Source of the DNA: Salegentibacter echinorum
GTDB lineage: Bacteria; Bacteroidota; Bacteroidia; Flavobacteriales; Flavobacteriaceae
Direction of reading: 5' to 3'
NCBI RefSeq assembly: GCF_900129445.1
Contig: NZ_FQVT01000005.1
Coordinates: 124,001 to 188,000, forward strand
Length of the DNA stretch: 64,000 bases
The first letter of the stretch is position 1, and each line of letters opens with the position of its first letter. The notes below the pieces were generated by a model. The model searched no databases and was not told the origin of the DNA. It saw only the letters and a program-made list of their open reading frames with translations. The translations under genes were made by a program, and so were the position numbers. Positions 1 through 64,000 of this stretch are shown one piece after another.

Positions 1-309
1 CATAGTGATTGGTTTCTTATCGCCAATTTCATAGAAATCTACGTGCAAAATAGCATCGGTCACCGGGTGAAATTGAATGTCCTGAAGAATAGCGCTAAAT
101 TTATCGCCGTCTTCAAATTCAAGATTTACGGTGTGCACATCTGGGGTGTAAACCAGGTTATTAAACGAAATTTCGTCTGTTGCAAAGTGCATTGGCTTGG
201 CATCTCCCCCGTATAATACGCAAGGAACCTGTCCAGCATTACGCAGGGCCTTTGTGGCTTTCTTTCCTACGCTTTCTCTTTTAGATCCGTTGATCGTAAG
301 TGATTTCAT
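1..309 (-). CDS. rplY: 50S ribosomal protein L25 (TL5/CTC family), 5' part only
   Basis: The reverse strand opens with ATG at 309 and reads [20 protein letters not shown], continuing in frame to the window edge, so only about 103 N-terminal residues are present. The sequence matches the L25/TL5/CTC family: an N-terminal 5S-rRNA-binding beta-barrel with the typical [12 protein letters not shown] stretch and a later [11 protein letters not shown] stretch. In the cell it is part of the 50S subunit and binds 5S rRNA. It lies 110 bp downstream of prs on the same strand, an order I recall as common in Bacteroidota, so co-transcription is plausible. The C-terminal TL5 domain, if present, is outside the window. 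Family assignment is firm; the total length is unknown. Confidence 0.93.
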
Positions 310-329
310 TGTTTAAAAATTTTAGGCTG

Positions 330-337
330 CAAAAGTA
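330..337 (-). promoter_or_regulatory. Possible -7 element upstream of rplY
   Basis: On the reverse strand the bases read TACTTTTG, a perfect match to the Bacteroidota -7 consensus TAnnTTTG, about 20 bp before the rplY start. No TTTG -33 element sits at the right distance, so this is weaker than the tRNA promoter. If real, rplY can be transcribed independently of prs. Confidence 0.35.
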
Positions 338-419
338 GTGCTTTTTTCCTTGCTATAAAACACTCATTCAAAATAATTTACAAGACCAGTTAAGTTTTCG
401 GTTAGAAAAACCTCCACCA

Positions 420-1361
420 TTACATAATAAATTTAGAACTAATAGATTTATTATTATGAACCCTGGTCATAACATCGGCAAAAAGCTCGGCGCATCCTAC
501 AACTTTTATTTTTCGGCTCTCTTGTTTTAAAGGAATGGAATCTGTAACAATTAACTCCTGAAGTTTAGATTTTTCAACCCGCTCATAAGCTTCTCCAGAT
601 AGTACAGGGTGAGTACAAATAGCACGTACGCTTTTTGCGCCCCGCTCCATCATAAGGTCTGCTGCTTTGGTTAAAGTTCCAGCGGTATCTACCATATCAT
701 CTACCAGCACCACGTTTTTACCTTCTACATTTCCTATCAATGCCATATGGGAAATTACGTTGGCTTTAGCACGTTGTTTATAGCAAATCACCACATCACT
801 TTCCAGGGCTTTAGAGTAGGCATAAGCTCTTTTAGAGCCACCCATATCTGGTGAAGCTATAGTAAGGTTATCCAAGCCTAATTTTCTTAGATGCGGAAGA
901 AAAATTGTAGAAGCGAAAAGGTGATCCACCGGTTTTTCAAAGAATCCCTGAATTTGATCGGCGTGCAGATCCATGGTAATTATTCGGGTTGCCCCGGCAG
1001 TTTCCAGGATACTGGCTACCATTTTTGCAGCGATTGGTACCCGGGGTTTATCTTTTCTATCCTGTCTTGCCCATCCAAAATAAGGCAATACCGCTGTAAT
1101 ATGTCTCGCTGAAGCTCTTTTGGCTGCATCTAGCATAAGTAGCATTTCCATTAAGTGGTCTGAACCGGGATGCGTAGAACCAATGATAAAAACGCGGGAA
1201 CCACGAACCGATTCTTCAAAAGAAGGCTGAAACTCGCCATCACTGTAAGTTGAAGTAATTACTTTTCCTAGTTTTGTGCCGTAAGCGGCGGCAATCTTTT
1301 CTGCTAATTGAGTACTCTGGGTACAGGAAAAAATCTTGGCCTCGGGCATTACGTTGGGCAT
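420..1361 (-). CDS. prs: Ribose-phosphate pyrophosphokinase
   Basis: This enzyme makes 5-phosphoribosyl-1-pyrophosphate from ribose-5-phosphate and ATP in the cytoplasm, feeding purine, pyrimidine, histidine and NAD synthesis. Visible family signatures are the flexible-loop ARQDRKDKPR segment, the cation-binding MDLHADQIQGFF segment and the PRPP-binding loop VLVDDMVDTAGTL. From the start chosen here it is 313 residues, normal for the family. The frame stays open to 1403, but the extra 14 residues (rich in His, Gln, Asn) look non-coding, and a candidate -7 element at 1401-1408 would overlap that upstream ATG. I therefore chose the ATG at 1361 (MPNVMPEAKIF); the ATG at 1349 is also possible. 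It precedes rplY on the same strand. Confidence 0.95.
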   Translation of the reverse strand: MPNVMPEAKIFSCTQSTQLAEKIAAAYGTKLGKVITSTYSDGEFQPSFEESVRGSRVFIIGSTHPGSDHLMEMLLMLDAAKRASARHITAVLPYFGWARQDRKDKPRVPIAAKMVASILETAGATRIITMDLHADQIQGFFEKPVDHLFASTIFLPHLRKLGLDNLTIASPDMGGSKRAYAYSKALESDVVICYKQRAKANVISHMALIGNVEGKNVVLVDDMVDTAGTLTKAADLMMERGAKSVRAICTHPVLSGEAYERVEKSKLQELIVTDSIPLKQESRKIKVVGCAELFADVMTRVHNNKSISSKFIM

Positions 1362-1400
1362 GTTGTGCTGTTTTAGTGAATGATGTTGTTTGTTGTGCTG

Positions 1401-1408
1401 CAAATTTA
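1401..1408 (-). promoter_or_regulatory. Possible -7 element upstream of prs
   Basis: The reverse strand reads TAAATTTG, matching TAnnTTTG. It lies about 40 bp before the prs start chosen here and overlaps the more upstream in-frame ATG at 1403, which argues against that ATG. No well-placed TTTG -33 element is visible. Confidence 0.35.
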
Positions 1409-1791
1409 AAAATTAATTTATTTATAGTGTTATGTTAAGCCTACTTTAGCCACCCCAAACCTTGTTCTTTTTTTCAGTTTTGCGTTAAAAAATGATTCCG
1501 TAGCTAAGGCAATTCAATAACTTATAGCCTTAACCTGAAAAAAAATAACGGCAGCTTAAGCGTCATAATAGACCTAACATAACACTAGCCTGCTTATCTA
1601 AGGTTCGTTTCTAAGCCAACCGCTTATTTTATTTCGCTGAAAAATAAACTTAACAAACATAAAAATTGATAAGATCACATATAATACCCACTTCGCACCA
1701 ATTCTTAAGCTGTTTCGACTTTTAAAGGTTTTACCATAAGACTCCTTAGACAAACAACACTTTCTTAATTTTTAAAAAACACGAAAAAACA
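1409..1791. other. Intergenic region between prs and the tRNA-Leu promoter
   Basis: No gene was recognised here. A 13-base inverted repeat is present: TAGTGTTATGTTA at 1425-1437 and its exact complement at 1575-1587, about 137 bp apart. The spacing is too long for a simple terminator; its role is unknown. Confidence 0.5.
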
Positions 1792-1821
1792 TTTGGAGGT
1801 GCATTTTTTTTTATACTTTTG
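1792..1821 (+). promoter_or_regulatory. Bacteroidota-type promoter of tRNA-Leu
   Basis: TTTG at 1792-1795 and TACTTTTG at 1814-1821 match the Bacteroidota housekeeping promoter (-33 TTTG, -7 TAnnTTTG), separated by 18 bp. The predicted start of transcription falls a few bases before the tRNA at 1832. This is the cleanest promoter in the window. Confidence 0.75.
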
Positions 1822-1831
1822 CCATCCACTT

Positions 1832-1913
1832 GCTCGAGTGGCGGAATTGGTAGACGCGCTGGATTCAAAATCCAGTGACTTAGGTCGTGTGGGTTCGATT
1901 CCCACCTCGAGTA
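1832..1913 (+). tRNA. tRNA-Leu (anticodon CAA)
   Basis: The acceptor stem pairs GCTCGAG (1832-1838) with CTCGAGT (1906-1912, with one G-T pair), followed by discriminator A at 1913. The anticodon stem CTGGA/TCCAG holds the loop TTCAAAA with anticodon CAA. The T arm reads GTGGG-TTCGATT-CCCAC. A short variable arm (gacttaggtc) and the 82-base length fit a class II leucine tRNA. CCA is not encoded. The gene is followed by a tyrosine recombinase gene, the usual arrangement when a tRNA 3' end is an integration site. Confidence 0.95.
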
Positions 1914-1936
1914 CTTTTAACATACCAAATTATAGC

Positions 1937-1972
1937 AAAACCCCGTAAACTTCACTGTTTACGGGGTTTTTC
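1937..1972 (+). terminator. Rho-independent terminator after tRNA-Leu
   Basis: A perfect stem AAAACCCCGTAAAC / GTTTACGGGGTTTT encloses a six-base loop (ttcact), and the 3' arm ends in a T run. It lies 24 bp after the tRNA and would end its transcript before the integrase gene. Confidence 0.85.
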
Positions 1973-2151
1973 ATTTCTTACCATATCATATAATATCAAA
2001 TAATCTGGGATAAAAAGTGTCTAATTCGGTGACACTTGAGAAATTAAAAAAGGTGCACCCGAATCCACGTAAATCACTGTTAAATAAGTTTTTACAAATA
2101 TTTTCTTTCAACTTTTTGTGCTATATTTAATTAAATTTAAAAGCTAAAAGG

Positions 2152-3372
2152 ATGCAGAATCTACTATCAATTTTATTTTATGTAAGAAAAAGTAAGAATA
2201 AAAACCTTACTCACGCCACGGTTTATCTAAGAATAACCTATAAAGGAAAACGTGCAGAGGCTAGTACAATGAGAAAAGTGCCACTCTCGAAATGGAATGC
2301 TAAGGCTAACAAAATGAATGGTGCTTCAGCGGAAGCCAGACAATTAAATAGACAACTTGAAATTATAAAAAATCGTTTATACGAGATCTATCAAAAACTT
2401 CAGAATTCTGGAGAAGCGATTTCAGCTTCTCTATTAAAAGATATTTTTATAGGTAATGACGATTCTAAAAAAGGGATTCTGGAAATGTTTGAAGAGCATA
2501 ACCTAAGGATGAAAAAACTGGTAGGCAAAGATTATTCTTTTAGAACACTTCAACGTTATAAAACTTCCAAGAAACACTTAACCAATTTTATTTTAAAAAA
2601 TTATAAAACTGAGGACTACCACGTTAAAGACATTGACACCAGGCTTATCAATAGTTTTATATATTACCTCAAAACCGAAGTAAATCTCTCCCACAATTCA
2701 GCCTTAAAATATCTAGCTTATCTTAAAAAAATTGTTCGGGTAGCTGTTGCTAATGGTTGGTTGGAAAAAGACCCCTTTTATAATTTCAAGCTTAAACGTC
2801 AGGTAATTGATCGTGAGTTTCTGACTAAAGAAGAAATTATTAAAATTATGGAAAAGCAATTCTCAATCTCCAGGGTGGAACAGGTAAGAGATATTTTTCT
2901 TTTCTCCTGCTACACCGGTTTGTCTTATTCAGATGTTTCCAAGCTCACTTCCAATGATATCACAATTGGTATTGATGGCCGACAATGGATAAAGGTTAAG
3001 AGAACCAAAACAAAAACGCTTAGCAGCATTCCGCTTTTAAAAATTCCGGAAGAGATCATCCAGAAGTATAAAGATTTTGAAAATCCAAAAGGCACCTTGC
3101 TGCCTATAGTTTCAAATCAAAGAACCAATAGTTACTTAAAGGAAATCGCCGATGTTTGTAAGATTAAAAAGAATCTAACCTTTCATATGGCACGACATAC
3201 CTTTGCCACCACTGTTACCCTTTCCAACGGAGTACCCATTGAAAGCGTTAGTAAGATGCTAGGACACCGATCATTAAGAACAACCCAACACTATGCAAAA
3301 ATATTAGACGATAAGTTGAGTGAAGATATGAATACTTTAAGAACTAGGATGGCAGCCAATGAGAAAGAATAA
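2152..3372 (+). CDS. Tyrosine recombinase (integrase), IntDOT-like
   Basis: This 406-residue site-specific recombinase has the common Bacteroidota layout: an N-terminal arm-binding domain (about 1-100), a SAM-like core-binding domain (about 110-205) and a C-terminal catalytic domain (about 220-395). Visible catalytic residues are H345 and R348 (HMARH), H372 (LGHRS) and nucleophile Y381 (TTQHYAKI). The usual first arginine is replaced by S258 in TGLSYSD, a substitution also described for the CTnDOT integrase. It probably inserts and excises the adjoining element by recombining at the tRNA-Leu 3' end 240 bp upstream; the target is inferred from position. The reading frame is intact. Confidence 0.93.
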   Translation: MQNLLSILFYVRKSKNKNLTHATVYLRITYKGKRAEASTMRKVPLSKWNAKANKMNGASAEARQLNRQLEIIKNRLYEIYQKLQNSGEAISASLLKDIFIGNDDSKKGILEMFEEHNLRMKKLVGKDYSFRTLQRYKTSKKHLTNFILKNYKTEDYHVKDIDTRLINSFIYYLKTEVNLSHNSALKYLAYLKKIVRVAVANGWLEKDPFYNFKLKRQVIDREFLTKEEIIKIMEKQFSISRVEQVRDIFLFSCYTGLSYSDVSKLTSNDITIGIDGRQWIKVKRTKTKTLSSIPLLKIPEEIIQKYKDFENPKGTLLPIVSNQRTNSYLKEIADVCKIKKNLTFHMARHTFATTVTLSNGVPIESVSKMLGHRSLRTTQHYAKILDDKLSEDMNTLRTRMAANEKE

Positions 3373-3749
3373 AGTTTAGAGAATTGATATCCTTTCACAT
3401 TCTTTAATTGGTAGCTATAAATAATAAACTGTAAAGACTTAGGTTTATCATATTCAAATTCTTTGAATTGCAATCCACTATTGTCCGGTAAAGAAACAAG
3501 ATCGCTTCGCTGCAAGAAAAAAGAGAAAAGACTAAACTCTAACTAACTGAGAATCCAGCTTTTTTCATAAGTGATATTCTTCAATTAACTCTTTTTCGTA
3601 AAGATTTCTAATAGCAAGGTGGATAATTATGAAATCGCTTTTGGGCTTTGCAATAAAAGAGAACATGCTAATTAGTTATATTTTTATCGGACATCAATGA
3701 TTGCAATAGTAACATCACCTAATCTTTCATCTACGAATCACATTTTTAT
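3373..3749. other. Gap between integrase and transposase remnant
   Basis: I see no supported gene, RNA or strong hairpin here. The region probably contains the outer end of the IS4-type element, but I could not identify its terminal inverted repeats by eye. Confidence 0.4.
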
Positions 3750-4930
3750 TTAAGAAAAGAAAGCTGCATTAGAGAGTTTAAATAAGTCCAGTTGTTCTTT
3801 GTCATTTTGATTTTTTTGATATTCGGTTAAAATCTCAATTATAGGCGTTTTATCGAATACTGAGATCCCTAATATTTGTATGATTTCATAAATTGAGAGG
3901 TTGCTCTTCATTTCATTTTGACATGCGCCACAATAAGATACGTACATATAGCAACCCAGATGTGGATATTGACTGCATTTTCAGACTGTCCCAATAATTT
4001 TTTTATGGTTAAATTCTGTTTTATCCATTTGAATAAAGTCTCTATTTGCCATCTGTTACGGTAAAGTTTGGCTATCTCTAAAGCTGATACTTCATGATAG
4101 TTGGACACAAAAGTAAGCAGGATATCGTTTTGATCATCGTAATATTCAACCAGCCGTAGTGGGTCTGGATAGAGTTTACTTGATTTATAGCCGGCTAAAA
4201 AAATCGTTTTATCGCTTTTCAAGCCAAATCTAAGATCGATGTTGTAATTATGTTCAATAACGGTATAATCCATCGTAGTCTTGGCCCTGGAAACGAAAAA
4301 GGCACCCATTTCATGTATATAATGCTGCAAAATCTATATAAGCTTTATCCATAAGATATATTGCTCCCGTTACAGGAACTAATACATCCAATATATTGCT
4401 ATTGTGATATTTACCATCGGTAATCATTACAAAAGAGGGAATACTGCCTCTTAGATCCAATAAAGTGTGCATTTTTATAGCACCTCGAGAATATTTTCCT
4501 GGAGCCCAGCTAAAAAGTTTTACGCTCAAGGATATTGTTGTTGAATCTAATGCAAACACCTCATTTTTAAGGTCGAAATCGGGAATTGGAAAATCAGCGT
4601 ACATTGGCCGGACTTGCTCTATTAAATATTGACCGAAGTTTGCAAATATTTTCCAATCCCTGCGCTTATTGGCTCGTGATATACTTGATTGATTCACTCG
4701 CTTTCTGATTCCGAGATGGTGCAGTTTGTTTTGATGGGCTTTCAGGCAAGTGCAGATATCACGTAAAGAGTTTCGGGCTGTTAACTGACCAAAGAATAAT
4801 TGAATAAATTGGTTCCAACAATTAAACTCCCTGTTCCATGGTCTCCATTGTATTTGATAACGCACTTTTCAAACTCATAGCCGTTGATAAACTGCAAAAG
4901 TTGAGCGAAAATATATTTACCTGTATTCAT
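3750..4930 (-). pseudogene. IS4-family transposase, broken by three frameshifts
   Basis: Reading right to left, the protein begins at ATG 4930 (MNTGKYIFAQLLQFINGYEF), shifts frame near 4840, continues with the N-terminal domain and the first catalytic stretches (FALDSTTISL, then ITDGKYHNSN), shifts again near 4320, and resumes with MGAFFVSRAK and the C-terminal Y-(2)-R-(3)-E-(6)-K signature in YRNRWQIETLFKWIK. A third shift near 3915 separates the last 60 or so residues. The fold is an RNase H-like DDE transposase of the IS4 group. All parts align in order, so this is one decayed copy rather than several genes. It is almost certainly inactive. The frameshifts could in principle be sequencing errors, but three in one gene favour true decay. 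Confidence 0.85.
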
Positions 4931-5236
4931 AGCTTGCTTTTAAAAAAGGCAGAGCTACGTATCAATTCAAATCAAAAAAATCAAAGAACGAGATAAGTAT
5001 TTAAATATCAGTTATTTATATGTATTTTAAGAAAATCAACGCATCACTAGTAATTGAAAATTATAAATTAGATTGTTACTCATCGAAGGAGAAATTAGGC
5101 TATTAAAAGATTCTAAAAAAATCACAATACAATGTGCTTTTTAGTGTAATTTTTATCGTGAACTATTAAAATTCAGAGATTTCCACATCAAAGTGTGGAT
5201 TGAAAGAATTATTAATAAGTCTATAGGAGCAGTCAG
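4931..5236. other. AT-rich gap between transposase remnant and HTH remnant
   Basis: No coding region or RNA was recognised. It probably holds the upstream end of the IS4-type element; no terminal repeat was identified. Confidence 0.4.
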
Positions 5237-5419
5237 TTGATTCAGCAACGCCGGGATAAGATACGCAGTACTCAGCAACAATTAGCCGATATGGCTGATA
5301 TCGGAATCAACACGCCATATAAGATTGAGACCGCACAAGCGAACCCTACCTTGGAGTCCTTACAAAAAATCACGGTTGTCCTTGGCATGGAAATCACCCT
5401 ACAAATAAGAAAACTATAA
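5237..5419 (+). CDS. Short XRE-type HTH protein, probably a HipB-like remnant
   Basis: Sixty codons from a TTG start encode an XRE/Cro-C1 helix-turn-helix: QQLADMADIGINTPYKIE followed by NPTLESLQKITVVLGMEI. The pattern resembles HipB-type antitoxins and small Bacteroidota regulators, which bind operator DNA and often repress a neighbouring toxin. No hipA or other toxin gene follows. The next thing downstream is a broken transposase, so the locus may be a leftover after insertion. The start is uncertain: TTG is the first usable codon and family members usually have a few more N-terminal residues. It may be functional or a fragment. Confidence 0.55.
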   Translation: MIQQRRDKIRSTQQQLADMADIGINTPYKIETAQANPTLESLQKITVVLGMEITLQIRKL

Positions 5420-5480
5420 TTAATAAATGAGACAGACAACTATATGCTAGATACGAAAAGCCTTTTGTATCGTTTTTGAG

Positions 5481-6121
5481 ATGAGTACAACTAGCAAAAG
5501 CCTCTCAAGTATCCAAATGGGCGAACGTTATGGTATCCGCCAGGGCACAGCCTGGTATTTTATGCACAAAGTGCGCTCGGCAATGGAAAGCAGCAAAAAA
5601 TATCCTTTGATTTGAAAGGTTTAGTTCATGTCGATGAGTTTATCATAGGCGGGCAAGAAGAAAATGCCCCTGGTAGAAGCTACAATACCCCTAAAACCAA
5701 GGTAATAATAACAGTAGAGCTTAATGAAGAACGCAAGGTCAAACGTGTCTACGCCAAGGTAATTAACGATTATTCCGCCAAGTCATTTACTCCATTGTTC
5801 GAACAGCATATATCTGAGGAAGCAAAAGTAATTACCGACAAATGGCGGGGGTTACAGCCCATTAAAGAAAAGGTATAATATTGAGCAGGTCCTAGTAATA
5901 AAGAAAAAAATTCAAGGAACTTCATATTATCATTCACAAGATAAAATCTTGGTTGAGGACAGTTCATGCGCCTATTTCAAAACAACATGTCAAAAGGTAC
6001 CTGGATGAATATTCATTCAGGTTGAATCGATCACAGTCAAAACAAACCATTTTTCACAATAATATAAAGAGAATGATACAAGGGAAACCACGGCTACATT
6101 CCCAAATTATTAATGGTAGCT
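5481..6121 (+). pseudogene. IS1595-family transposase, frameshifted
   Basis: Three pieces in different frames together give an ISXO2-like DDE transposase of the IS1595 group. The first (from 5481) reads MSTTSKSLSSIQMGERYGI and AWYFMHKVRSAMES. The second (5612-5878) carries HVDEFIIGG with the first catalytic Asp and VITDKW with the second. The third (about 5911-6121) reads HKIKSWLRTVHAPISKQHV and RSQSKQTIFHNI, the typical C-terminal end. The zinc-ribbon N-terminus of the family is absent. Frame changes near 5600 and 5880-5910 plus the missing N-terminus make it inactive. It lies directly before the first susC gene, so insertion here may have altered that gene's promoter. Confidence 0.8.
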
Positions 6122-6452
6122 AAATGTATAGCTCAATAAAGTTAATTACATATTATAGGTCAAAATTTCAATTAGATAATGTAAAAATATGTTGAAAAAT
6201 TAGCCTTAATCTTAGCATAATTCCAAAAACACTCACCTTTAAATATTGAAAAATTCTAAAATATTAACGCACAATAACCTGTTATACAAGATGTTGTACG
6301 ATTAAGCACCCAATTACGAATTTGTTTTCATAAAGTTTTGATTACGTTTACCATAAATTAACAAAAACTTAAGTTAAAGGTGTTTTTCGAAATCGTTATA
6401 GCCTAATTATAAAATCGGAATGCACTACTAAAGTTGATCAAATAACCTTACT
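6122..6452. promoter_or_regulatory. Leader region of the first susC gene
   Basis: This 331 bp stretch has no gene. It must contain the promoter for the susC-susD-PL6 operon unless transcription enters from upstream. I found no convincing TTTG/TAnnTTTG pair and no strong hairpin. Confidence 0.35.
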
Positions 6453-9400
6453 ATGTACTTAAAAAAAGTATTCTTTTTTATTCTAATTCTTTTCATTCAG
6501 CTCCCCTGTTTTGCTCAAAATGAATACACGCTTAGAGGAAGTGTTATTTCTGAAGAAGATAATATGCCACTACCTAGTGTAAACATTTCTAAAGTTGGAG
6601 AAGGAATTGGCGCAGTTACCGATTTTGACGGCAATTTTGAAATTATGGTTAAAAAAGGTGACACTTTATCTTTTTCTTATATAGGAAAAAAGACGGTCAA
6701 TATAGGTATTGATGCGCAAAAGACCCTGGAAGTATCAATGGAAGATTCCAATATCATGGATGAAGTTGTCGTGATTGGTTATGGTACCCAAAAGAAATCG
6801 AGCTTAACCGGTTCGGTCTCAAAATTGGAGAATGAGAACCTGGAAGAACTGCCTTACTCCAACGTAAGTAATGCCATAAAAGGTAAAATTGCTGGGGTAA
6901 GAATTCAAAATACATCTGGAGATGTTGGAGAATCACCCGATATTACTATTCGTGGATCTGGTTCCATAAGCTTAAGCTCTTCACCTTTAGTAGTTGTAGA
7001 TGGATTTCCATTTGACGATGGTTTACAATTTATAAACCCAAGCACTATAGAATCCATAGAGGTTCTTAAGGATGCTAGCTCCACGGCAATTTACGGCTCC
7101 AGGGGTGCAAATGGTGTTATTTTAATTACTACCAAAAATGGAAAACCCGGTGAGACCAAATATGAGTTTAAAACATACTCTGGTTTTAAGCAAGCTTATA
7201 AACAGGCAGATATACTGGACGTTTATGAATATTCAGACTTAGATAGGGAGAGAGACCAACTTGTAGAAAATTTTAACGCTCAGCAGGAAAGACGTGATCC
7301 TGAAATTGTGGATTATGGCTATAAAGACATAGGTAAAAGAACTATTGCAGACAATACCGGTGGAGCCACTAATTGGCAGGATGAAGCCTTAAGAAATCCA
7401 GCGCTTATAAAAAGCTATCAACTTAATATTTCGGGAGGTAATTCAAAAACTACTTATTATACCTCCGGTCAGTATATTCACGATGAAGGGCTCTTAAAAG
7501 ACAATTATCTTGAAAGAATAAATTTACAAACCAAGCTTAAGGTTAAGCTTAACAAAGACGTGGATCTTAGTCTCAATTTAAGACCTTCTTACGAAAGAAA
7601 AAGAAGACCGGCCATTAATTTTCAGGACACCTATCGTTATGAAACCTGGATTCCTGTATATCATAATGCCTACACTTCAGAACTCACGGGAGAGCCAATT
7701 GGCTCTTATTCCCACAATCCTCAATATAGAAACCTCAATTTTGATTTTGTAGATTCGGAAGGAAATCCCCAAAACACAGGAAATATGAGTAATTTGTGGG
7801 GTTCTTCCAATTATAATCCTATTTCCTCTCAACTTGAGACCAAACGATTTGAATATAATTACAGGTTCTTTGCCAATGGTTATTTAGACTGGGATATTAG
7901 TGATCATCTTAGTTTTAGGACTTCTTCAGGGATATATTTTCATTATAGGACCCGGGAAGAGTTTGAAGGGAAACTGGGGGATAAAAAGAATCAAAATACT
8001 GGTGTAGAAGACAACCGGGTAAGGTTAAAGTATATTTTTGAAAACACCTTAAATTACGAAAATGAGTTTAATGGGCACGGTATAAACGCCCTGGCGGGGA
8101 TCACTTATGAAAATCAGCAATATAAATACACCAATATTGAAGGTTTTGGCTATCCCGTAGAAAATGTAACGACGCTTAATGGTGCTTCAATAATTAATTT
8201 GGAAGAAACTTATACCAGGAAGTATGAAAATTCTTTGGCATCTTTCCTTGGTCGTGTAAATTACGATTATAAAGGAAAATACCTTTTATCGCTTGTAGGA
8301 CGTATGGATGGTTATTCAAAATTTGGCCCAGACAATAAATATGGTTTTTTTCCATCGGCATCTGCCGGTTGGAATGTTTCCAGGGAAAATTTTTGGAAAA
8401 ACAACGTAGGTTTTATCAACCGGTTTAAGATAAGAACAAGTGTAGGAAAATCGGGTAGCAATAATATAAGATTAGAGAATTATCCCGCCAGAAACCTATT
8501 GTTTGAAGCTAATTACTCTTTAGGGAACAGCTTGCAAACAGGCTTGGGTGATACCGGTTCTTTTTTAGGCAATCGCGGCATAGGTTGGGAAACAACCATA
8601 GAATATGACACGGGTATAGAATTAGGCTTTTTTGACAACAAACTTAGTTTGGTAGCCGATTACTATTATAAAATTTCGGAAGACCTAATTCTAAGACAAC
8701 CCGTTTCATATACTACCGGTTTCGATGAATACTTTAACAATATTGGAAAAGTTTTAAATGAAGGTTTGGAATTTACACTTTCCACCAATATCGAAAATCA
8801 AGATTTTTCCTGGCAGGGAAATGCGAATATTTCCTTCAACAGCAACAAATTAATTTCTTTTGGAGGTTCTGAACGTGTAATTTCAAACGGAGAAAGAAGC
8901 GACCAGTACATTACCAGAGTGGGAGATCCCTACATTCAGTTTTACGGATATAAGACCAATGGAGTATGGCAAAATCAGGAAGAAATAGACAATAACCCCA
9001 GTGGGTCTGTAGATAGGCCTGGTGGTTTAAGACGGGTGGATATTAATGATGATGGTATTATTAATGCGAATGATCGAACTGTAATTGGTGACCCTTTTCC
9101 AGATTATACCTGGGGCTTCACCAATTTCTTTAAATATAAAAACTTCGATTTAAATCTTACATTCCAGGGCTCTCAAGGAGCAGATGTAGTGTATGGACTT
9201 GCTTATTACCTGGAAATTGCGAGAAACCAAAGAGAGTTTGTAGAAGGACAATGGTTTAACCCTAATTTCCCCGCTTCTAAACCAAAAGAAAGGACCGGTG
9301 TTCCATTTTTAGAAACCGATTATACCGTGCAGGATGCTTCCTATATTTCCCTTAGAGAAGTTAGCCTGGGCTATAATTTCCCAAAATCCCTGGTTGAAAA

Positions 9401-9587
9401 TCTTGGGATAGATAATTTAAGAATTTACGCCCTGGGACAAAACCTAATCTATCTTACTTCAGATGATTATACAGGACTTAACCCAGAGGCTTTACGTGAT
9501 CTTAATAATCCGCTAATTACAGGATACCAAAGGGGAGTTACTCCTATCCAGGAACAATTTACCCTGGGAGTTAATCTAAATTTTTAA
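6453..9587 (+). CDS. SusC-like TonB-dependent outer-membrane receptor (first block)
   Basis: This 1044-residue outer-membrane transporter imports oligosaccharides with its SusD partner, using TonB energy. A signal peptide ends at FAQ (residues 20-22). A carboxypeptidase-regulatory-like domain follows (about 25-98), then the TonB-box region DEVVVIGYGTQKK (about 103-115), a plug domain (about 120-230, with VVVDGFPF and the STAIYGSRGANGVILITTK signature) and a 22-strand barrel ending in NLNF. Length is normal. It opens a co-oriented cluster with susD (1 bp apart), a PL6 lyase and a surface lipoprotein, so the ligand is probably an unsaturated uronate oligomer; this is inferred from neighbours. 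No dedicated regulator adjoins it. Confidence 0.95.
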   Translation: MYLKKVFFFILILFIQLPCFAQNEYTLRGSVISEEDNMPLPSVNISKVGEGIGAVTDFDGNFEIMVKKGDTLSFSYIGKKTVNIGIDAQKTLEVSMEDSNIMDEVVVIGYGTQKKSSLTGSVSKLENENLEELPYSNVSNAIKGKIAGVRIQNTSGDVGESPDITIRGSGSISLSSSPLVVVDGFPFDDGLQFINPSTIESIEVLKDASSTAIYGSRGANGVILITTKNGKPGETKYEFKTYSGFKQAYKQADILDVYEYSDLDRERDQLVENFNAQQERRDPEIVDYGYKDIGKRTIADNTGGATNWQDEALRNPALIKSYQLNISGGNSKTTYYTSGQYIHDEGLLKDNYLERINLQTKLKVKLNKDVDLSLNLRPSYERKRRPAINFQDTYRYETWIPVYHNAYTSELTGEPIGSYSHNPQYRNLNFDFVDSEGNPQNTGNMSNLWGSSNYNPISSQLETKRFEYNYRFFANGYLDWDISDHLSFRTSSGIYFHYRTREEFEGKLGDKKNQNTGVEDNRVRLKYIFENTLNYENEFNGHGINALAGITYENQQYKYTNIEGFGYPVENVTTLNGASIINLEETYTRKYENSLASFLGRVNYDYKGKYLLSLVGRMDGYSKFGPDNKYGFFPSASAGWNVSRENFWKNNVGFINRFKIRTSVGKSGSNNIRLENYPARNLLFEANYSLGNSLQTGLGDTGSFLGNRGIGWETTIEYDTGIELGFFDNKLSLVADYYYKISEDLILRQPVSYTTGFDEYFNNIGKVLNEGLEFTLSTNIENQDFSWQGNANISFNSNKLISFGGSERVISNGERSDQYITRVGDPYIQFYGYKTNGVWQNQEEIDNNPSGSVDRPGGLRRVDINDDGIINANDRTVIGDPFPDYTWGFTNFFKYKNFDLNLTFQGSQGADVVYGLAYYLEIARNQREFVEGQWFNPNFPASKPKERTGVPFLETDYTVQDASYISLREVSLGYNFPKSLVENLGIDNLRIYALGQNLIYLTSDDYTGLNPEALRDLNNPLITGYQRGVTPIQEQFTLGVNLNF

Positions 9588-9588
9588 T

Positions 9589-11118
9589 ATGATCGCTATG
9601 ATGAAAATAGTTAAAAAATATAGAAAAATGACAATGAAAATTGATATAAGCAGAACAAAATTGGCGTTTTTGTTACCTTTAGTGCTGTTGTTTACAATGA
9701 ATTCCTGTGATGACAAATTAGACATAAACCCTGAATCCTTTATTTCTTCAGATGCTTTTTATAAGAATGAAGAAGAAGTGAACCTGGCCGTTATCGCTAT
9801 TTATAATAGTTTGTATGAGATGATGGATTTAGAATGGAATGTCACCGAAATACGATCAGACAATACATTTTTTAGACCAGACGGCACACCAGATTCTGAT
9901 ACAGATAGGTTTACCTTAGACCGATTTACATTAACGCCTACCAACAGGTTATCTAGCGACTATTACCGGGCCTGCTATTCTACCATAGCCCTTGCAAATA
10001 GGGTTTTAGAAAACCTCGACGTTGTTGAAAATACCGACACCCGAGATCAATATGAAGGAGAGGCCCGCTTTTTAAGGGCTCACGCCTATTTTAATTTAGT
10101 TAGACTTTATGGACCGTTGGTTATCGTAGATGAATCAATTAGTGGCGAAGAAGCTTTAACACTGGATAGATCACCAGAAATGGAAGTTTATGATTTTATA
10201 CTTGAAGACCTAAAAATCGCTAAAGAAAACCTCCCTGAATCTTTTGAAAATCAACAAACCGGGAGGGCTACAAAATGGGCAGCACAGGGAATCCTGGCAA
10301 AAGTTTATCTCACTTTAGAAGATTATAATTCCTCTAAAACAGAGCTCGCAGGAATAATTAATGAAGGTCCGTTTGAACTTCTAGAGAATTATGATGACGT
10401 TTTTGACGTGGATAATGAGTACAATTCTGAAATAATCTTTGCTGTACGCTATCAAAGTGGAAGTGTAGGCTTAGGCGCACCTTTCGCCAATTATTTTGCA
10501 CCCTTACAAACGGGGGATCTAATTGTAAAAGGCGATGGCCGTTCCTATAATGTTCCTACTGAAAGTATTTCCCAGGCTTACCCGGTAAATGGAGAGCGAA
10601 AAGAACCCTCTATGGCCGATTTTTGGTTAAACTCAAATGATGAGCCAGAATATGATAAACATGTTGTAAAATACAACTCAGATTTTAGTGTGTATAATGA
10701 TTCTGGAGTTGACTGGCCTGTTTTAAGATATGCCGATGTATTATTAATGATGAGCAAAACAACCCTGGAGACCGAAGGTATAGCTCCTTCTCTGGAATTA
10801 TTAAATAAGGTAAGGGAAAGAGCCGGAGCTACTCCTTACGATGTAGCTGACATTAACTCTTCTTTCGCTATGAAATTAGCTATTGAAGAAGAACGCAGGT
10901 TGGAATTTGCATTTGAAAACCAGCGCTGGTTTGATTTGGTTCGTACCGATAGGGCGGTTACTGTAATTAATCAGCATTTTAATAGAGAACCAGTTTACAA
11001 TGATCCAAACAGTCCTGAGAAAGGCGCTGAGCCTATTCAGGAATGGCAATTATTGCTACCTATTCCGCAATATGAACTTGACCTGAATCCTAACATTGCT
11101 CAAAACATTGGTTATTAA
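9589..11118 (+). CDS. SusD-like surface glycan-binding lipoprotein (first block)
   Basis: This SusD-family protein (RagB/SusD) forms the lid of the neighbouring SusC channel and binds glycan at the cell surface. A lipobox with Cys40 (LLFTMNSC) marks it as a lipoprotein. TPR-like helices follow (for example EGEARFLRAHAYFNLVRLYG), and the C-terminal family pattern EERRLEFAFENQRWFDLVRT leads to the end at LNPNIAQNIGY. The longest frame starts at 9589, but the N-terminus before the signal peptide is long; ATG codons at 9628 or 9634 (MTMKIDISRTKLAFLL) are better starts. It lies 1 bp after susC and overlaps the next gene by one base. Confidence 0.93.
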   Translation: MIAMMKIVKKYRKMTMKIDISRTKLAFLLPLVLLFTMNSCDDKLDINPESFISSDAFYKNEEEVNLAVIAIYNSLYEMMDLEWNVTEIRSDNTFFRPDGTPDSDTDRFTLDRFTLTPTNRLSSDYYRACYSTIALANRVLENLDVVENTDTRDQYEGEARFLRAHAYFNLVRLYGPLVIVDESISGEEALTLDRSPEMEVYDFILEDLKIAKENLPESFENQQTGRATKWAAQGILAKVYLTLEDYNSSKTELAGIINEGPFELLENYDDVFDVDNEYNSEIIFAVRYQSGSVGLGAPFANYFAPLQTGDLIVKGDGRSYNVPTESISQAYPVNGERKEPSMADFWLNSNDEPEYDKHVVKYNSDFSVYNDSGVDWPVLRYADVLLMMSKTTLETEGIAPSLELLNKVRERAGATPYDVADINSSFAMKLAIEEERRLEFAFENQRWFDLVRTDRAVTVINQHFNREPVYNDPNSPEKGAEPIQEWQLLLPIPQYELDLNPNIAQNIGY

Positions 11119-13517
11119 TGACTAAGTTTTACAGACATATCATTTTAGCCGTTTTCCTGGCATTATTTCAACTTTGTGCTTTAGCCCAAACCAAAATCAT
11201 GGTGAAAGATATAGCTGAATATAATGAAGCTGTAAATAATGCCAATCCTGGAGATAGCATTGTACTAAAAAATGGAGCATGGAGCAATGTGGAACTTTTG
11301 GCCGTAGGCGAAGGAACTAAAGAAAAACCCATAAGTATCTCTGCGGAAACTCCTGGGAAAGTAATTATAAACGGTAAATCTAATTTAAGAATTGCCGGCA
11401 ATTATATTACTGTTAGCGGCTTGTGGTTTAAAAATGGTTATACTGAAGAGTCTGCAGTTATTTCTTTCAAAAAGAACAATAATGAAATCGCAAATAATTG
11501 CAGACTTACAGATTGCACGGTCTCCAACTATAATCCTAAAGAAAACACTAAATATTATTATTTAGAACTATGGGGTAAAAACAACCGGGTAGATCACAGT
11601 AATTTTACCGGCAAAACCAATGCCGGTACAACCCTGGTAGTTTGGTTAAAAAGCGAAGAACATCTTGAAAACAAGCATCGCATAGACCATAATTATTTTG
11701 GGGAGCGACCACCTTTAGGGCGAAACGGCGGCGAAACTATAAGGATAGGAACAAGTACTTATTCTGAAAGTTCTTCTAAAACCCTGGTAGAAAATAATTT
11801 CTTCCAAAAATGTAATGGAGAGATTGAAATTATCTCCAACAAATCTGGAGATAACATTTTTAGGAACAACCTGTTTTTTGAATGTGAGGGTACATTAACG
11901 CTAAGACATGGAGATAGGGCTTTAGTTGAAAAAAATGTATTTCTGGGAAACAATAAGCCCGAAACCGGTGGGATAAGAGTTATTAATGCCGGACATACCG
12001 TGATCAACAATCTCTTAGTAGGACTAAGCGGTGATGGTTATAGAGCGCCAATATCGGTAATGAGCGGCATCCATAATTCCCCCCTTAATCGCTATAAACC
12101 GGTAAAAGATGTAAATATCCAAAATAATACGATTATTAACTGCCGTGCTGTAGCACTTGGTGTAGGGAAAGATGAAGAAAAAACCGTCGCTCCCACCAAT
12201 GTAACTTTTGCCAATAATTTAATTACCAACAGCAATGCTTCAAAAGTAATGGAATCTTATGGTAGCCTAAACGGATTTAATTTCTACGGAAATATCGTAA
12301 GTTCTCAAGCCGAAGTTGATGCAGCATACTTTCAGAAAGCAAATATCAATTGGAAAACCATAAGCTCCCTACCCGTTCCCACAGCAGATAACCCGGCATT
12401 AGAAAAGGTAAAAAAATTAAAAAATAGCCCGGAAGATGATATCACCGGGGGTATTCGTGAAAATTATGTAGCCGGTGCTTTTAATTTGGGAGCAAAAGAT
12501 TTACCGGAAGCAATTAAAATGAACGTGGGGCCTTCTTACAAACCAGAAATTAAAGAAGTTAAGCCCAGGGAAGATTCATTGATTGTAAAACCGGGTTTAG
12601 GAACACTTAAAAAAGCACTTTCCAAAACCTCAACGCAAACGAAGCTTTATCTAAATCCGGGGACTTATTTTATAGATGATGAAATGCGGGTTGAAGGAAA
12701 TATAAAAATAATTGGCAGCGAAAAAGGAAAAGTAATATTAAAAATAGCTGAAGATGTAGAAAAGCGTCCGCTATATTTCTTCAGGATTAAGGAAAGAAGC
12801 AAGTTGTTTTTAGAGAACCTCATTTTAGATGCCTCAGGGGAACACGTTCCCAAGTATGCGGTAGTTTCCCCTGGAAAAGGCAAGGATGGTAAGTACTCCT
12901 TATTTATTGACAATTGTGATTTTTTAAATTTCACAAACACTAATGGAGGTAGTATTTATAAGGCTTATCTTAATACCTACGCCGATACAGTTAGCTTTAA
13001 AAATTCCAGGTTAGAAAATAGTTATCGCGGGCTCAACCTTTCATTTCAAAAAGATGGACAGGGCAAAGTGAATGCGCAAAATATAATTATTGAAAACACA
13101 GCTTTTAAAGACATAAAAGAGTTTGCAATAAATTTTTACTGCAAAGGTGCAGGCTGCAGCTCGAATAATTCCAAATTAATTATTAATCAAAGTGTCTTTA
13201 ACAACGTTTCTAAAGAAGATGACGGGGTTATTGTGAAGACAAACGGTATTGAAAGTGTACAAATTAGCAATACAGTTTTTGCAAACAGCTATAATATAAA
13301 ATATCCGGTAAGGTTAGTTGGAGAAAAAAGTTTCATAAGCAACAGTGTATTGTATGATGCCAGAGAAGTGAAATTCTCGAAGGGGGCTAAACAGAAGGAT
13401 TTAATGTTCAAAAAACCAAAGTGGGAAGATGAAAGTCAATTTATCCCCTCTAAAAAATCTTATCTCTTAAAAGAAAATAACGGTATAGGTAGAATAGGCC
13501 TATTGCCAAATAATTAA
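11118..13517 (+). CDS. Two-domain PL6 polysaccharide lyase (alginate lyase / chondroitinase-B family)
   Basis: This secreted lyase (799 residues; signal peptide to about ALAQ24) cuts uronic acid polymers by beta-elimination, leaving an unsaturated end. The N-terminal right-handed beta-helix (about 28-400) is a chondroitinase-B/PL6 domain. The base and acid pair K242 (SNKSGDN) and R263 (TLRHGDR) is present, with calcium ligands N203, E235 and E237. Spacing agrees with my recollection of the two-domain alginate lyase AlyGC. A second beta-helix (about 480-780) makes this the two-domain architecture. Start and susD stop overlap by one base, showing translational coupling. Alginate is the commonest PL6 substrate, but dermatan-type and mixed specificities exist, so the exact polymer is not settled. 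Confidence 0.9.
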   Translation: MTKFYRHIILAVFLALFQLCALAQTKIMVKDIAEYNEAVNNANPGDSIVLKNGAWSNVELLAVGEGTKEKPISISAETPGKVIINGKSNLRIAGNYITVSGLWFKNGYTEESAVISFKKNNNEIANNCRLTDCTVSNYNPKENTKYYYLELWGKNNRVDHSNFTGKTNAGTTLVVWLKSEEHLENKHRIDHNYFGERPPLGRNGGETIRIGTSTYSESSSKTLVENNFFQKCNGEIEIISNKSGDNIFRNNLFFECEGTLTLRHGDRALVEKNVFLGNNKPETGGIRVINAGHTVINNLLVGLSGDGYRAPISVMSGIHNSPLNRYKPVKDVNIQNNTIINCRAVALGVGKDEEKTVAPTNVTFANNLITNSNASKVMESYGSLNGFNFYGNIVSSQAEVDAAYFQKANINWKTISSLPVPTADNPALEKVKKLKNSPEDDITGGIRENYVAGAFNLGAKDLPEAIKMNVGPSYKPEIKEVKPREDSLIVKPGLGTLKKALSKTSTQTKLYLNPGTYFIDDEMRVEGNIKIIGSEKGKVILKIAEDVEKRPLYFFRIKERSKLFLENLILDASGEHVPKYAVVSPGKGKDGKYSLFIDNCDFLNFTNTNGGSIYKAYLNTYADTVSFKNSRLENSYRGLNLSFQKDGQGKVNAQNIIIENTAFKDIKEFAINFYCKGAGCSSNNSKLIINQSVFNNVSKEDDGVIVKTNGIESVQISNTVFANSYNIKYPVRLVGEKSFISNSVLYDAREVKFSKGAKQKDLMFKKPKWEDESQFIPSKKSYLLKENNGIGRIGLLPNN

Positions 13518-13533
13518 TATAAACCATTAAATT

Positions 13534-15000
13534 ATGAAAACTGAATATAAACGAAGATACCAGGGTTTAACTTTTGGCAGCTTATTATTGGGACTTCTCA
13601 TCTTCTTCTCTTGCGAAGCAGATCTGGAGATAGATAGGTCACTTGAAGAAATTAGGGGAAAACAACCAGAGATCACTTCATTTTCACCAGAAAGCACACC
13701 ACTTTTAGGTAATGTAACCGTAAAAGGTAGCGCCTTAAACTTTGTGGAGAAAGCTTTTATTAATGGAGTTGAAACCCCCATTCATCAACGAGTGAATGCC
13801 AACCAAATTGTTATAGAAGCGGGAGTTGATGTAACCTCCGGACCTATAAAATTAGTAACCGGAGCCGGGAAAGAAGTAGTTTCTGAAGGTGATTTGAACA
13901 TCACTTATCCTACTCCCAGTATTTCTTCTGAAATACCAACGTCTTCTAAAGTGAACGAAAACATCACCATAGAGGGTGAAAATATGGATGCTGTTACCAA
14001 AGTAAAGTTTGGGGAAAAAGAAGGTTTTATTGAATTTAAAGAAAAAAATGCTTTAGTTATAAAAACACCTTTAAATAATGAAAGCCCAATTGCTTTAACC
14101 TTATTTTATAATACTGAAGCCGGCGAACAAACCACGGTTTTAGAAGAAGAATATGAGATTATTATTCCGAAACCTACGGTAAACAATCCACCTCGATTAA
14201 TGACAAAAGGTAATCCCGTAACTGTAATTGGAGAAAATATGAACCTTGTTACTTCTGTTAGTGTTGGTGGCAAGGAAACAGCGATTGATGAAGTTACTCC
14301 TACTTCCTTAAGCTTCGCAGTGCCGGAAGGATTGGAGACAGGTTATTATCCTATTAAATTTGTTTATTCTGAAGATCAGGAGACTATTCTTAGTAATATT
14401 CCATATATAAATGGAGAATTTATGAAACTTCTGGATTTTGATGATTACCCTATCGATTTACCAAGTATTCAATTTAAACCATCTCCCATTACTGCAACGC
14501 AGCAGTATATTTCAGATCCTGAAATGCAACCTGCTTTCCCTCCAAACAGCGATGTTTTTTATAACGTTGTGCATATGGGATATACAGGAAGTTCTGTATC
14601 AGATATTAGGATTAATGATATCGCAGACAATGAAGAGAAACTTGAAACGGTATTAGATGAGGGAGCGTTTAATAACACGCCATACCTACACTTCTGGTAT
14701 AAATCTGACGGAGTTTCTTCCGTAAAAATTTATGTGGGCGACAAACGTAGGGAATTAGATAGTGAGTATAGAAGCACCAATGGAGAATGGGTCCTTGTAG
14801 CCGTAAATATGAAAGGTTTTACCAGTACTGCAGCAGATATTTCTAAACGATTGGATGTTACTTTACAGCCAACATCAGACAAAAGCGCCAAAGAAGTAAA
14901 AGAACAAAGTATAGATTGGTTTATTATAACCGATAAAGTTCTTACTGAATTTGGAGCCGAAGACTGGTCTGGAGACGAGTACTTTAAAGCGGAAGGATAA
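13534..15000 (+). CDS. IPT/TIG-domain surface lipoprotein (glycan-binding, SusE-like position)
   Basis: This 488-residue protein has a signal peptide and lipobox ending in Cys27 (LLIFFSC), so it is probably exposed at the outer membrane. Three consecutive Ig-like IPT/TIG repeats follow, recognisable by the patterns ITSFSPESTPLLGNVTVKG, SSEIPTSSKVNENITIEGEN and NPPRLMTKGNPVTVIGENM (about residues 47-280). The C-terminal 200 residues have a beta-sandwich look (HFWYKSDGVSSVKIYVGD) typical of a carbohydrate-binding module. No catalytic signature is seen. Position after susC, susD and the lyase matches surface glycan-binding proteins of other PULs. It starts 17 bp after the lyase and ends at a terminator, so it closes the operon. 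Ligand is inferred only. Confidence 0.82.
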   Translation: MKTEYKRRYQGLTFGSLLLGLLIFFSCEADLEIDRSLEEIRGKQPEITSFSPESTPLLGNVTVKGSALNFVEKAFINGVETPIHQRVNANQIVIEAGVDVTSGPIKLVTGAGKEVVSEGDLNITYPTPSISSEIPTSSKVNENITIEGENMDAVTKVKFGEKEGFIEFKEKNALVIKTPLNNESPIALTLFYNTEAGEQTTVLEEEYEIIIPKPTVNNPPRLMTKGNPVTVIGENMNLVTSVSVGGKETAIDEVTPTSLSFAVPEGLETGYYPIKFVYSEDQETILSNIPYINGEFMKLLDFDDYPIDLPSIQFKPSPITATQQYISDPEMQPAFPPNSDVFYNVVHMGYTGSSVSDIRINDIADNEEKLETVLDEGAFNNTPYLHFWYKSDGVSSVKIYVGDKRRELDSEYRSTNGEWVLVAVNMKGFTSTAADISKRLDVTLQPTSDKSAKEVKEQSIDWFIITDKVLTEFGAEDWSGDEYFKAEG

Positions 15001-15018
15001 GCCTTCACAATTATTAAT

Positions 15019-15053
15019 AAAAACTGCCTCAATAAGCTGGGGCAGTTTTTTGT
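15019..15053 (+). terminator. Terminator of the first PUL operon
   Basis: AAAACTGCC pairs with GGCAGTTTT around a loop of about 12 bases and is followed by further T residues. It lies 19 bp after the IPT/TIG lipoprotein gene. Confidence 0.75.
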
Positions 15054-15226
15054 TTTTAAACTCATTCAAAATTTTCACTTTAAAGGGAAAATTATCGATT
15101 TTTGTTTTTAAAGGCTTTTTTGACTTATATAGACCCGGAACTTTGGGGCTATGGAAGGATAAAAAGACAAAAAATGAGCTTACAAGGGGAGTTTTTAGCC
15201 AATGAAGATAGTGCGCTTGTGATAAA

Positions 15227-15272
15227 TTGTCATTCCAAGGTAGGAGGAATCTAAAAGCTTCGGAATGACAAA
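15227..15272. repeat. REP-like hairpin repeat (TGTCATTCC type)
   Basis: TTGTCATTCC and CGGAATGACAA are complementary arms about 25 bp apart, with an inner 'aggaatct' stretch. I recall the same arm sequence as a common dispersed intergenic repeat in flavobacterial genomes. It is not a gene and lacks a T run. Confidence 0.55.
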
Positions 15273-15336
15273 CCAGGATATTCTCAATCCATTGCTAAAC
15301 CAAAGTCAAATAAATTATATGATAGATGCCTGAAAT

Positions 15337-16146
15337 ATGAGATATATAACTTCATTTCTAATTTTGTATTTATTTAGCCTAACCAACTTTGCGCAAACCA
15401 CCATTTTAAAAGCAAATGCTAAAGGAAATACTTATCAACTAATTAACCGTGCTTTAGCTCCAAAAGGCGATGTAGTTGAAACACCAGATTGCGCCCATCC
15501 TGATTTTGGAGAACATATTACAGAAGAATGGGACGAAACATTACAAAGCTATGTCTTTAATTTTCACATCCATACAAATGAAGACAACGATAGGTGTAAA
15601 AATTTTGACAGACAACGCACCGAAATAAAAACTTATGGAAATTCTCCTAAAGAACTATTGGGTTACCAGGGGGAGACGGTAATATATAAATGGAAATTTA
15701 AATTAGATGCTAGTTTTCAAGCCTCTTATAAATTCACGCACCTACACCAAATTAAAGCTGTTGGTGGTTCTGAAAGCGGGATGCCACTTATTACACTCAC
15801 CGCCAGACAATCTTCTCCCGATAAGTTGCAGTTATTATATGCTGATCATAAAAACCAAAAAGAGTTAACCTATATTAAATTATCCCTGCTGAAAGGAAAA
15901 TGGATCGAAGCTAAAGAAAAAATCGTCTATGGTGAAAAAGCTACAGCAAGTTATCAGCTCACACTAACCCAAATAGACAATGACAAACAAATTTTAGATT
16001 ATTCAAATGAAAATCTGAGCATGTGGAAGACAGATGCAAAATTTCTACGCCCCAAATGGGGGATTTACAGAAGTATCCTGGATACATCAAACCTACGGAA
16101 TGAAATTGTAAAGTTTGCCGATTTTTCTATTGAAAAGATGAATTAA
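15337..16146 (+). CDS. Secreted jelly-roll candidate polysaccharide lyase (PF14099 / PL20-like)
   Basis: This 269-residue protein has a signal peptide ending near NFAQ (residue 20). Its pattern RQRTEIK, then YKWKFKLD, then HLHQIKAVGG and MPLITLTAR, with a final WGIYRS, is that of a concanavalin-like beta-jelly-roll lyase. The RxE and HxHQ motifs sit where the catalytic groove lies in the heparin lyase I / glucuronan lyase superfamily. I cannot decide between PL20-like, PL7-like or an unclassified family by eye. It is in its own transcription unit after the first PUL terminator. The presence of a lyase next to PL6 fits a uronan-degrading role. The enzymatic activity is inferred, not proven by motif. 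Confidence 0.65.
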   Translation: MRYITSFLILYLFSLTNFAQTTILKANAKGNTYQLINRALAPKGDVVETPDCAHPDFGEHITEEWDETLQSYVFNFHIHTNEDNDRCKNFDRQRTEIKTYGNSPKELLGYQGETVIYKWKFKLDASFQASYKFTHLHQIKAVGGSESGMPLITLTARQSSPDKLQLLYADHKNQKELTYIKLSLLKGKWIEAKEKIVYGEKATASYQLTLTQIDNDKQILDYSNENLSMWKTDAKFLRPKWGIYRSILDTSNLRNEIVKFADFSIEKMN

Positions 16147-16309
16147 AAAGAATAAAGACCGCTATGCTCTTAGAATCAATTTATAATCCATTGGGTATAA
16201 TGAATAAAAATGTCCCGCTGAGCATTCGAAGCGTTCCAAATAATAGTTTCTTTAACACGTCTGTGCGAAGTTTGTCAAATTGCTCAGAACCTGAATTCGA
16301 CTTAAGAAA

Positions 16310-16470
16310 AGCACGCAACCACCCCTTCTTCAGCGAAGCTGAATTCATCCCCTCCTTGCCAAGGATGGGAGCTGGCTTATCGGGTTACTTCGTTGAATTG
16401 AAAGCGCTCCTTCCCTTCAAAGGGAAGGTGGCTTCTTCTGCGATAGCGGAAGAAGTCGGAAGGGTTGATA
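16310..16470. repeat. Cluster of three hairpin-forming repeats
   Basis: Three separate stems occur close together: TTCAGC/GCTGAA (16329-16343), CCTTCCCTT/AAGGGAAGG (16409-16428) and CTTCTTC/GAAGAAG (16432-16455). The open frame at 16164-16475 across this region has repeat-derived composition and no recognisable domain, so I treat it as non-coding. The remainder of the gap 16147-16771 holds nothing else I can identify. Confidence 0.55.
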
Positions 16471-16771
16471 TGTGATAGAATTTAGGTGGATTTAATCAGC
16501 TAAAATCAGTGAAATTCTATATATTCGAGTATTCGTGGCAACTTTTTTCCGCTTTAAATTTGAACCTATTACGTCAATAATGTGTTTTAATGGTAAATCA
16601 AAAATTTATTCCTGTTAAGCCACAAGCATTCCAAAGCACTAAAAAAACACGAAATAATCATTATGATGTGACGCTGAGGTGAAAACAGACAATTATATTA
16701 CAAATTGAGAAGTGGCACAAAAACAATAGCTAATACGTAGCTTGTTTTGGCTAAGCAAAATGTCAAATATC

Positions 16772-17959
16772 TCAATTTAACCACAAAAGTGGATATTTTA
16801 TCGGCATATTCCGGATTACTTCCGGGTTGGAGTAATCGCTATCTAAAGAATTCCATAGTTGCAAATATTCTTCATTTTTAAATGCGAGTCCGCCAAACAA
16901 TAAAGCTGACTGTTGAACCGGCCAGTCTTCCCAATGTAATACATCTTTCTTATAAGGCCATTTAGACTTATCTTTTAAATAAGGATATAAAAACTTTAAA
17001 CCCAAAGAAATGCTTTTTCCATTTTTAGTATGATAATTAAATAAATCGTCCTGAGGCGTAGAGAGTATCTGGCATAAACTGGACATAGCATCTAAATTAA
17101 AAATTGAATAGCCATAAGGTTTTGTGCGGGCGAGTTCTTTAGGAAATGCGCCCTTTTCATCCATCTGCTCCGGCAATATTTTTTTTTCATAAAAGGTCCT
17201 GCAAAAATTCAGTTGCTCTTTATCCTTTAATAAATCTGCAAATGCGGCAACCTGCAAGGCCCAGGTAACGCTATGGTTGTTTCCGTTGTCCCGTTCAGCT
17301 TTACCAAAATCGCTCGTTGAAATCCAGGTTAAATAATCCCGAAACCAGGATTTCATAATGGCAATATCCTTTTTTGAAGCAACTCCAGATCTCTCAGTGA
17401 TTTCTATGGCTTTGGCTACTTCTATTAAATGTACAGTATCGATAATCCCAATCCCTCTTCCACTAACAACACCGCTAATAGCCTGGCCAAAGCGCAGGTT
17501 GGGATTCATTTTTGTGGCCTCATTTACAAACCAGGCCTGTAAATGAGGAAGCAATTTCTTAATATATTCCTTGTTTCCTGTTACTAAATAAGCAGAAGCC
17601 AGAGCACCCGAAATTTGATTTAACCTAATTAGAGCTTTCCGGTCTGCATTAAAATTATCGGGATTGGTTAACCCGTCTTTTCTTATATAAGCCCCGCCAG
17701 GATTTTCTGGATCGGGCCACCAATAATCACCTTCAGAATAAAAATCGTGCTTACCACCCTGGCTCCTTTCTGAAACAGAATCGGTTACGGTAACCGGCAC
17801 CTTATTTTTATACTCATCTGCCCTGGTCAAAACCCTTTCCTTCTCCGCCTTAAGATATTTAGACTTAAATGTTCCCTCCTTCTGTGTTTTATCTTTACAA
17901 CCGGTGATTGTAAAAACACTTAGCAGAACAACAGATAGATAAAAGTTTTTCAGAAACAT
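16772..17959 (-). CDS. Alginate_lyase-fold lipoprotein, PL38-like (glucuronan/alginate lyase candidate)
   Basis: This 395-residue lipoprotein (lipobox Cys21, FTITGC) has an alpha/alpha-toroid alginate_lyase domain (PF05426 type). Visible signatures are YWWPDP (79-84), FGQAISGVVSGRG, the catalytic-type NNHSVTW (N227, N228, H229) and ARTKPYGY with R278, Y282 and Y284, matching the Asn-His-Arg-Tyr set known from PL5-type lyases. PL38, whose members cleave beta-1,4-glucuronan and sometimes alginate, has this architecture, and I consider it the best family guess; PL5 or PL39 remain possible. It probably acts in the periplasm or at the outer membrane on uronate oligomers. It is the last gene of the minus-strand PUL, 180 bp after the GH2 gene. 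Confidence 0.75.
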   Translation of the reverse strand: MFLKNFYLSVVLLSVFTITGCKDKTQKEGTFKSKYLKAEKERVLTRADEYKNKVPVTVTDSVSERSQGGKHDFYSEGDYWWPDPENPGGAYIRKDGLTNPDNFNADRKALIRLNQISGALASAYLVTGNKEYIKKLLPHLQAWFVNEATKMNPNLRFGQAISGVVSGRGIGIIDTVHLIEVAKAIEITERSGVASKKDIAIMKSWFRDYLTWISTSDFGKAERDNGNNHSVTWALQVAAFADLLKDKEQLNFCRTFYEKKILPEQMDEKGAFPKELARTKPYGYSIFNLDAMSSLCQILSTPQDDLFNYHTKNGKSISLGLKFLYPYLKDKSKWPYKKDVLHWEDWPVQQSALLFGGLAFKNEEYLQLWNSLDSDYSNPEVIRNMPIKYPLLWLN

Positions 17960-18139
17960 ATATTGTCATTTTTTATATGTAGGATTTTGGCCCAAGGCAC
18001 ATTTATTATTTTAACCGCCATTATTCATGAATCAGATCAAATACAGAATCTCGGCAGTTAACCCCGACTTAGTTGAACTTCATTTTTGAGTATAAGAAAT
18101 GTTAGCGAAACTTTGTCGCTACAAAGATTTATCCCTAAT

Positions 18140-20575
18140 TTAATTATTATTCCGGGTTAACGGAATCTTTAAAAACGTTCCTTTAAAGCTTTGATTGAGC
18201 ACGGTCATTTCTATAAAGTCTGCACCTTTTTCGGGAATTACTTCGATAGAAGCTTTTCCATTGGCCATTTCTATAATTTCACTTCCCGTAGGCGTACCCT
18301 GGTTTTTAATAGTTTTCCCACCAGCAAGCGCCTGGAAGTAAACCCGTTCTTCATAGTCTAACGCACGAAGCCCTTCATCATCTACTGCAAGTGCCGTTAC
18401 CAGATAATTCCCGTTATCTAATTGCTTAGCAGATAATTCTAATGCCTCTACACCACTATTTTTCTTGAAGCGATAGTTAACCGTTAAAGTATCTGTAAAG
18501 GTTTTTCCATCTCGGATTTTGCCTTTTGCTACCAGTTTATTATCGCCTTCCTTAAACTGAACATCCCACGTTAGCCCGGAAGCCGGAAATTTATTAATAT
18601 CTTTTTGTTTTTTGCCCAGGCTTTTACCATCGTGAAAAAACTCCACCTCTTCGATATTACTAAAAACGCTAATAGTACGCTCTAAATCTTTAGGTCCCTG
18701 GCGCTCTTTCCAGGTATGGGATTCGATATACACAAAAGGATCATCGCTCCAGTAACTCTTAAAAACATAATAAGCATCCTTTGGTTTTCCATCTCTATCT
18801 ACCAAACCTTTTTGATTCATATAGGGAATCGCATTCTCTGGTCTTAAAGGAGTGCCAAAGTCTTTAAAAGCCCATTGCGCATTCCCAACAAAAGTAGGGT
18901 CGGTTTCTGATATTCTAAGATGCCAATCGAAAAGATCAACTATATAGTTTTCACTCCAATCGCCAATTTGTGCAATATTTTTCACTTCTGTCTGTACAAT
19001 TTCTTCTTCCCAGCCATCAGATTTAACTATGCCTTCCCCGGTAATAGGATTTTCTGTATGCCTTCCTAAGTGACTTGAACCACCGTATTCTGCGTGCAGA
19101 AAATGATTGTATTCCTTTTTATATTTATCTACGGCTTTTCCATAACTTTTATAACTTCCGGAATACCATCCAGACCAAATTGAAGGAGAAAAGACATCTA
19201 CAATATGCGAGCCTTCATAATATTTGCGAATAGCAGTTTTACGCGAAGGATCAAGTTTATGTGCTAAACCATTTAATTCTTGTAAAAAAGAGTTGATTTT
19301 TTTAGTATTATCCCCATCTTCAAAATCGGGTAACCAGTAGATTTCATTTCCTAAAGACCAGATAATAATACTGGGATGGTTAAAATTCTGATTTATCATT
19401 CCCTCTAATAACTCTTTCGTATTCTCTTCCCACTTTTCATTTCCAAGTCCGCCACGGCTCCAGGGAAGTTCGTCCCAAACCAGAAGTCCTAATTCATCGC
19501 AGGCTTTATAAATTTCGGGATCTTGTGAATAATGCCCTAACCTCACAAAATTGGCACCCATTTTTTTAATAGCTTCCATGTCTTTACGATGTTGCTCATT
19601 GGAGACGGCGGCACCTACCCCGGCGTGTTCCTCGTGTCTATGAGTGCCTCTTATTAAAAGACGTTCTCCATTTAAATAAAATGGTCCGTTCTTTTTAAAC
19701 TCAAACCATCTAAAGCCCATACGTTCTTCTAGACGATCTATTGTTTTACCATCTCTTTTTAAAGAAACAATTACTTTGTACAGGTTAGGGTTTTTGGTAT
19801 CCCATAACTGTGGTTTTTTTATTTCGTTGAAAACCAAACTTCCATCTTCTCCATTAAGGTCAGTAGTTTTTTCGGCTACTGTTTTTCCTTCAGGGTCAAT
19901 TAATTGGGCTGTTACCGAAAGCTTAGTTTTAGCTGTGTTTTTTAAATCAACATCAACCTCCAAAGATGCTTTTTCTGCGGAAACCTGAGGGGTTTTAACT
20001 TTCAAATTTTTGAGGTGAGTATTGGGTATTTCCAGTAACCACACATCTCGCGTAATACCACCGTAAATAAAGAAATCGTTCTTTTGGGAAGGAATTACTT
20101 CAGGATTAAAACCGTTATCTACCCGAACCAAAATTTCATTTTCTCCCTTTTTAATGAAGTTGGTAATATCAATTTTAAATCCGAGGTACCCGCCTACATG
20201 CTCACCCGCTTTTTCTCCGTTTACGTAAACGTCTGTGGTAATATTAGCTCCTTCAAAATATAGCTGATATACTTTATCTTTTGATATTTCTGAAAGTTCC
20301 AAACTCTTTTTATACCAGCTTGCATCTCTTCTGTAGCCGGGCTCAGAATCCATCACATCCTCATCATTCCAAGTATGTGGTAAGGAAATGGACTCCCAGG
20401 AAGTTGCCTGTTGCACTTCCTGTAGCTTAGTGCTGTTATTTTCTAAATATGACCAGTTTTCGTTAAGATTAGACTTACTACGTAGGTCATCTGTCATATT
20501 TTTAGCATTACCTGCCAGGCTTATATTATAAGCACCTAAAAACAGCAGTAAAGTGAAGATTTTAAACGTTTTCAT
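18140..20575 (-). CDS. Glycoside hydrolase family 2 (beta-glycosidase, uronidase-type context)
   Basis: This 811-residue exo-beta-glycosidase has a signal peptide (to about residue 21), a sugar-binding jelly roll (about 60-185), an Ig-like domain (about 188-285), a TIM barrel (about 290-600) and C-terminal Ig-like domains. The acid/base is E411 (SLGNEIYW) and the nucleophile E496 (HAEYGG). It lacks the N-x-K motif used by classical beta-glucuronidases to bind the carboxylate, so the substrate cannot be read from sequence; beta-glucuronidase, galactosidase and mannosidase are all possible. It lies 14 bp after GH88 in the same operon, so it probably removes residues from lyase-generated oligomers in the periplasm. 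Confidence 0.88.
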   Translation of the reverse strand: MKTFKIFTLLLFLGAYNISLAGNAKNMTDDLRSKSNLNENWSYLENNSTKLQEVQQATSWESISLPHTWNDEDVMDSEPGYRRDASWYKKSLELSEISKDKVYQLYFEGANITTDVYVNGEKAGEHVGGYLGFKIDITNFIKKGENEILVRVDNGFNPEVIPSQKNDFFIYGGITRDVWLLEIPNTHLKNLKVKTPQVSAEKASLEVDVDLKNTAKTKLSVTAQLIDPEGKTVAEKTTDLNGEDGSLVFNEIKKPQLWDTKNPNLYKVIVSLKRDGKTIDRLEERMGFRWFEFKKNGPFYLNGERLLIRGTHRHEEHAGVGAAVSNEQHRKDMEAIKKMGANFVRLGHYSQDPEIYKACDELGLLVWDELPWSRGGLGNEKWEENTKELLEGMINQNFNHPSIIIWSLGNEIYWLPDFEDGDNTKKINSFLQELNGLAHKLDPSRKTAIRKYYEGSHIVDVFSPSIWSGWYSGSYKSYGKAVDKYKKEYNHFLHAEYGGSSHLGRHTENPITGEGIVKSDGWEEEIVQTEVKNIAQIGDWSENYIVDLFDWHLRISETDPTFVGNAQWAFKDFGTPLRPENAIPYMNQKGLVDRDGKPKDAYYVFKSYWSDDPFVYIESHTWKERQGPKDLERTISVFSNIEEVEFFHDGKSLGKKQKDINKFPASGLTWDVQFKEGDNKLVAKGKIRDGKTFTDTLTVNYRFKKNSGVEALELSAKQLDNGNYLVTALAVDDEGLRALDYEERVYFQALAGGKTIKNQGTPTGSEIIEMANGKASIEVIPEKGADFIEMTVLNQSFKGTFLKIPLTRNNN

Positions 20576-20589
20576 TGTAAATTATTTGA

Positions 20590-21792
20590 TTATTGAAGGG
20601 CTTTCTTTCTTAGTAGTGTTTCCAAAAAATAATAATCGGCATAAACTATAGGGCCGTCAATTTCGTCATCTTTTGGATAATTTCCTGTACTGTGTTTCAG
20701 GATAAATGGCGCAGAAACTTCTGCAGACAAAATGTATTCTTGACTCTTAAGGGTATTCATCACTTTATCTACATACTTTATATACTTTTCTTTTTCGGTA
20801 ACTTTATAAAGTTCCAACAATGCTGAAGTAATTACTGTTGCGGCCGAGACATCGCGGGGTGCATCTGGAATATCGGGATCATCGAAATCCCAATATGGAA
20901 TACCGTCTTCCGGTAAATTTGAATGCTCTAAAACAAATTTTGTCGTTGCCTCTGCTTGCTTTAAAAAACGCTCGTTATTTGTATAACGGTAAGCCATAGT
21001 AAAGCCATAGATTGCCCAGGCCTGTCCTCTCGCCCAGGAGGAATCATCATTTATTCCCTGGTGTGTAATCTTTTCCTTAACATCACCGGAAATCGTATCA
21101 TAAACCACCACGTGCCAGGTACTGTTATCTTTCCTAAAATGGTTTTTTAGCGTGGTATTGGCGTGAGTTTCCGCCATTTTATGATAACTACTGTCGCCAC
21201 TCATTTTGGTAGCTTCAAAAAGCAGCTCTAAATTCAACATATTATCAATAATAACAGGAAATTCCCATTTGTCGCGATTAAAATCCCAGGATCGCAAAGA
21301 GCCTACCTTTTTATTAAATCTGGTAGCCAGGGTTTTGGCACTTTTAAGGATTATTTGATTGTATGTTGAATCTTCTATCGATTCCAGGCCTTTCCCAAAA
21401 CTTCCATATACCTTAAAGCCCATATCGTGTGTGCCGTCATTAAACTTCTCTTTTTCAATGAAAGCATTCCATTTTTGAGCTTTCTCCTTAAACTCATCTT
21501 TTCCGGTCAACTGGTATAGTTGCCATAAATTACCGGCATAGAAACCGCTGGTCCAATCTTTTGAAGACACCTGTTTGATTTCCTTTGTAGCCTGATTATA
21601 GCTTCTTGGGAAAGCCGTAGAATCAATAGGGTATTCTAAAAATTTTTGATACCTCTTTTCCAATAGCGAGGAAATATCATCTTCTTTCGTCTCTTTTTTA
21701 GATTCATCCCTGGATTTACAGCTTAGGCTAAGCATAGTAAATCCAAGGATAAAGGCTAAACAGCTAACTCTAATCTTTGTCATATAGCTCAA
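20590..21792 (-). CDS. GH88 unsaturated glucuronyl hydrolase
   Basis: This enzyme removes the delta-4,5-unsaturated uronate left at the non-reducing end by lyases, by hydrating the double bond. The product rearranges to 5-keto-4-deoxyuronate, the KduI substrate encoded nearby. The 400-residue protein is a lipoprotein (Cys25, LSLSC) with an alpha/alpha barrel. The two family aspartates are D123 (THDMGFK) and D183 (IIDNMLNLELL); the DDSSWARGQAWAIYGF stretch is also typical. It is encoded between susD and GH2 on the minus strand. Its presence indicates that some glycosidic bonds of the unsaturated oligomers are cleaved hydrolytically, which standard alginate loci do not need. Confidence 0.92.
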   Translation of the reverse strand: MSYMTKIRVSCLAFILGFTMLSLSCKSRDESKKETKEDDISSLLEKRYQKFLEYPIDSTAFPRSYNQATKEIKQVSSKDWTSGFYAGNLWQLYQLTGKDEFKEKAQKWNAFIEKEKFNDGTHDMGFKVYGSFGKGLESIEDSTYNQIILKSAKTLATRFNKKVGSLRSWDFNRDKWEFPVIIDNMLNLELLFEATKMSGDSSYHKMAETHANTTLKNHFRKDNSTWHVVVYDTISGDVKEKITHQGINDDSSWARGQAWAIYGFTMAYRYTNNERFLKQAEATTKFVLEHSNLPEDGIPYWDFDDPDIPDAPRDVSAATVITSALLELYKVTEKEKYIKYVDKVMNTLKSQEYILSAEVSAPFILKHSTGNYPKDDEIDGPIVYADYYFLETLLRKKALQ

Positions 21793-21819
21793 TAATTTTT
21801 TAATTCTATTTTTTTAATT

Positions 21820-21852
21820 AGACCTCACAGGTTTTCAAAACCTGTGAGGTCT
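21820..21852. repeat. 33-bp near-perfect palindrome between susD and GH88
   Basis: Arms AGACCTCACAGGTTTT and AAAACCTGTGAGGTCT are exactly complementary around a single C. No T run follows in the direction of transcription (minus), so it is not a canonical terminator. It resembles dispersed palindromes found in flavobacterial intergenic regions. It could stabilise or process the susCD part of the transcript. Confidence 0.7.
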
Positions 21853-21999
21853 CTTATATTTAGGACTTATTGGAATGAATTGACGATAGAATATAATTTT
21901 ATAAACGATATTACTCTATACGATTATTCTGTTTTAATCTTGCTAAATATCAGGTTTCCCTTCAATATTTTTATAAACATTCTACCGAGAATTTATTAA

Positions 22000-23526
22000 T
22001 TAATACCCCGGATTATTGGGTTGTAAATTTGGATTACGAGATAGCTCATCACCGGGTAGTGGAAAGAGGTAATCCCTGTTGGGATCAAAATTGGAGTGAG
22101 GTTCCAAACCATTTGGCCCAAAAGCCTCTTGTCCTAATTTTAATCTTTTAATATCATACCATCTTTTAAATTCGAAAGCCAGCTCTAAACGTCTTTCCCT
22201 AATAATTAAATCTTTTAGATCATCTTGTGAAATTCCGGCAGCAACATCTTCAGGGAAATTCGCCATTTCTCCCCCTCTATTTCTGGCTCTCGCTCTAAGT
22301 TCATTAATGTATCCTATTGCTTCTGTCGCTCCTCCATTTATTTCATTTAAAGCTTCCGCAGCAATAAGCAGTACTTCAGCATATCTCATGGTAATAAAAT
22401 TATGGCTGGACTCCCTACCGTTGCTCCCACTTGTTCCAGGAAACCTATAATATTTGGCAATATGAGGACGATTTACCCCACGATCTGAGAAATTGGCAAA
22501 TTCGGTAAAGTCGTGTTCCTCTCCATTAAATATAGCAACGGTATCCAGACTAACCTTTTTACGGTAATCCCTGCCACTCCAATCTTCATAAACGTTTAAT
22601 GTAGGTACAGCTACTGTCCAACCGCCATTTTCTGCACGGCCGGTTTCATCTGCTCTAATTCCTGTTAAAGGGGCGAGATAATCCTGGCCTAAATCGCCAT
22701 CCCTGGATTGCCCTATAAAATCTATGGTAAAAAGTGGTTCTTGTAAAGCTGCTGCATTATCTGGTACAAAAAGATTTTGAAAATCCTGTTCCAGTTTAAG
22801 ATTGAACTTAGCTTTATTATCTATCACGAATTTAGCTTCATCATAGGCTTTTTGGTAATCTCCCAGCGTTAAGTAAACCGAAGCCAAATATGCCGTGGCT
22901 GTAGCTTTTGTTGGTTGTGATCTTGTAGGCTGGGTATCTGGCAGCCATTCTTTGGCAAATTGAAGGTCTGTAATTATATTTTCATAAACTTCTGCTGCCG
23001 GGGTTTTTGAAATATCCTCTACGGTAGAAGCATCTGAAACCGCAAAATCTATATAGGGAATATCTCCAAACAGCCGCACTAAATGATAATAAGCAAAAGC
23101 CCTGCTAAAATAAGCCTGTGCAACCACTGCATTCTTTTTTTCAGCATTAACATCTATTCGGTCTGCACCATCTATAGCCTGATTTGCTGCACCAATAATG
23201 GCGTAGCTTTGCGGCCAAAGCTCGGTTATCATTCCGTTATCATCTGCCATTTCAAAATTATTGACATCCTGTCTTCGAGCCGAAGTTCCCAAATCTCCAA
23301 TATCTGCCATATCACCCCGCAGTAGAAGACTTAATGTCAATTTTCTTCCCCAGTATTTCTCTGAAGCCATATAAGCATAACTTCCATTAACAGCAGCTTG
23401 CAGATCATCTAAATTCTTAAAAAAAGATTCTGGCGCCAGGATTCCTACGGGCTCCTCTTCTAAATCTGAACACCCTACACTTAGCAAGGTAGCGAGTAAT
23501 AAAATTTTTATATTTTTTATCATCAT
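22000..23526 (-). CDS. SusD-like surface glycan-binding lipoprotein (second block)
   Basis: This 508-residue SusD-family lipoprotein (lipobox Cys19, LLSVGC) is the lid partner of the adjacent SusC. Typical patterns are AQAYFSRAFAYYHLVRLFGD, PTKATATAYLASVYL, RYAEVLLIAAEALNE, and RERRLELAFEFKRWYDIKRL, ending in NPNLQPNNPGY. It begins 14 bp after susC and is separated from GH88 by about 207 bp containing a long palindrome. Sequence identity with the first SusD of the window is limited to family positions, so the two pairs probably bind different oligomers or parts of one polymer. Confidence 0.94.
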   Translation of the reverse strand: MMIKNIKILLLATLLSVGCSDLEEEPVGILAPESFFKNLDDLQAAVNGSYAYMASEKYWGRKLTLSLLLRGDMADIGDLGTSARRQDVNNFEMADDNGMITELWPQSYAIIGAANQAIDGADRIDVNAEKKNAVVAQAYFSRAFAYYHLVRLFGDIPYIDFAVSDASTVEDISKTPAAEVYENIITDLQFAKEWLPDTQPTRSQPTKATATAYLASVYLTLGDYQKAYDEAKFVIDNKAKFNLKLEQDFQNLFVPDNAAALQEPLFTIDFIGQSRDGDLGQDYLAPLTGIRADETGRAENGGWTVAVPTLNVYEDWSGRDYRKKVSLDTVAIFNGEEHDFTEFANFSDRGVNRPHIAKYYRFPGTSGSNGRESSHNFITMRYAEVLLIAAEALNEINGGATEAIGYINELRARARNRGGEMANFPEDVAAGISQDDLKDLIIRERRLELAFEFKRWYDIKRLKLGQEAFGPNGLEPHSNFDPNRDYLFPLPGDELSRNPNLQPNNPGY

Positions 23527-23540
23527 TCTATCTTTTTAGG

Positions 23541-26500
23541 TTAAAATTTGAGATTAACTCCAACGGTGTACGACTTCACATTGGGGTAACTTCCATAGTC
23601 TAATCCCAGGTTAGTGTTACTGCGCTCATTATTATTGTTTCGATAATTCACTTCTGGATCTACCCCGGGATAATCTGTAAAAGTTAAAAGATTTTGCCCA
23701 CTTACCGAGACTTTGATTTTTTGAAAACCAATTTTCTCGGTAAAATCCTTAGGTAACGAATATCCCAGGGACAGGTTCTTTAATCTTACATAACTACCAT
23801 CATAAACATATCTGGAAGTTATTCTTTTTTCACGTACTGCAGCAGCAGGTATATTAGTATCTGTATTTGTGGGTGTCCACGCGTTTAATACATCTGTAGT
23901 GGCATTAGCATCTCCAGAAGCTAACTCCAAAAGGGTGTAATTGAGAATATCACCCCCAACCGAAGCCTGAAAGAACACATTTAAATCGAAATTTTTGTAT
24001 TTAAAATTGTTATTTAGTCCAGCTGTAAAATCGGGATTGGGATCACCAATAATAGTTTTGTCATCTGAATTTATTATTCCATCATCATTTAAATCGGCAA
24101 AGCGCTCCCCGCCAGGTTCATTCTCAAAACCTTCGGGAATATCATCGCCCTCTTGAATTACTCCTTCGTAAACATAACCATAGAAAGACCCCACTGGTTC
24201 ACCTTCCCTTAAAATTTGTGACTCATCTTGCAGGAAGTGCCCTGGACTGGAATCTATTATAATATCATCGCCCTCTGGCAGGGTAACTACCTCATTCTTA
24301 TTGGTTGCAAAGTTAAAATTGGTACTCCATTTAAAATCTTCACCTACCAGGTTTCTGGAGAAAAAGGAGATTTCAAACCCTTCATTTTTCAATTCTCCAA
24401 TATTCTGAATTTGAAATGGTTCGGCCAGGCCTACATATTCTGGCAATGGTCTTGCGAACAATAAATCTTTAGTATCTATTTTATAATAATCGGCAGTTAT
24501 ACTTAACCGGTTATTAAAGAGTCCAACATCTATCCCAATATCTGTTTGATATGAAGATTCCCATTTTAAATTGTCATTTGGCAAAACGGTAATAGCAACA
24601 GCATTGGATATTTGATCTCCAACTACCGAATAAATTTCTGAAAACCTGGCCAGCGTTCCATAAGCCGGAATTGAAGGATTACCGGTTACCCCATAACTAA
24701 CTCTCCATTTCCAATCTGAAATAACATTACTGTTTTCCATAAAAGCTTCATTACCCATATTCCAGGCTACAGCACCCGAAGGGAAAAAAGCATATTTATT
24801 ATTCTTACTAAAAGCTGAAGAACCATCCCTTCTAGCTGTAAACGTTAACAGGTATCTATCGTCCCATTCAAAATTTAATCGACCAAAAACTGAAATTAAT
24901 TCCCTTTCTGTTAATGAAGATTCTGGTTTTAGGTAAGTTGAGCCTCCACCCAAATTCCTATAAGAAACTGAATTTGTAACAAAACCTCTTGCACCCGCAA
25001 AAGAGTCCTCGTTTTTATCTTTTTGATAAGAATACCCTGCTAATAAAGTAAGCTCTCCTTTATCAATCTCGGTATTATAGGTGAGATAATTTTCGGTAAT
25101 AATATTGGTCTCTCTTTCGTTTTCAATTGTTGCTTCTCCTCCAACTCCTGCTCCACTTAATAACGTACTGGGAGTAAAGTTACCCAAAATCACATTATAT
25201 GAACTATACCCTAAGGTAGTTTTAAAGCTTAGTCCATCCAATAATTGGTATTCAGCAAAAAAATTGGCCCGGTATAAATCTGCAACTCTCTCGTTAACCT
25301 TCTCGGTTGCTGCAGCGAAGGGATTATCAATATCATCTCCCAGGGAATTTATAGTAAATTCATCATTTTCATCATAAACCCCTAAATCAGGAGCAAATCT
25401 ATAGGCCGATGAAACTACTCCGGCGCTTCCGGTTCCACCACTAGCCGATTGGGTAGAGATCCCACGATTGGAATTTCTTCTTCCAAATGTATTAAGTCCA
25501 ACTTTTAATTTATCGGTAACGTCAAGATCAATATTGGCTAAGAAAGAGAATCTCTCTAAATCTGAATTTATAACTGCTCCCTCCTGGTCGAAAAAAGTTC
25601 CTGAAACATAGTATCTGGCAAATTCACTACCACCCGAAAATGATACCTGATGGTTTGCAATACTTCCTGTACGATAAATTACATCCTGCCAATCTGTATT
25701 AGCTGTTCCAGGACTATAGTTCTCACTATATGTAGATCTATAATCGGCAAATTGCTCGGCATTTAGAAGATCTAATGTATTACTCACTTCCTGAATGGAA
25801 TAAGACGAGTTTAACTCAACGGTTACTTTTCCAATTTCCCCTCTTTTAGTAGTTACCAAAATAACTCCATTTGCCGCTCTTGATCCATATATTGCGGTTG
25901 CAGAAGCATCTTTAAGAATCTCCATAGATGAGATATCTTCTGGAGGGGGCATAGATGCCCCTACAAATCCATCTACAACAACCAAGGCATCACTACTTGC
26001 ATTAATAGAAGTACCACCGCGAATTCTAATTTTAATTGGCGCTCCCGGTTCCCCTCCATTATTTGATTGCACAGCAACTCCTGCAGCTCTTCCCTGTAAG
26101 GCCTGTTCTCCACTCAAAACAGGATATTCAGATAGTTCCTCACCTTTAACAGAAGAAACCGAGCCGGTAATATCACTCTTTTTTTGAGTTCCATAGCCAA
26201 CTACTACGATTTCGTTAAGTTTGCTAACATCTTCTTCTAAAGCTACATTAATCTCAAGATTACCACCCACTCTCATACGAACAGGTAGATAACCAATATA
26301 ACTAAATACCAGTACAGCATTATCTTTTGAAACCTCGATGGAATAATTACCATCAAAATCTGTAACCACACCTTTATCCGTGCCAGCAACTAAAACATTT
26401 GCCCCAGGAATTGGCATATTATCATCTGCCGTTACTACTTTACCGGTAATCGTTTGCTCTTGTGCCAACAGAATTGGAGAATTAACAAATACAAAGCCTA

Positions 26501-26543
26501 TTAAAAGAAAATTCAACCAGCATATAATGTGTTTTTTATTCAT
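23541..26543 (-). CDS. SusC-like TonB-dependent outer-membrane receptor (second block)
   Basis: This 1000-residue receptor has a signal peptide ending at LLAQ (residue 28), a carboxypeptidase-regulatory-like domain (about 32-105), the TonB-box region EIVVVGYGTQKKSDITGSVS (near 112), a plug with SSDALVVVDGFVG and SATAIYGSRAANGVILVTTK, and a C-terminal barrel ending VGVNLKF. It imports oligosaccharides with the SusD encoded 14 bp downstream. The hybrid two-component regulator gene lies upstream on the same strand, separated by 361 bp with a candidate promoter. The substrate is inferred from the GH88, GH2 and PL38-like genes that follow. Confidence 0.95.
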   Translation of the reverse strand: MNKKHIICWLNFLLIGFVFVNSPILLAQEQTITGKVVTADDNMPIPGANVLVAGTDKGVVTDFDGNYSIEVSKDNAVLVFSYIGYLPVRMRVGGNLEINVALEEDVSKLNEIVVVGYGTQKKSDITGSVSSVKGEELSEYPVLSGEQALQGRAAGVAVQSNNGGEPGAPIKIRIRGGTSINASSDALVVVDGFVGASMPPPEDISSMEILKDASATAIYGSRAANGVILVTTKRGEIGKVTVELNSSYSIQEVSNTLDLLNAEQFADYRSTYSENYSPGTANTDWQDVIYRTGSIANHQVSFSGGSEFARYYVSGTFFDQEGAVINSDLERFSFLANIDLDVTDKLKVGLNTFGRRNSNRGISTQSASGGTGSAGVVSSAYRFAPDLGVYDENDEFTINSLGDDIDNPFAAATEKVNERVADLYRANFFAEYQLLDGLSFKTTLGYSSYNVILGNFTPSTLLSGAGVGGEATIENERETNIITENYLTYNTEIDKGELTLLAGYSYQKDKNEDSFAGARGFVTNSVSYRNLGGGSTYLKPESSLTERELISVFGRLNFEWDDRYLLTFTARRDGSSAFSKNNKYAFFPSGAVAWNMGNEAFMENSNVISDWKWRVSYGVTGNPSIPAYGTLARFSEIYSVVGDQISNAVAITVLPNDNLKWESSYQTDIGIDVGLFNNRLSITADYYKIDTKDLLFARPLPEYVGLAEPFQIQNIGELKNEGFEISFFSRNLVGEDFKWSTNFNFATNKNEVVTLPEGDDIIIDSSPGHFLQDESQILREGEPVGSFYGYVYEGVIQEGDDIPEGFENEPGGERFADLNDDGIINSDDKTIIGDPNPDFTAGLNNNFKYKNFDLNVFFQASVGGDILNYTLLELASGDANATTDVLNAWTPTNTDTNIPAAAVREKRITSRYVYDGSYVRLKNLSLGYSLPKDFTEKIGFQKIKVSVSGQNLLTFTDYPGVDPEVNYRNNNNERSNTNLGLDYGSYPNVKSYTVGVNLKF

Positions 26544-26568
26544 AAGACATTTTTTAATTGGTTTTATA

Positions 26569-26661
26569 TTAAATAAAGTAAATGATCAATAAACCCAGTG
26601 CGATTACAATCGCTGCAAGAAATATCTCTAAGGTTTTTATTTTAGATTTATTGAATTTCAT
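26569..26661 (-). CDS. Possible 30-residue membrane peptide upstream of susC
   Basis: ATG at 26661 opens a 30-codon frame reading MKFNKSKIKTLEIFLAAIVI, then a further hydrophobic stretch ending IIYFI and TAA. It has a basic N-terminus and one clear transmembrane helix (about residues 12-30). It ends 25 bp before susC on the same strand. The composition looks like a real small membrane protein rather than chance. A candidate -7 element only 6 bp upstream would make the transcript nearly leaderless, which weakens the case. Function unknown. Confidence 0.35.
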   Translation of the reverse strand: MKFNKSKIKTLEIFLAAIVIALGLLIIYFI

Positions 26662-26666
26662 AAAAC

Positions 26667-26702
26667 CAAATCTAAGTATTGAAAAGTTTGTAATAATTCA
26701 AA
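26667..26702 (-). promoter_or_regulatory. Candidate promoter of the second susCD operon
   Basis: On the reverse strand TTTG (26702-26699) and TAGATTTG (26674-26667) match the Bacteroidota -33 and -7 elements, with 24 bp between them, somewhat longer than ideal. It sits in the 361 bp gap (26544-26904) between the regulator gene and susC, where HTCS operators usually lie. I could not identify the regulator's direct-repeat site. The rest of this gap holds only the small frame listed separately. Confidence 0.4.
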
Positions 26703-26904
26703 TGAGGGGATACAAAAATTCAGAAGACTGGAAACCAGTGCATTAACAAACTATTAAGATTCTTTTTTACATTCTTTTAATTGGAATCTTTGAATCTTAT
26801 CTATATTCAGGAGCTTACCAATCAACCCCAGATCCGCACCTTTTTGAACAACTGTGAAGGAAACTAGGGATGGATTTTTGAAAAATTTTGATTAAACGAG
26901 TTCA

Positions 26905-29900
26905 TTAAGAAGTAGTAGAAATATCATCATAAAACTTTTCTACATATTGACTGGGGGTGAGATCGTATTTTTTCTGGAAACATTTAGCAAAATACTTCGG
27001 GCTTCTAAATCCTACCTTATAACTAATTTGAGAAACGTTAATTTTACCCTGCTCCAACAATTGAGCTGCCCTTTTCATTCTAATTTCATTTATAAATTCG
27101 TTTGGGGTATAATTGGTCCAGGCTTTTATTTTAGTAAAAAGCATAGTCCGACTTACTCCCAGCTCTGCGCTAAAGGTTGGGATATTAAACTGTTCGTTAT
27201 CTATATTATCTTCTACAATCTTTAAAGCCTTTTCCAATAGCTCCTCGTCCATAGAAGAAACCGTTAGCTCTGCAGGAGCTAATTTGTTTTCGTGAACAAA
27301 TTTATTTTTTAAACGCTTTGTAGAATCTAAATGGTTCTTAACCCTAAGAACAAACTCTTTGATATCAAATGGCTTGCTTATATAATCATCGGCCCCACTC
27401 TCTAAACCTTCTACTTTATAAATTAAAGAGCTTCTGGAGGTAAGCAGGATAACAGGGATATGACTTGTTTTAATATTGTTTTTAATTTGGGCACAAAGTT
27501 CCGTTCCCACCATTTCTGGCATAATCACATCACTAATAATAAGATGTGGCATATGCTTTAAGGTCATTTTTAAGGCTACCCTTCCATTTTCTGCTTCCAG
27601 AATATTATAATCATCTTTCAACAAGTTCTTGATGAATGTTCTAAGCGGGGCATTATCTTCAACCACAAGAATAGTTTCCCGCTCTTTATCTAAGACAAGG
27701 TCCTCGATATCCCTTTTCAGTAAGATATCCGGGTTTTTAACCTGATTGGCATAGAGCGAAAGATCGTCACTAAACTTAAAATCTTTTATAATTTCTTCTT
27801 CGGAAAGATGTTCCTTTCCTAATTTAAGTTTCACCTGAAAAACAGCGCCTTTATTTATGCCTTCACTGTTAACCAAAATTTCTCCTTTATGAAGTTTTAC
27901 AATATTCTTTGCTATGGAAAGGCCAATACCAGTCCCCTGATTATAAGGTTGATTTGCTTTTGGTTTTTCAATTTCAAAAAACCTATCAAAAACCTTGTCT
28001 AAATTTTCGTTTTCAATCCCAATTCCAGAGTCTTCTAAGGCTATATTTATTTGAGTATCCTCTTTTTCAATTCTTAAATGAATCTTACCGCCATTTGGCG
28101 TATATCTAAAAGCATTGGAAATGAGGTTATAAAACACACGTTCTAATTTGCCCCGGTCATAGTACACAAATATTTCCTCATCGGAAGTTTCAAAAGTATA
28201 GTCGTAGTTACCATCCTGGGCAAATTCATCAAAAGATAAATAGATTTCTTTAAGGAATTTTACGATATTTCCTTCTGCAGCTTCAAGTTTAAATTGATTG
28301 TTCTCCAATTTTCTAAAATCCATCAACCTATTTATAAGCTGTAGCAAATGATTTGCATTACTCTCTACTACCAACAATTTTTTATACATCTTATTACTCC
28401 CTTTGTAACTGGAAAGAAGTTGCTGCAGTGGGCCCAGAATAAGAGTAAGCGGAGTGCGAAATTCGTGGGAGATATTCGTAAAAAACTGAACTTTTGCATT
28501 CGTGACGGCCTGGTTCCTCTCTTTTTCCACTTGTTCCAATTCCAATTCGTGTTTCAACTTAGTCTTAGATTTCATTATCCAAATCAATCCATACAAAGCC
28601 AGGCCGATTAATAAAGCATATAATATAAAAGCCCAGGCACTTTTCCAGGGAGCAGGTTTTACTTCAATCTTTAAAGTAGTAGGGGTATCATTCCAAACTC
28701 CGTCATTATTTGCACCTTTCACTTCAAAAGTATAGGTGCCGGCATTTTGAATAGTATAATTAACTTCATTTTTTGTGGTATTGGTCCACTCCTCTTCTAG
28801 GCCTACTAATCTATAGGCATATTTATTACTCGAAGAATTTATAAAATTTGGAGTTGCAAAACCTATGGAAAAATTGGCCTTGTCATAACTTAAATTTATC
28901 GATTCTGTATAAGCGATACTTTTATTTAAAATATCGTTTTCTCCTGTGTTTATCGATTCATTTTTAATCTTAAAATTTGTCAATATAACCTGGGGAGAAT
29001 AGTTATTGAGAACAATTTTGTTGGGATTAAAAGATGAAACCCCGGCCGGTCCACCAAAGAAGAAAAGCTCTTCGTTAAATTTAAGGGAGGCATTATTATT
29101 AAATTCATTACTAATTAAGCCTTCACTTTCATTATAGTGTGAAACCTCTTTTGTAGCAGGATTATATTTCAATATACCTTCATTGGTACTAAGCCACAAA
29201 TTGTCGTTTTTATCTTCCAGAATAGCGTGGATAGGCGCAATAATTTCTTGAGAATTTCGCAGTAAATCCACAGGATTAAAAATACCATCTTTATAGAAAA
29301 ACAAGCCTTTAGATTTTGTGCCTACCCAAATTTTGTCTTTAGAATCTTCAAATACACTTAGCACATCGTCACCTGCATTGTCGTTCTTATCATAGAAAAA
29401 ATGTTCTATAGAGACATCTTTTGATGATTTAGCAGGGATAATTTTATTAAGACCTTTTTGGGTAGCCGCCCATATATTTTCTTCGCTATCTATTAAAATT
29501 GTTCTTATTCTGTTATTCGATAGGCTTACAGAATTATCTAGACTATGTTCATATAGCTTAAAAGTTTCTTTGATTCTATTAAAATTAATAAGTCCTTTTC
29601 CAAAAGTTCCAATCCAGACATTTTTTTCATCCTCTCGTATAGAATAGACCCCGGTATGCTTCAATAACTCCTGAAGTGAGTCTGGAATTATGTCATTAAC
29701 AAATCTCTTTCTCTGTACATCGAAAACCCCTAATCCTTCATTATAAGTTCCTATCCATAAATTTTGATTATCGACAGAGAATCTCAAAGCTTTTATATTT
29801 TCACTTGGCAGCTCTTTAAAAGTAGCGGTATTAATATAACTTGAATTCTTGGTATTATAATCTAAAACACTAATTCCTCCTCCTTCGGTACCAAAATAAA

Positions 29901-30999
29901 TATTGTTTTCGTCATCTTTTTCAATCGAACTAACCACATCATAACTCAATTGGTTCTCGCTACCATCCTTGTTATAATTTATAAAATTTGAATTTGACTC
30001 ATCCCAAATATTTACACCACCATAATACGCCCCAATCCAAACTGAACCTTTCTTATCGGTATAAATCGATTTTATGGTATTTTTACTTAAGCTTGTATTT
30101 TTAAATGGCTTATTGACTACCTTATGCAATTCGCCATTAGCATTAATAATGGCTAAACCGTTGTAAGTGCCAATCCATAACCTACTTTTCTTATCAATAG
30201 TGAGAGCCCTTATGTCTTTATCTATTTCTTCTTCGCCTCCGTGCGTATATTTTTCCAGTTTATCGGTCTTTACATTTAGCTTGTACAAACCTTTATTCTT
30301 AGTACCTACCCATAAATTTCCTGCGTTATCTTCTATTATATCCTGAATAAAAATCTTCCTATTGTATCTGGTAAAAGAGTAAGTACCCTTCTCCTTTTCC
30401 CATTTGGCTAGACCTTGTGAAGTCCCCACATAGACTTCCCCGTGTTTATTCTGAAAAATTTTAAGCACATAATTTCCGGGTATAGAGGAAGAATCATCCC
30501 CAGAATAAAATAAGGTTTTGAAATTGTTATTTTCCCTATTATAAATAGAAAGACCATTGGAGGTTCCCACCCAAATTTGACCATCGTTAAGCTCTTCAAC
30601 ACTCCAAATGGTGTTATTACTTAAGCTTGTAGGTTCATCATCGTGAAAATATCTTTCAAACCTATTTTTTAATGGATTGAATTTATTTAAACCATTATAA
30701 GTCCCAATCCATAGAAACCCCCGTTCATCTTCTTCGATGCTCAGAATATCTGAATTACTAATTGATAGGGAATCTTTCGGGTTATTTTTATAAACCGTAA
30801 AAGCGTTTCCGTCATATTTGTTAAGTCCATCCCTGGTACCTAACCACATTTGACCTAATTTATCCTGATGAATACTAATCACCGAGCCCTGGGACAAACC
30901 ATCTGAAGAAGATAAATGTTTAAAAATAAAATCTCCATTTTGAGCATAGGAATGGCTAACAAAACACAGTAGAATTATTAAACAAGTATTTCGGATCAT
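26905..30999 (-). CDS. Hybrid two-component system regulator (HTCS)
   Basis: This 1364-residue one-protein signalling system senses an oligosaccharide in the periplasm and activates PUL transcription. In order: signal peptide (to about 19), two seven-bladed regulator-propeller halves (about 25-690, many LWIGT repeats), a Y_Y_Y domain (about 715-785), one transmembrane helix (WAFILYALLIGLALYGL), HisKA with the phospho-His in NISHEFRTPLTLILGP, HATPase_c with DSGIGIE and GTGIGLSIAKNIV, a receiver with the phospho-Asp in IISDVIMPEM and Lys in SKPF, and a C-terminal AraC-type DNA-binding domain (VSQISYKVGFRSPKYFAKCF). It is upstream of susC on the same strand and probably controls the second block, perhaps the first and the uronate operons too. 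It is complete. Confidence 0.95.
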   Translation of the reverse strand: MIRNTCLIILLCFVSHSYAQNGDFIFKHLSSSDGLSQGSVISIHQDKLGQMWLGTRDGLNKYDGNAFTVYKNNPKDSLSISNSDILSIEEDERGFLWIGTYNGLNKFNPLKNRFERYFHDDEPTSLSNNTIWSVEELNDGQIWVGTSNGLSIYNRENNNFKTLFYSGDDSSSIPGNYVLKIFQNKHGEVYVGTSQGLAKWEKEKGTYSFTRYNRKIFIQDIIEDNAGNLWVGTKNKGLYKLNVKTDKLEKYTHGGEEEIDKDIRALTIDKKSRLWIGTYNGLAIINANGELHKVVNKPFKNTSLSKNTIKSIYTDKKGSVWIGAYYGGVNIWDESNSNFINYNKDGSENQLSYDVVSSIEKDDENNIYFGTEGGGISVLDYNTKNSSYINTATFKELPSENIKALRFSVDNQNLWIGTYNEGLGVFDVQRKRFVNDIIPDSLQELLKHTGVYSIREDEKNVWIGTFGKGLINFNRIKETFKLYEHSLDNSVSLSNNRIRTILIDSEENIWAATQKGLNKIIPAKSSKDVSIEHFFYDKNDNAGDDVLSVFEDSKDKIWVGTKSKGLFFYKDGIFNPVDLLRNSQEIIAPIHAILEDKNDNLWLSTNEGILKYNPATKEVSHYNESEGLISNEFNNNASLKFNEELFFFGGPAGVSSFNPNKIVLNNYSPQVILTNFKIKNESINTGENDILNKSIAYTESINLSYDKANFSIGFATPNFINSSSNKYAYRLVGLEEEWTNTTKNEVNYTIQNAGTYTFEVKGANNDGVWNDTPTTLKIEVKPAPWKSAWAFILYALLIGLALYGLIWIMKSKTKLKHELELEQVEKERNQAVTNAKVQFFTNISHEFRTPLTLILGPLQQLLSSYKGSNKMYKKLLVVESNANHLLQLINRLMDFRKLENNQFKLEAAEGNIVKFLKEIYLSFDEFAQDGNYDYTFETSDEEIFVYYDRGKLERVFYNLISNAFRYTPNGGKIHLRIEKEDTQINIALEDSGIGIENENLDKVFDRFFEIEKPKANQPYNQGTGIGLSIAKNIVKLHKGEILVNSEGINKGAVFQVKLKLGKEHLSEEEIIKDFKFSDDLSLYANQVKNPDILLKRDIEDLVLDKERETILVVEDNAPLRTFIKNLLKDDYNILEAENGRVALKMTLKHMPHLIISDVIMPEMVGTELCAQIKNNIKTSHIPVILLTSRSSLIYKVEGLESGADDYISKPFDIKEFVLRVKNHLDSTKRLKNKFVHENKLAPAELTVSSMDEELLEKALKIVEDNIDNEQFNIPTFSAELGVSRTMLFTKIKAWTNYTPNEFINEIRMKRAAQLLEQGKINVSQISYKVGFRSPKYFAKCFQKKYDLTPSQYVEKFYDDISTTS

Positions 31000-31064
31000 A
31001 ATTTGTCTCTAAGTAATAATATTCTGAAACCGAAAATAAATAAACTTCCCAACATTATAGGATT

Positions 31065-32732
31065 TTACTCCAGTCTTTTATCCAACTGATAATTGTACAA
31101 AGAGGAAGGTGAGATATCTCGGTTGCTCATCTCAATATAAGCGTCGGGGCCATATTCAATCTCAATAGGGTTATTTCCCTTAACTCCAATCACTCTTGCT
31201 AAAGGTCCATCTTCCATACCATTGAGTAAAATTGTCTCATTGTTGTTCAAACCATTTAGAAAATGAACATTAATATTCCAGAAAGTATTATAAGCACCGT
31301 GTGAAGGTTTCCAATACCCCGCACCTCCTCCTTTGAAGAGGGGATAGTTGTTATTTTTAGGTTTTACGTGAACTATTATATTATCAAATAGATTTTGATG
31401 GTTTGCCCCAGAATGTTGATCTAAAATAGGATCAATTAACACTTCACAATTTTGATACACACTCTTAGTAGAAAAAGTATTGAAGCTAAGAGGGTGAATT
31501 ACTTTGTTTTGAACCTTAAGGTTTTTTACCAGAACATTAAAAACACCAGACATAGCTACGGAATAATGAGCTTTATTATCACCATTGGTCACCACATTTT
31601 CAATAGTGGTATTAGCTGTTCCTTCAGTTAAAATCCCGCTGTCTGCATTTATAATTACCACATCATCTACCCAGGAGTTATGAAGTCTGGTTAAATAAAT
31701 TCCATTATAACCTTCTTCTACGTGATGGGCAATTCTAGGGGCATCTGGGAACGAAATGCGCAAGTGTTCTATCCCAACTTCCTTTAAATGTTTCCATTCT
31801 ACAAGACGCGCTTTATAAGCTTCATCTATTGAAATAGTAAGGGGAGATTTAATTTTAACTGTATTTCCAGATTTTGAAACTACTTTTACTTGTTGGCGTA
31901 CAATAGGTAGCTCAGGGAAATTCCAGTGATGGGAACCTACTTTTACCCCGGTTTCTTTATACATATCTTTAATAATTTCTCCCTTTTCACCATCTTTATT
32001 AAATAGCTCTAGCTGGACTACATCGCCAACTTTCAAATTACTACTCTCTGAAACTTTTAAAGTATGTTCGCCACGCTCCCCGCCAGTCACATTGGCCAGC
32101 ACGTTTTTAGATCTGTCATATTTTGCCGTATAAGACTTAATACGCTCTCCTGGCACCTGTGTCCAAATAACACCGCCAGACCAGGCATATTGTGAGAATG
32201 GAAGATCAATATTATTTTCAGGTTCCCGTTGTCGTTTATCAAACTCAATAAGGTATTCCCTTAATTCCTTTAACGATTCGGGATCTTTCATAAGGCGCAT
32301 TGGCCGTGGGCAATAGATTTCGGTTCCTTCCTTTCCCACGCCGGCACCACGCAACACGAAATTACTGCGCTCTATAAATAAGATTTCACTCAAGATTATC
32401 TTTCCCGGGGGTAACTGTAAAGTTATATCTCCTTCCATATCCCGGGTATCTTCCAAAGCTTTTAACAAAGCACCAGAGTCATCAAGTCCATCATTTGCAA
32501 TCACCCCATAGTCTGTGGCAAAGATAATTTTCCCTTTGCCCTTTGGAATCTGTTTTTCGCCCCAGTGATATCCCGCAAAACTAAAATCGGGTAAATAATT
32601 TGTTTTGGAAACTTTTTTATTCTTTAAGATATCGGGAACATTTTGCGCAATTAAAGTATGGGAATTTAAAACTCCCAGTGTAACAACTATAAAAAATTGT
32701 TTGAACATAAGTTTAATAATTCTTGTATTCAT
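31065..32732 (-). CDS. Secreted right-handed beta-helix protein, possible lyase (DUF4955-type C-terminus)
   Basis: From ATG 32732 this is 555 residues; ATG 32708 gives the tightest signal peptide (MFKQFFIVVTLGVLNSHTLI, cleaved near AQ). A pectate-lyase-superfamily entry (ATDYGVIANDGLDDSGALLKAL) opens a beta-helix through about residue 460, with long inserts (about 150-260). The C-terminal portion (FKGGGAGYWKPSHGAYNTFWNI) looks like DUF4955. I cannot identify catalytic residues of a named PL or GH family. It lies 66 bp upstream of the HTCS gene on the same strand. The fold is shared by lyases, GH28-type hydrolases and epimerases. A role in uronan breakdown is inferred from context. The longer frame to 32786 is unlikely. 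Confidence 0.75.
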   Translation of the reverse strand: MNTRIIKLMFKQFFIVVTLGVLNSHTLIAQNVPDILKNKKVSKTNYLPDFSFAGYHWGEKQIPKGKGKIIFATDYGVIANDGLDDSGALLKALEDTRDMEGDITLQLPPGKIILSEILFIERSNFVLRGAGVGKEGTEIYCPRPMRLMKDPESLKELREYLIEFDKRQREPENNIDLPFSQYAWSGGVIWTQVPGERIKSYTAKYDRSKNVLANVTGGERGEHTLKVSESSNLKVGDVVQLELFNKDGEKGEIIKDMYKETGVKVGSHHWNFPELPIVRQQVKVVSKSGNTVKIKSPLTISIDEAYKARLVEWKHLKEVGIEHLRISFPDAPRIAHHVEEGYNGIYLTRLHNSWVDDVVIINADSGILTEGTANTTIENVVTNGDNKAHYSVAMSGVFNVLVKNLKVQNKVIHPLSFNTFSTKSVYQNCEVLIDPILDQHSGANHQNLFDNIIVHVKPKNNNYPLFKGGGAGYWKPSHGAYNTFWNINVHFLNGLNNNETILLNGMEDGPLARVIGVKGNNPIEIEYGPDAYIEMSNRDISPSSLYNYQLDKRLE

Positions 32733-32786
32733 AGTACAGTTTAAATTTCGGAATAATAAAAGTTTAGAAGGAATTTCAAATCTCAC

Positions 32787-33257
32787 CTTTCTCTTTAAAT
32801 ACTAAGTTGCGTAAATTTAAAAAAGACACAATAAAATATAATTCACAACAAGGGGTAAAATTGTACAAAGCTTGTGAATAAGGACGCCGTGAAAGAAATT
32901 AACCGTCACGATTAATGAATCGATACAAATATATTCTCTCGCCGTTTATCTCATTCTAATAATTTATCAAGGTACTTAAACTTCCTTTTTTAGTTCCGAG
33001 TTTAAAAGTTTAATAGAACTCTATCGCTAAAAAAGTTTAACTCCCATTTCATAAAATATCAGGTTTGCCTTCTCTTAATTTTATTTCTTTTAACATGTCA
33101 AATCGATAATAATGGCTTAGAAATCGCATATAGAAATTTGACTATCAACGACTTGAATTGTTTTATGCCATTTATGTACTATTGTTTTTTATTGCTTTAG
33201 GTTTTAGTTAAGAATTAACTGATATTTGAGAATACCAAGGAATTTAAAACAATAATT
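32787..33257. promoter_or_regulatory. Divergent control region between the PUL and the uronate operon
   Basis: This stretch of about 470 bp separates the minus-strand beta-helix/HTCS genes from the plus-strand uronate catabolism operon, so promoters for both should lie here. I found no complete TTTG/TAnnTTTG pair. CCGTGAAAGAAATTAACCGTCACG near 32887-32911 contains imperfect symmetry (CGTGA...TCACG) that could be an operator. No gene was recognised. Confidence 0.4.
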
Positions 33258-34085
33258 ATGGATAAAATAATTGTACTCACGGGCGCAGGCGGTGTGCTTT
33301 GTAGCACATTAGCAAAAGCTTTGGCGAAGGAGGGAAATAAGGTCGCCATTCTCGATCTCAATTTGGAGGCCGCGGATGAAGTGGCAAAACAGATAACAGA
33401 AAAGGGTGGAAAAGCAATAGGCGTAGAGGCCAATGTTCTTAAAAAGGACTCCCTCGAAAAAGCAAGGGAAAAGGTAAATAAAGAATTAGGTAGCTGCGAC
33501 ATTTTAATTAATGGCGCTGGTGGAAATCATCCAAAAGGAACTACTTCCAAGACACATTTCATGGAAGAAGACCTTAAAAACAAAGAAAGTGATTTCAAAA
33601 GCTTTTTCGACCTTGATCCCGAAGGCATAAAATTCGTTTTCGATCTTAATTTTATTGGTACTTTATTACCTACACAAATTTTTGCTAAAGATATGGTTGG
33701 CAAAAAAGGATGTAGCATTCTAAATATTTCTTCCATGAATGCTTTTACCCCATTAACCAAAATACCGGCATATAGCGGTGCAAAAGCCGCAGTTTCTAAT
33801 TTCACACAATGGCTGGCAGTTCACTTTGCAAAAACTGGGATTCGAGTAAATGCTTTAGCCCCGGGGTTTTTCTTAACAGATCAAAATCGTGAACTCTTAA
33901 CTAACAAAGATGGAAGTCTAACCGAAAGGGGAAATACGATTATTGCCCAAACCCCTATGGGGAAATTTGGAGAGCCGGAAGATTTAATAGGGACTACTTT
34001 GTGGTTATGTGGGGAAGCATCGGCTTTTGTAACTGGGGTCGTAATCCCAATTGATGGTGGTTTTAATGCTTTTAGTGGGGTTTAA
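33258..34085 (+). CDS. SDR oxidoreductase, probable D-mannonate dehydrogenase (fructuronate reductase)
   Basis: This 275-residue cytoplasmic enzyme probably reduces D-fructuronate to D-mannonate with NAD(P)H. It has a Rossmann fold with a glycine motif TGAGGVLCS, an NGAGG segment, active-site Ser in NISSMNAF and catalytic Tyr/Lys in YSGAKAA, ending in the usual IPIDGGF loop. The GGVLC form of the glycine motif is typical of SDR enzymes found beside uxuA that replace the unrelated UxuB protein. It starts the operon, 11 bp before uxuA, and uxaC is encoded nearby, which completes glucuronate to KDG. Other SDR specificities are possible but the neighbours argue strongly. Confidence 0.85.
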
Positions 34086-34096
34086 ATAGACAAATT

Positions 34097-35290
34097 ATGA
34101 AATCAAATTTAGAAAATACATGGCGATGGTATGGACCTGGAGATCCGGTTTCATTGAATGATATTAAACAAGCCGGTGCCACGGGAGTGGTATCAGCCTT
34201 ACATCATATTTCAAATGGGGAAGTATGGTCGGAGCAGGAAATCCTTAAAAGAAAGAAGGAAATAGAAGCTGCAGGACTCAGTTGGTCTGTAGTAGAAAGT
34301 GTCCCGGTACACGAAGCGATAAAAACGCAGGCCGGTGATTTTATGACTTATATCGAAAACTATAAACAAACCATACTTAACCTGGGAAACTGTGGTATAG
34401 ATATTTTATGCTACAACTTTATGCCTGTCTTAGACTGGACCCGTACAGATTTGGAATATGAAATGGAAGATGGCTCAACAGGTTTGCGTTTTGACGCTAC
34501 AGCTTTTGCCGCCTTTGAATTGTTTCTACTGAAACGCCCCGGGGCGAAGCAAAATTATTCCGAAGAAGAAATTGCGGAAGCCAAAAAATACGTAGATGAT
34601 TTATCTGAAAAAAATAAAAAATTGCTCATCAATAATATTATAGCGGGATTACCGGGCGCTGAAGAAGGCTATTCTTTAGAAGAATTCAATAATATCCTGG
34701 ATACTTACAGTCAAATTGGTGCTAAAGAATTAAAAGAAAACCTTTTCTATTTTCTGAAACAGGTTATTCCTTCCGCAGAAAAAGCAGGAATCCTTATGTG
34801 TATCCATCCCGATGATCCACCATATCCCATCTTGGGATTGCCCCGTGTTGTAAGTACAGAAAGCGACATCAAAGAACTTTATAAGGCTGTAGATAGTCCC
34901 AATAACGGGCTTACCTTCTGTACAGGCTCTTTTGGGGTTCGTAAGGACAATGACCTACCGGGAATGGTTGAGCGTCTTGGGGAGCGGATTCATTTTATAC
35001 ACCTCCGCAGCACCAAAAGTGATCAAAAAGGCAATTTTCATGAAGCCAATCATCTGGAAGGTGATGTGGATATGTATTCGGTTATGAAAGCCCTTGTTAA
35101 AGAACAGGAAAAACGAAAAAATAATGGCAGAAAGGATTACCGAATGCCTTTTAGACCAGATCATGGACATAAAATGTTAGATGATCTTCAGAAAAAAACC
35201 AATCCCGGATATTCGGGAATCGGAAGGCTTAGAGGTCTTGCCGAACTAAGAGGTTTGGAAATGGGGATACGTAAGTCTATGAATAACTAA
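34097..35290 (+). CDS. uxuA: Mannonate dehydratase
   Basis: This TIM-barrel enzyme dehydrates D-mannonate to 2-keto-3-deoxygluconate (KDG). The 397-residue length matches the family (E. coli UxuA is 394). Recognisable patterns are [13 protein letters not shown] and [12 protein letters not shown] at the start, [37 protein letters not shown] and FIHLRS near the metal and substrate site, and FRPDHGHKM near the end. It lies between the SDR gene (11 bp) and kduI (24 bp). With UxaC and the SDR it handles saturated glucuronate released from the polymer. Confidence 0.97.
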
Positions 35291-35314
35291 ATATTAATTT
35301 AAAAAAATCAAACT

Positions 35315-36154
35315 ATGTCAACTTTTTATGAAACGCGATATGCCAGCGGGCCTAAAGCAATAAAGAATCACGATACTACACAACTACGGGAAGAATTCCT
35401 TATTAGCAATTTAATGGAAGAAGGAAAGATAAATTTCACATACACCCATTTTGATCGCTACATGGCTGGATCGGCAGTTCCAATAGAGCCTCTGGAATTA
35501 GAACCTATCGACCCATTAAAAGCCGATTATTTTTTGGAAAGAAGGGAAATGGGAATCATCAATGTTGGGGATAGTGGCGAAATAGAAATTGATGGTAATG
35601 CCTATAAACTTGCTCATAAGGAAGCGCTTTATATAGGGCAGGGAAATAAAAAAGTCATCTTTAAAAGTGACGATAAGAAAAAACCTGCTAAATTTTATAT
35701 AAATTCTGCCCCGGCGCATACCCAACATCCAATCAAAAAGGTTAGCCTGGAAGATGCCAACAAGCTAGATTTAGGCTCTCTGGAAACCTCCAATGATCGA
35801 ATAGTCAATCAAATGATTATTGGTGGCATCGTGACTACCTGCCAATTGCAAATGGGCTTAACCGAATTAAAAACCGGAAGCATTTGGAACACTATGCCAC
35901 CCCATACCCACGATAGACGAATGGAAATCTATTTCTACCTTGATTTACCAGAAGATCAATCCATTTGTCACTTTATGGGAGAACCGCAGGAAACAAGGCA
36001 CGTCTGGATGCAGAATCACGAAGCTATAATCTCGCCACCCTGGTCTATCCATGCTGGTGCCGGGACTTCTAATTACAGTTTTATTTGGGGAATGGCAGGG
36101 GAAAACCTGGACTACACCGATATGGATAAAGCAAAAGTAACCGACTTAAAATAA
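35315..36154 (+). CDS. kduI: 5-dehydro-4-deoxy-D-glucuronate isomerase
   Basis: KduI converts 5-keto-4-deoxyuronate (DKI), formed spontaneously from the unsaturated uronate released by GH88 or lyases, into 2,5-diketo-3-deoxygluconate. The 279-residue cupin-type protein matches E. coli KduI in length. The zinc site is visible as PPHTHDRRMEIYFY (two His and a Glu) and a later SPPWSIHAGAGT (His). It lies 6 bp before kduD, which performs the next step. Its presence, rather than the alginate-type DehR reductase with KdgF alone, shows the pathway is built around unsaturated hexuronate in the pectin/glucuronan style. Confidence 0.97.
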   Translation: MSTFYETRYASGPKAIKNHDTTQLREEFLISNLMEEGKINFTYTHFDRYMAGSAVPIEPLELEPIDPLKADYFLERREMGIINVGDSGEIEIDGNAYKLAHKEALYIGQGNKKVIFKSDDKKKPAKFYINSAPAHTQHPIKKVSLEDANKLDLGSLETSNDRIVNQMIIGGIVTTCQLQMGLTELKTGSIWNTMPPHTHDRRMEIYFYLDLPEDQSICHFMGEPQETRHVWMQNHEAIISPPWSIHAGAGTSNYSFIWGMAGENLDYTDMDKAKVTDLK

Positions 36155-36160
36155 TTTATC

Positions 36161-36955
36161 ATGTCACTAAACTTATTTGATTTAAAAGGTAAAATCGCAC
36201 TGATTACTGGAGCCACACACGGGCTGGGAATGGCAATGGCCAAAGGGCTTGGAAAAGCCGGGGCTACCATAGTTATAAATGGAAATTCTTCCCGGGAAAA
36301 AATTGATGAAGCGGTAAAAGAATATGAAGCAGAAGGCATAAAAGCCTATGGTTACAAGTTTGATGTAAGTATAGAACAGGAGGTAATCGAGGGCGTAAAA
36401 AAAATTGAAACTGAAGTAGGTCCTATTGATATTCTTTTCAATAACGCCGGAATAATTAAGCGCATCCCTTTATTGGAAATGGAGGTAGATGCTTTTAAGG
36501 AGGTTTTGGATATAGATTTAGTGGGTCCTTTTATTATGGCAAAGCACGTAGTACCGGGTATGGTTAAAAGAAAACACGGGAAAATTATAAATATTTGCTC
36601 TATGATGACAGAGCTGGGCCGGGATACCGTGGGAGCTTATGCGGCGGCCAAAGGCGGACTTAAAATGCTTACAAAAAATATGGCAACGGAATGGGCAAAA
36701 CATAATATTCAGGTTAACGGGATAGGCCCGGGTTATTTTGCTACAAGTCAAACAGCTCCAATTAGGAAAGAAGGACATCCCTTTAATGATTTTATCATTC
36801 AGCGTACGCCCGCAGCAAGATGGGGAAATCCCGAGGATCTGGCAGGTGCCGCTATTTTTCTTTCTTCTCAAGCCGGGAACTTTGTAAACGGCCAGGTGGT
36901 TTATGTAGATGGTGGGATCCTGGCTACTATAGGAAAACCGGCAAACGAAGCTTAA
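36161..36955 (+). CDS. kduD: 2-dehydro-3-deoxy-D-gluconate 5-dehydrogenase
   Basis: This 264-residue SDR reduces 2,5-diketo-3-deoxygluconate to KDG. It has the full glycine motif TGATHGLG, NNAG, active-site Ser in NICSMM, YAAAKGG with catalytic Tyr and Lys, and the closing VVYVDGG. It starts 6 bp after kduI, which supports the KduD rather than a general SDR assignment. An alternative activity on alginate-derived DEH (as in some SDR DehR enzymes) cannot be ruled out by sequence. Confidence 0.93.
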   Translation: MSLNLFDLKGKIALITGATHGLGMAMAKGLGKAGATIVINGNSSREKIDEAVKEYEAEGIKAYGYKFDVSIEQEVIEGVKKIETEVGPIDILFNNAGIIKRIPLLEMEVDAFKEVLDIDLVGPFIMAKHVVPGMVKRKHGKIINICSMMTELGRDTVGAYAAAKGGLKMLTKNMATEWAKHNIQVNGIGPGYFATSQTAPIRKEGHPFNDFIIQRTPAARWGNPEDLAGAAIFLSSQAGNFVNGQVVYVDGGILATIGKPANEA

Positions 36956-37117
36956 TAAGGAGAAAAACCAGAAAAGGGTTAGAGATTAAAGTCTATTCAA
37001 ATCCCTTCAAAACTGAATCAACCTTCCCGAAAACGATTTCTGGAGTAAACTATTCTACCATTCCCGATAGGTGTCGGGATAAACTTCGATTATCAAGTAA
37101 ACCCTAAAAATTTAATA

Positions 37118-38353
37118 ATGCATAGATTTTTGCCATTTTTAATTAGTGTCCTGCTGCTATCCTCTTGTCAGGATAAAAAAGAACAGGAACCAACACTGCA
37201 GCTTAAAAATTCTTTGGATATAGCAAGAAAGGATGAACTGGTTAAAATTCCAAGATCTCTATTTAAAACTCTTAATTCTGAAGAAAACAATAAAAAGTTT
37301 CCAGTATTGTATTCCGAAGAAAATAAAGAAATACCAATTCAATTTTCAGACTTGGATGGAGACGGAAATTGGGATGAATTGTTAGGTGTCTTGAACTTTC
37401 AACCTAATGAGGAAAAGAAAATCAGCTTAAAATTTGAAGATAGCAGCCAGATTCCTGAATTTAAGCAGAAAACTAACGTTTATTTTGGGGTAGGCTCTTC
37501 AAAAAAGGATGTAAAAGAAGTTAATAAATTCAGCCGTACCGGGGACCCGCGAGAAATTCGGGATAGCCTTTTTTACCAAATGGAAGGACCTGCCTGGGAG
37601 AACGATAAAGTCGCTTTTCGCATTTATTTTGATCCCCGTAACGGAATAGACATTTTTGGAAAAACAACCGATACCCTTTCCATGTCCCAGGTTGGTTTAG
37701 AAGGAAATTACCATACGCAAGAAAGCTGGGGCATGGATATCCTTAAAGTAGGAAATTCACTGGGTGCCGGCTCTATAGCACTTTTAGTAGCCGATAGCCT
37801 GGTGCGTATTACCGGTGAAAATTCGGCTGATTTTAAAATTTTAGAAAAAGGTCCTATCAAATCATCTTTTGAAATTCAATATCCTAATGAAAATATTGAT
37901 GGAGAAAAACTATCTGTAACCCACAAGATAAGCATTTACAAAGGACAATATTTTTACGAGAGCGAAGTCTTATTTGATGGTTTAACAAATGATATGAACC
38001 TTGCTACGGGCATTGTGGACTTAAAGCCCAATACTTCAAATTCTTTTGAACAAGGAGATTATTTTATTCTGAACAGTTATGGAAAACAATCTGAAAACGA
38101 TGATAATTTAGGGATGGCTATAATTACCAAAAAGGAAGACCTTCTTAAACAAGGGGAAGCGCCAAAAGAAGGAGAAGGTATTAACAAAACACATTATGTA
38201 GGTATTAAATCTAGTAACGATATGCCTGTTAAATTTTATTTTTATTCAGGTTGGTCTGAATCTGATAGCGCTTTTTCTAACGAAGAAGGCTTTCAGCAAA
38301 AGCTTGAAACCACAGCAAAACGTCTAAGCAATCCAATTCAGGTTAAATTATGA
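37118..38353 (+). CDS. DUF4861-family lipoprotein
   Basis: This 411-residue predicted lipoprotein (lipobox Cys17, LLLSSC) belongs to the DUF4861 family, which I recall as frequent in Bacteroidota uronate and pectin PULs and without a settled activity. Beta-rich sequence dominates. Conserved-looking stretches are SDLDGDGNWDELLGVL, EGPAWENDKVAFRIYFDPRNGIDIFGK and ESWGMDILKVGNSLGAGS. It overlaps the TRAP substrate-binding protein gene by four bases (ATGA), so its product probably works with periplasmic uronates or the transporter. An enzymatic role in oligosaccharide processing is possible. There are 162 bp between it and kduD. Confidence 0.8.
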   Translation: MHRFLPFLISVLLLSSCQDKKEQEPTLQLKNSLDIARKDELVKIPRSLFKTLNSEENNKKFPVLYSEENKEIPIQFSDLDGDGNWDELLGVLNFQPNEEKKISLKFEDSSQIPEFKQKTNVYFGVGSSKKDVKEVNKFSRTGDPREIRDSLFYQMEGPAWENDKVAFRIYFDPRNGIDIFGKTTDTLSMSQVGLEGNYHTQESWGMDILKVGNSLGAGSIALLVADSLVRITGENSADFKILEKGPIKSSFEIQYPNENIDGEKLSVTHKISIYKGQYFYESEVLFDGLTNDMNLATGIVDLKPNTSNSFEQGDYFILNSYGKQSENDDNLGMAIITKKEDLLKQGEAPKEGEGINKTHYVGIKSSNDMPVKFYFYSGWSESDSAFSNEEGFQQKLETTAKRLSNPIQVKL

Positions 38354-39330
38354 AACTTAAATTAATCTTTTTTCTTATCCCTGCACTACTCTTATTTATT
38401 TCCTGTGATAGACAGGAAGAAGTAAAAACCTTAAGATTAGCGCATGGCCTGGATACCCGGCATCCTGTACATAAAACCATGGAAATACTCGGGGAGCGTT
38501 TAGAAGAAAAATCGGAAGGAAGTTTAAAATTGCAGGTGTATCCTAGTGGCCAATTAGGCGGGGAAAGGGAAGCCTTGGAACTACTTCAAATTGGAAGTTT
38601 AGATATCACAAAGGTTTCAGCCGCAGTTTTAGAAAATTTCATTCCCGAATATAAAGTATTTAGCATGCCCTATCTCTTCAAAAACAAACAACATCTTTTT
38701 AATGTTTTAGATGGACAGGTAGGAGAAGACCTATTGATGCGGGGAGATAAGTTCCACCTACGTGGACTTACTTTTTACGATGCAGGAACCCGAAATTTTT
38801 ATACTACCGAAACGGCTATTCGTAAACCCCAAGATCTCGAAGATTTAAAAATTAGGGTTATGAAAAGTAATATGGCGGTACGCATGATCAACGAATTAGA
38901 TGGCGCGCCCACCCCAATTTCCTGGGGTGAACTTTATACGGCCCTGCAACAGGGAGTGGTAGATGGGGCCGAAAATAACCTGCCCAGCTTTTATACTTCA
39001 AAACACTATGAAATTTCCAAATATCTAAGTATGGACGAACATACTGCCATACCCGATGTTTTGCTAATTAGTTTAGAAACCTGGAATTTACTTGGTAAAC
39101 AGGAAAGAAAGTGGCTAATAGAAGCCGCCGAGGAATCTAAAGTAGAGCAGAGAAAGTTATGGGCAGCTTCAGAGAAAGAATCACTTAAAGCGGTTAAAGC
39201 AGCCGGAGTAGAAGTTATCTATCCAGATAAAACAGCCTTTTCAACCGAAACAGAAGACATGATAGAAATGTTTGAAGGTCAACCTGAATTGATAAATATT
39301 ATTGAACGAATAAAAAAGGTGCCAGAATGA
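38350..39330 (+). CDS. TRAP transporter substrate-binding protein (DctP family), lipoprotein form
   Basis: This 326-residue protein captures a small acid in the periplasm for the TRAP membrane subunits encoded next. The family fold is clear: LRLAHGLDTRHPVHKTME, VYPSGQLGGEREALELLQ, FYDAGTRNFYT and the carboxylate-binding LKIRVMKS (Arg) with the following GAPTPISWGELYTALQQGVVDGAENN. The N-terminus carries a lipobox with Cys19 (LFISC), so it appears membrane-anchored instead of free, which is unusual for Gram-negative DctP proteins. Four-base overlaps on both sides show translational coupling. The context of uronate catabolism points to glucuronate or unsaturated uronate monomers as ligand. Confidence 0.93.
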   Translation: MKLKLIFFLIPALLLFISCDRQEEVKTLRLAHGLDTRHPVHKTMEILGERLEEKSEGSLKLQVYPSGQLGGEREALELLQIGSLDITKVSAAVLENFIPEYKVFSMPYLFKNKQHLFNVLDGQVGEDLLMRGDKFHLRGLTFYDAGTRNFYTTETAIRKPQDLEDLKIRVMKSNMAVRMINELDGAPTPISWGELYTALQQGVVDGAENNLPSFYTSKHYEISKYLSMDEHTAIPDVLLISLETWNLLGKQERKWLIEAAEESKVEQRKLWAASEKESLKAVKAAGVEVIYPDKTAFSTETEDMIEMFEGQPELINIIERIKKVPE

Positions 39331-39815
39331 AACGACAACTTGATAAAATACTCGAAACAGTTTTAATTGGAGTTTTGGCAATTATGCTCATTAGCGTTTC
39401 CTGGCAGGTCTTCTCCAGGTTTGTATTGCAGGCTCCCAGTACGGTTACCGATGAGCTCTCTAGCTTTCTGTTAATTTGGTTAGGTGTACTGGGCGCGGCT
39501 TATGCTACCGGCCAAAAACTACATCTCGCTATAGATTTACTACCTAAACAAAGCGTGGAACGTCATAAAGTTTTCTTTGAAGGCTTTGTATATTTTTTTA
39601 TCGCCCTTTTTGCTTTTGCTGTAATGGTTATCGGTGGGATTCGTTTGTGCTGGCTTACTTTCCAGTTTGAGCAAACATCGGCAACCCTGGAAATTCCCCT
39701 GGGATATGTTTATATGATCCTTCCAATCTCCGGGTTAATAATTTGCTATTACTGTATTTTTCTTTTTATAGAAGTCAAAAATACCATAAACTCTCAAAGT
39801 CAACGAAATGGATAA
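39327..39815 (+). CDS. TRAP transporter small membrane subunit (DctQ family)
   Basis: This 162-residue inner-membrane protein has four predicted helices (about 12-32, 46-64, 83-105, 125-150) and the DctQ pattern WQVFSRFVLQAPSTVTDELSSFLLIWLGVLGAAYATG. It links the binding protein to the large DctM subunit. It overlaps dctP by four bases and dctM by eight, so the three subunits are made together. The two-gene Q and M arrangement is unfused. Confidence 0.93.
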   Translation: MKRQLDKILETVLIGVLAIMLISVSWQVFSRFVLQAPSTVTDELSSFLLIWLGVLGAAYATGQKLHLAIDLLPKQSVERHKVFFEGFVYFFIALFAFAVMVIGGIRLCWLTFQFEQTSATLEIPLGYVYMILPISGLIICYYCIFLFIEVKNTINSQSQRNG

Positions 39816-41103
39816 TATTGAAATTTTAATCCTAGTACTTAGTTTTTTGATATTTCTCTCTATGAGAGTTCCTATTGCTTATGCTATAGGTCTTGCCGGA
39901 TTTCTAACCTTAATCGTAACTATGCGCAGTATTCCATCTGTTACTACCCTGGCTCAACGCATGGCTACTTCCCTGGACAGTTTTACTTTATTGGCCATTC
40001 CTTTTTTTATACTGGCAGGACAAATAATGAACCGTGGGGGCATCGCTGTAAGGCTTATCAACTTTGCCAAGGCTATTGTAGGACCGCTACCCGGCGGATT
40101 GGCCTTTGTAAATATTATTTCCTGTATGCTATTTGGTGCCGTATCTGGATCTGCCGTGGCTGCGGCTTCTGCTATTGGCGGTTTTATGAATCCGCGAATG
40201 GAGAAGGAAGGCTATGATAAATCCTTTAGTGCAGCTGTGAATATAACCAGTGCAACTACAGGTTTAATTATTCCCCCCAGTAATGTTTTAATTATCTATT
40301 CTCTCGCAAGTGGCGGGGTCTCGATTGCTGCGCTTTTTATAGCCGGCTATATCCCGGGGCTTTTAATTGGTTTTGCTTTAATGACCGTTGCAGCTGTTTA
40401 TTCCATCATTAAAAAATATCCTACCGACAAGGCTGTTAAATTTAAGGAATTTGTAATGCGGCTTCTAAGTGCATTACCCAGTTTGTTTATGCTTATTTTA
40501 GTAATAGGTGGCATTGTAGCCGGTTACTTTACAGCCACAGAAGCATCAGCAGTTGCAGTAATTTATTCATTCGCCCTAGCCGCTATTTACAAGGAAATTA
40601 GCTGGAAAGACGTCTCTCCAATTTTATTGGAAACAGTTAAAACCTCATCTATCGTCTTACTGCTTATCGCAACTTCTATAGCAATGTCCTGGGTTATGTC
40701 TTACGAAAACATTCCGCAGGAAATCAGTAATACTTTATTGGGTATAAGCGACAATCCTATTATAATATTGATACTCATTAACCTTATTTTATTATTTGTA
40801 GGCGTGTTTATGGATATTACCCCGGCAGTACTAATTTTTACTCCTATTTTTCTACCAATAGTTACCAGTATGGGAATGAACCCTATTCAATTTGGTATTA
40901 TAATGATCTTAAATCTTTGCATAGGTCTTTGCACACCACCAGTAGGCTCGGTACTATTTGTGGGATGTAGCGTGGCAAATTTGAGTATTCAAAAGGTTAT
41001 TAGGCCACTATTACCGTTGTTTATAGCCATGATAGTTGTATTGATGCTTATTACCTATATTCCAGAACTAAGCCTTTGGTTGCCTACTTTATTCGATTTA
41101 TAG
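39808..41103 (+). CDS. TRAP transporter large permease (DctM family)
   Basis: This 431-residue inner-membrane permease uses sodium or proton gradients to move the bound acid into the cytoplasm. About twelve hydrophobic helices are visible. Family patterns include FFILAGQIMNRGGIAVRL, GGLAFVNIISCMLFGAVSGSA, ATTGLIIPPSN, and LCTPPVGSVLFVG near the C-terminus. It is the last gene of the plus-strand operon and converges with the Gfo/Idh gene 82 bp away. The likely cargo is uronate, from genomic context. Confidence 0.95.
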   Translation: MDNIEILILVLSFLIFLSMRVPIAYAIGLAGFLTLIVTMRSIPSVTTLAQRMATSLDSFTLLAIPFFILAGQIMNRGGIAVRLINFAKAIVGPLPGGLAFVNIISCMLFGAVSGSAVAAASAIGGFMNPRMEKEGYDKSFSAAVNITSATTGLIIPPSNVLIIYSLASGGVSIAALFIAGYIPGLLIGFALMTVAAVYSIIKKYPTDKAVKFKEFVMRLLSALPSLFMLILVIGGIVAGYFTATEASAVAVIYSFALAAIYKEISWKDVSPILLETVKTSSIVLLLIATSIAMSWVMSYENIPQEISNTLLGISDNPIIILILINLILLFVGVFMDITPAVLIFTPIFLPIVTSMGMNPIQFGIIMILNLCIGLCTPPVGSVLFVGCSVANLSIQKVIRPLLPLFIAMIVVLMLITYIPELSLWLPTLFDL

Positions 41104-41185
41104 AAAGTAAGCATCTCTGAACAAAAAACAAGTTGCTCCAAACGCTACCAGGCAAAGAGTAGTTTTGCATCTTTTTTTAGATGAC

Positions 41186-42175
41186 TTAATCAATATCACT
41201 AGCGCTAAAAATATCCATGATTTTGGCTACTTCTAAACCTTCTTCCGCTGTACAGGGGTTTGATTCTTTTCCAAGAAAGTAAGCTATAGTTGCCTCGATC
41301 ATGGGTTGTTGAATATGCTCAGGTTTTTTAAAATTGAAGGTTTTTGTTTCGTCATTCGTTATCAGGTGAATTTTATCTCCCGAAAATGAAAACTCCAATT
41401 TACCCTGGCTACCGTAAATTGTACAGCATTGCTTAGCATTGCTTTCCGCAGTATTAAAACACCATATTCCGCGCCCCTGTATGCCGTTCTCAAAAGAAAG
41501 AAGGCCATTCACAATATCATCAGTTTTATAAGCTGGATCCTGATTTAGCGAAACACCAAAAGCTGTTTTAATTGAACCAAAAAAATATCTTAGTAAATCG
41601 ATATGATGCGGTGCAAGGTCATGAAAATAACCACCCCCGGAAATAGTAGGATTTATACGCCAATTAGTTTCTGAATTAGCAATTAATTTTAAATTTTTAG
41701 ATTGTAAAACCTGGATATCAACTAAGCGTATTAAGCCAATTGCTCCGCTATCTACAAGTGCTTTCACCTTAATAAAAGCCGGTAATTGCCGCCTATAATG
41801 GGCAATTGTTAGTTTTCCTTTATACTTTCTTTCGGCTGCAACAATTTCTTTGGCTTCCTTATAAGAAAGTGCCATTGGCTTTTCTAAATAAACATTTTTA
41901 CCTGCTTCCAGGGCTTGTAGGGCATATTTTAAATGGGTGGAAGGCGGCGTAGCAATATAAACTGAATTAATATTTTTATCCTGAAGCAGTCTTGAGGCAT
42001 CATCATACCAGGTCGGCACCTTATGTCTAATAGCAAAATCTTCTGCCTTCGTAGCGTTCCTGCGCATTACTGCCCGTAATTCTGAATTCGCAGACTTTTG
42101 AAAGGCAGGACCACTTTTAACTTCGGCTACATCTCCACAGCCAATTATGCCCCATACAATTTTTGTTTCAGTCAT
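41186..42175 (-). CDS. Gfo/Idh/MocA-family oxidoreductase
   Basis: This 329-residue NAD(P)-dependent enzyme has an N-terminal Rossmann domain (GIIGCGDVAEVKSGP) and the family EKP motif in KNVYLEKPMALSY, then the C-terminal alpha/beta substrate domain with GGGYFHDLAPHHIDLLRYF, which holds the usual catalytic His/Asp. No signal peptide, so cytoplasmic. The substrate is unknown; family members oxidise or reduce sugars, inositols, and some act on uronic acids. It starts 6 bp after uxaC and is the final gene of the operon with KDG kinase and KDPG aldolase. A role in side-chain or modified uronate metabolism is a guess. Confidence 0.88.
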   Translation of the reverse strand: MTETKIVWGIIGCGDVAEVKSGPAFQKSANSELRAVMRRNATKAEDFAIRHKVPTWYDDASRLLQDKNINSVYIATPPSTHLKYALQALEAGKNVYLEKPMALSYKEAKEIVAAERKYKGKLTIAHYRRQLPAFIKVKALVDSGAIGLIRLVDIQVLQSKNLKLIANSETNWRINPTISGGGYFHDLAPHHIDLLRYFFGSIKTAFGVSLNQDPAYKTDDIVNGLLSFENGIQGRGIWCFNTAESNAKQCCTIYGSQGKLEFSFSGDKIHLITNDETKTFNFKKPEHIQQPMIEATIAYFLGKESNPCTAEEGLEVAKIMDIFSASDID

Positions 42176-42181
42176 TCGCTC

Positions 42182-43582
42182 CTAAAATTCAAAATATTCT
42201 TTCGCGTTATTATAACAAATGTCACTAACAATTTTCCCCAGCCAGGCTTCATCTGCCGGTAATTCCCCATTCGCTACATCTGTTCCTATTAGGTTACAAA
42301 GAATCCTCCTGAAGTATTCGTGTCGTGGAAAAGACAGAAAACTTCGGGAATCGGTTAGCATTCCTACAAAGCAACTTAAAACCCCTAAATTAGAGAGCGT
42401 GTTTAACTGATCTTCCATCCCGTCTTTTTGGTCCATATACCACCAGGCAGAACCATATTGCACCTTTCCTTTTACAACCCCATCATTAAAATTACCCGCC
42501 ATAGTCGCAAAAACCGCATTATCTGCTGGGTTAACATTGTAAATAATGGTCTTGGGAAGTTGGTTCGAACTATCCAGTTCATTTAAAAATCCGCTTAGAC
42601 CTCGTGCCTGTGAAAAATCTCCAATAGAATCGAAGCCCGTATCTGGTCCCAATTTGTTCAACAAGCGTTTATTATTATTTCTTATAGGACCAAGATGTAA
42701 CTGCTGTACCCAGCCTTTCTTTTCATAAAGTTTGCCAAGAAAAAGCATGGTTTTATACTTAAAGTACCGGGCTTCTTCTAAAGTTAAGGGTTGTTTGTCC
42801 TTTAATTTCTGAAAAAGTTTTTTAGGATCATATTTATTTGAATTGAAATAATGAAGCTGTTCGAAGCCGTGATCTGAAAGCTTGCATCCGTGCTCTGCAA
42901 AGTAATCTACCCTATTTCCCAAGGCAGTTAAGAGATCATCATAATTATTAATAAGCATATTGGAAGCTGTTTCCAGCTGTTCTAAATACCTTAGGTAAGC
43001 TGAAACATCTTCAACGGCAAAAGCCTTATCTGGTCTAAAAGTAGGGAGCACCTTAACTCCTTTGGGGTTTTGCTTTATTTGCTTATGATATTCCAGGGAA
43101 TCTATGGGATCATCTGTAGTGCATAATGATTCCACATTCCTATTCTCGAGTAAACCTGTAGTACTATGCGAATCCTGTTGCAGGAGTTCATTTGTTTTCT
43201 CATATATTTTTTCTGCATTTTTCCCAGATAATAATTCCTGAATATTAAAATAGCGCAGTAACTCTAAATGGGTCCAGTGATACAAAGGATTGCGCATGGT
43301 ATAAGGCACCGCTTCTGCCCATTTTAGAAACTTTTTTTTATCTGAAGCCTTGCCGGTAATATACTTTTCATCTACACCCAAAGCCCTCATCGCACGCCAC
43401 TTATAATGATCACCGGCTAACCAAACTTCAGTAATGTTGTTAAACTGCCTATTTTCAGCAATATCCTTTGGAGGTAAGTGATTGTGATAATCTATAATGG
43501 GTAAGTCTTTAGCATAATTATGATAAATTTTTTTCGCGAATTCATTTTTTAATAAAAAATCTTTCTGAATAAATGTTTCCAT
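42182..43582 (-). CDS. uxaC: Glucuronate isomerase
   Basis: UxaC interconverts D-glucuronate and D-fructuronate (and galacturonate/tagaturonate) in the cytoplasm. The 466-residue protein matches the E. coli length of 470. Family patterns visible are PIIDYHNHLPPKDIAEN (metal-binding HxH), WAEAVPYTMRNPLYHWTHLELLRYF, TTDDPIDSLEYH, LPTFRPDKA and the C-terminal FLSFPRHEYFRRILCN. It starts 39 bp after KDPG aldolase. The presence of this gene with uxuA and the SDR shows that intact glucuronate, not only unsaturated uronate, is an expected breakdown product. Confidence 0.97.
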   Translation of the reverse strand: METFIQKDFLLKNEFAKKIYHNYAKDLPIIDYHNHLPPKDIAENRQFNNITEVWLAGDHYKWRAMRALGVDEKYITGKASDKKKFLKWAEAVPYTMRNPLYHWTHLELLRYFNIQELLSGKNAEKIYEKTNELLQQDSHSTTGLLENRNVESLCTTDDPIDSLEYHKQIKQNPKGVKVLPTFRPDKAFAVEDVSAYLRYLEQLETASNMLINNYDDLLTALGNRVDYFAEHGCKLSDHGFEQLHYFNSNKYDPKKLFQKLKDKQPLTLEEARYFKYKTMLFLGKLYEKKGWVQQLHLGPIRNNNKRLLNKLGPDTGFDSIGDFSQARGLSGFLNELDSSNQLPKTIIYNVNPADNAVFATMAGNFNDGVVKGKVQYGSAWWYMDQKDGMEDQLNTLSNLGVLSCFVGMLTDSRSFLSFPRHEYFRRILCNLIGTDVANGELPADEAWLGKIVSDICYNNAKEYFEF

Positions 43583-43621
43583 AAATAAAATATTTTCTGC
43601 GGAATGACCTTTTAATTATTG

Positions 43622-44290
43622 TTATTCCTGTATTTGCTTTATAAGCTTTATTGTTTGTTCCACCTTTTTCTTTAAACCCGGATAATCTTTTTTCTCCAAA
43701 ATCTCCCTGGAAATTAACTTTGAACCAATACCAACACAGGTTACTCCTGCATCAAACCAGGACCTTAAATTATCTTCAGCGAGGGTCACCCCGCCTGTGG
43801 GCATTATCCTCGTCCAGGGTTGTGGACCTTTTGCTGCCTTAACGAATTCTGGACCGTAGATAGCTCCCGGGAATAATTTAACTATTTCGCAACCCAATTC
43901 TTCAGCTACGTTGATTTCGGTTAAAGAACCACAACCAGGAGACCAAAGCACCTTACGACGATTACAAACTTTCGCTATATCTTCCCTAAACGTCGGGGTA
44001 ACAATAAAGTTTGCCCCCATTTGCATATATAATGAAGCTGCTGCGGCATCTGTAATAGAACCTACCCCAAGTGCCATTCCGGGAAGCTTGTTTTGAGCGT
44101 ATTTATTTAACTCTGAAAAAACCTCGTGAGCAAAATCACCTCTTGCCGTAAACTCCAATAATCTCGCTCCTCCGTCATAACAAGCCTTTAGAACTTCTTT
44201 TCCCACTTCCACATTAGCGTGGTAAAAAAGTGGGACAAGTCCCGTCTCTTGCATCAGTTGAAATACTTCGTTTCTTGTAAATTGTGCCAT
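43622..44290 (-). CDS. eda: 2-keto-3-deoxy-6-phosphogluconate aldolase (KDPG/KHG aldolase)
   Basis: This 222-residue class I aldolase splits KDPG into pyruvate and glyceraldehyde-3-phosphate, the final step of the local pathway. E46 and R50 (LLEFTARGDF) and the Schiff-base Lys138 (IVKLFPG) are present, followed by MPTGGV. Length agrees with E. coli Eda (213). It lies 119 bp after the KDG kinase gene and 39 bp before uxaC. All needed residues are intact. Confidence 0.95.
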   Translation of the reverse strand: MAQFTRNEVFQLMQETGLVPLFYHANVEVGKEVLKACYDGGARLLEFTARGDFAHEVFSELNKYAQNKLPGMALGVGSITDAAAASLYMQMGANFIVTPTFREDIAKVCNRRKVLWSPGCGSLTEINVAEELGCEIVKLFPGAIYGPEFVKAAKGPQPWTRIMPTGGVTLAEDNLRSWFDAGVTCVGIGSKLISREILEKKDYPGLKKKVEQTIKLIKQIQE

Positions 44291-44409
44291 TTTTTAATTG
44301 GTTTATTAAATAAGAAAAGCTCGTTTTAAAAATTAATTTTCAAGCTTTAAGTTCAAAGAATATTTTTATTTATCTGGAGAAGCAGGATTAAAGTTATGAT
44401 TTTGAACCA

Positions 44410-45432
44410 CTAACGATTAACTTTTCCTAAAGCATCACCCGATGCCATTTTTTCCAACTCTTCTAAAGTAATCAAATTTACATCTCCCGTTATTGTATGT
44501 TTTAAACAACAAGCAGCGACTGCTAAATTTAAAATACGCTGCTTATCCCCTGGCGTATCTATTAAACCATACATCAACCCGCCCATAAAAGCATCTCCCG
44601 TGCCTACACGATCAACTACTGGAGAAACATCCCTAATAGCTGTTTTATAGATATTTTCCCTATCATAGAGTATTCCTCCAATCCTTTGATGGGAGGCACT
44701 TATGGAATATCTCAATGTAGTCGCCATTTGTTCGAGATTGGGACATAATTCGAAGAATTTATCATAAACCTCAGGTAAAGATTCAGGCTTTTGGTAATCT
44801 GGATTCATTGCGGGCCTACCAAACAAGAAGAAAGCGGTGTCCAAATCCCCTAAAATCAGGTTACTATATTTTAATAGCTCCGGCATCACCTCCTTTGGCT
44901 CCTTACCATATTTCCAAAGCTTAGATCTGTAATTAAGATCTGTGGAGATTTTGAGCCCCATTTCACTGGCTGTCTTTACCGCTTCTAAACAGGTTTCTGC
45001 CGCAGTTTTTGAAACTGCAGGGGTTAAGCCGCTCCAATGAAAGTGGGAAGCATCTTTAAAAGCAGCTTTCCAATTTACCATTCCGGGTTTAATTTCAGAA
45101 AAAGCACTATGAGCACGATCATAAATTACACTACCTCCCCGGCAGCCAATACCATTTTCTAAAAAGTAAAGTCCCAGGCGCTTGCCACCGGAAAGAACAT
45201 ATTCTGTTCCTACCTTATTTTTTCGCATTTCCGCTAAACAAATTTCCCCGAATTCATTTTCTGGTAAACGCGTTACAAATTCCGTTTTAACTCCATAATT
45301 CGACAATGCAACGGCGACATTATATTCCCCTCCACCATAATTTGTTTTTAAATGATTTGCTTGAGAAAAACGTAAATTTTCATTGGTAGAAAGCCGCAAC
45401 ATAATCTCACCAAAAGTGATTACTTTGTCCAT
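44410..45432 (-). CDS. kdgK: 2-keto-3-deoxygluconate kinase (PfkB family)
   Basis: This enzyme phosphorylates KDG to KDPG with ATP. The PfkB-family signatures are GGGEYNVAVALSNYG near the N-terminus and DRVGTGDAFMGGLMYG (catalytic Asp) near the C-terminus. I start it at ATG 45432 (MDKVITFGEIMLRLS, 340 residues) because the additional 19 codons up to 45489 are not family-like. It is the first gene of the minus-strand operon kdgK-eda-uxaC-Gfo/Idh; its promoter must lie in the 307 bp before the PL14-like gene. I saw no clear consensus there. Confidence 0.92.
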   Translation of the reverse strand: MDKVITFGEIMLRLSTNENLRFSQANHLKTNYGGGEYNVAVALSNYGVKTEFVTRLPENEFGEICLAEMRKNKVGTEYVLSGGKRLGLYFLENGIGCRGGSVIYDRAHSAFSEIKPGMVNWKAAFKDASHFHWSGLTPAVSKTAAETCLEAVKTASEMGLKISTDLNYRSKLWKYGKEPKEVMPELLKYSNLILGDLDTAFFLFGRPAMNPDYQKPESLPEVYDKFFELCPNLEQMATTLRYSISASHQRIGGILYDRENIYKTAIRDVSPVVDRVGTGDAFMGGLMYGLIDTPGDKQRILNLAVAACCLKHTITGDVNLITLEELEKMASGDALGKVNR

Positions 45433-45739
45433 AAATGTGTTCAATAAACGATTAATGATGATCTCTTCAGAAAAAAAATGGAGATCCACTTTTAATTATA
45501 CTCAAATATAAAGATTAGTTTTACCGCAATAGTACACTTATGGTACATTTTGATTCAATCCGCTAACAGACAGAAAACTATAACAGTAAAACTCACCACT
45601 ACAGCTTCAATATTGCAAAAATCATTACTAAAAAATTAATTCTCTTATGGCTTCTTTCCCGGACTATTGACTACCTATGATTGGATTATTTTATTCCTTA
45701 GAGTTATTAGTTTTAAAAAATTAATTAAAAGTATTAATT

Positions 45740-46672
45740 ATGAGAAACTTCAATAAACTTAGTGATCTTACTAAAAGAAACTTTTTCCCTGTGCTTATTA
45801 GCCTCATCTCTTTCACTTCTATCGGCTGTCAGTCTGAAGATTTAAGCCTAGATGATAATATGGAAGACACCTTATACAATGAACCCGATCCTGAAAACGA
45901 TACAACAACTAAATCTAGCATCAACGATTCCAGATGGGTTGGTTTTAACACGGGCAATACTTCAATCAATTCAGAAACTTCGGCAGAAAATATTTTCGAT
46001 AATAAAATTAGTGGTTGGGATACTGGAGTTGCCAAAATTGAAAGTAATAAATTAAAAATCACTCTTCCCGAAAGAGCAGGAACTTCAAACGGCATGGAAT
46101 GTAGGCTGGACGTAACTGATAATCCCAAATATCAATTATACTTTGATGTTAAGTTTCAGGATAACTTCGATTTTTCCAGGGGAGGAAAATTGGGTTTTGG
46201 TTTTGCAATTGGCGATGGCGTTACCGGCGGGCGCTGGGAGGAAGCAGTAAATGAAAATAAAGGAGGTAGCTTCAGGGTTATGTGGCGTGGCGATAGTGCT
46301 GAGCCTTATCTTTTCCCTTATGTATATTATAAAGACATGCAAGGCTTCAATGGTAACGATTTTAAACATAAAAAATTCAATATAACCGACAATAGGACCT
46401 ACAGAGTACGTCTAACCATTAAAACCAATACCAGCGCATCTAAAGCCAATGGTTATGCTAAAATGGAAGTTAAGCAAAGTGGAGAAAGCAATTATACAAA
46501 AGTTTGGGAAACCTCATCCATTCGTTGGTCGGGGAATAGTTCGGCCAGCAAACGAAATATAAAAACGTTCTATTTTAGCACATTTAGAGGTGGTAAAACG
46601 AACGAATGGGATGGAAATAACGGCTCTCAAAGCATCTATTTCGATAATTTAAAATGGTATCAAATAGATTAA
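45740..46672 (+). CDS. PL14-like lipoprotein, candidate glucuronan/alginate lyase
   Basis: This 310-residue lipoprotein (lipobox Cys30, TSIGC) carries a jelly-roll domain whose pattern GGKLGFGFAIGDGVTGGRWEE, then GGSFRVMWRGDSAEPYLFPYVYY, is the one I associate with PL14-type lyases. The region 50-80 is a linker rich in Ser, Thr and Asn. PL14 members degrade alginate or beta-1,4-glucuronan. The catalytic set is not certain by eye. The gene stands alone, divergent from kdgK, 250-300 bp upstream. Family membership is fairly likely; activity and exact substrate are inferred. Confidence 0.7.
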   Translation: MRNFNKLSDLTKRNFFPVLISLISFTSIGCQSEDLSLDDNMEDTLYNEPDPENDTTTKSSINDSRWVGFNTGNTSINSETSAENIFDNKISGWDTGVAKIESNKLKITLPERAGTSNGMECRLDVTDNPKYQLYFDVKFQDNFDFSRGGKLGFGFAIGDGVTGGRWEEAVNENKGGSFRVMWRGDSAEPYLFPYVYYKDMQGFNGNDFKHKKFNITDNRTYRVRLTIKTNTSASKANGYAKMEVKQSGESNYTKVWETSSIRWSGNSSASKRNIKTFYFSTFRGGKTNEWDGNNGSQSIYFDNLKWYQID

Positions 46673-46779
46673 AAAACGATTTGATCTTAGAATACTAGTA
46701 TTTCTAATTCTCTCTGAATTTCTCTGATAATTCAGGTTAGATTTTTTCATCCTAAACTTAACATTATTTCGAAAATATT

Positions 46780-47320
46780 GGGAAAGAGAATTTTGCTATT
46801 GTAGGCTGCGGAAAATTAGCAGGAATTATTGCAAATACTTTTAACCACAGGCTTATTCCAGGAGCAGAGCAAGTACGCAAAATATTGTAATAATTTAGAA
46901 GAAATGCTTACTGTCCAACCAGACATTATAATTGAAGCAGCGAACCCGGAAGCTTTTAAAGAGGTGGCCCTTCCTGCTTTAAAAAAAGGGATATCCATTG
47001 CTACATTATCCATTGGAGCTTTTGCCGATGAAAACTTTTTAGGACATGTAAAGGCTGCCTGCGAAGAAACCGGAGCAAAGGTTTATATAGCTTCCGGTGT
47101 CATAGGCGGTTTTGACTTATAGAAACCAGCGTGTTTAATGGAACATTCCAAGGTTTCAATACATACTAGAAAAGGCCTCAATTCTTTAAACACTTCCGTC
47201 TATGAGGAAGATTTGCAACAGGAAAAACGTAAAGTTTTTAAAGGAAATGCAAAAGAAGTCATTGCTCTATAGCCTACAAAGGTTAAAGTGGCCATTGCAG
47301 CTCCCTTTGCCTCGGTATAG
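46780..47320 (+). pseudogene. Aspartate dehydrogenase (DUF108 family), degenerate
   Basis: Pieces of an NAD-dependent aspartate dehydrogenase are in order but broken. FAIVGCGKLAGIIANTF (from about 46792) is the Rossmann motif. After a frameshift near 46850 the frame 46829-47122 reads NNLEEMLTVQPDIIIEAANP, ATLSIGAFADENFLGHVK and YIASGVIGGFDL, then stops. Farther on (about 47160-47320) NAKEVIAL-stop-PTKVKVAIAAPFASV matches the C-terminal DUF108 part with an in-frame stop. The gene is certainly inactive. It lies between the PL14-like gene and the mobile backbone genes, so decay is occurring at the edge of the cargo. Confidence 0.8.
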
Positions 47321-48190
47321 CAAGTCCTCAGAAATTGCCGCCTGGAGTGTATTACACAGTTTAAGGAATATTACTTCACCAATTTTTTTCATTAAAATCC
47401 ATCTCAAAATAATCATGTGAAAAGCCAATCAGCTATTCCTCTGCGTTCTAAGAAAAGCCTGTCCTGAGTCTAAGCACTATATTTTGGGGAAAACGCTTCA
47501 TTACAAAGATCTTAAACACAATTCCTGAGCTTCAGATTTCTACTTCACTTGTCCCTCTAACTCCAATAAAAACTAGAGGGATAACCAAATTTCTATTCAA
47601 TTAAACCTTATAAAAAAATGGAATTTTCAGCTTTTAAGTTAAGTCTGCTTTAAATCCTACTGCAAAAAAGTAATTTGTACCCATAAACCGGTCAGCACTT
47701 TATCCCTATTATGTATAGAGATAAATACTGTCTGAATTTTATAACTATTTCTGTATTGCTTCACAGTAAAATACAATTAAGGGCAAAGAGCTTCCCTCCC
47801 AATGTCTTGAACACAATCCCCAATTTTAGTTGTCCATTGCATTACACCTTCCGCCCCCGGCGGTAGCCTTCATTCCACTCCCAACTTAAAATTGGGAATA
47901 GCGTTCGCTTTAATAGGATGTCATTTTTTCATGTAGTCTCGCTTCCTGTGTTTTTATAATTCATCATAGTTATTTAGACCTACCACCCGAGCCACCGCTG
48001 TCCCTACCCTTTTTTTGTAAGCAAAATACCAATACCTGGAAGTTAAACGGAGTGCATAACCGGTCGTGCCCTTCGGCTCCGCTCAGGACAAGCCTCCCTT
48101 TTATAACTCCTTATTAATTCCAGGTCTTGAAAATGTATCAGCAACAAAAAAAAGGTACTGTGAAGGCTCTACGGGAAGTAAATCTAAATT
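47321..48190. other. Non-coding stretch before ssb
   Basis: About 870 bp with no recognised gene. Short hairpins are present, for example CCCAACTT/AATTGGG near 47880-47898 and the GC-richer segment CCCTTCGGCTCCGCTCAGGA near 48069-48088 of a kind seen in dispersed flavobacterial repeats. The start of a short frame at 48133 has no support. Confidence 0.45.
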
Positions 48191-48286
48191 ATGAAAAATG
48201 AAATCATTCAAAATCCACAAAAAGGAAGCGAAATTAAAAAATCAAAAAAGGAAAACGCTCCAGATACAATAAGTAAATCAGTCTAA
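48191..48286 (+). CDS. Possible 31-residue basic peptide upstream of ssb
   Basis: ATG at 48191 opens a 31-codon frame (MKNEIIQNPQKGSEIKKSKK and 11 further residues) ending in TAA at 48286, 67 bp before ssb. It is strongly polar and lysine-rich, with no recognisable domain. It could be a chance frame in AT-rich DNA. Recorded because short basic peptides often precede ssb in such elements; no stronger evidence. Confidence 0.2.
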   Translation: MKNEIIQNPQKGSEIKKSKKENAPDTISKSV

Positions 48287-48353
48287 AAAAATATAAACCA
48301 AAACTATCTGAATGGTTCAGATCGTATTTTAATTAATTTTTAAATATTTTATT

Positions 48354-48686
48354 ATGGGCACTTTAAAAAATCAAGTACAGTTAATCGGAAACGTGGGCGA
48401 AGCCCCACAAATTACTAACCTGGATAGCGGTAAAAAAGTAGTCCGCTTTTCACTGGCCACCAATGAGGTTTATAAAAACGCCAAGGGAGAAAAAGTTCAA
48501 AAAACAGAATGGCACACCATTGTAGCCTGGAACAAGACTGCCGAAATTATTGAGAAATATGCCGGTAAGGGGAAGGAAATTGGAATTAGCGGAAAACTAA
48601 AATCCCACAGTTACGAGAAGGACGGGGTTACACGCTATATCACAGAGGTAGAAGCAAACGAAATCCTGCTTTTGGGCACTAAATAA
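48354..48686 (+). CDS. ssb: Single-stranded DNA-binding protein (element-borne)
   Basis: This 110-residue OB-fold protein coats single-stranded DNA. Family patterns are LKNQVQLIGNVGEAP, RFSLATNE, KTEWHTIVAWNKTAEIIEKYAGKGKEIGISGKLKSH and the terminal strand EVEANEILLLG. It is shorter than chromosomal SSB because it lacks the acidic C-terminal tail that recruits partner proteins, a common state of plasmid and conjugative-element copies. It precedes a radC-like gene, with a hairpin between. Probably protects transferred single strands. Confidence 0.93.
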   Translation: MGTLKNQVQLIGNVGEAPQITNLDSGKKVVRFSLATNEVYKNAKGEKVQKTEWHTIVAWNKTAEIIEKYAGKGKEIGISGKLKSHSYEKDGVTRYITEVEANEILLLGTK

Positions 48687-48706
48687 GCCTTTTATTTTTT
48701 AAAAAT

Positions 48707-48736
48707 GAGGGCGTTTCGGTCGAATGTCACGCCCTC
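48707..48736 (+). terminator. Hairpin between ssb and the radC-like gene
   Basis: GAGGGCGT (48707-48714) pairs with ACGCCCTC (48729-48736) around a 14-base loop. Only a weak T-rich tail follows (tattatt), so it may attenuate transcription rather than end it fully. Its presence over the in-frame ATG at 48705 argues for the later start of the next gene. Confidence 0.5.
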
Positions 48737-48764
48737 TATTATTAACCCTTTAATCAAGCTAACA

Positions 48765-49214
48765 ATGAAAACCAAAGTTAATGAAATAGCCATAAGTTAC
48801 AACGGAAGTATTCATGTGAATTTGCTTCCTAAAATAACCTGTTCCCAAAGTGCCGCAGATCTAGCTTTTGGGCAGTGGAACAAAAACAGTATTGAATTGC
48901 ACGAAACTTTTAAAATTATGCTGCTTAACAATGCCAACCGGGTAAAAGGTATTTATGAATTATCAACCGGCGGAATCACCGGTACTTTAGTCGATGTTCG
49001 TATCTTATTTGCCGTGGTTTTAAAGTCTGTCACGACCGCTTTGATATTACTACATAACCATCCCTCAGGCACCTTAAAGCCCAGTGAAGCCGATAAACGC
49101 CTCACCCAAAAAATAAAGAAAGCCGGGGAACTTTTTGATATTAAAGTTTTAGATCATTTGATTATTTCCCCGGGTGGGCGGTATTACAGTTTTGCCGATG
49201 AAGGCATGCTGTAA
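48765..49214 (+). CDS. RadC-family JAB-domain protein
   Basis: This 149-residue protein (from ATG 48765, MKTKVNEIAISYNG) is a short RadC/JAMM-type protein. The metal-binding signature is ALILLHNHPSGTLKPSEAD, with two His and an Asp, and the upstream Glu is in SIELHETFKIMLL. RadC-like proteins of this size are typical of Bacteroidota mobile elements; their biochemical role is not established. The frame extends back to 48705, but the extra 20 residues overlap a hairpin and do not look family-like. A terminator follows. Confidence 0.9.
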   Translation: MKTKVNEIAISYNGSIHVNLLPKITCSQSAADLAFGQWNKNSIELHETFKIMLLNNANRVKGIYELSTGGITGTLVDVRILFAVVLKSVTTALILLHNHPSGTLKPSEADKRLTQKIKKAGELFDIKVLDHLIISPGGRYYSFADEGML

Positions 49215-49233
49215 AGCCTAATTCGTTTAATCC

Positions 49234-49266
49234 AAAAGACCTTTGAATTTTCAGAGGTCTTTTTTT
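49234..49266 (+). terminator. Terminator after the radC-like gene
   Basis: AAAAGACCTTTGA pairs imperfectly with TCAGAGGTCTTTTTT around a short AT-rich loop, with a run of T residues at the end. It lies 20 bp after the stop codon. Confidence 0.75.
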
Positions 49267-49443
49267 ATGATTGATTTCAAAAAAATTCCTATCTTTAGTT
49301 AGCTGAAATTCAGCTTTTAATTTTACACAGGGATCCTATTTTTGACTTTCGCTGATACCCTGCATTTCAATTATTAACATACCGGAAATTCATTTCCCTA
49401 AATTGGCAATCCGCTTTGATGAGCGGTATTGTACGAAATTTTT

Positions 49444-49515
49444 GCCACGAGTACTCGTGGCGAAAAGGAGTAGCAAGAGGGTAACGGGCAGAGCCGCGTT
49501 ACATACTCCTTTTCG
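49444..49515. other. Candidate oriT / nested inverted repeats
   Basis: An 18-bp perfect palindrome GCCACGAGTACTCGTGGC (49444-49461) is followed by inverted-repeat arms CGAAAAGGAGTA (49461-49472) and TACTCCTTTTCG (49504-49515) around 31 bp that include GCAAGAGGGTAACGGGCAGA. The structure lies 122 bp upstream of a mobilisation-protein gene, where transfer origins usually sit. The nick site is not identified. The rest of the gap 49267-49637 shows no gene. Confidence 0.5.
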
Positions 49516-49637
49516 TTTTTAAGAAGCTGATTACCAGCGACTTAAAATCATTGTAGTTTATTGACCTTCAGCCAATTGCGACAAATGCGCTGCCAACGTC
49601 TATTTTTAGGGAAGAATTTGCGACAAATCAGCGAATT

Positions 49638-49979
49638 ATGAACTCATTTAGCGGCATTAGGTTTAAAAAAGAAACGGCCAAACGGTTCCAGGAATTCTCC
49701 AAAAAACACTTTAATTCCCACACCGAGGCCCTGGCCACCATGCTCGATTTTTTCTTCTACAACGAGATCTCCCCTCGGGAAAGATTGGGGCCAACCGGCA
49801 GGACTATTGAAGCCAATTTAAAGAAACGCATTAATGCCGTAATTGCCATTATGCGGGATATGGAAAAGACCCAAACTAAACCCACCGTGGCAATGATTGC
49901 TTCCCTTTTTCAACTAGAGGAACGAAAAAACAAACCGCTCATTGTAGAGAAAAAATTTATAAAGCCTAATAAAAAATAG
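49638..49979 (+). CDS. BfmA/BtgA-type mobilisation protein
   Basis: This 113-residue protein begins FSGIRFKKETAKRFQEFSKK and continues with SHTEALATMLDFFFYNEISP, the pattern of BfmA/BtgA-family accessory mobilisation proteins from Bacteroidota transposons and plasmids. The N-terminal half looks like a ribbon-helix-helix DNA-binding unit that would bind near oriT and help a relaxase. No relaxase gene is present beside it, so transfer would need one supplied in trans or encoded elsewhere. It lies downstream of the candidate oriT and 10 bp before the next gene. Confidence 0.8.
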   Translation: MNSFSGIRFKKETAKRFQEFSKKHFNSHTEALATMLDFFFYNEISPRERLGPTGRTIEANLKKRINAVIAIMRDMEKTQTKPTVAMIASLFQLEERKNKPLIVEKKFIKPNKK

Positions 49980-49989
49980 ACTTAATATT

Positions 49990-50313
49990 ATGGAAAAAAT
50001 AAATTACATCAGACATCTTAATGGCATATTTGAACAGTTTTCAAAAGATCAACGAATTACAGTTGTACACCGGAGCCTGTACTTAGCGATTTTTGAAATT
50101 TGGAACCGAAAGTTTTTTCAGGAAGTATTTATGATCAACCGACAACAAGTAATGGGGTTAGCCAAAATACGCTCCAGAACTACTTATCATAAACATTTGA
50201 ATGAATTGCATAATTTCGGGTATCTAATCTATTTCCCTTCTCATGATATCCTTAAAGGTTCTAAAATTAGAATGTATTATTTTGGAAAAGAGCTTGACCA
50301 GGAAATGAACTAG
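49990..50313 (+). CDS. Small hypothetical protein with a winged-helix-like pattern
   Basis: I do not recognise this 107-residue protein by name. The sequence HRSLYLAIFEIWNRKFF, then INRQQVMGLAKIRSRTTYHKHLNELHNFGYL and KGSKIRMYYF, has the look of a winged helix as in replication-initiation or plasmid regulatory proteins: a recognition-helix region (SRTTYHKHLNEL) followed by a beta wing. It is 10 bp after the mobilisation gene and probably in the same operon. Proteins of this type are common on Bacteroidota mobile elements; a DNA-binding role is inferred. Confidence 0.6.
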   Translation: MEKINYIRHLNGIFEQFSKDQRITVVHRSLYLAIFEIWNRKFFQEVFMINRQQVMGLAKIRSRTTYHKHLNELHNFGYLIYFPSHDILKGSKIRMYYFGKELDQEMN

Positions 50314-50520
50314 AGTGTCCCAAATATGATTAGGTGGTTGACCATTATATGGTCTCTTTTTAAAACTAATAATAAACAATAAAAACATAAACGGCAGGCA
50401 TGGCTTTTTTTTAAATATTTTTATTCAAAATTTTTTGATGAAAATTAACCGGTAAGCACTATAAACAGTACGATACAAGCTTATGATTTAAAAAGAAAGT
50501 TCTATCACACCGTCCCAAAA

Positions 50521-50564
50521 TTGTACAAGTGCTGTACTGGTAGTGTACTATTATTGTACCAGTT
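50521..50564. repeat. Four 11-bp-phased TGTAC units
   Basis: TGTAC occurs at 50522, 50533, 50544 and 50555, exactly 11 bp apart, in the units TTGTACAAGTG, CTGTACTGGTA, GTGTACTATTA and TTGTACCAGTT. The first contains the palindrome TTGTACAA. Arms ACTGGTA (50536-50542) and TACCAGT (50557-50563) could also form a hairpin. It lies in the 724 bp gap (50314-51037) between two convergent genes; no other feature was recognised there apart from an inverted repeat AAGCGAA/TTCGCTT near 50973-50996. Confidence 0.6.
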
Positions 50565-51037
50565 GAGATTGTGGCAATATAAATAAGGTTTCTGCGAAAT
50601 TCACGGTCTTTTTGAGGAGACTATAATTAAATTCTGAGCCACCCCTCTTTACTATGCTCTTCTCTTCATAAATTAGAGTTGTTTATCGCAAAATTTCATT
50701 ATTCTTTTCATCCTACATTCTGTCACTAAAGCAATGAAACGCATCTTGAGAAACAGCAATAAAATTAACCAACAGAGTGATTTAAAATAAGACTCTCATT
50801 ATCCCAAAAAAGATAAATGAATATAGGGTATATTTATCCTGATATGTTGTGCGTCAGCTGAAAAAACAACAAGTTTGACCAAATAAGCAAAATTAGGGTT
50901 TTAGCCACCACCCGGTCCCTTTTCTCTTAGAGCTCCGGACAATGGCGTGGTCATAGTCCCCCAAGCGAATCAGCTTTCTCACCCTTTTCGCTTAGGATTA
51001 CACTCTAGGATCCGAAACCAGATGCAGTACCCATATT

Positions 51038-54166
<3,129 letters not shown>

Positions 54167-54175
54167 TTAAGGGTA

Positions 54176-57154
54176 TTAATTTTTTGATGTATTAATTTCA
54201 CTCGTTTGCAAGACGATTTTAAGATGATGGATAAAATAATCGATCTGTTGCCGGTTTATAATTATTGGGGGTTTTAGTTTAAGCACATTGTTGTCTGGCC
54301 CATCGGTGCTCAATAACACCCCTCTTTCTTTCATTTTGTTTACCAACAATCCGGCTGCCTGGGGTAATGGGTTTTTTTCATTATCGGTAAGTTCAAAGCC
54401 CAGAAACAATCCTTTGCCCCTAACATCACCAATGACAGGGAATTGATTTTGAAGGATTTTAAGCTGTTCTTTTAGATAGCCCCCGGTTCTCCATGCATTC
54501 TTCTGTAATTTTTCTTTTTCAATGACTTCCAGGACCTTATTACCAATGGCACAGGAAACAGGATTTCCTCCAAAGGTGTTGAAATATTCCATGCCGTTCG
54601 CAAAAGAGTTGGCAATTTCCTGGGTGCAAACCACGGCTGCGAGCGGATGGCCGTTGCCCAGGGGTTTCCCTATCGTTACAATATCTGGAATCACATTATG
54701 TTCCTGAAAACCCCAAAAATGGCTGCCAATTCTTCCGCAACCTACCTGGACCTCGTCGGCAATACAAACACCACCGGCTTCCCTGGTGTATTTGTAGGCC
54801 AATTTTAAATAATCGTTGGGCAATTCTATCTGCCCACCACAACTTATGATGCTTTCACAAATAAAAGCTGCCGGTTTTCGGCTTTTATCGTTAATCGTTT
54901 TTACCGCATCTTCAATATGGGCTGCGTATTCTGGGCCACTTTGATCGCCGCGGTATTTTCCCCTAAACCTATCGGGCAAAGGAACTATTTGGGTGTGTTC
55001 CGGGGCGCCTTTTCCGCCTTTTCCATCAAATTTGTACGAGCTTATATCTATGCAGGCGTTGGTATTGCCGTGGTAACCGACTTCTACCGCAATAAAATCT
55101 TTTTGGCCGGTATGGGATTTTGCCATCCTAATGGCCAGTTCATTGGCTTCACTCCCTGAATTCACAAAATGTACTACCGAAAGTTCCCTGGGGAAAGTTG
55201 CCAATAGCCTTTTGGCAAATTGAAGGATATTTTCGTGAAGGTAGCGGGAATTGGTATTGAGCATCTCCATTTGCTTTTTGCCAGCTTTTACGACTTCCGG
55301 GTGCTCGTGCCCCACGTGGGCTACATTGTTCACCATATCTAAGTATTTTCGCCCCTTATCGTCTATAAGGAAAACCCCGTCACCCCGAACGATTTTTAAA
55401 GGTTCTCTATAACTTAAGCTAAGGCTTTTGCCTAAATGGACCTTACGTTCTGCAATCAAAGTTTCGTGCTGAGCCTTGTTATCCGGTATTTCAAAGCCTT
55501 CAAATAATAAAAGGGGATTCGGAAAAAGTTGGTTGAAAACCTCTTTTTCCTCGTACAAACAATTTGAAACAGGAGGTAGTGTTTGTGGGGAAAGAAGGCT
55601 TAATTGAAAGAAAAAAGCATTGTTTTCTTTGATTTTATGAGTTCCCAACAAAGTACCTTTACCTATTTCCTGATCAACTTTTAGGGAAGGTTCTATTATA
55701 AGATTGCGGTAAATGGAATAAAACTTCTCATTTTCCGCAAAAGAATGTTCCACAATCAGAAATTTTTCGGTCTCATTCAATTCAATAATTTTCCCGGGAA
55801 TGAAAGCACGTAGCTTAAATTTTTTAAAATGCCAGAATTGTACTCCTGAAAGTGTATTTTTCCAAAAATCACCTTTTAAAGTTGCAACTCTATTCTCATC
55901 ATTTATCAATTCCGGTCTTACTTCATTATAACCACCAAAAAGGATTGGTCTATTTTCTTCTTCCCATATATTTTTTATCTTTTTTTCGAACTTTTCGCTG
56001 CTTTGATAATCTTTAAAATTGCTAATAACATCTGAAGAAACATCTAAATCCAGGTGTTTAAAAGAGGTCGGGTTTTTGGTTTCAATTAATTCTGAAAAAA
56101 GGTGTTTTGCTGACTTACAATTTTCCTTAAATTTTAAAAACTTTTCGTTTTTCTTAAACCCACAACTATTTTTAAATAGGATTGTAGCGTAATTTGGATT
56201 TATGTTATACCACCTTTTAATTAAATCCCAGGCTCCGGCGGTACTTACCTGGTGGTATTTATTTTCAGGCTCAGCTTTGGCGTTAATTTGAGATTTGGTA
56301 AGACTTATCACCAACCGGGCACCCACAAGCCAGTATAAAAGCTCCAATTCTTCAGCTTGCAAAGAAAAAGACGAATTATAACCTTTAACTACCTCCAAAG
56401 CCGCTTCAAGAACCTGTTCTTTCTGCATTATGGAGTATGTTATGCAGATTGCGAGGTCATTAATGGTAGCGGTATAAGTAGCATCCCCAAAATCAATTAT
56501 GCCGTTTACCTTTTCGGTATAGGGTTTTATAATGATATTATTGTCGTTAATGTCATTATGCACTATACTCTTACGGCAGCGAGCTAATTGGGGTTCAATA
56601 GATTCGAATCCATTATAAAAGTGTACTATATATTTTTTCTTTTCTGAAGGGAAGAGGTTTTGATGCTTTTTTGTCCAGAAAGTTTTTGAAATATCCCAAT
56701 CCAGGGTTTGTTTTTTCGGATAGGAATCATCAAAATTATACAATAGCCTGGTAAGCTGACCTGCTTTTGTTCCTAAGTCAAACAATAGCTCAGAGGTATG
56801 AAATTCCAATTCGCTCCAAAGCTTTCCGGGAAGCCAGGTCAATAACCTAACATTGTACACCTTACCTTCAATTTCCAGTTCTTCGGTTAGTTTTCCGTGA
56901 GTGCTGGTAATTATTTCCGGCAACAAAAGCGTAGTATCGCCCCCGTTTAAATGAATTAGAAGCTTGTTTTGAAAATGCAGGAATTCCAGGTTGCATTTTT
57001 CCGCCGAGGTTATTTTCAGAATATAGTCTCCCGTTTCTGTTTTTACCAAAAAATTAAAATCCAATTCTCCAGGAAGCAACTTAACGGTTCCGGTCTTGTT
57101 ATAAAGCTTTGCTGCTATTTCTCTAAGCCTATTTTGATCTAAGTAATTATCCAT
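54176..57154 (-). CDS. Kinase / LytM-like / class-III aminotransferase fusion (phospholyase-type)
   Basis: This 992-residue cytoplasmic protein joins three parts. Residues 1-330 are an APH/choline-kinase-type phosphotransferase with the catalytic HNDINDNN (H199, D201, N206) and metal-binding DFGDATY (D221). A middle section (about 400-545) resembles a degenerate M23/LytM beta-domain lacking the zinc ligands. Residues 570-985 are a class III PLP enzyme with [10 protein letters not shown] and Schiff-base Lys830 ([13 protein letters not shown]). Related separate vertebrate proteins phosphorylate hydroxylysine and then eliminate phosphate with a PLP phospholyase, so one polypeptide could phosphorylate and deaminate an amino alcohol. 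The substrate here is unknown. It lies 2 bp after the GH63 gene and 12 bp before GH2. Confidence 0.85.
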
Positions 57155-57156
57155 AA

Positions 57157-59154
57157 CTATTCCTCTAAAAGCAGCAGTAAATAATGCGCGGCAGACCAGC
57201 TAAAATTATGGGCTTCCAGGCCTTCTCCCGTCACGGGATTGTAATTTTCGCGAATAGCGCTACCTTTTTCGGTTACGCCTTCGGCATTATGGATTAATTT
57301 TTTGGTGAGTTTGGTGGCTTCTTCATCAAATCCATAGTTTTTTAATCCTTTAATCCCGAAATAAGATTGGTCTATCCAATTGGGACCCCGCCAATAACCT
57401 CCATCTGGCTCAAACTTTTTGGAACTGGCATCTAAGGTTTGTAAAGGTACTTTGGTGTTAAAAGCAGTATTGTCCATCATTGTTTTTACAAGGTTTTTGG
57501 CTTCATTTTTTGAAGCGATGCCTGCCCAAAGTGGGATCCAGCCTTCGCTGCCTTTTATGTCTATAAAAGATTTGCCATCTAGGGAAGTGTCGTAAAACCA
57601 CCCATCTTTCTCGCTATAGAATTGCTCCCGAATTTGCTTTTTTAGCTTGTCAGCTTCGTTTTGGAATTGTGTGGCTTCTTCTTTTTTATGCAGGATATTT
57701 GCTAATTTCTTTAAATAAATTTTTTCTGCGTAGAGAAATGAATTGAGGTCCACACTTTCCTGATCCATAGAAAAAGCGTTTTCAGAATTAGTCAGCAATT
57801 TTGTGTCATCAAAGCGCACTGCGTTATCCATCCCGCTTTCCCATTTGGCTGCGATCAAACTTCCATCCGTCGAGCCGTATTCGCAAATTCCGTCTTTATC
57901 ATGATCCCTGAATTCATACCACCAATCGTGTTGTTTTTTGATTTTTGGATATATTTTTTTGATGAATTCCATATCGCTATCTTCCTGAAAAATGGTCCAG
58001 ACAGCCCAGGCCGAAAGTGGGGGTTTGGTGTTTCGGTAATTGTTCTCTTCAATTAAATTATCGCGGTAAACAACATCCGGGATAAACCCTGTTTCGGTTT
58101 GATAATCGTACATCGCCAGCACCTGTTGTTTTGCCAAATCTGGGTCATAATGCGCCACGGCCACGGCATGTTTCCAACTATCCCATGCCCAAAAACCATA
58201 AAACCATTTATAATTATAACTGGGGAAAAACCCGTCATATTTTAGTCCGCCAGAAGCACATCGCCAATTGTTTTGCAGGGTAAGTAGCGATTTTTGGGCC
58301 AACTGATAATAAGTGGAATCCTCCCATTGTTCTTGCATTTTATCGGTTACTGCCGTGATAATGGCCAGTTTCTCCTTCTGGGTTTCTTCATAAAGCCCAT
58401 TAAAGTTCTTATGATTTGCAGCTAATTTGGCGAGCTCATCATTATCAAATTCCGTAGCAAAAGAAAAAGAATAGGTGAGCTCGTAGGTTTCACCGCCAGC
58501 TATTTTAATCGGTTCTAAGTTCGCCGTATAGGTAGTATCATTTATAGCTGCATCTTTTAAATCGGCAGGAAGTTTCAGCAGCCCATAAAATTCATTAATT
58601 TCACTTTTTACCTTTATAAATTCATTACTTTTTGATAGCGAAAATTCCCCGGAAAAGATTTCCCCTTCTATCTCGGGTTTTATAGTAATTGACTTGTTTT
58701 GAAGGTTTTCAAATTGAAATTTAAACATTGCCGTTTTGGCCGATACAAAGAACATCTTGTGAGATTCTATCCAGTTTTTAGTTTTTTTCTGAAATTCTAA
58801 CCCCGATAGGCTGCCACGAAAAGATGTTTTAATTTCTGAATTATCGTTAATTACATCGATACCTTCAAGATGGATGTCAACGAGGGATGGTCCTAACCAG
58901 GCTCCATTCTCCTGAGATAGGATTAATGGCCCTGAAAATCCATTTTGAGTAGAAGATGTAGGTATGGAATAACTAAACCAGGAACCTTTATCTGAAAATG
59001 TAAGAAAAGATTTGTCTTCCGCAGAATTCGGTATTCCCCGGTAGTCCAATACATTGGATGTTTCTTTATTAGCCGGACGAATATTGTTTTTTTGTGCAAA
59101 CAAAAAAGTGGCGCCAGAAAATAAGAAAAGACTAGTTAAAAGATATTTATTCAT
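57157..59154 (-). CDS. GH63 family glycosidase (alpha-glucosidase/YgjK type)
   Basis: This 665-residue exported enzyme (signal peptide to FLFAQ21) has an N-terminal beta-sandwich (about 30-240) and an alpha/alpha toroid (about 275-660). The general acid is D325 in YGFWAWDSWKHA, the same context as in E. coli YgjK. Later RENYNPVTGEGLEAHNFSW supplies the likely base glutamate. GH63 enzymes remove alpha-linked glucose or related sugars. It is the first gene of the minus-strand operon and divergent from the sigma-factor gene 279 bp away. Its substrate may be an alpha-glucoside such as a glycosyl-glycerate or a glycan; not decided by sequence. Confidence 0.87.
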   Translation of the reverse strand: MNKYLLTSLFLFSGATFLFAQKNNIRPANKETSNVLDYRGIPNSAEDKSFLTFSDKGSWFSYSIPTSSTQNGFSGPLILSQENGAWLGPSLVDIHLEGIDVINDNSEIKTSFRGSLSGLEFQKKTKNWIESHKMFFVSAKTAMFKFQFENLQNKSITIKPEIEGEIFSGEFSLSKSNEFIKVKSEINEFYGLLKLPADLKDAAINDTTYTANLEPIKIAGGETYELTYSFSFATEFDNDELAKLAANHKNFNGLYEETQKEKLAIITAVTDKMQEQWEDSTYYQLAQKSLLTLQNNWRCASGGLKYDGFFPSYNYKWFYGFWAWDSWKHAVAVAHYDPDLAKQQVLAMYDYQTETGFIPDVVYRDNLIEENNYRNTKPPLSAWAVWTIFQEDSDMEFIKKIYPKIKKQHDWWYEFRDHDKDGICEYGSTDGSLIAAKWESGMDNAVRFDDTKLLTNSENAFSMDQESVDLNSFLYAEKIYLKKLANILHKKEEATQFQNEADKLKKQIREQFYSEKDGWFYDTSLDGKSFIDIKGSEGWIPLWAGIASKNEAKNLVKTMMDNTAFNTKVPLQTLDASSKKFEPDGGYWRGPNWIDQSYFGIKGLKNYGFDEEATKLTKKLIHNAEGVTEKGSAIRENYNPVTGEGLEAHNFSWSAAHYLLLLLEE

Positions 59155-59433
59155 TTTTATAAAAGCTGTTAATCTGAAAGATTCAGAATAGATTACTTAA
59201 ATAGAAATGAATTAGACGGAAATAAAATAGCGTTTTTAAAATATCACGCCGATGGACAGGTCTAAATTACAAAAAAATGATTAGCGTCCAAGAAATAAAT
59301 TCAAAATTTTGAATTGCCTTAAAAGAAAAGAACTCTTTCTAATAAACCGGATTTAAAAAAATGTTAAATTAATAATTTAAAAAATTGGTTAGCTCGTTAA
59401 AAATATCTTGTTTTGTTTAAATATAACTAAGCT

Positions 59434-59994
59434 GTGGAATTAAATTTTATTCTCGAAAAACTAAAGAAGAAAGATAAGAAGACCTTTCAACAAGTTTTCG
59501 AGGCTTTTTATCCTCGCTTGGTAAACTACTCTTATAAATTCACATACAATCAGGCAGCAAGTGAAGATTTGGTACAGGAATCATTTATTTATATTTGGGA
59601 GAATATTCACAACCTGAAAATCGAAAAATCCTTTCAAGCCTATTTATTTACCATGGTTAGAAATCGTAGTCTAAATTATCTCAAAAAGATTAAGGTAACT
59701 GACTCTAATCAACTTATTGATATTTCCAACCTCCTTACTGAAAATTTTCAGGAAGAAATTTTTAGCGAATTAGAAAAGCGTCGATTACTTGAAAAGTCTG
59801 AAGAAATCCTGAAATGTTTACCGGAAAAAATGCAGGAAATCTTTAAGCTGAAGATAATGCATGGGTTAAGTTATAAGGAGATTTCCGAAGAGATCGGAGT
59901 ATCTGTAAATACTGTAAAAACACAACTAAAACGAGCCAGGTTAAAAATAGAATCGGCTTTATTAATTCTTTCTTATATCCTTTTTTTCTACTAA
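59434..59994 (+). CDS. ECF sigma factor (FecI-like)
   Basis: This 186-residue RNA polymerase sigma factor has a region 2 (FEAFYPRLVNYSYKFTYNQAASEDLVQESFIYIWEN, with the -10-binding part) and a region 4 helix-turn-helix (LPEKMQEIFKLKIMHGLSYKEISEEIGVSVNTVKTQLKRA). Start is GTG at 59434 because no upstream ATG is available and MELNFILEKLKKKD fits the family. It is followed by the FecR gene 83 bp downstream, so it is controlled by that anti-sigma factor and would activate the susC-like gene beyond. Confidence 0.93.
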   Translation: MELNFILEKLKKKDKKTFQQVFEAFYPRLVNYSYKFTYNQAASEDLVQESFIYIWENIHNLKIEKSFQAYLFTMVRNRSLNYLKKIKVTDSNQLIDISNLLTENFQEEIFSELEKRRLLEKSEEILKCLPEKMQEIFKLKIMHGLSYKEISEEIGVSVNTVKTQLKRARLKIESALLILSYILFFY

Positions 59995-60077
59995 AAAGAA
60001 AAAAATATCTAAAAATTGTCACCCTATTCAGAAAATAACTTGTCTTTAGTATAAAGGGGAATCATACCTAATTACTA

Positions 60078-61202
60078 ATGGAGTATAGTTTATTAATAAA
60101 GAGAATTAAAAAAGGCTTAAATCCGAAGGAAGAAAAGCAGTTCCAGGAATGGTATTCTTCTTCATCGGATCACCGCGAGTATTTTGAAAATTTAAAAATG
60201 AATTTACAGAATCCCGGTGACCTTAAAGTAAATACCTCCCGGGCCTGGAAAAAAGTTGATGACAAGACTTTAAAAACTAAAAATAGTTATTGGAAATATG
60301 TTGTTGCAGCGATTGTAGTAATAGGCTTCTTGAGTTTTCCTATTTACTTTTTTCTAAATGCCCCGTTGGAGCAGGAACATAGGGTTGTAAATGTAAATGA
60401 ATTAGACCCTCCGTCTAAAGGTATAGTTTTTCAGGATCAAAATGGGAACGCTGTTACCTTCGGAAAAAATGATTCGGTCGTATCCGGTAAATATTATCAG
60501 GCGAATAGAAAACAACTCAAAATTGCAGAAGTTCCCGAAGCTGTTGGCACTAATACTATTACAGTGCCTACCGGAAAACAATTCAATATTGAATTAAGCG
60601 ATGGTACAAAAGTTACCCTAAACGCTAAGTCTAAACTTGAGTTTCCTACCAGTTTTAAGGAAAGTGAGCATAGAAAGGTAGCTTTGATATACGGGGAAGC
60701 CTATTTTGAAGTAACTCCGGCAGCAGAAAATAATGACAAAATATTTGTGGTGGAAAATTCCAACCAAAATATAGAGGTATTGGGAACCTCCTTTAATATT
60801 GAAAATTATAAAGAAGCGAAAATTGTAACCACCTTGGTAGAGGGGAAAATTAATCTTTTATACGGAGAGGATAAAATTGCAATGACCCCCGGCCAACAAT
60901 CTACTGTGAAAGACAATAATTTAGAAGACATAAAAAAAGTTAATATCTATGAGCATATAGCCTGGAAAGACGGTATGTTTTTATTTAAAGATAAATCTTT
61001 GGGGGATATCTTTAACGTACTTTCAAGATGGTATAATATTGAGGTGGAATTTGAGCAAAAAGAACTTCAAGAAATGAAATTTAATGGCAGGTTTAAACAA
61101 CAGCAAAAGCTGAAGAAGATCCTGCATATTATTGAAAATACTAAACGAGCACGATTTGAATTAAATGGAAATAAAATCAAAGTGATGCAATATCAGGAAT
61201 GA
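60078..61202 (+). CDS. FecR-family anti-sigma factor
   Basis: This 374-residue inner-membrane protein has a cytoplasmic N-terminus (about 1-70), one transmembrane helix (72-93, YWKYVVAAIVVIGFLSFPIY), a periplasmic FecR domain (about 160-255, TVPTGKQFNIELSDGTKVTLNA) and a C-terminal DUF4974 domain (about 300-374). It binds the sigma factor encoded upstream and releases it when the N-terminal signalling domain of the neighbouring TonB receptor reports substrate. Such triplets are typical of Bacteroidota glycan loci. No missing parts. Confidence 0.95.
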   Translation: MEYSLLIKRIKKGLNPKEEKQFQEWYSSSSDHREYFENLKMNLQNPGDLKVNTSRAWKKVDDKTLKTKNSYWKYVVAAIVVIGFLSFPIYFFLNAPLEQEHRVVNVNELDPPSKGIVFQDQNGNAVTFGKNDSVVSGKYYQANRKQLKIAEVPEAVGTNTITVPTGKQFNIELSDGTKVTLNAKSKLEFPTSFKESEHRKVALIYGEAYFEVTPAAENNDKIFVVENSNQNIEVLGTSFNIENYKEAKIVTTLVEGKINLLYGEDKIAMTPGQQSTVKDNNLEDIKKVNIYEHIAWKDGMFLFKDKSLGDIFNVLSRWYNIEVEFEQKELQEMKFNGRFKQQQKLKKILHIIENTKRARFELNGNKIKVMQYQE

Positions 61203-61280
61203 AAAAGGAATGGGGTTTATATCTGGACAATCTAAACCCTCATTCCAATTAACATTAAGTAATTAACTAACTACAAATTT

Positions 61281-64000
61281 ATGAAAACTAAATTTAATGC
61301 TAAACTATTGCCTTTACCCAAGGGAGTTTTAATTTTTATTATGAGAGTCTTTATCTTATTTTTTTGTATTAGCAGTTTCGGATTTAATTCGGACGAACTA
61401 TTCTCTCAAAATGCCAAAATAAAAATTGACAAATCAGAAAGTATAAGTGTGGAAGATGCCTTTCAACTTATTAAATTACAAACAGATTATACATTTATCT
61501 ATCCCAGCAATCTTTTCAATAAAGCTCCAAAAATTGATTTAAAAGCAGGCATTATTCCTGCGAAAGAGCTTCTAAACCGTTGTCTGTCCCTTGTGAATTA
61601 TACTTACGAATTCACCGATGAGCAGGTAATTTTACTAAAAGAAAAAAATCTTTTTTTTGATTCGGGGACTAAAACGATTTCGGAACAAGAAATGATTAGC
61701 GGAGCAGTGAAAGATTCCAAAGGCATGCCTTTGCCTGCGGTTAATGTATATATTGAAGGAACAAATCGTGGCACACAAACCGATTTTGACGGAAACTATG
61801 CTATCGAGGCATCAGCGGGTGAGAATTTAACCTTTCAATACTTAGGTTTTCAGAAACAGGTAATATCTGTAGGAAACCAAACTACAATTGATGTTGTATT
61901 AAAAGATGATTTAGAGAGCTTAAACGAAGTGGTTGTTGTGGGGTATGGTACTCAGAAACGAAGTGATGTTACCGGCGCGATTAGTTCGGTTAAAAGTGAA
62001 GAAATAAACAAGGTTGTTAGTACCAATCCACTTGATGGCATCCAGGGGAAGGTATCTGGGGTGACAGTTACAAATTCTACGGGTAGTCCTGGATCTGCGC
62101 CGGATATTTCTATTCGAGGAATTGGAACCTTCGGAAATAACGAACCGCTTTATATTGTAGATGGTGTTCAGGCCGATCCTTACTTTATCAATACCAATAA
62201 TATTGAAAGTATTGAAATCCTGAAAGATGCAGCTTCTGGGGCGATTTATGGAACAAGGGCAGCCAATGGAGTGGTAATTATCACTACCAAGAAAGGAAAA
62301 GAAGGAAAGCCAAGGATTGAAATTGAATCCTCTCTAAGTGTAAACACCCTTCGGGAAGAAATGGAGCTTTTAGATGCCGATGGTTATGTATCGGTGCATC
62401 GTGAAATGTATGAAAATGCAGGGGCAGAACTTCCACAATACATTCAAAACCCACCAAATGTTGATACCGATTGGCTGGGAGAGACACAACGCACTGGGTA
62501 TCTTGCAACTAATAATATAAGAATTAGCGGAGGCGGAAAGCATGTGAATTATAGCGTTGGAGGTAACTATGCCGATGAGATAGGGCTATTAATTGGTTCT
62601 AACTTTAAGAAGAAAGGGATTAATTCCCAGATAAATATGGATAAAGGCAAGTTAAAAGTTTCTTCAAACCTAAACTATAGTGAGACCCATAGGGAAGATC
62701 ATAAATTTTCAATTCGGGAAACTTACTTTATTTCACCTTTAATTCCGGTATTTGATGAAGAAAGGGAATCTGGCTTTGGTTATAGGACCGGGGATTTGCC
62801 CGATCACAGAAACCCTGTTGGAGAAGATCAATTTTTGCAGGGATATACCAAACTAAAATATTTTCTGGGAAATATAAATTTAGATTTCGAAGCTTTTGAG
62901 AATTTTCATATAAGAGCCGGGTTTAGTTTATCAGACCTTCAAAATAACACGTATGAGTTCCACCAGCCATTTAGGGTTCGGGATGTACAGGATATTGCTC
63001 AAAGGGAATTCGCATTTATTTCAGAGTTTAACTCTGAATTTAGGCGCTTGAACGAAGAATATACGATTCGCTATAATTTTGATGTAAACAAGCAAGCCGT
63101 TGGCTTATTGGCCGGTTACCAAAGAATTAAAGAACCATTTAAAAGCACCTATACGCAGGCCGAAGGTTATAAATTAGATGATGAAGGCAATAAAGTCCCG
63201 GCCACTATTTTAGACCCAAATTTTAATACGCTCGATGCGTTTAGTGATGGTACATATTCAGCTGAAGGCACAAATGCAGAGTACGCCCTGGTTTCACAAT
63301 TTGGAAGAATAAATTATGCTTTTGATGATAAGTATTTGATCCAGGCAAGTGTGAGAAGGGATGGTAGTTCAAAATTTGGTAGCAACAATAAATATGGAGT
63401 TTTTCCTTCGTTTGCCTTAGGATGGAAAATTACAGAGGAAAAGTTTATGGAAAATCAGGATTTATTCAACTTTCTCAAACTACGGTATAGCTGGGGACAG
63501 GCAGGAAATGATAGTGCCTTGGGATACTATGATTATGTAGCTCTAATTTCCCAAGGCAAGAGCCAGAATGATGGCGGGTATGTTTTTGGAAATCCACAAA
63601 ACTCCTACCTGGGAAGTATAGCCCGGGATCTTCAAAATGATGATTTGCAATGGGAAACCAATACTTCGGCCAATTTTGGGCTGGATTTTGGGGCTTTTGA
63701 TAATAAACTGCAGGGTTCTGTAAACTATTATAAAAGTACAACCGAGGATTTATTAATAACTAAGGAAGTATCTCCTTCTGCAGGTATCAATAACCCCATT
63801 GTGAATGTTGGGGAGTTTGAAAATAAAGGCTTCGAGTTTGAAGTTAATTACCGGAATAGAGACCACGATTTTAAATATTCCGCTGCAGCTACCTTTACCA
63901 CAATTAATAGTGAAGTTACAAAACTAAGTAATGAAGACCAGGTACTGTATGGAGTTGGTCTTTTGTTTGGTTCAGATCACTTTGCCAACCAAACTAAGAT
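61281..64000 (+). CDS. SusC-like TonB-dependent receptor with STN signalling domain, truncated by the window end
   Basis: The frame from ATG 61281 stays open to the window edge, giving about 906 residues. A signal sequence ends near residue 43 (DELFSQ). An STN/secretin domain (about 45-105, ISVEDAFQLIKLQTDYTFIY) follows, then a carboxypeptidase-regulatory-like domain (about 143-215), the TonB-box region NEVVVVGYGTQKRSD and a plug with EPLYIVDGVQ and SGAIYGTRAANGVVIITTK, then barrel strands. The STN domain is the part that talks to FecR, so this receptor should respond to its own substrate. It begins 78 bp after the fecR-like gene. A susD partner is expected beyond 64000. Confidence 0.95.
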   Translation, partial: MKTKFNAKLLPLPKGVLIFIMRVFILFFCISSFGFNSDELFSQNAKIKIDKSESISVEDAFQLIKLQTDYTFIYPSNLFNKAPKIDLKAGIIPAKELLNRCLSLVNYTYEFTDEQVILLKEKNLFFDSGTKTISEQEMISGAVKDSKGMPLPAVNVYIEGTNRGTQTDFDGNYAIEASAGENLTFQYLGFQKQVISVGNQTTIDVVLKDDLESLNEVVVVGYGTQKRSDVTGAISSVKSEEINKVVSTNPLDGIQGKVSGVTVTNSTGSPGSAPDISIRGIGTFGNNEPLYIVDGVQADPYFINTNNIESIEILKDAASGAIYGTRAANGVVIITTKKGKEGKPRIEIESSLSVNTLREEMELLDADGYVSVHREMYENAGAELPQYIQNPPNVDTDWLGETQRTGYLATNNIRISGGGKHVNYSVGGNYADEIGLLIGSNFKKKGINSQINMDKGKLKVSSNLNYSETHREDHKFSIRETYFISPLIPVFDEERESGFGYRTGDLPDHRNPVGEDQFLQGYTKLKYFLGNINLDFEAFENFHIRAGFSLSDLQNNTYEFHQPFRVRDVQDIAQREFAFISEFNSEFRRLNEEYTIRYNFDVNKQAVGLLAGYQRIKEPFKSTYTQAEGYKLDDEGNKVPATILDPNFNTLDAFSDGTYSAEGTNAEYALVSQFGRINYAFDDKYLIQASVRRDGSSKFGSNNKYGVFPSFALGWKITEEKFMENQDLFNFLKLRYSWGQAGNDSALGYYDYVALISQGKSQNDGGYVFGNPQNSYLGSIARDLQNDDLQWETNTSANFGLDFGAFDNKLQGSVNYYKSTTEDLLITKEVSPSAGINNPIVNVGEFENKGFEFEVNYRNRDHDFKYSAAATFTTINSEVTKLSNEDQVLYGVGLLFGSDHFANQTK

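What the first reader, a model, noticed from the sequence alone, without database searches (positions are those of the whole stretch)
1832..50564. A uronate-polymer pathway of about 40 kb bounded by an integrase at tRNA-Leu and a mobilisation module
A tyrosine recombinase lies next to the tRNA-Leu 3' end, and about 46 kb away are ssb, a radC-like gene, a candidate oriT and a BfmA/BtgA-type gene. Between them is a full pathway from polymer to pyruvate. The flanks (prs/rplY on one side, a GH2/GH63 operon on the other) look like ordinary chromosome. This would be a complete transferable glycan-utilisation island. No relaxase was found and I could not see the second att copy by eye, so it may be mobilisable rather than self-transferring, or no longer mobile.
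Basis: partly seen in the sequence, partly recalled or inferred. Interest (0 to 1): 0.75.

Follow-up and report, generated by a model that had tools for sequence, protein, structure and literature searches.

The report
88-kb sugar-use island at tRNA-Leu
In a flavobacterium, a block of genes for eating acidic algal-type sugars sits inside an 88,000-base island that inserted at a leucine tRNA gene; the island is nearly twice as long as first thought, its edges can be placed to the base, and it appears to descend from a mobile element that has lost its own transfer genes.

Summary
The left edge was read correctly; the right edge was not. The 15-nt end of tRNA-Leu(CAA) recurs once in the genome, at C36:213,893-213,907 (window coordinate 89,893-89,907, outside the window). 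Both ends carry the same ~20-nt motif at fixed distances (+103, -77), a layout shared by all six of 15 genus genomes that have a full-length integrase (8.9, 30.2, 37.4 and 88.0 kb where one contig spans the element). So the element is 87,993 bp. It holds the uronate-polymer PUL and catabolic block, the GH2/GH63 operon taken for chromosome, and a defence cluster. G002 and five named Christiangramia and Gillisia loci carry primase-like, MobC and MobA-relaxase genes behind the same integrase: a family of integrative mobilizable elements. The window's copy has lost them; its ssb-radC-bfmA module is a truncated second cassette. The searched 20 kb of PUL DNA has no match over 268 nt in 14 relatives. 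Relatives without the integrase show the site without the element (G007 beside G006), but this genome's own right flank is rearranged. New member of a known kind. Bounds 0.95; loss of self-transfer 0.85; excision untested.

The parts
1832..1914 (+). tRNA-Leu(CAA), integration target, intact
1900..1914 (+). left att core, 15 nt; the only other copy in the genome is at C36:213,893-213,907 (window coordinate 89,893-89,907, outside the window)
1935..1972 (+). terminator-like hairpin of the left end, in place of the tRNA's own terminator
   Evidence: -21.7 kcal/mol
2017..2036 (+). left arm motif (starts 103 nt after att); partner at window coordinate 89,816
2152..3372 (+). tyrosine recombinase, 406 aa, K286 H345 R348 H372 Y381 present, first Arg position is Ser258
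3908..4865 (-). broken DDE_Tnp_1/DUF4372 transposase (two frames), where relatives carry mobilisation genes
5612..5878 (+). IS1595-type transposase fragment
6453..11118 (+). SusC/SusD pair 1
11118..13517 (+). PL6 lyase; best solved relatives BcAlyPL6 and AlyGC
13534..16146 (+). TIG-domain protein and PF14099 polysaccharide lyase
16772..17959 (-). Alginate_lyase-domain protein (PL38-like; that label is recalled)
18140..20575 (-). GH2; best solved relatives 6d1p and 6d7j (a beta-glucuronidase)
20590..21792 (-). GH88-family protein (unsaturated glucuronyl hydrolase type)
22000..26543 (-). SusD/SusC pair 2
26905..30999 (-). hybrid two-component regulator with AraC-type output
31065..32786 (-). pectate-lyase-fold protein, weak BT3328-family match (below cutoff)
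33258..36955 (+). UxuB-like SDR, UxuA, KduI, KduD/gluconate-5-dehydrogenase-like SDR
37118..38353 (+). DUF4861 protein (BT3233-like, below cutoff)
38350..41103 (+). TRAP transporter DctP-DctQ-DctM
41186..45489 (-). Gfo/Idh oxidoreductase, UxaC, KDPG aldolase, PfkB kinase
45740..46672 (+). PL14-like lyase
48354..49979 (+). ssb-radC-bfmA, truncated mobilisation cassette (85-90% identical copy at C28:16,385-18,647)
49215..49637 (+). conserved noncoding region, candidate oriT
51038..59154 (-). GH2 / APH-aminotransferase III / MGH1-GH63-like operon, inside the element
59434..61202 (+). ECF sigma and FecR anti-sigma; a SusC-like ORF follows from about 61.7 kb and a SusD-like ORF lies past the window end (read from similarity and translation, not Pfam-scanned)

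Best explanation
The finding lies in an 87,993-bp element integrated by site-specific recombination into the 3' end of tRNA-Leu(CAA), from window 1,900 to window coordinate 89,907 (25.9 kb beyond the window). The integrase at the left end recombined a 15-nt core, leaving the tRNA whole and giving it a new terminator; motifs starting 103 nt inside the left att and 77 nt before the right att mark the ends. The element belongs to a family of integrative mobilizable elements (int, VapE-like/DUF5906, CHC2-Toprim, MobC, MobA relaxase) that uses this tRNA in several flavobacterial genera. In this genome the mobilisation genes are gone, with transposase debris in their place. Cargo has accumulated: a uronate-polymer PUL with its catabolic pathway, a remnant of a second mobilisation cassette, a further PUL, and a defence block. 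It now acts as a resident genomic island that may still excise but lacks its own transfer genes. Shown from sequence: bounds, shared ends, gene content, genes not found. Inferred: integrase activity, loss of mobility, substrate and pathway flow.
For: Only two copies of the att pattern in the whole genome, same strand and contig; control pattern 0 in all 15 genomes. The repeat is exactly 15 nt. Arm motif (<=4 mismatches) at two places in 187 kb of the contig, 0.1 expected from 10 base shuffles. With <=6 mismatches it starts at -77 from the second att in all 6 genomes with a full-length integrase (G000, G002, G004, G005, G006, G014) and at +103 or +104 in the 9 left ends that lead into this integrase. 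About 90 nt beside the right att conserved between G000, G002 and G004. Full IME gene set in G002 and in 5 of the 7 named loci L142-L148; Pfam confirms relaxase and NikA-like in G002 and L143, the two checked. None of it in the window's element. In the genus the DNA outside G006's right att is collinear, at 90-94% over about 18 kb, with the DNA behind the bare tRNA-Leu of G007, which has no integrase: a near-empty site for a sister element; the right-att contigs of G005 and G014 reach the same backbone block. PUL DNA of 6.44-26.4 kb has no match over 268 nt in the other 14 genus genomes.
Against: The right flank of this genome is not the genus backbone: the block found 1.9-31.8 kb right of tRNA-Leu or right att in G003, G005, G006, G007, G010, G013 and G014 lies here on another contig, C29:276-290.7 kb, and the 57 kb right of the att on C36 lacks it, so the chromosome is rearranged and no exact empty site is shown for the 88-kb element. 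Composition does not separate island from flanks. The 88 kb may be a fusion of elements whose inner ends were lost. G011 has diverged uronate catabolic genes 41-48 kb from its tRNA-Leu without this integrase. Not every ORF of the element was scanned.
Confidence: 0.9

Rival explanations
1. One reading: integrase at one end, the ssb-radC-bfmA module at the other, with ordinary chromosome after 50.6 kb.
For: The mobilisation module is real; the GH2 of the next operon has homologues in G005 (77%) and G003 (67%).
Against: No att copy or arm motif near 50 kb; both occur at 89.8-89.9 kb. In G005 and G003 the GH2 homologue is on a different contig from tRNA-Leu.
Confidence: 0.03
2. A composite: two or more tRNA-Leu elements inserted in tandem and fused after loss of inner ends, so that today's outer ends come from different integrations.
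For: Tandem arrays are visible in relatives: a left-end motif follows the right att in G004 and G014, and G009 has another insert in front of its integrase element. The element is 2.4 to 9.9 times longer than those of G006, G002 and G004, holds a foreign mobilisation remnant, and its right flank is not the genus backbone.
Against: No internal att or arm motif remains.
Confidence: 0.3
3. The island is still mobilisable in trans: its oriT-like stretch is acted on by the DUF5712 protein and TraG-like coupling protein encoded at C28:13.7-16.3 kb, and it excises by its own integrase.
For: radC, the noncoding stretch and bfmA are about 90% identical to the C28 copy, which keeps DUF5712 and a TrwB/TraG-like protein; the integrase is full-length with its catalytic residues.
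Against: oriT function is a guess from conservation; DUF5712 as relaxase is recalled, not tested; no T4SS was looked for genome-wide; no excisionase identified.
Confidence: 0.2

Closest known systems
Integrative mobilizable elements of Bacteroidota (classes in ImmeDB, PMC6907783; abstract and sections 13 and 18 read)
   Same: Tyrosine integrase, relaxase in the relatives, PUL cargo: the paper reports 47 PULs with SusC and SusD on gut MGEs
   Different: Flavobacteriaceae rather than gut species; tRNA-Leu(CAA) site with defined end motifs; the window's copy has no relaxase
Same-integrase elements in Christiangramia sediminis, Gillisia hiemivivida, G. marina, Salinimicrobium marinum (L143, L144, L146, L142)
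   Same: Integrase 69-75% identical, about 240 nt behind tRNA-Leu(CAA), left arm motif
   Different: L143, L144 and L146 keep the mobilisation genes; L142 shows none in the 10 kb read; their right ends were not fetched
BfmA/BtgA mobilisation cassettes (NF041200)
   Same: ssb, radC, bfmA order and the noncoding stretch
   Different: DUF5712 follows bfmA in 17 of the 19 best other loci; here it is gone, as in L106, which like the window has a small HTH-like gene instead
Nuclease-dead Cas12f, PDB 9n9c/9n9m
   Same: The 160-aa fragment at window coordinate 69.1-69.6 kb belongs to this family
   Different: Only a C-terminal piece with three guide-RNA-like repeats; sigma gene not found on C36 beside it

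Membership tests
tRNA-borne genomic island | integrase beside a tRNA 3' end | tested here: met
tRNA-borne genomic island | direct repeat of the tRNA end at the far border | tested here: met
tRNA-borne genomic island | variable presence at the site in relatives | tested here: met
   integrase, whole or damaged, in 8 of 14 relatives (in G009 22 kb behind the tRNA); not found in 6 over the 20-60 kb read
tRNA-borne genomic island | exact empty site with the same right flank | tested here: inconclusive
   G007 is a near-empty site for the G006 element; none for the 88-kb element, whose right flank is rearranged
tRNA-borne genomic island | atypical composition | tested here: not met
Integrative mobilizable element | own relaxase | tested here: not met
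   none at E<=0.01 with MobA and DUF5712 queries over C36:84,001-270,798; present in G002 and L143-L147
Integrative mobilizable element | functional oriT | not testable with these tools
   conserved noncoding stretch only
Integrative conjugative element | T4SS genes | tested here: inconclusive
   no T4SS family among the 40 window proteins scanned (one search lists 58 ORFs of 80 aa or more) or the right-end proteins; some right-end ORFs were not scanned
PUL | SusC/SusD pair with CAZymes and regulator | tested here: met
PUL | growth on the substrate | not testable with these tools
   substrate inferred only

The most novel reading that the evidence does not exclude
A flavobacterial family of tRNA-Leu(CAA) elements, defined by one integrase clade and fixed end motifs, is a standing route by which genomes swap whole glycan pathways, defence systems and RNA-guided sigma-factor modules, and the 88-kb copy can still leave and be carried by the BfmA-type cassette elsewhere in the same genome.
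Probability: 0.2. Interest if true: 0.65.

Novelty: new member of a known kind. Interest (0 to 1): 0.48.

Why it matters
How flavobacteria gain and lose glycan pathways is debated; one recent study of Flagellimonas argues for vertical descent of alginate loci (PMC12323373, abstract read). Here a complete polymer-to-pyruvate pathway, whose PUL part was not found in the rest of the sampled genus, sits inside an element with base-exact ends and a known integrase clade. The end motifs allow such islands to be called in other genomes by a simple pattern, and their excision to be tested by PCR.

Tried and rejected
Att search inside the window only: nothing, which led to the contig beyond it. Composition as border evidence: uninformative. 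Remnants of the IME mobilisation genes between 3.37 and 6.45 kb: none credible (best such hit mobC at E 0.86). G005 has about 3.2 kb similar to C36 7.4-10.9 kb right of the att, but inverted. Guide targets for the Cas12f-like array within the fetched regions: no convincing match. The Cas12f-like model folded poorly (mean pLDDT 48), so the family call rests on the sequence profile more than on Foldseek.

Papers. dCas12f with sigma factor: searches (1 of 1 listed; 3 of 3; 2 of 2) listed none whose title or abstract start is about it; a review, PMC12857756, holds all three terms and was not opened. tRNA-Leu or PUL islands of this kind: 2 of 2 listed; 10 of 10; 12 of 15; 8 of 43; listings seen, only PMC6907783 opened from them. 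Alginate as sole substrate: not concluded, because PL38 members are reported to act on alginate, glucuronan or hyaluronate/chondroitin (PMC13027841, passages read), and KduI/UxaC point to glucuronate-type products (recalled pathway knowledge).
Full report
What was checked. The window is C36:124,001-188,000 of a 3.96-Mb draft genome of 40 contigs; its genus is not named by the tools. ARAGORN and Rfam place tRNA-Leu(CAA) at 1832-1914, and Pfam calls the 406-aa ORF at 2152-3372 a tyrosine recombinase with Arm-DNA-bind_5, SAM_5 and Phage_integrase domains. K286, H345, R348, H372 and Y381 are present; the first arginine position is a serine, and is serine or alanine in all 15 rows compared. IntDOT-type enzymes share that trait by recall, and the catalytic labels are recalled too.

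The right border. Nothing in the window repeats the tRNA end. In the contig beyond it, the last 15 nt of the tRNA recur at window coordinate 89,893-89,907. A scan of 15 whole genomes of the genus with TCCCRYCTCGAGYAC gave 22 matches in 14 genomes (none in G012) and no control matches. The window's genome has exactly two: the tRNA and this copy, on one strand of one contig. The repeat does not extend by a single base either way, giving 87,993 bp with one att copy. Joining tRNA and right flank gives a tRNA followed, 9 nt on, by a predicted hairpin (-14.6 kcal/mol) and T-run; the left end of the element supplies a different one (-21.7).

Shared ends. Upstream of the right att, G000, G002 and G004 share about 90 nt, including a motif also found inside the left end. 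Allowing 4 mismatches, the motif occurs at two places in 187 kb of C36, 2017 and 89,816, where 10 base shuffles give 0.1; at that stringency it misses the left ends of G005 and G014. Allowing 6, it starts 77 nt before the second att in all 6 genomes with a full-length integrase, and 103 or 104 nt after the att in the 9 left ends that lead into this integrase; the second att of G004 and G014 is also followed by one at +103, a sign of tandem elements. Where one contig spans the element the sizes are 8.9 kb (G004), 30.2 kb (G002), 37.4 kb (G006) and 88.0 kb (G000). In G005 and G014 the second att is on another contig. G001 and G008, whose integrase is cut or broken, have no second att. G003 and G009 have a second att without the right arm, so other elements also seem to use this tRNA.

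The site in relatives. Of the 14 relatives, five have a full-length orthologue behind tRNA-Leu (G002, G004, G005, G006, G014), three a damaged one (G001, G008, and G009 22 kb on), and six none in the 20-60 kb read. Outside G006's right att the DNA is collinear with that behind the bare tRNA-Leu of G007 (94% over 5.5 kb, 90% over 12.4 kb), starting 1.7 and 1.0 kb on. The right-att contigs of G005 and G014 reach the same block. So the family's insertions do split tRNA-Leu from a conserved backbone. In the window's genome this backbone block is on C29:276-290.7 kb instead, and the 57 kb right of the att on C36 lacks it. The chromosome has been rearranged here, or more accessory DNA follows; I cannot tell which. 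This is the weakest point of the reading.

Integrase kin. In genome contigs the best 80 of 198 loci were kept. Seven are 67-75% identical and the rest 45% or less. Six of the seven lie directly behind tRNA-Leu(CAA); L147 has none called, but a 59-nt tRNA end. In a tree of 84 integrases (2 of 86 dropped as too short) the 12 tRNA-Leu rows plus L147 form one clade with support 100/99. Over all target labels, 'none' included, the tree needs 26 changes against 54.4 in shuffles, none of 200 as low. Target and lineage go together, though not perfectly: tRNA-Arg(ACG) needs 11 changes, and the tool warned of long branches.

What the family was. G002 and the named loci L143-L147 (Christiangramia and Gillisia) carry, behind the integrase, a VapE-like/DUF5906 protein, a CHC2-Toprim protein, a NikA/MobC-like protein and a MobA relaxase (Pfam on G002 and L143). 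G004 and G001 keep part of it; L142 and L148 show none (L148 is a 6-kb contig). G005, G006 and G014 show none of it in the stretches read, so loss is not special to the window. The window has broken transposases there and no trace of the set. I therefore read the element as a decayed, enlarged IME.

The mobilisation module. ssb, radC and bfmA at 48.35-49.98 kb match a cassette at C28:16.4-18.6 kb of the same genome at 85-90%. There it continues into DUF5712 and a TrwB/TraG-like protein. Of the 19 best other loci, 17 have DUF5712 behind bfmA; L118 shows no bfmA, and L106 has, like the window, an HTH-like gene instead. The noncoding 49.2-49.64 kb stretch is conserved over a 19-row alignment (L109, a near-duplicate, and L118 left out), which fits an oriT but does not prove one. 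Matches to parts of this module occur in 232 of 299 family genomes, own included, at E<=0.001, many of them short.

Cargo. The first PUL has two SusC/SusD pairs, PL6, PF14099, PL38-like and PL14-like lyases, GH2 and GH88 enzymes and a hybrid regulator. Catabolism includes UxaC, UxuB-like, UxuA, KduI, a KduD/gluconate-5-dehydrogenase-like SDR, a PfkB kinase, KDPG aldolase and a TRAP transporter. By recalled pathway knowledge this takes glucuronate and unsaturated uronates to pyruvate. PL6 matches 70 of 299 family genomes, own included; the best other match is 45% identical over nearly the whole length, partial ones reach 52% (only two other genus members were in that draw, both without a match). 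DNA of 6.44-26.4 kb has no match over 268 nt in the other 14 genus genomes; proteins too diverged for blastn are not excluded. Catabolic homologues occur in 11 of those 14 at 64-77% DNA identity, and the window's genome has only this copy at E<=1e-20. They lie on other contigs than tRNA-Leu, or over 180 kb away in G008, except in G011, where one cluster is 41-48 kb from tRNA-Leu, without this integrase and in another order; G012 could not be placed. The GH2/GH63-like operon and a third, SusC/SusD-like pair with ECF sigma and FecR follow. Then come HipA, a type I restriction system and other PADLOC matches up to the right att.

Verdict. The island is real, larger, and of a recognisable mobile family. 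Its present mobility is open. It is a new member of a known kind with unusually clean ends.

Noticed in passing
C36:193,104-193,586 (window coordinate 69,104-69,586) and repeats at 68.5-69.1 kb: C-terminal fragment of a nuclease-dead Cas12f (a profile of 16 relatives hits PDB 9n9c at 6e-208) with three guide-RNA-like repeats. Full-length copies with a sigma-factor gene upstream lie inside the tRNA-Leu elements of G002 and G006; 22 full-length copies in 10 of 15 genus genomes. That such pairs drive RNA-guided transcription is recalled.
   Followed up: partly
L077 and L078 (window coordinate 67-89.7 kb): Defence block: HipA, PDC-M40B-like protein, type I restriction M, S and R genes, PDC-M64 proteins, AAA/DUF4143 ATPase.
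   Followed up: partly
G000:C28:13,665-18,498: Complete ssb-DUF6876-radC-bfmA-DUF5712-TraG-like cassette, 85-90% identical to the window's truncated one.
   Followed up: partly
G000:C29:276,000-290,743: Genus backbone block that in seven relatives lies 1.9-31.8 kb right of tRNA-Leu or of the right att; here it is on another contig, so the chromosome is rearranged.
   Followed up: partly
window 16,277-16,579: Repeat with 13 partial copies of 78-92% identity elsewhere in the same genome.
   Followed up: no
window 46,829-47,122 and on to about 47.3 kb: Piece of an NAD-binding (homoserine dehydrogenase-type domain) protein, apparently a broken gene.
   Followed up: no
tRNA targets of L142-L221: Integrases of this wider family sit behind tRNA-Leu, Arg, Asp, Lys, Pro or Ser, and the target clusters strongly on the tree.
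   Followed up: yes
G003:C7:341,919 and G009:C17:133,532: Second att copies without the right arm motif: other elements seem to use the same tRNA-Leu.
   Followed up: no
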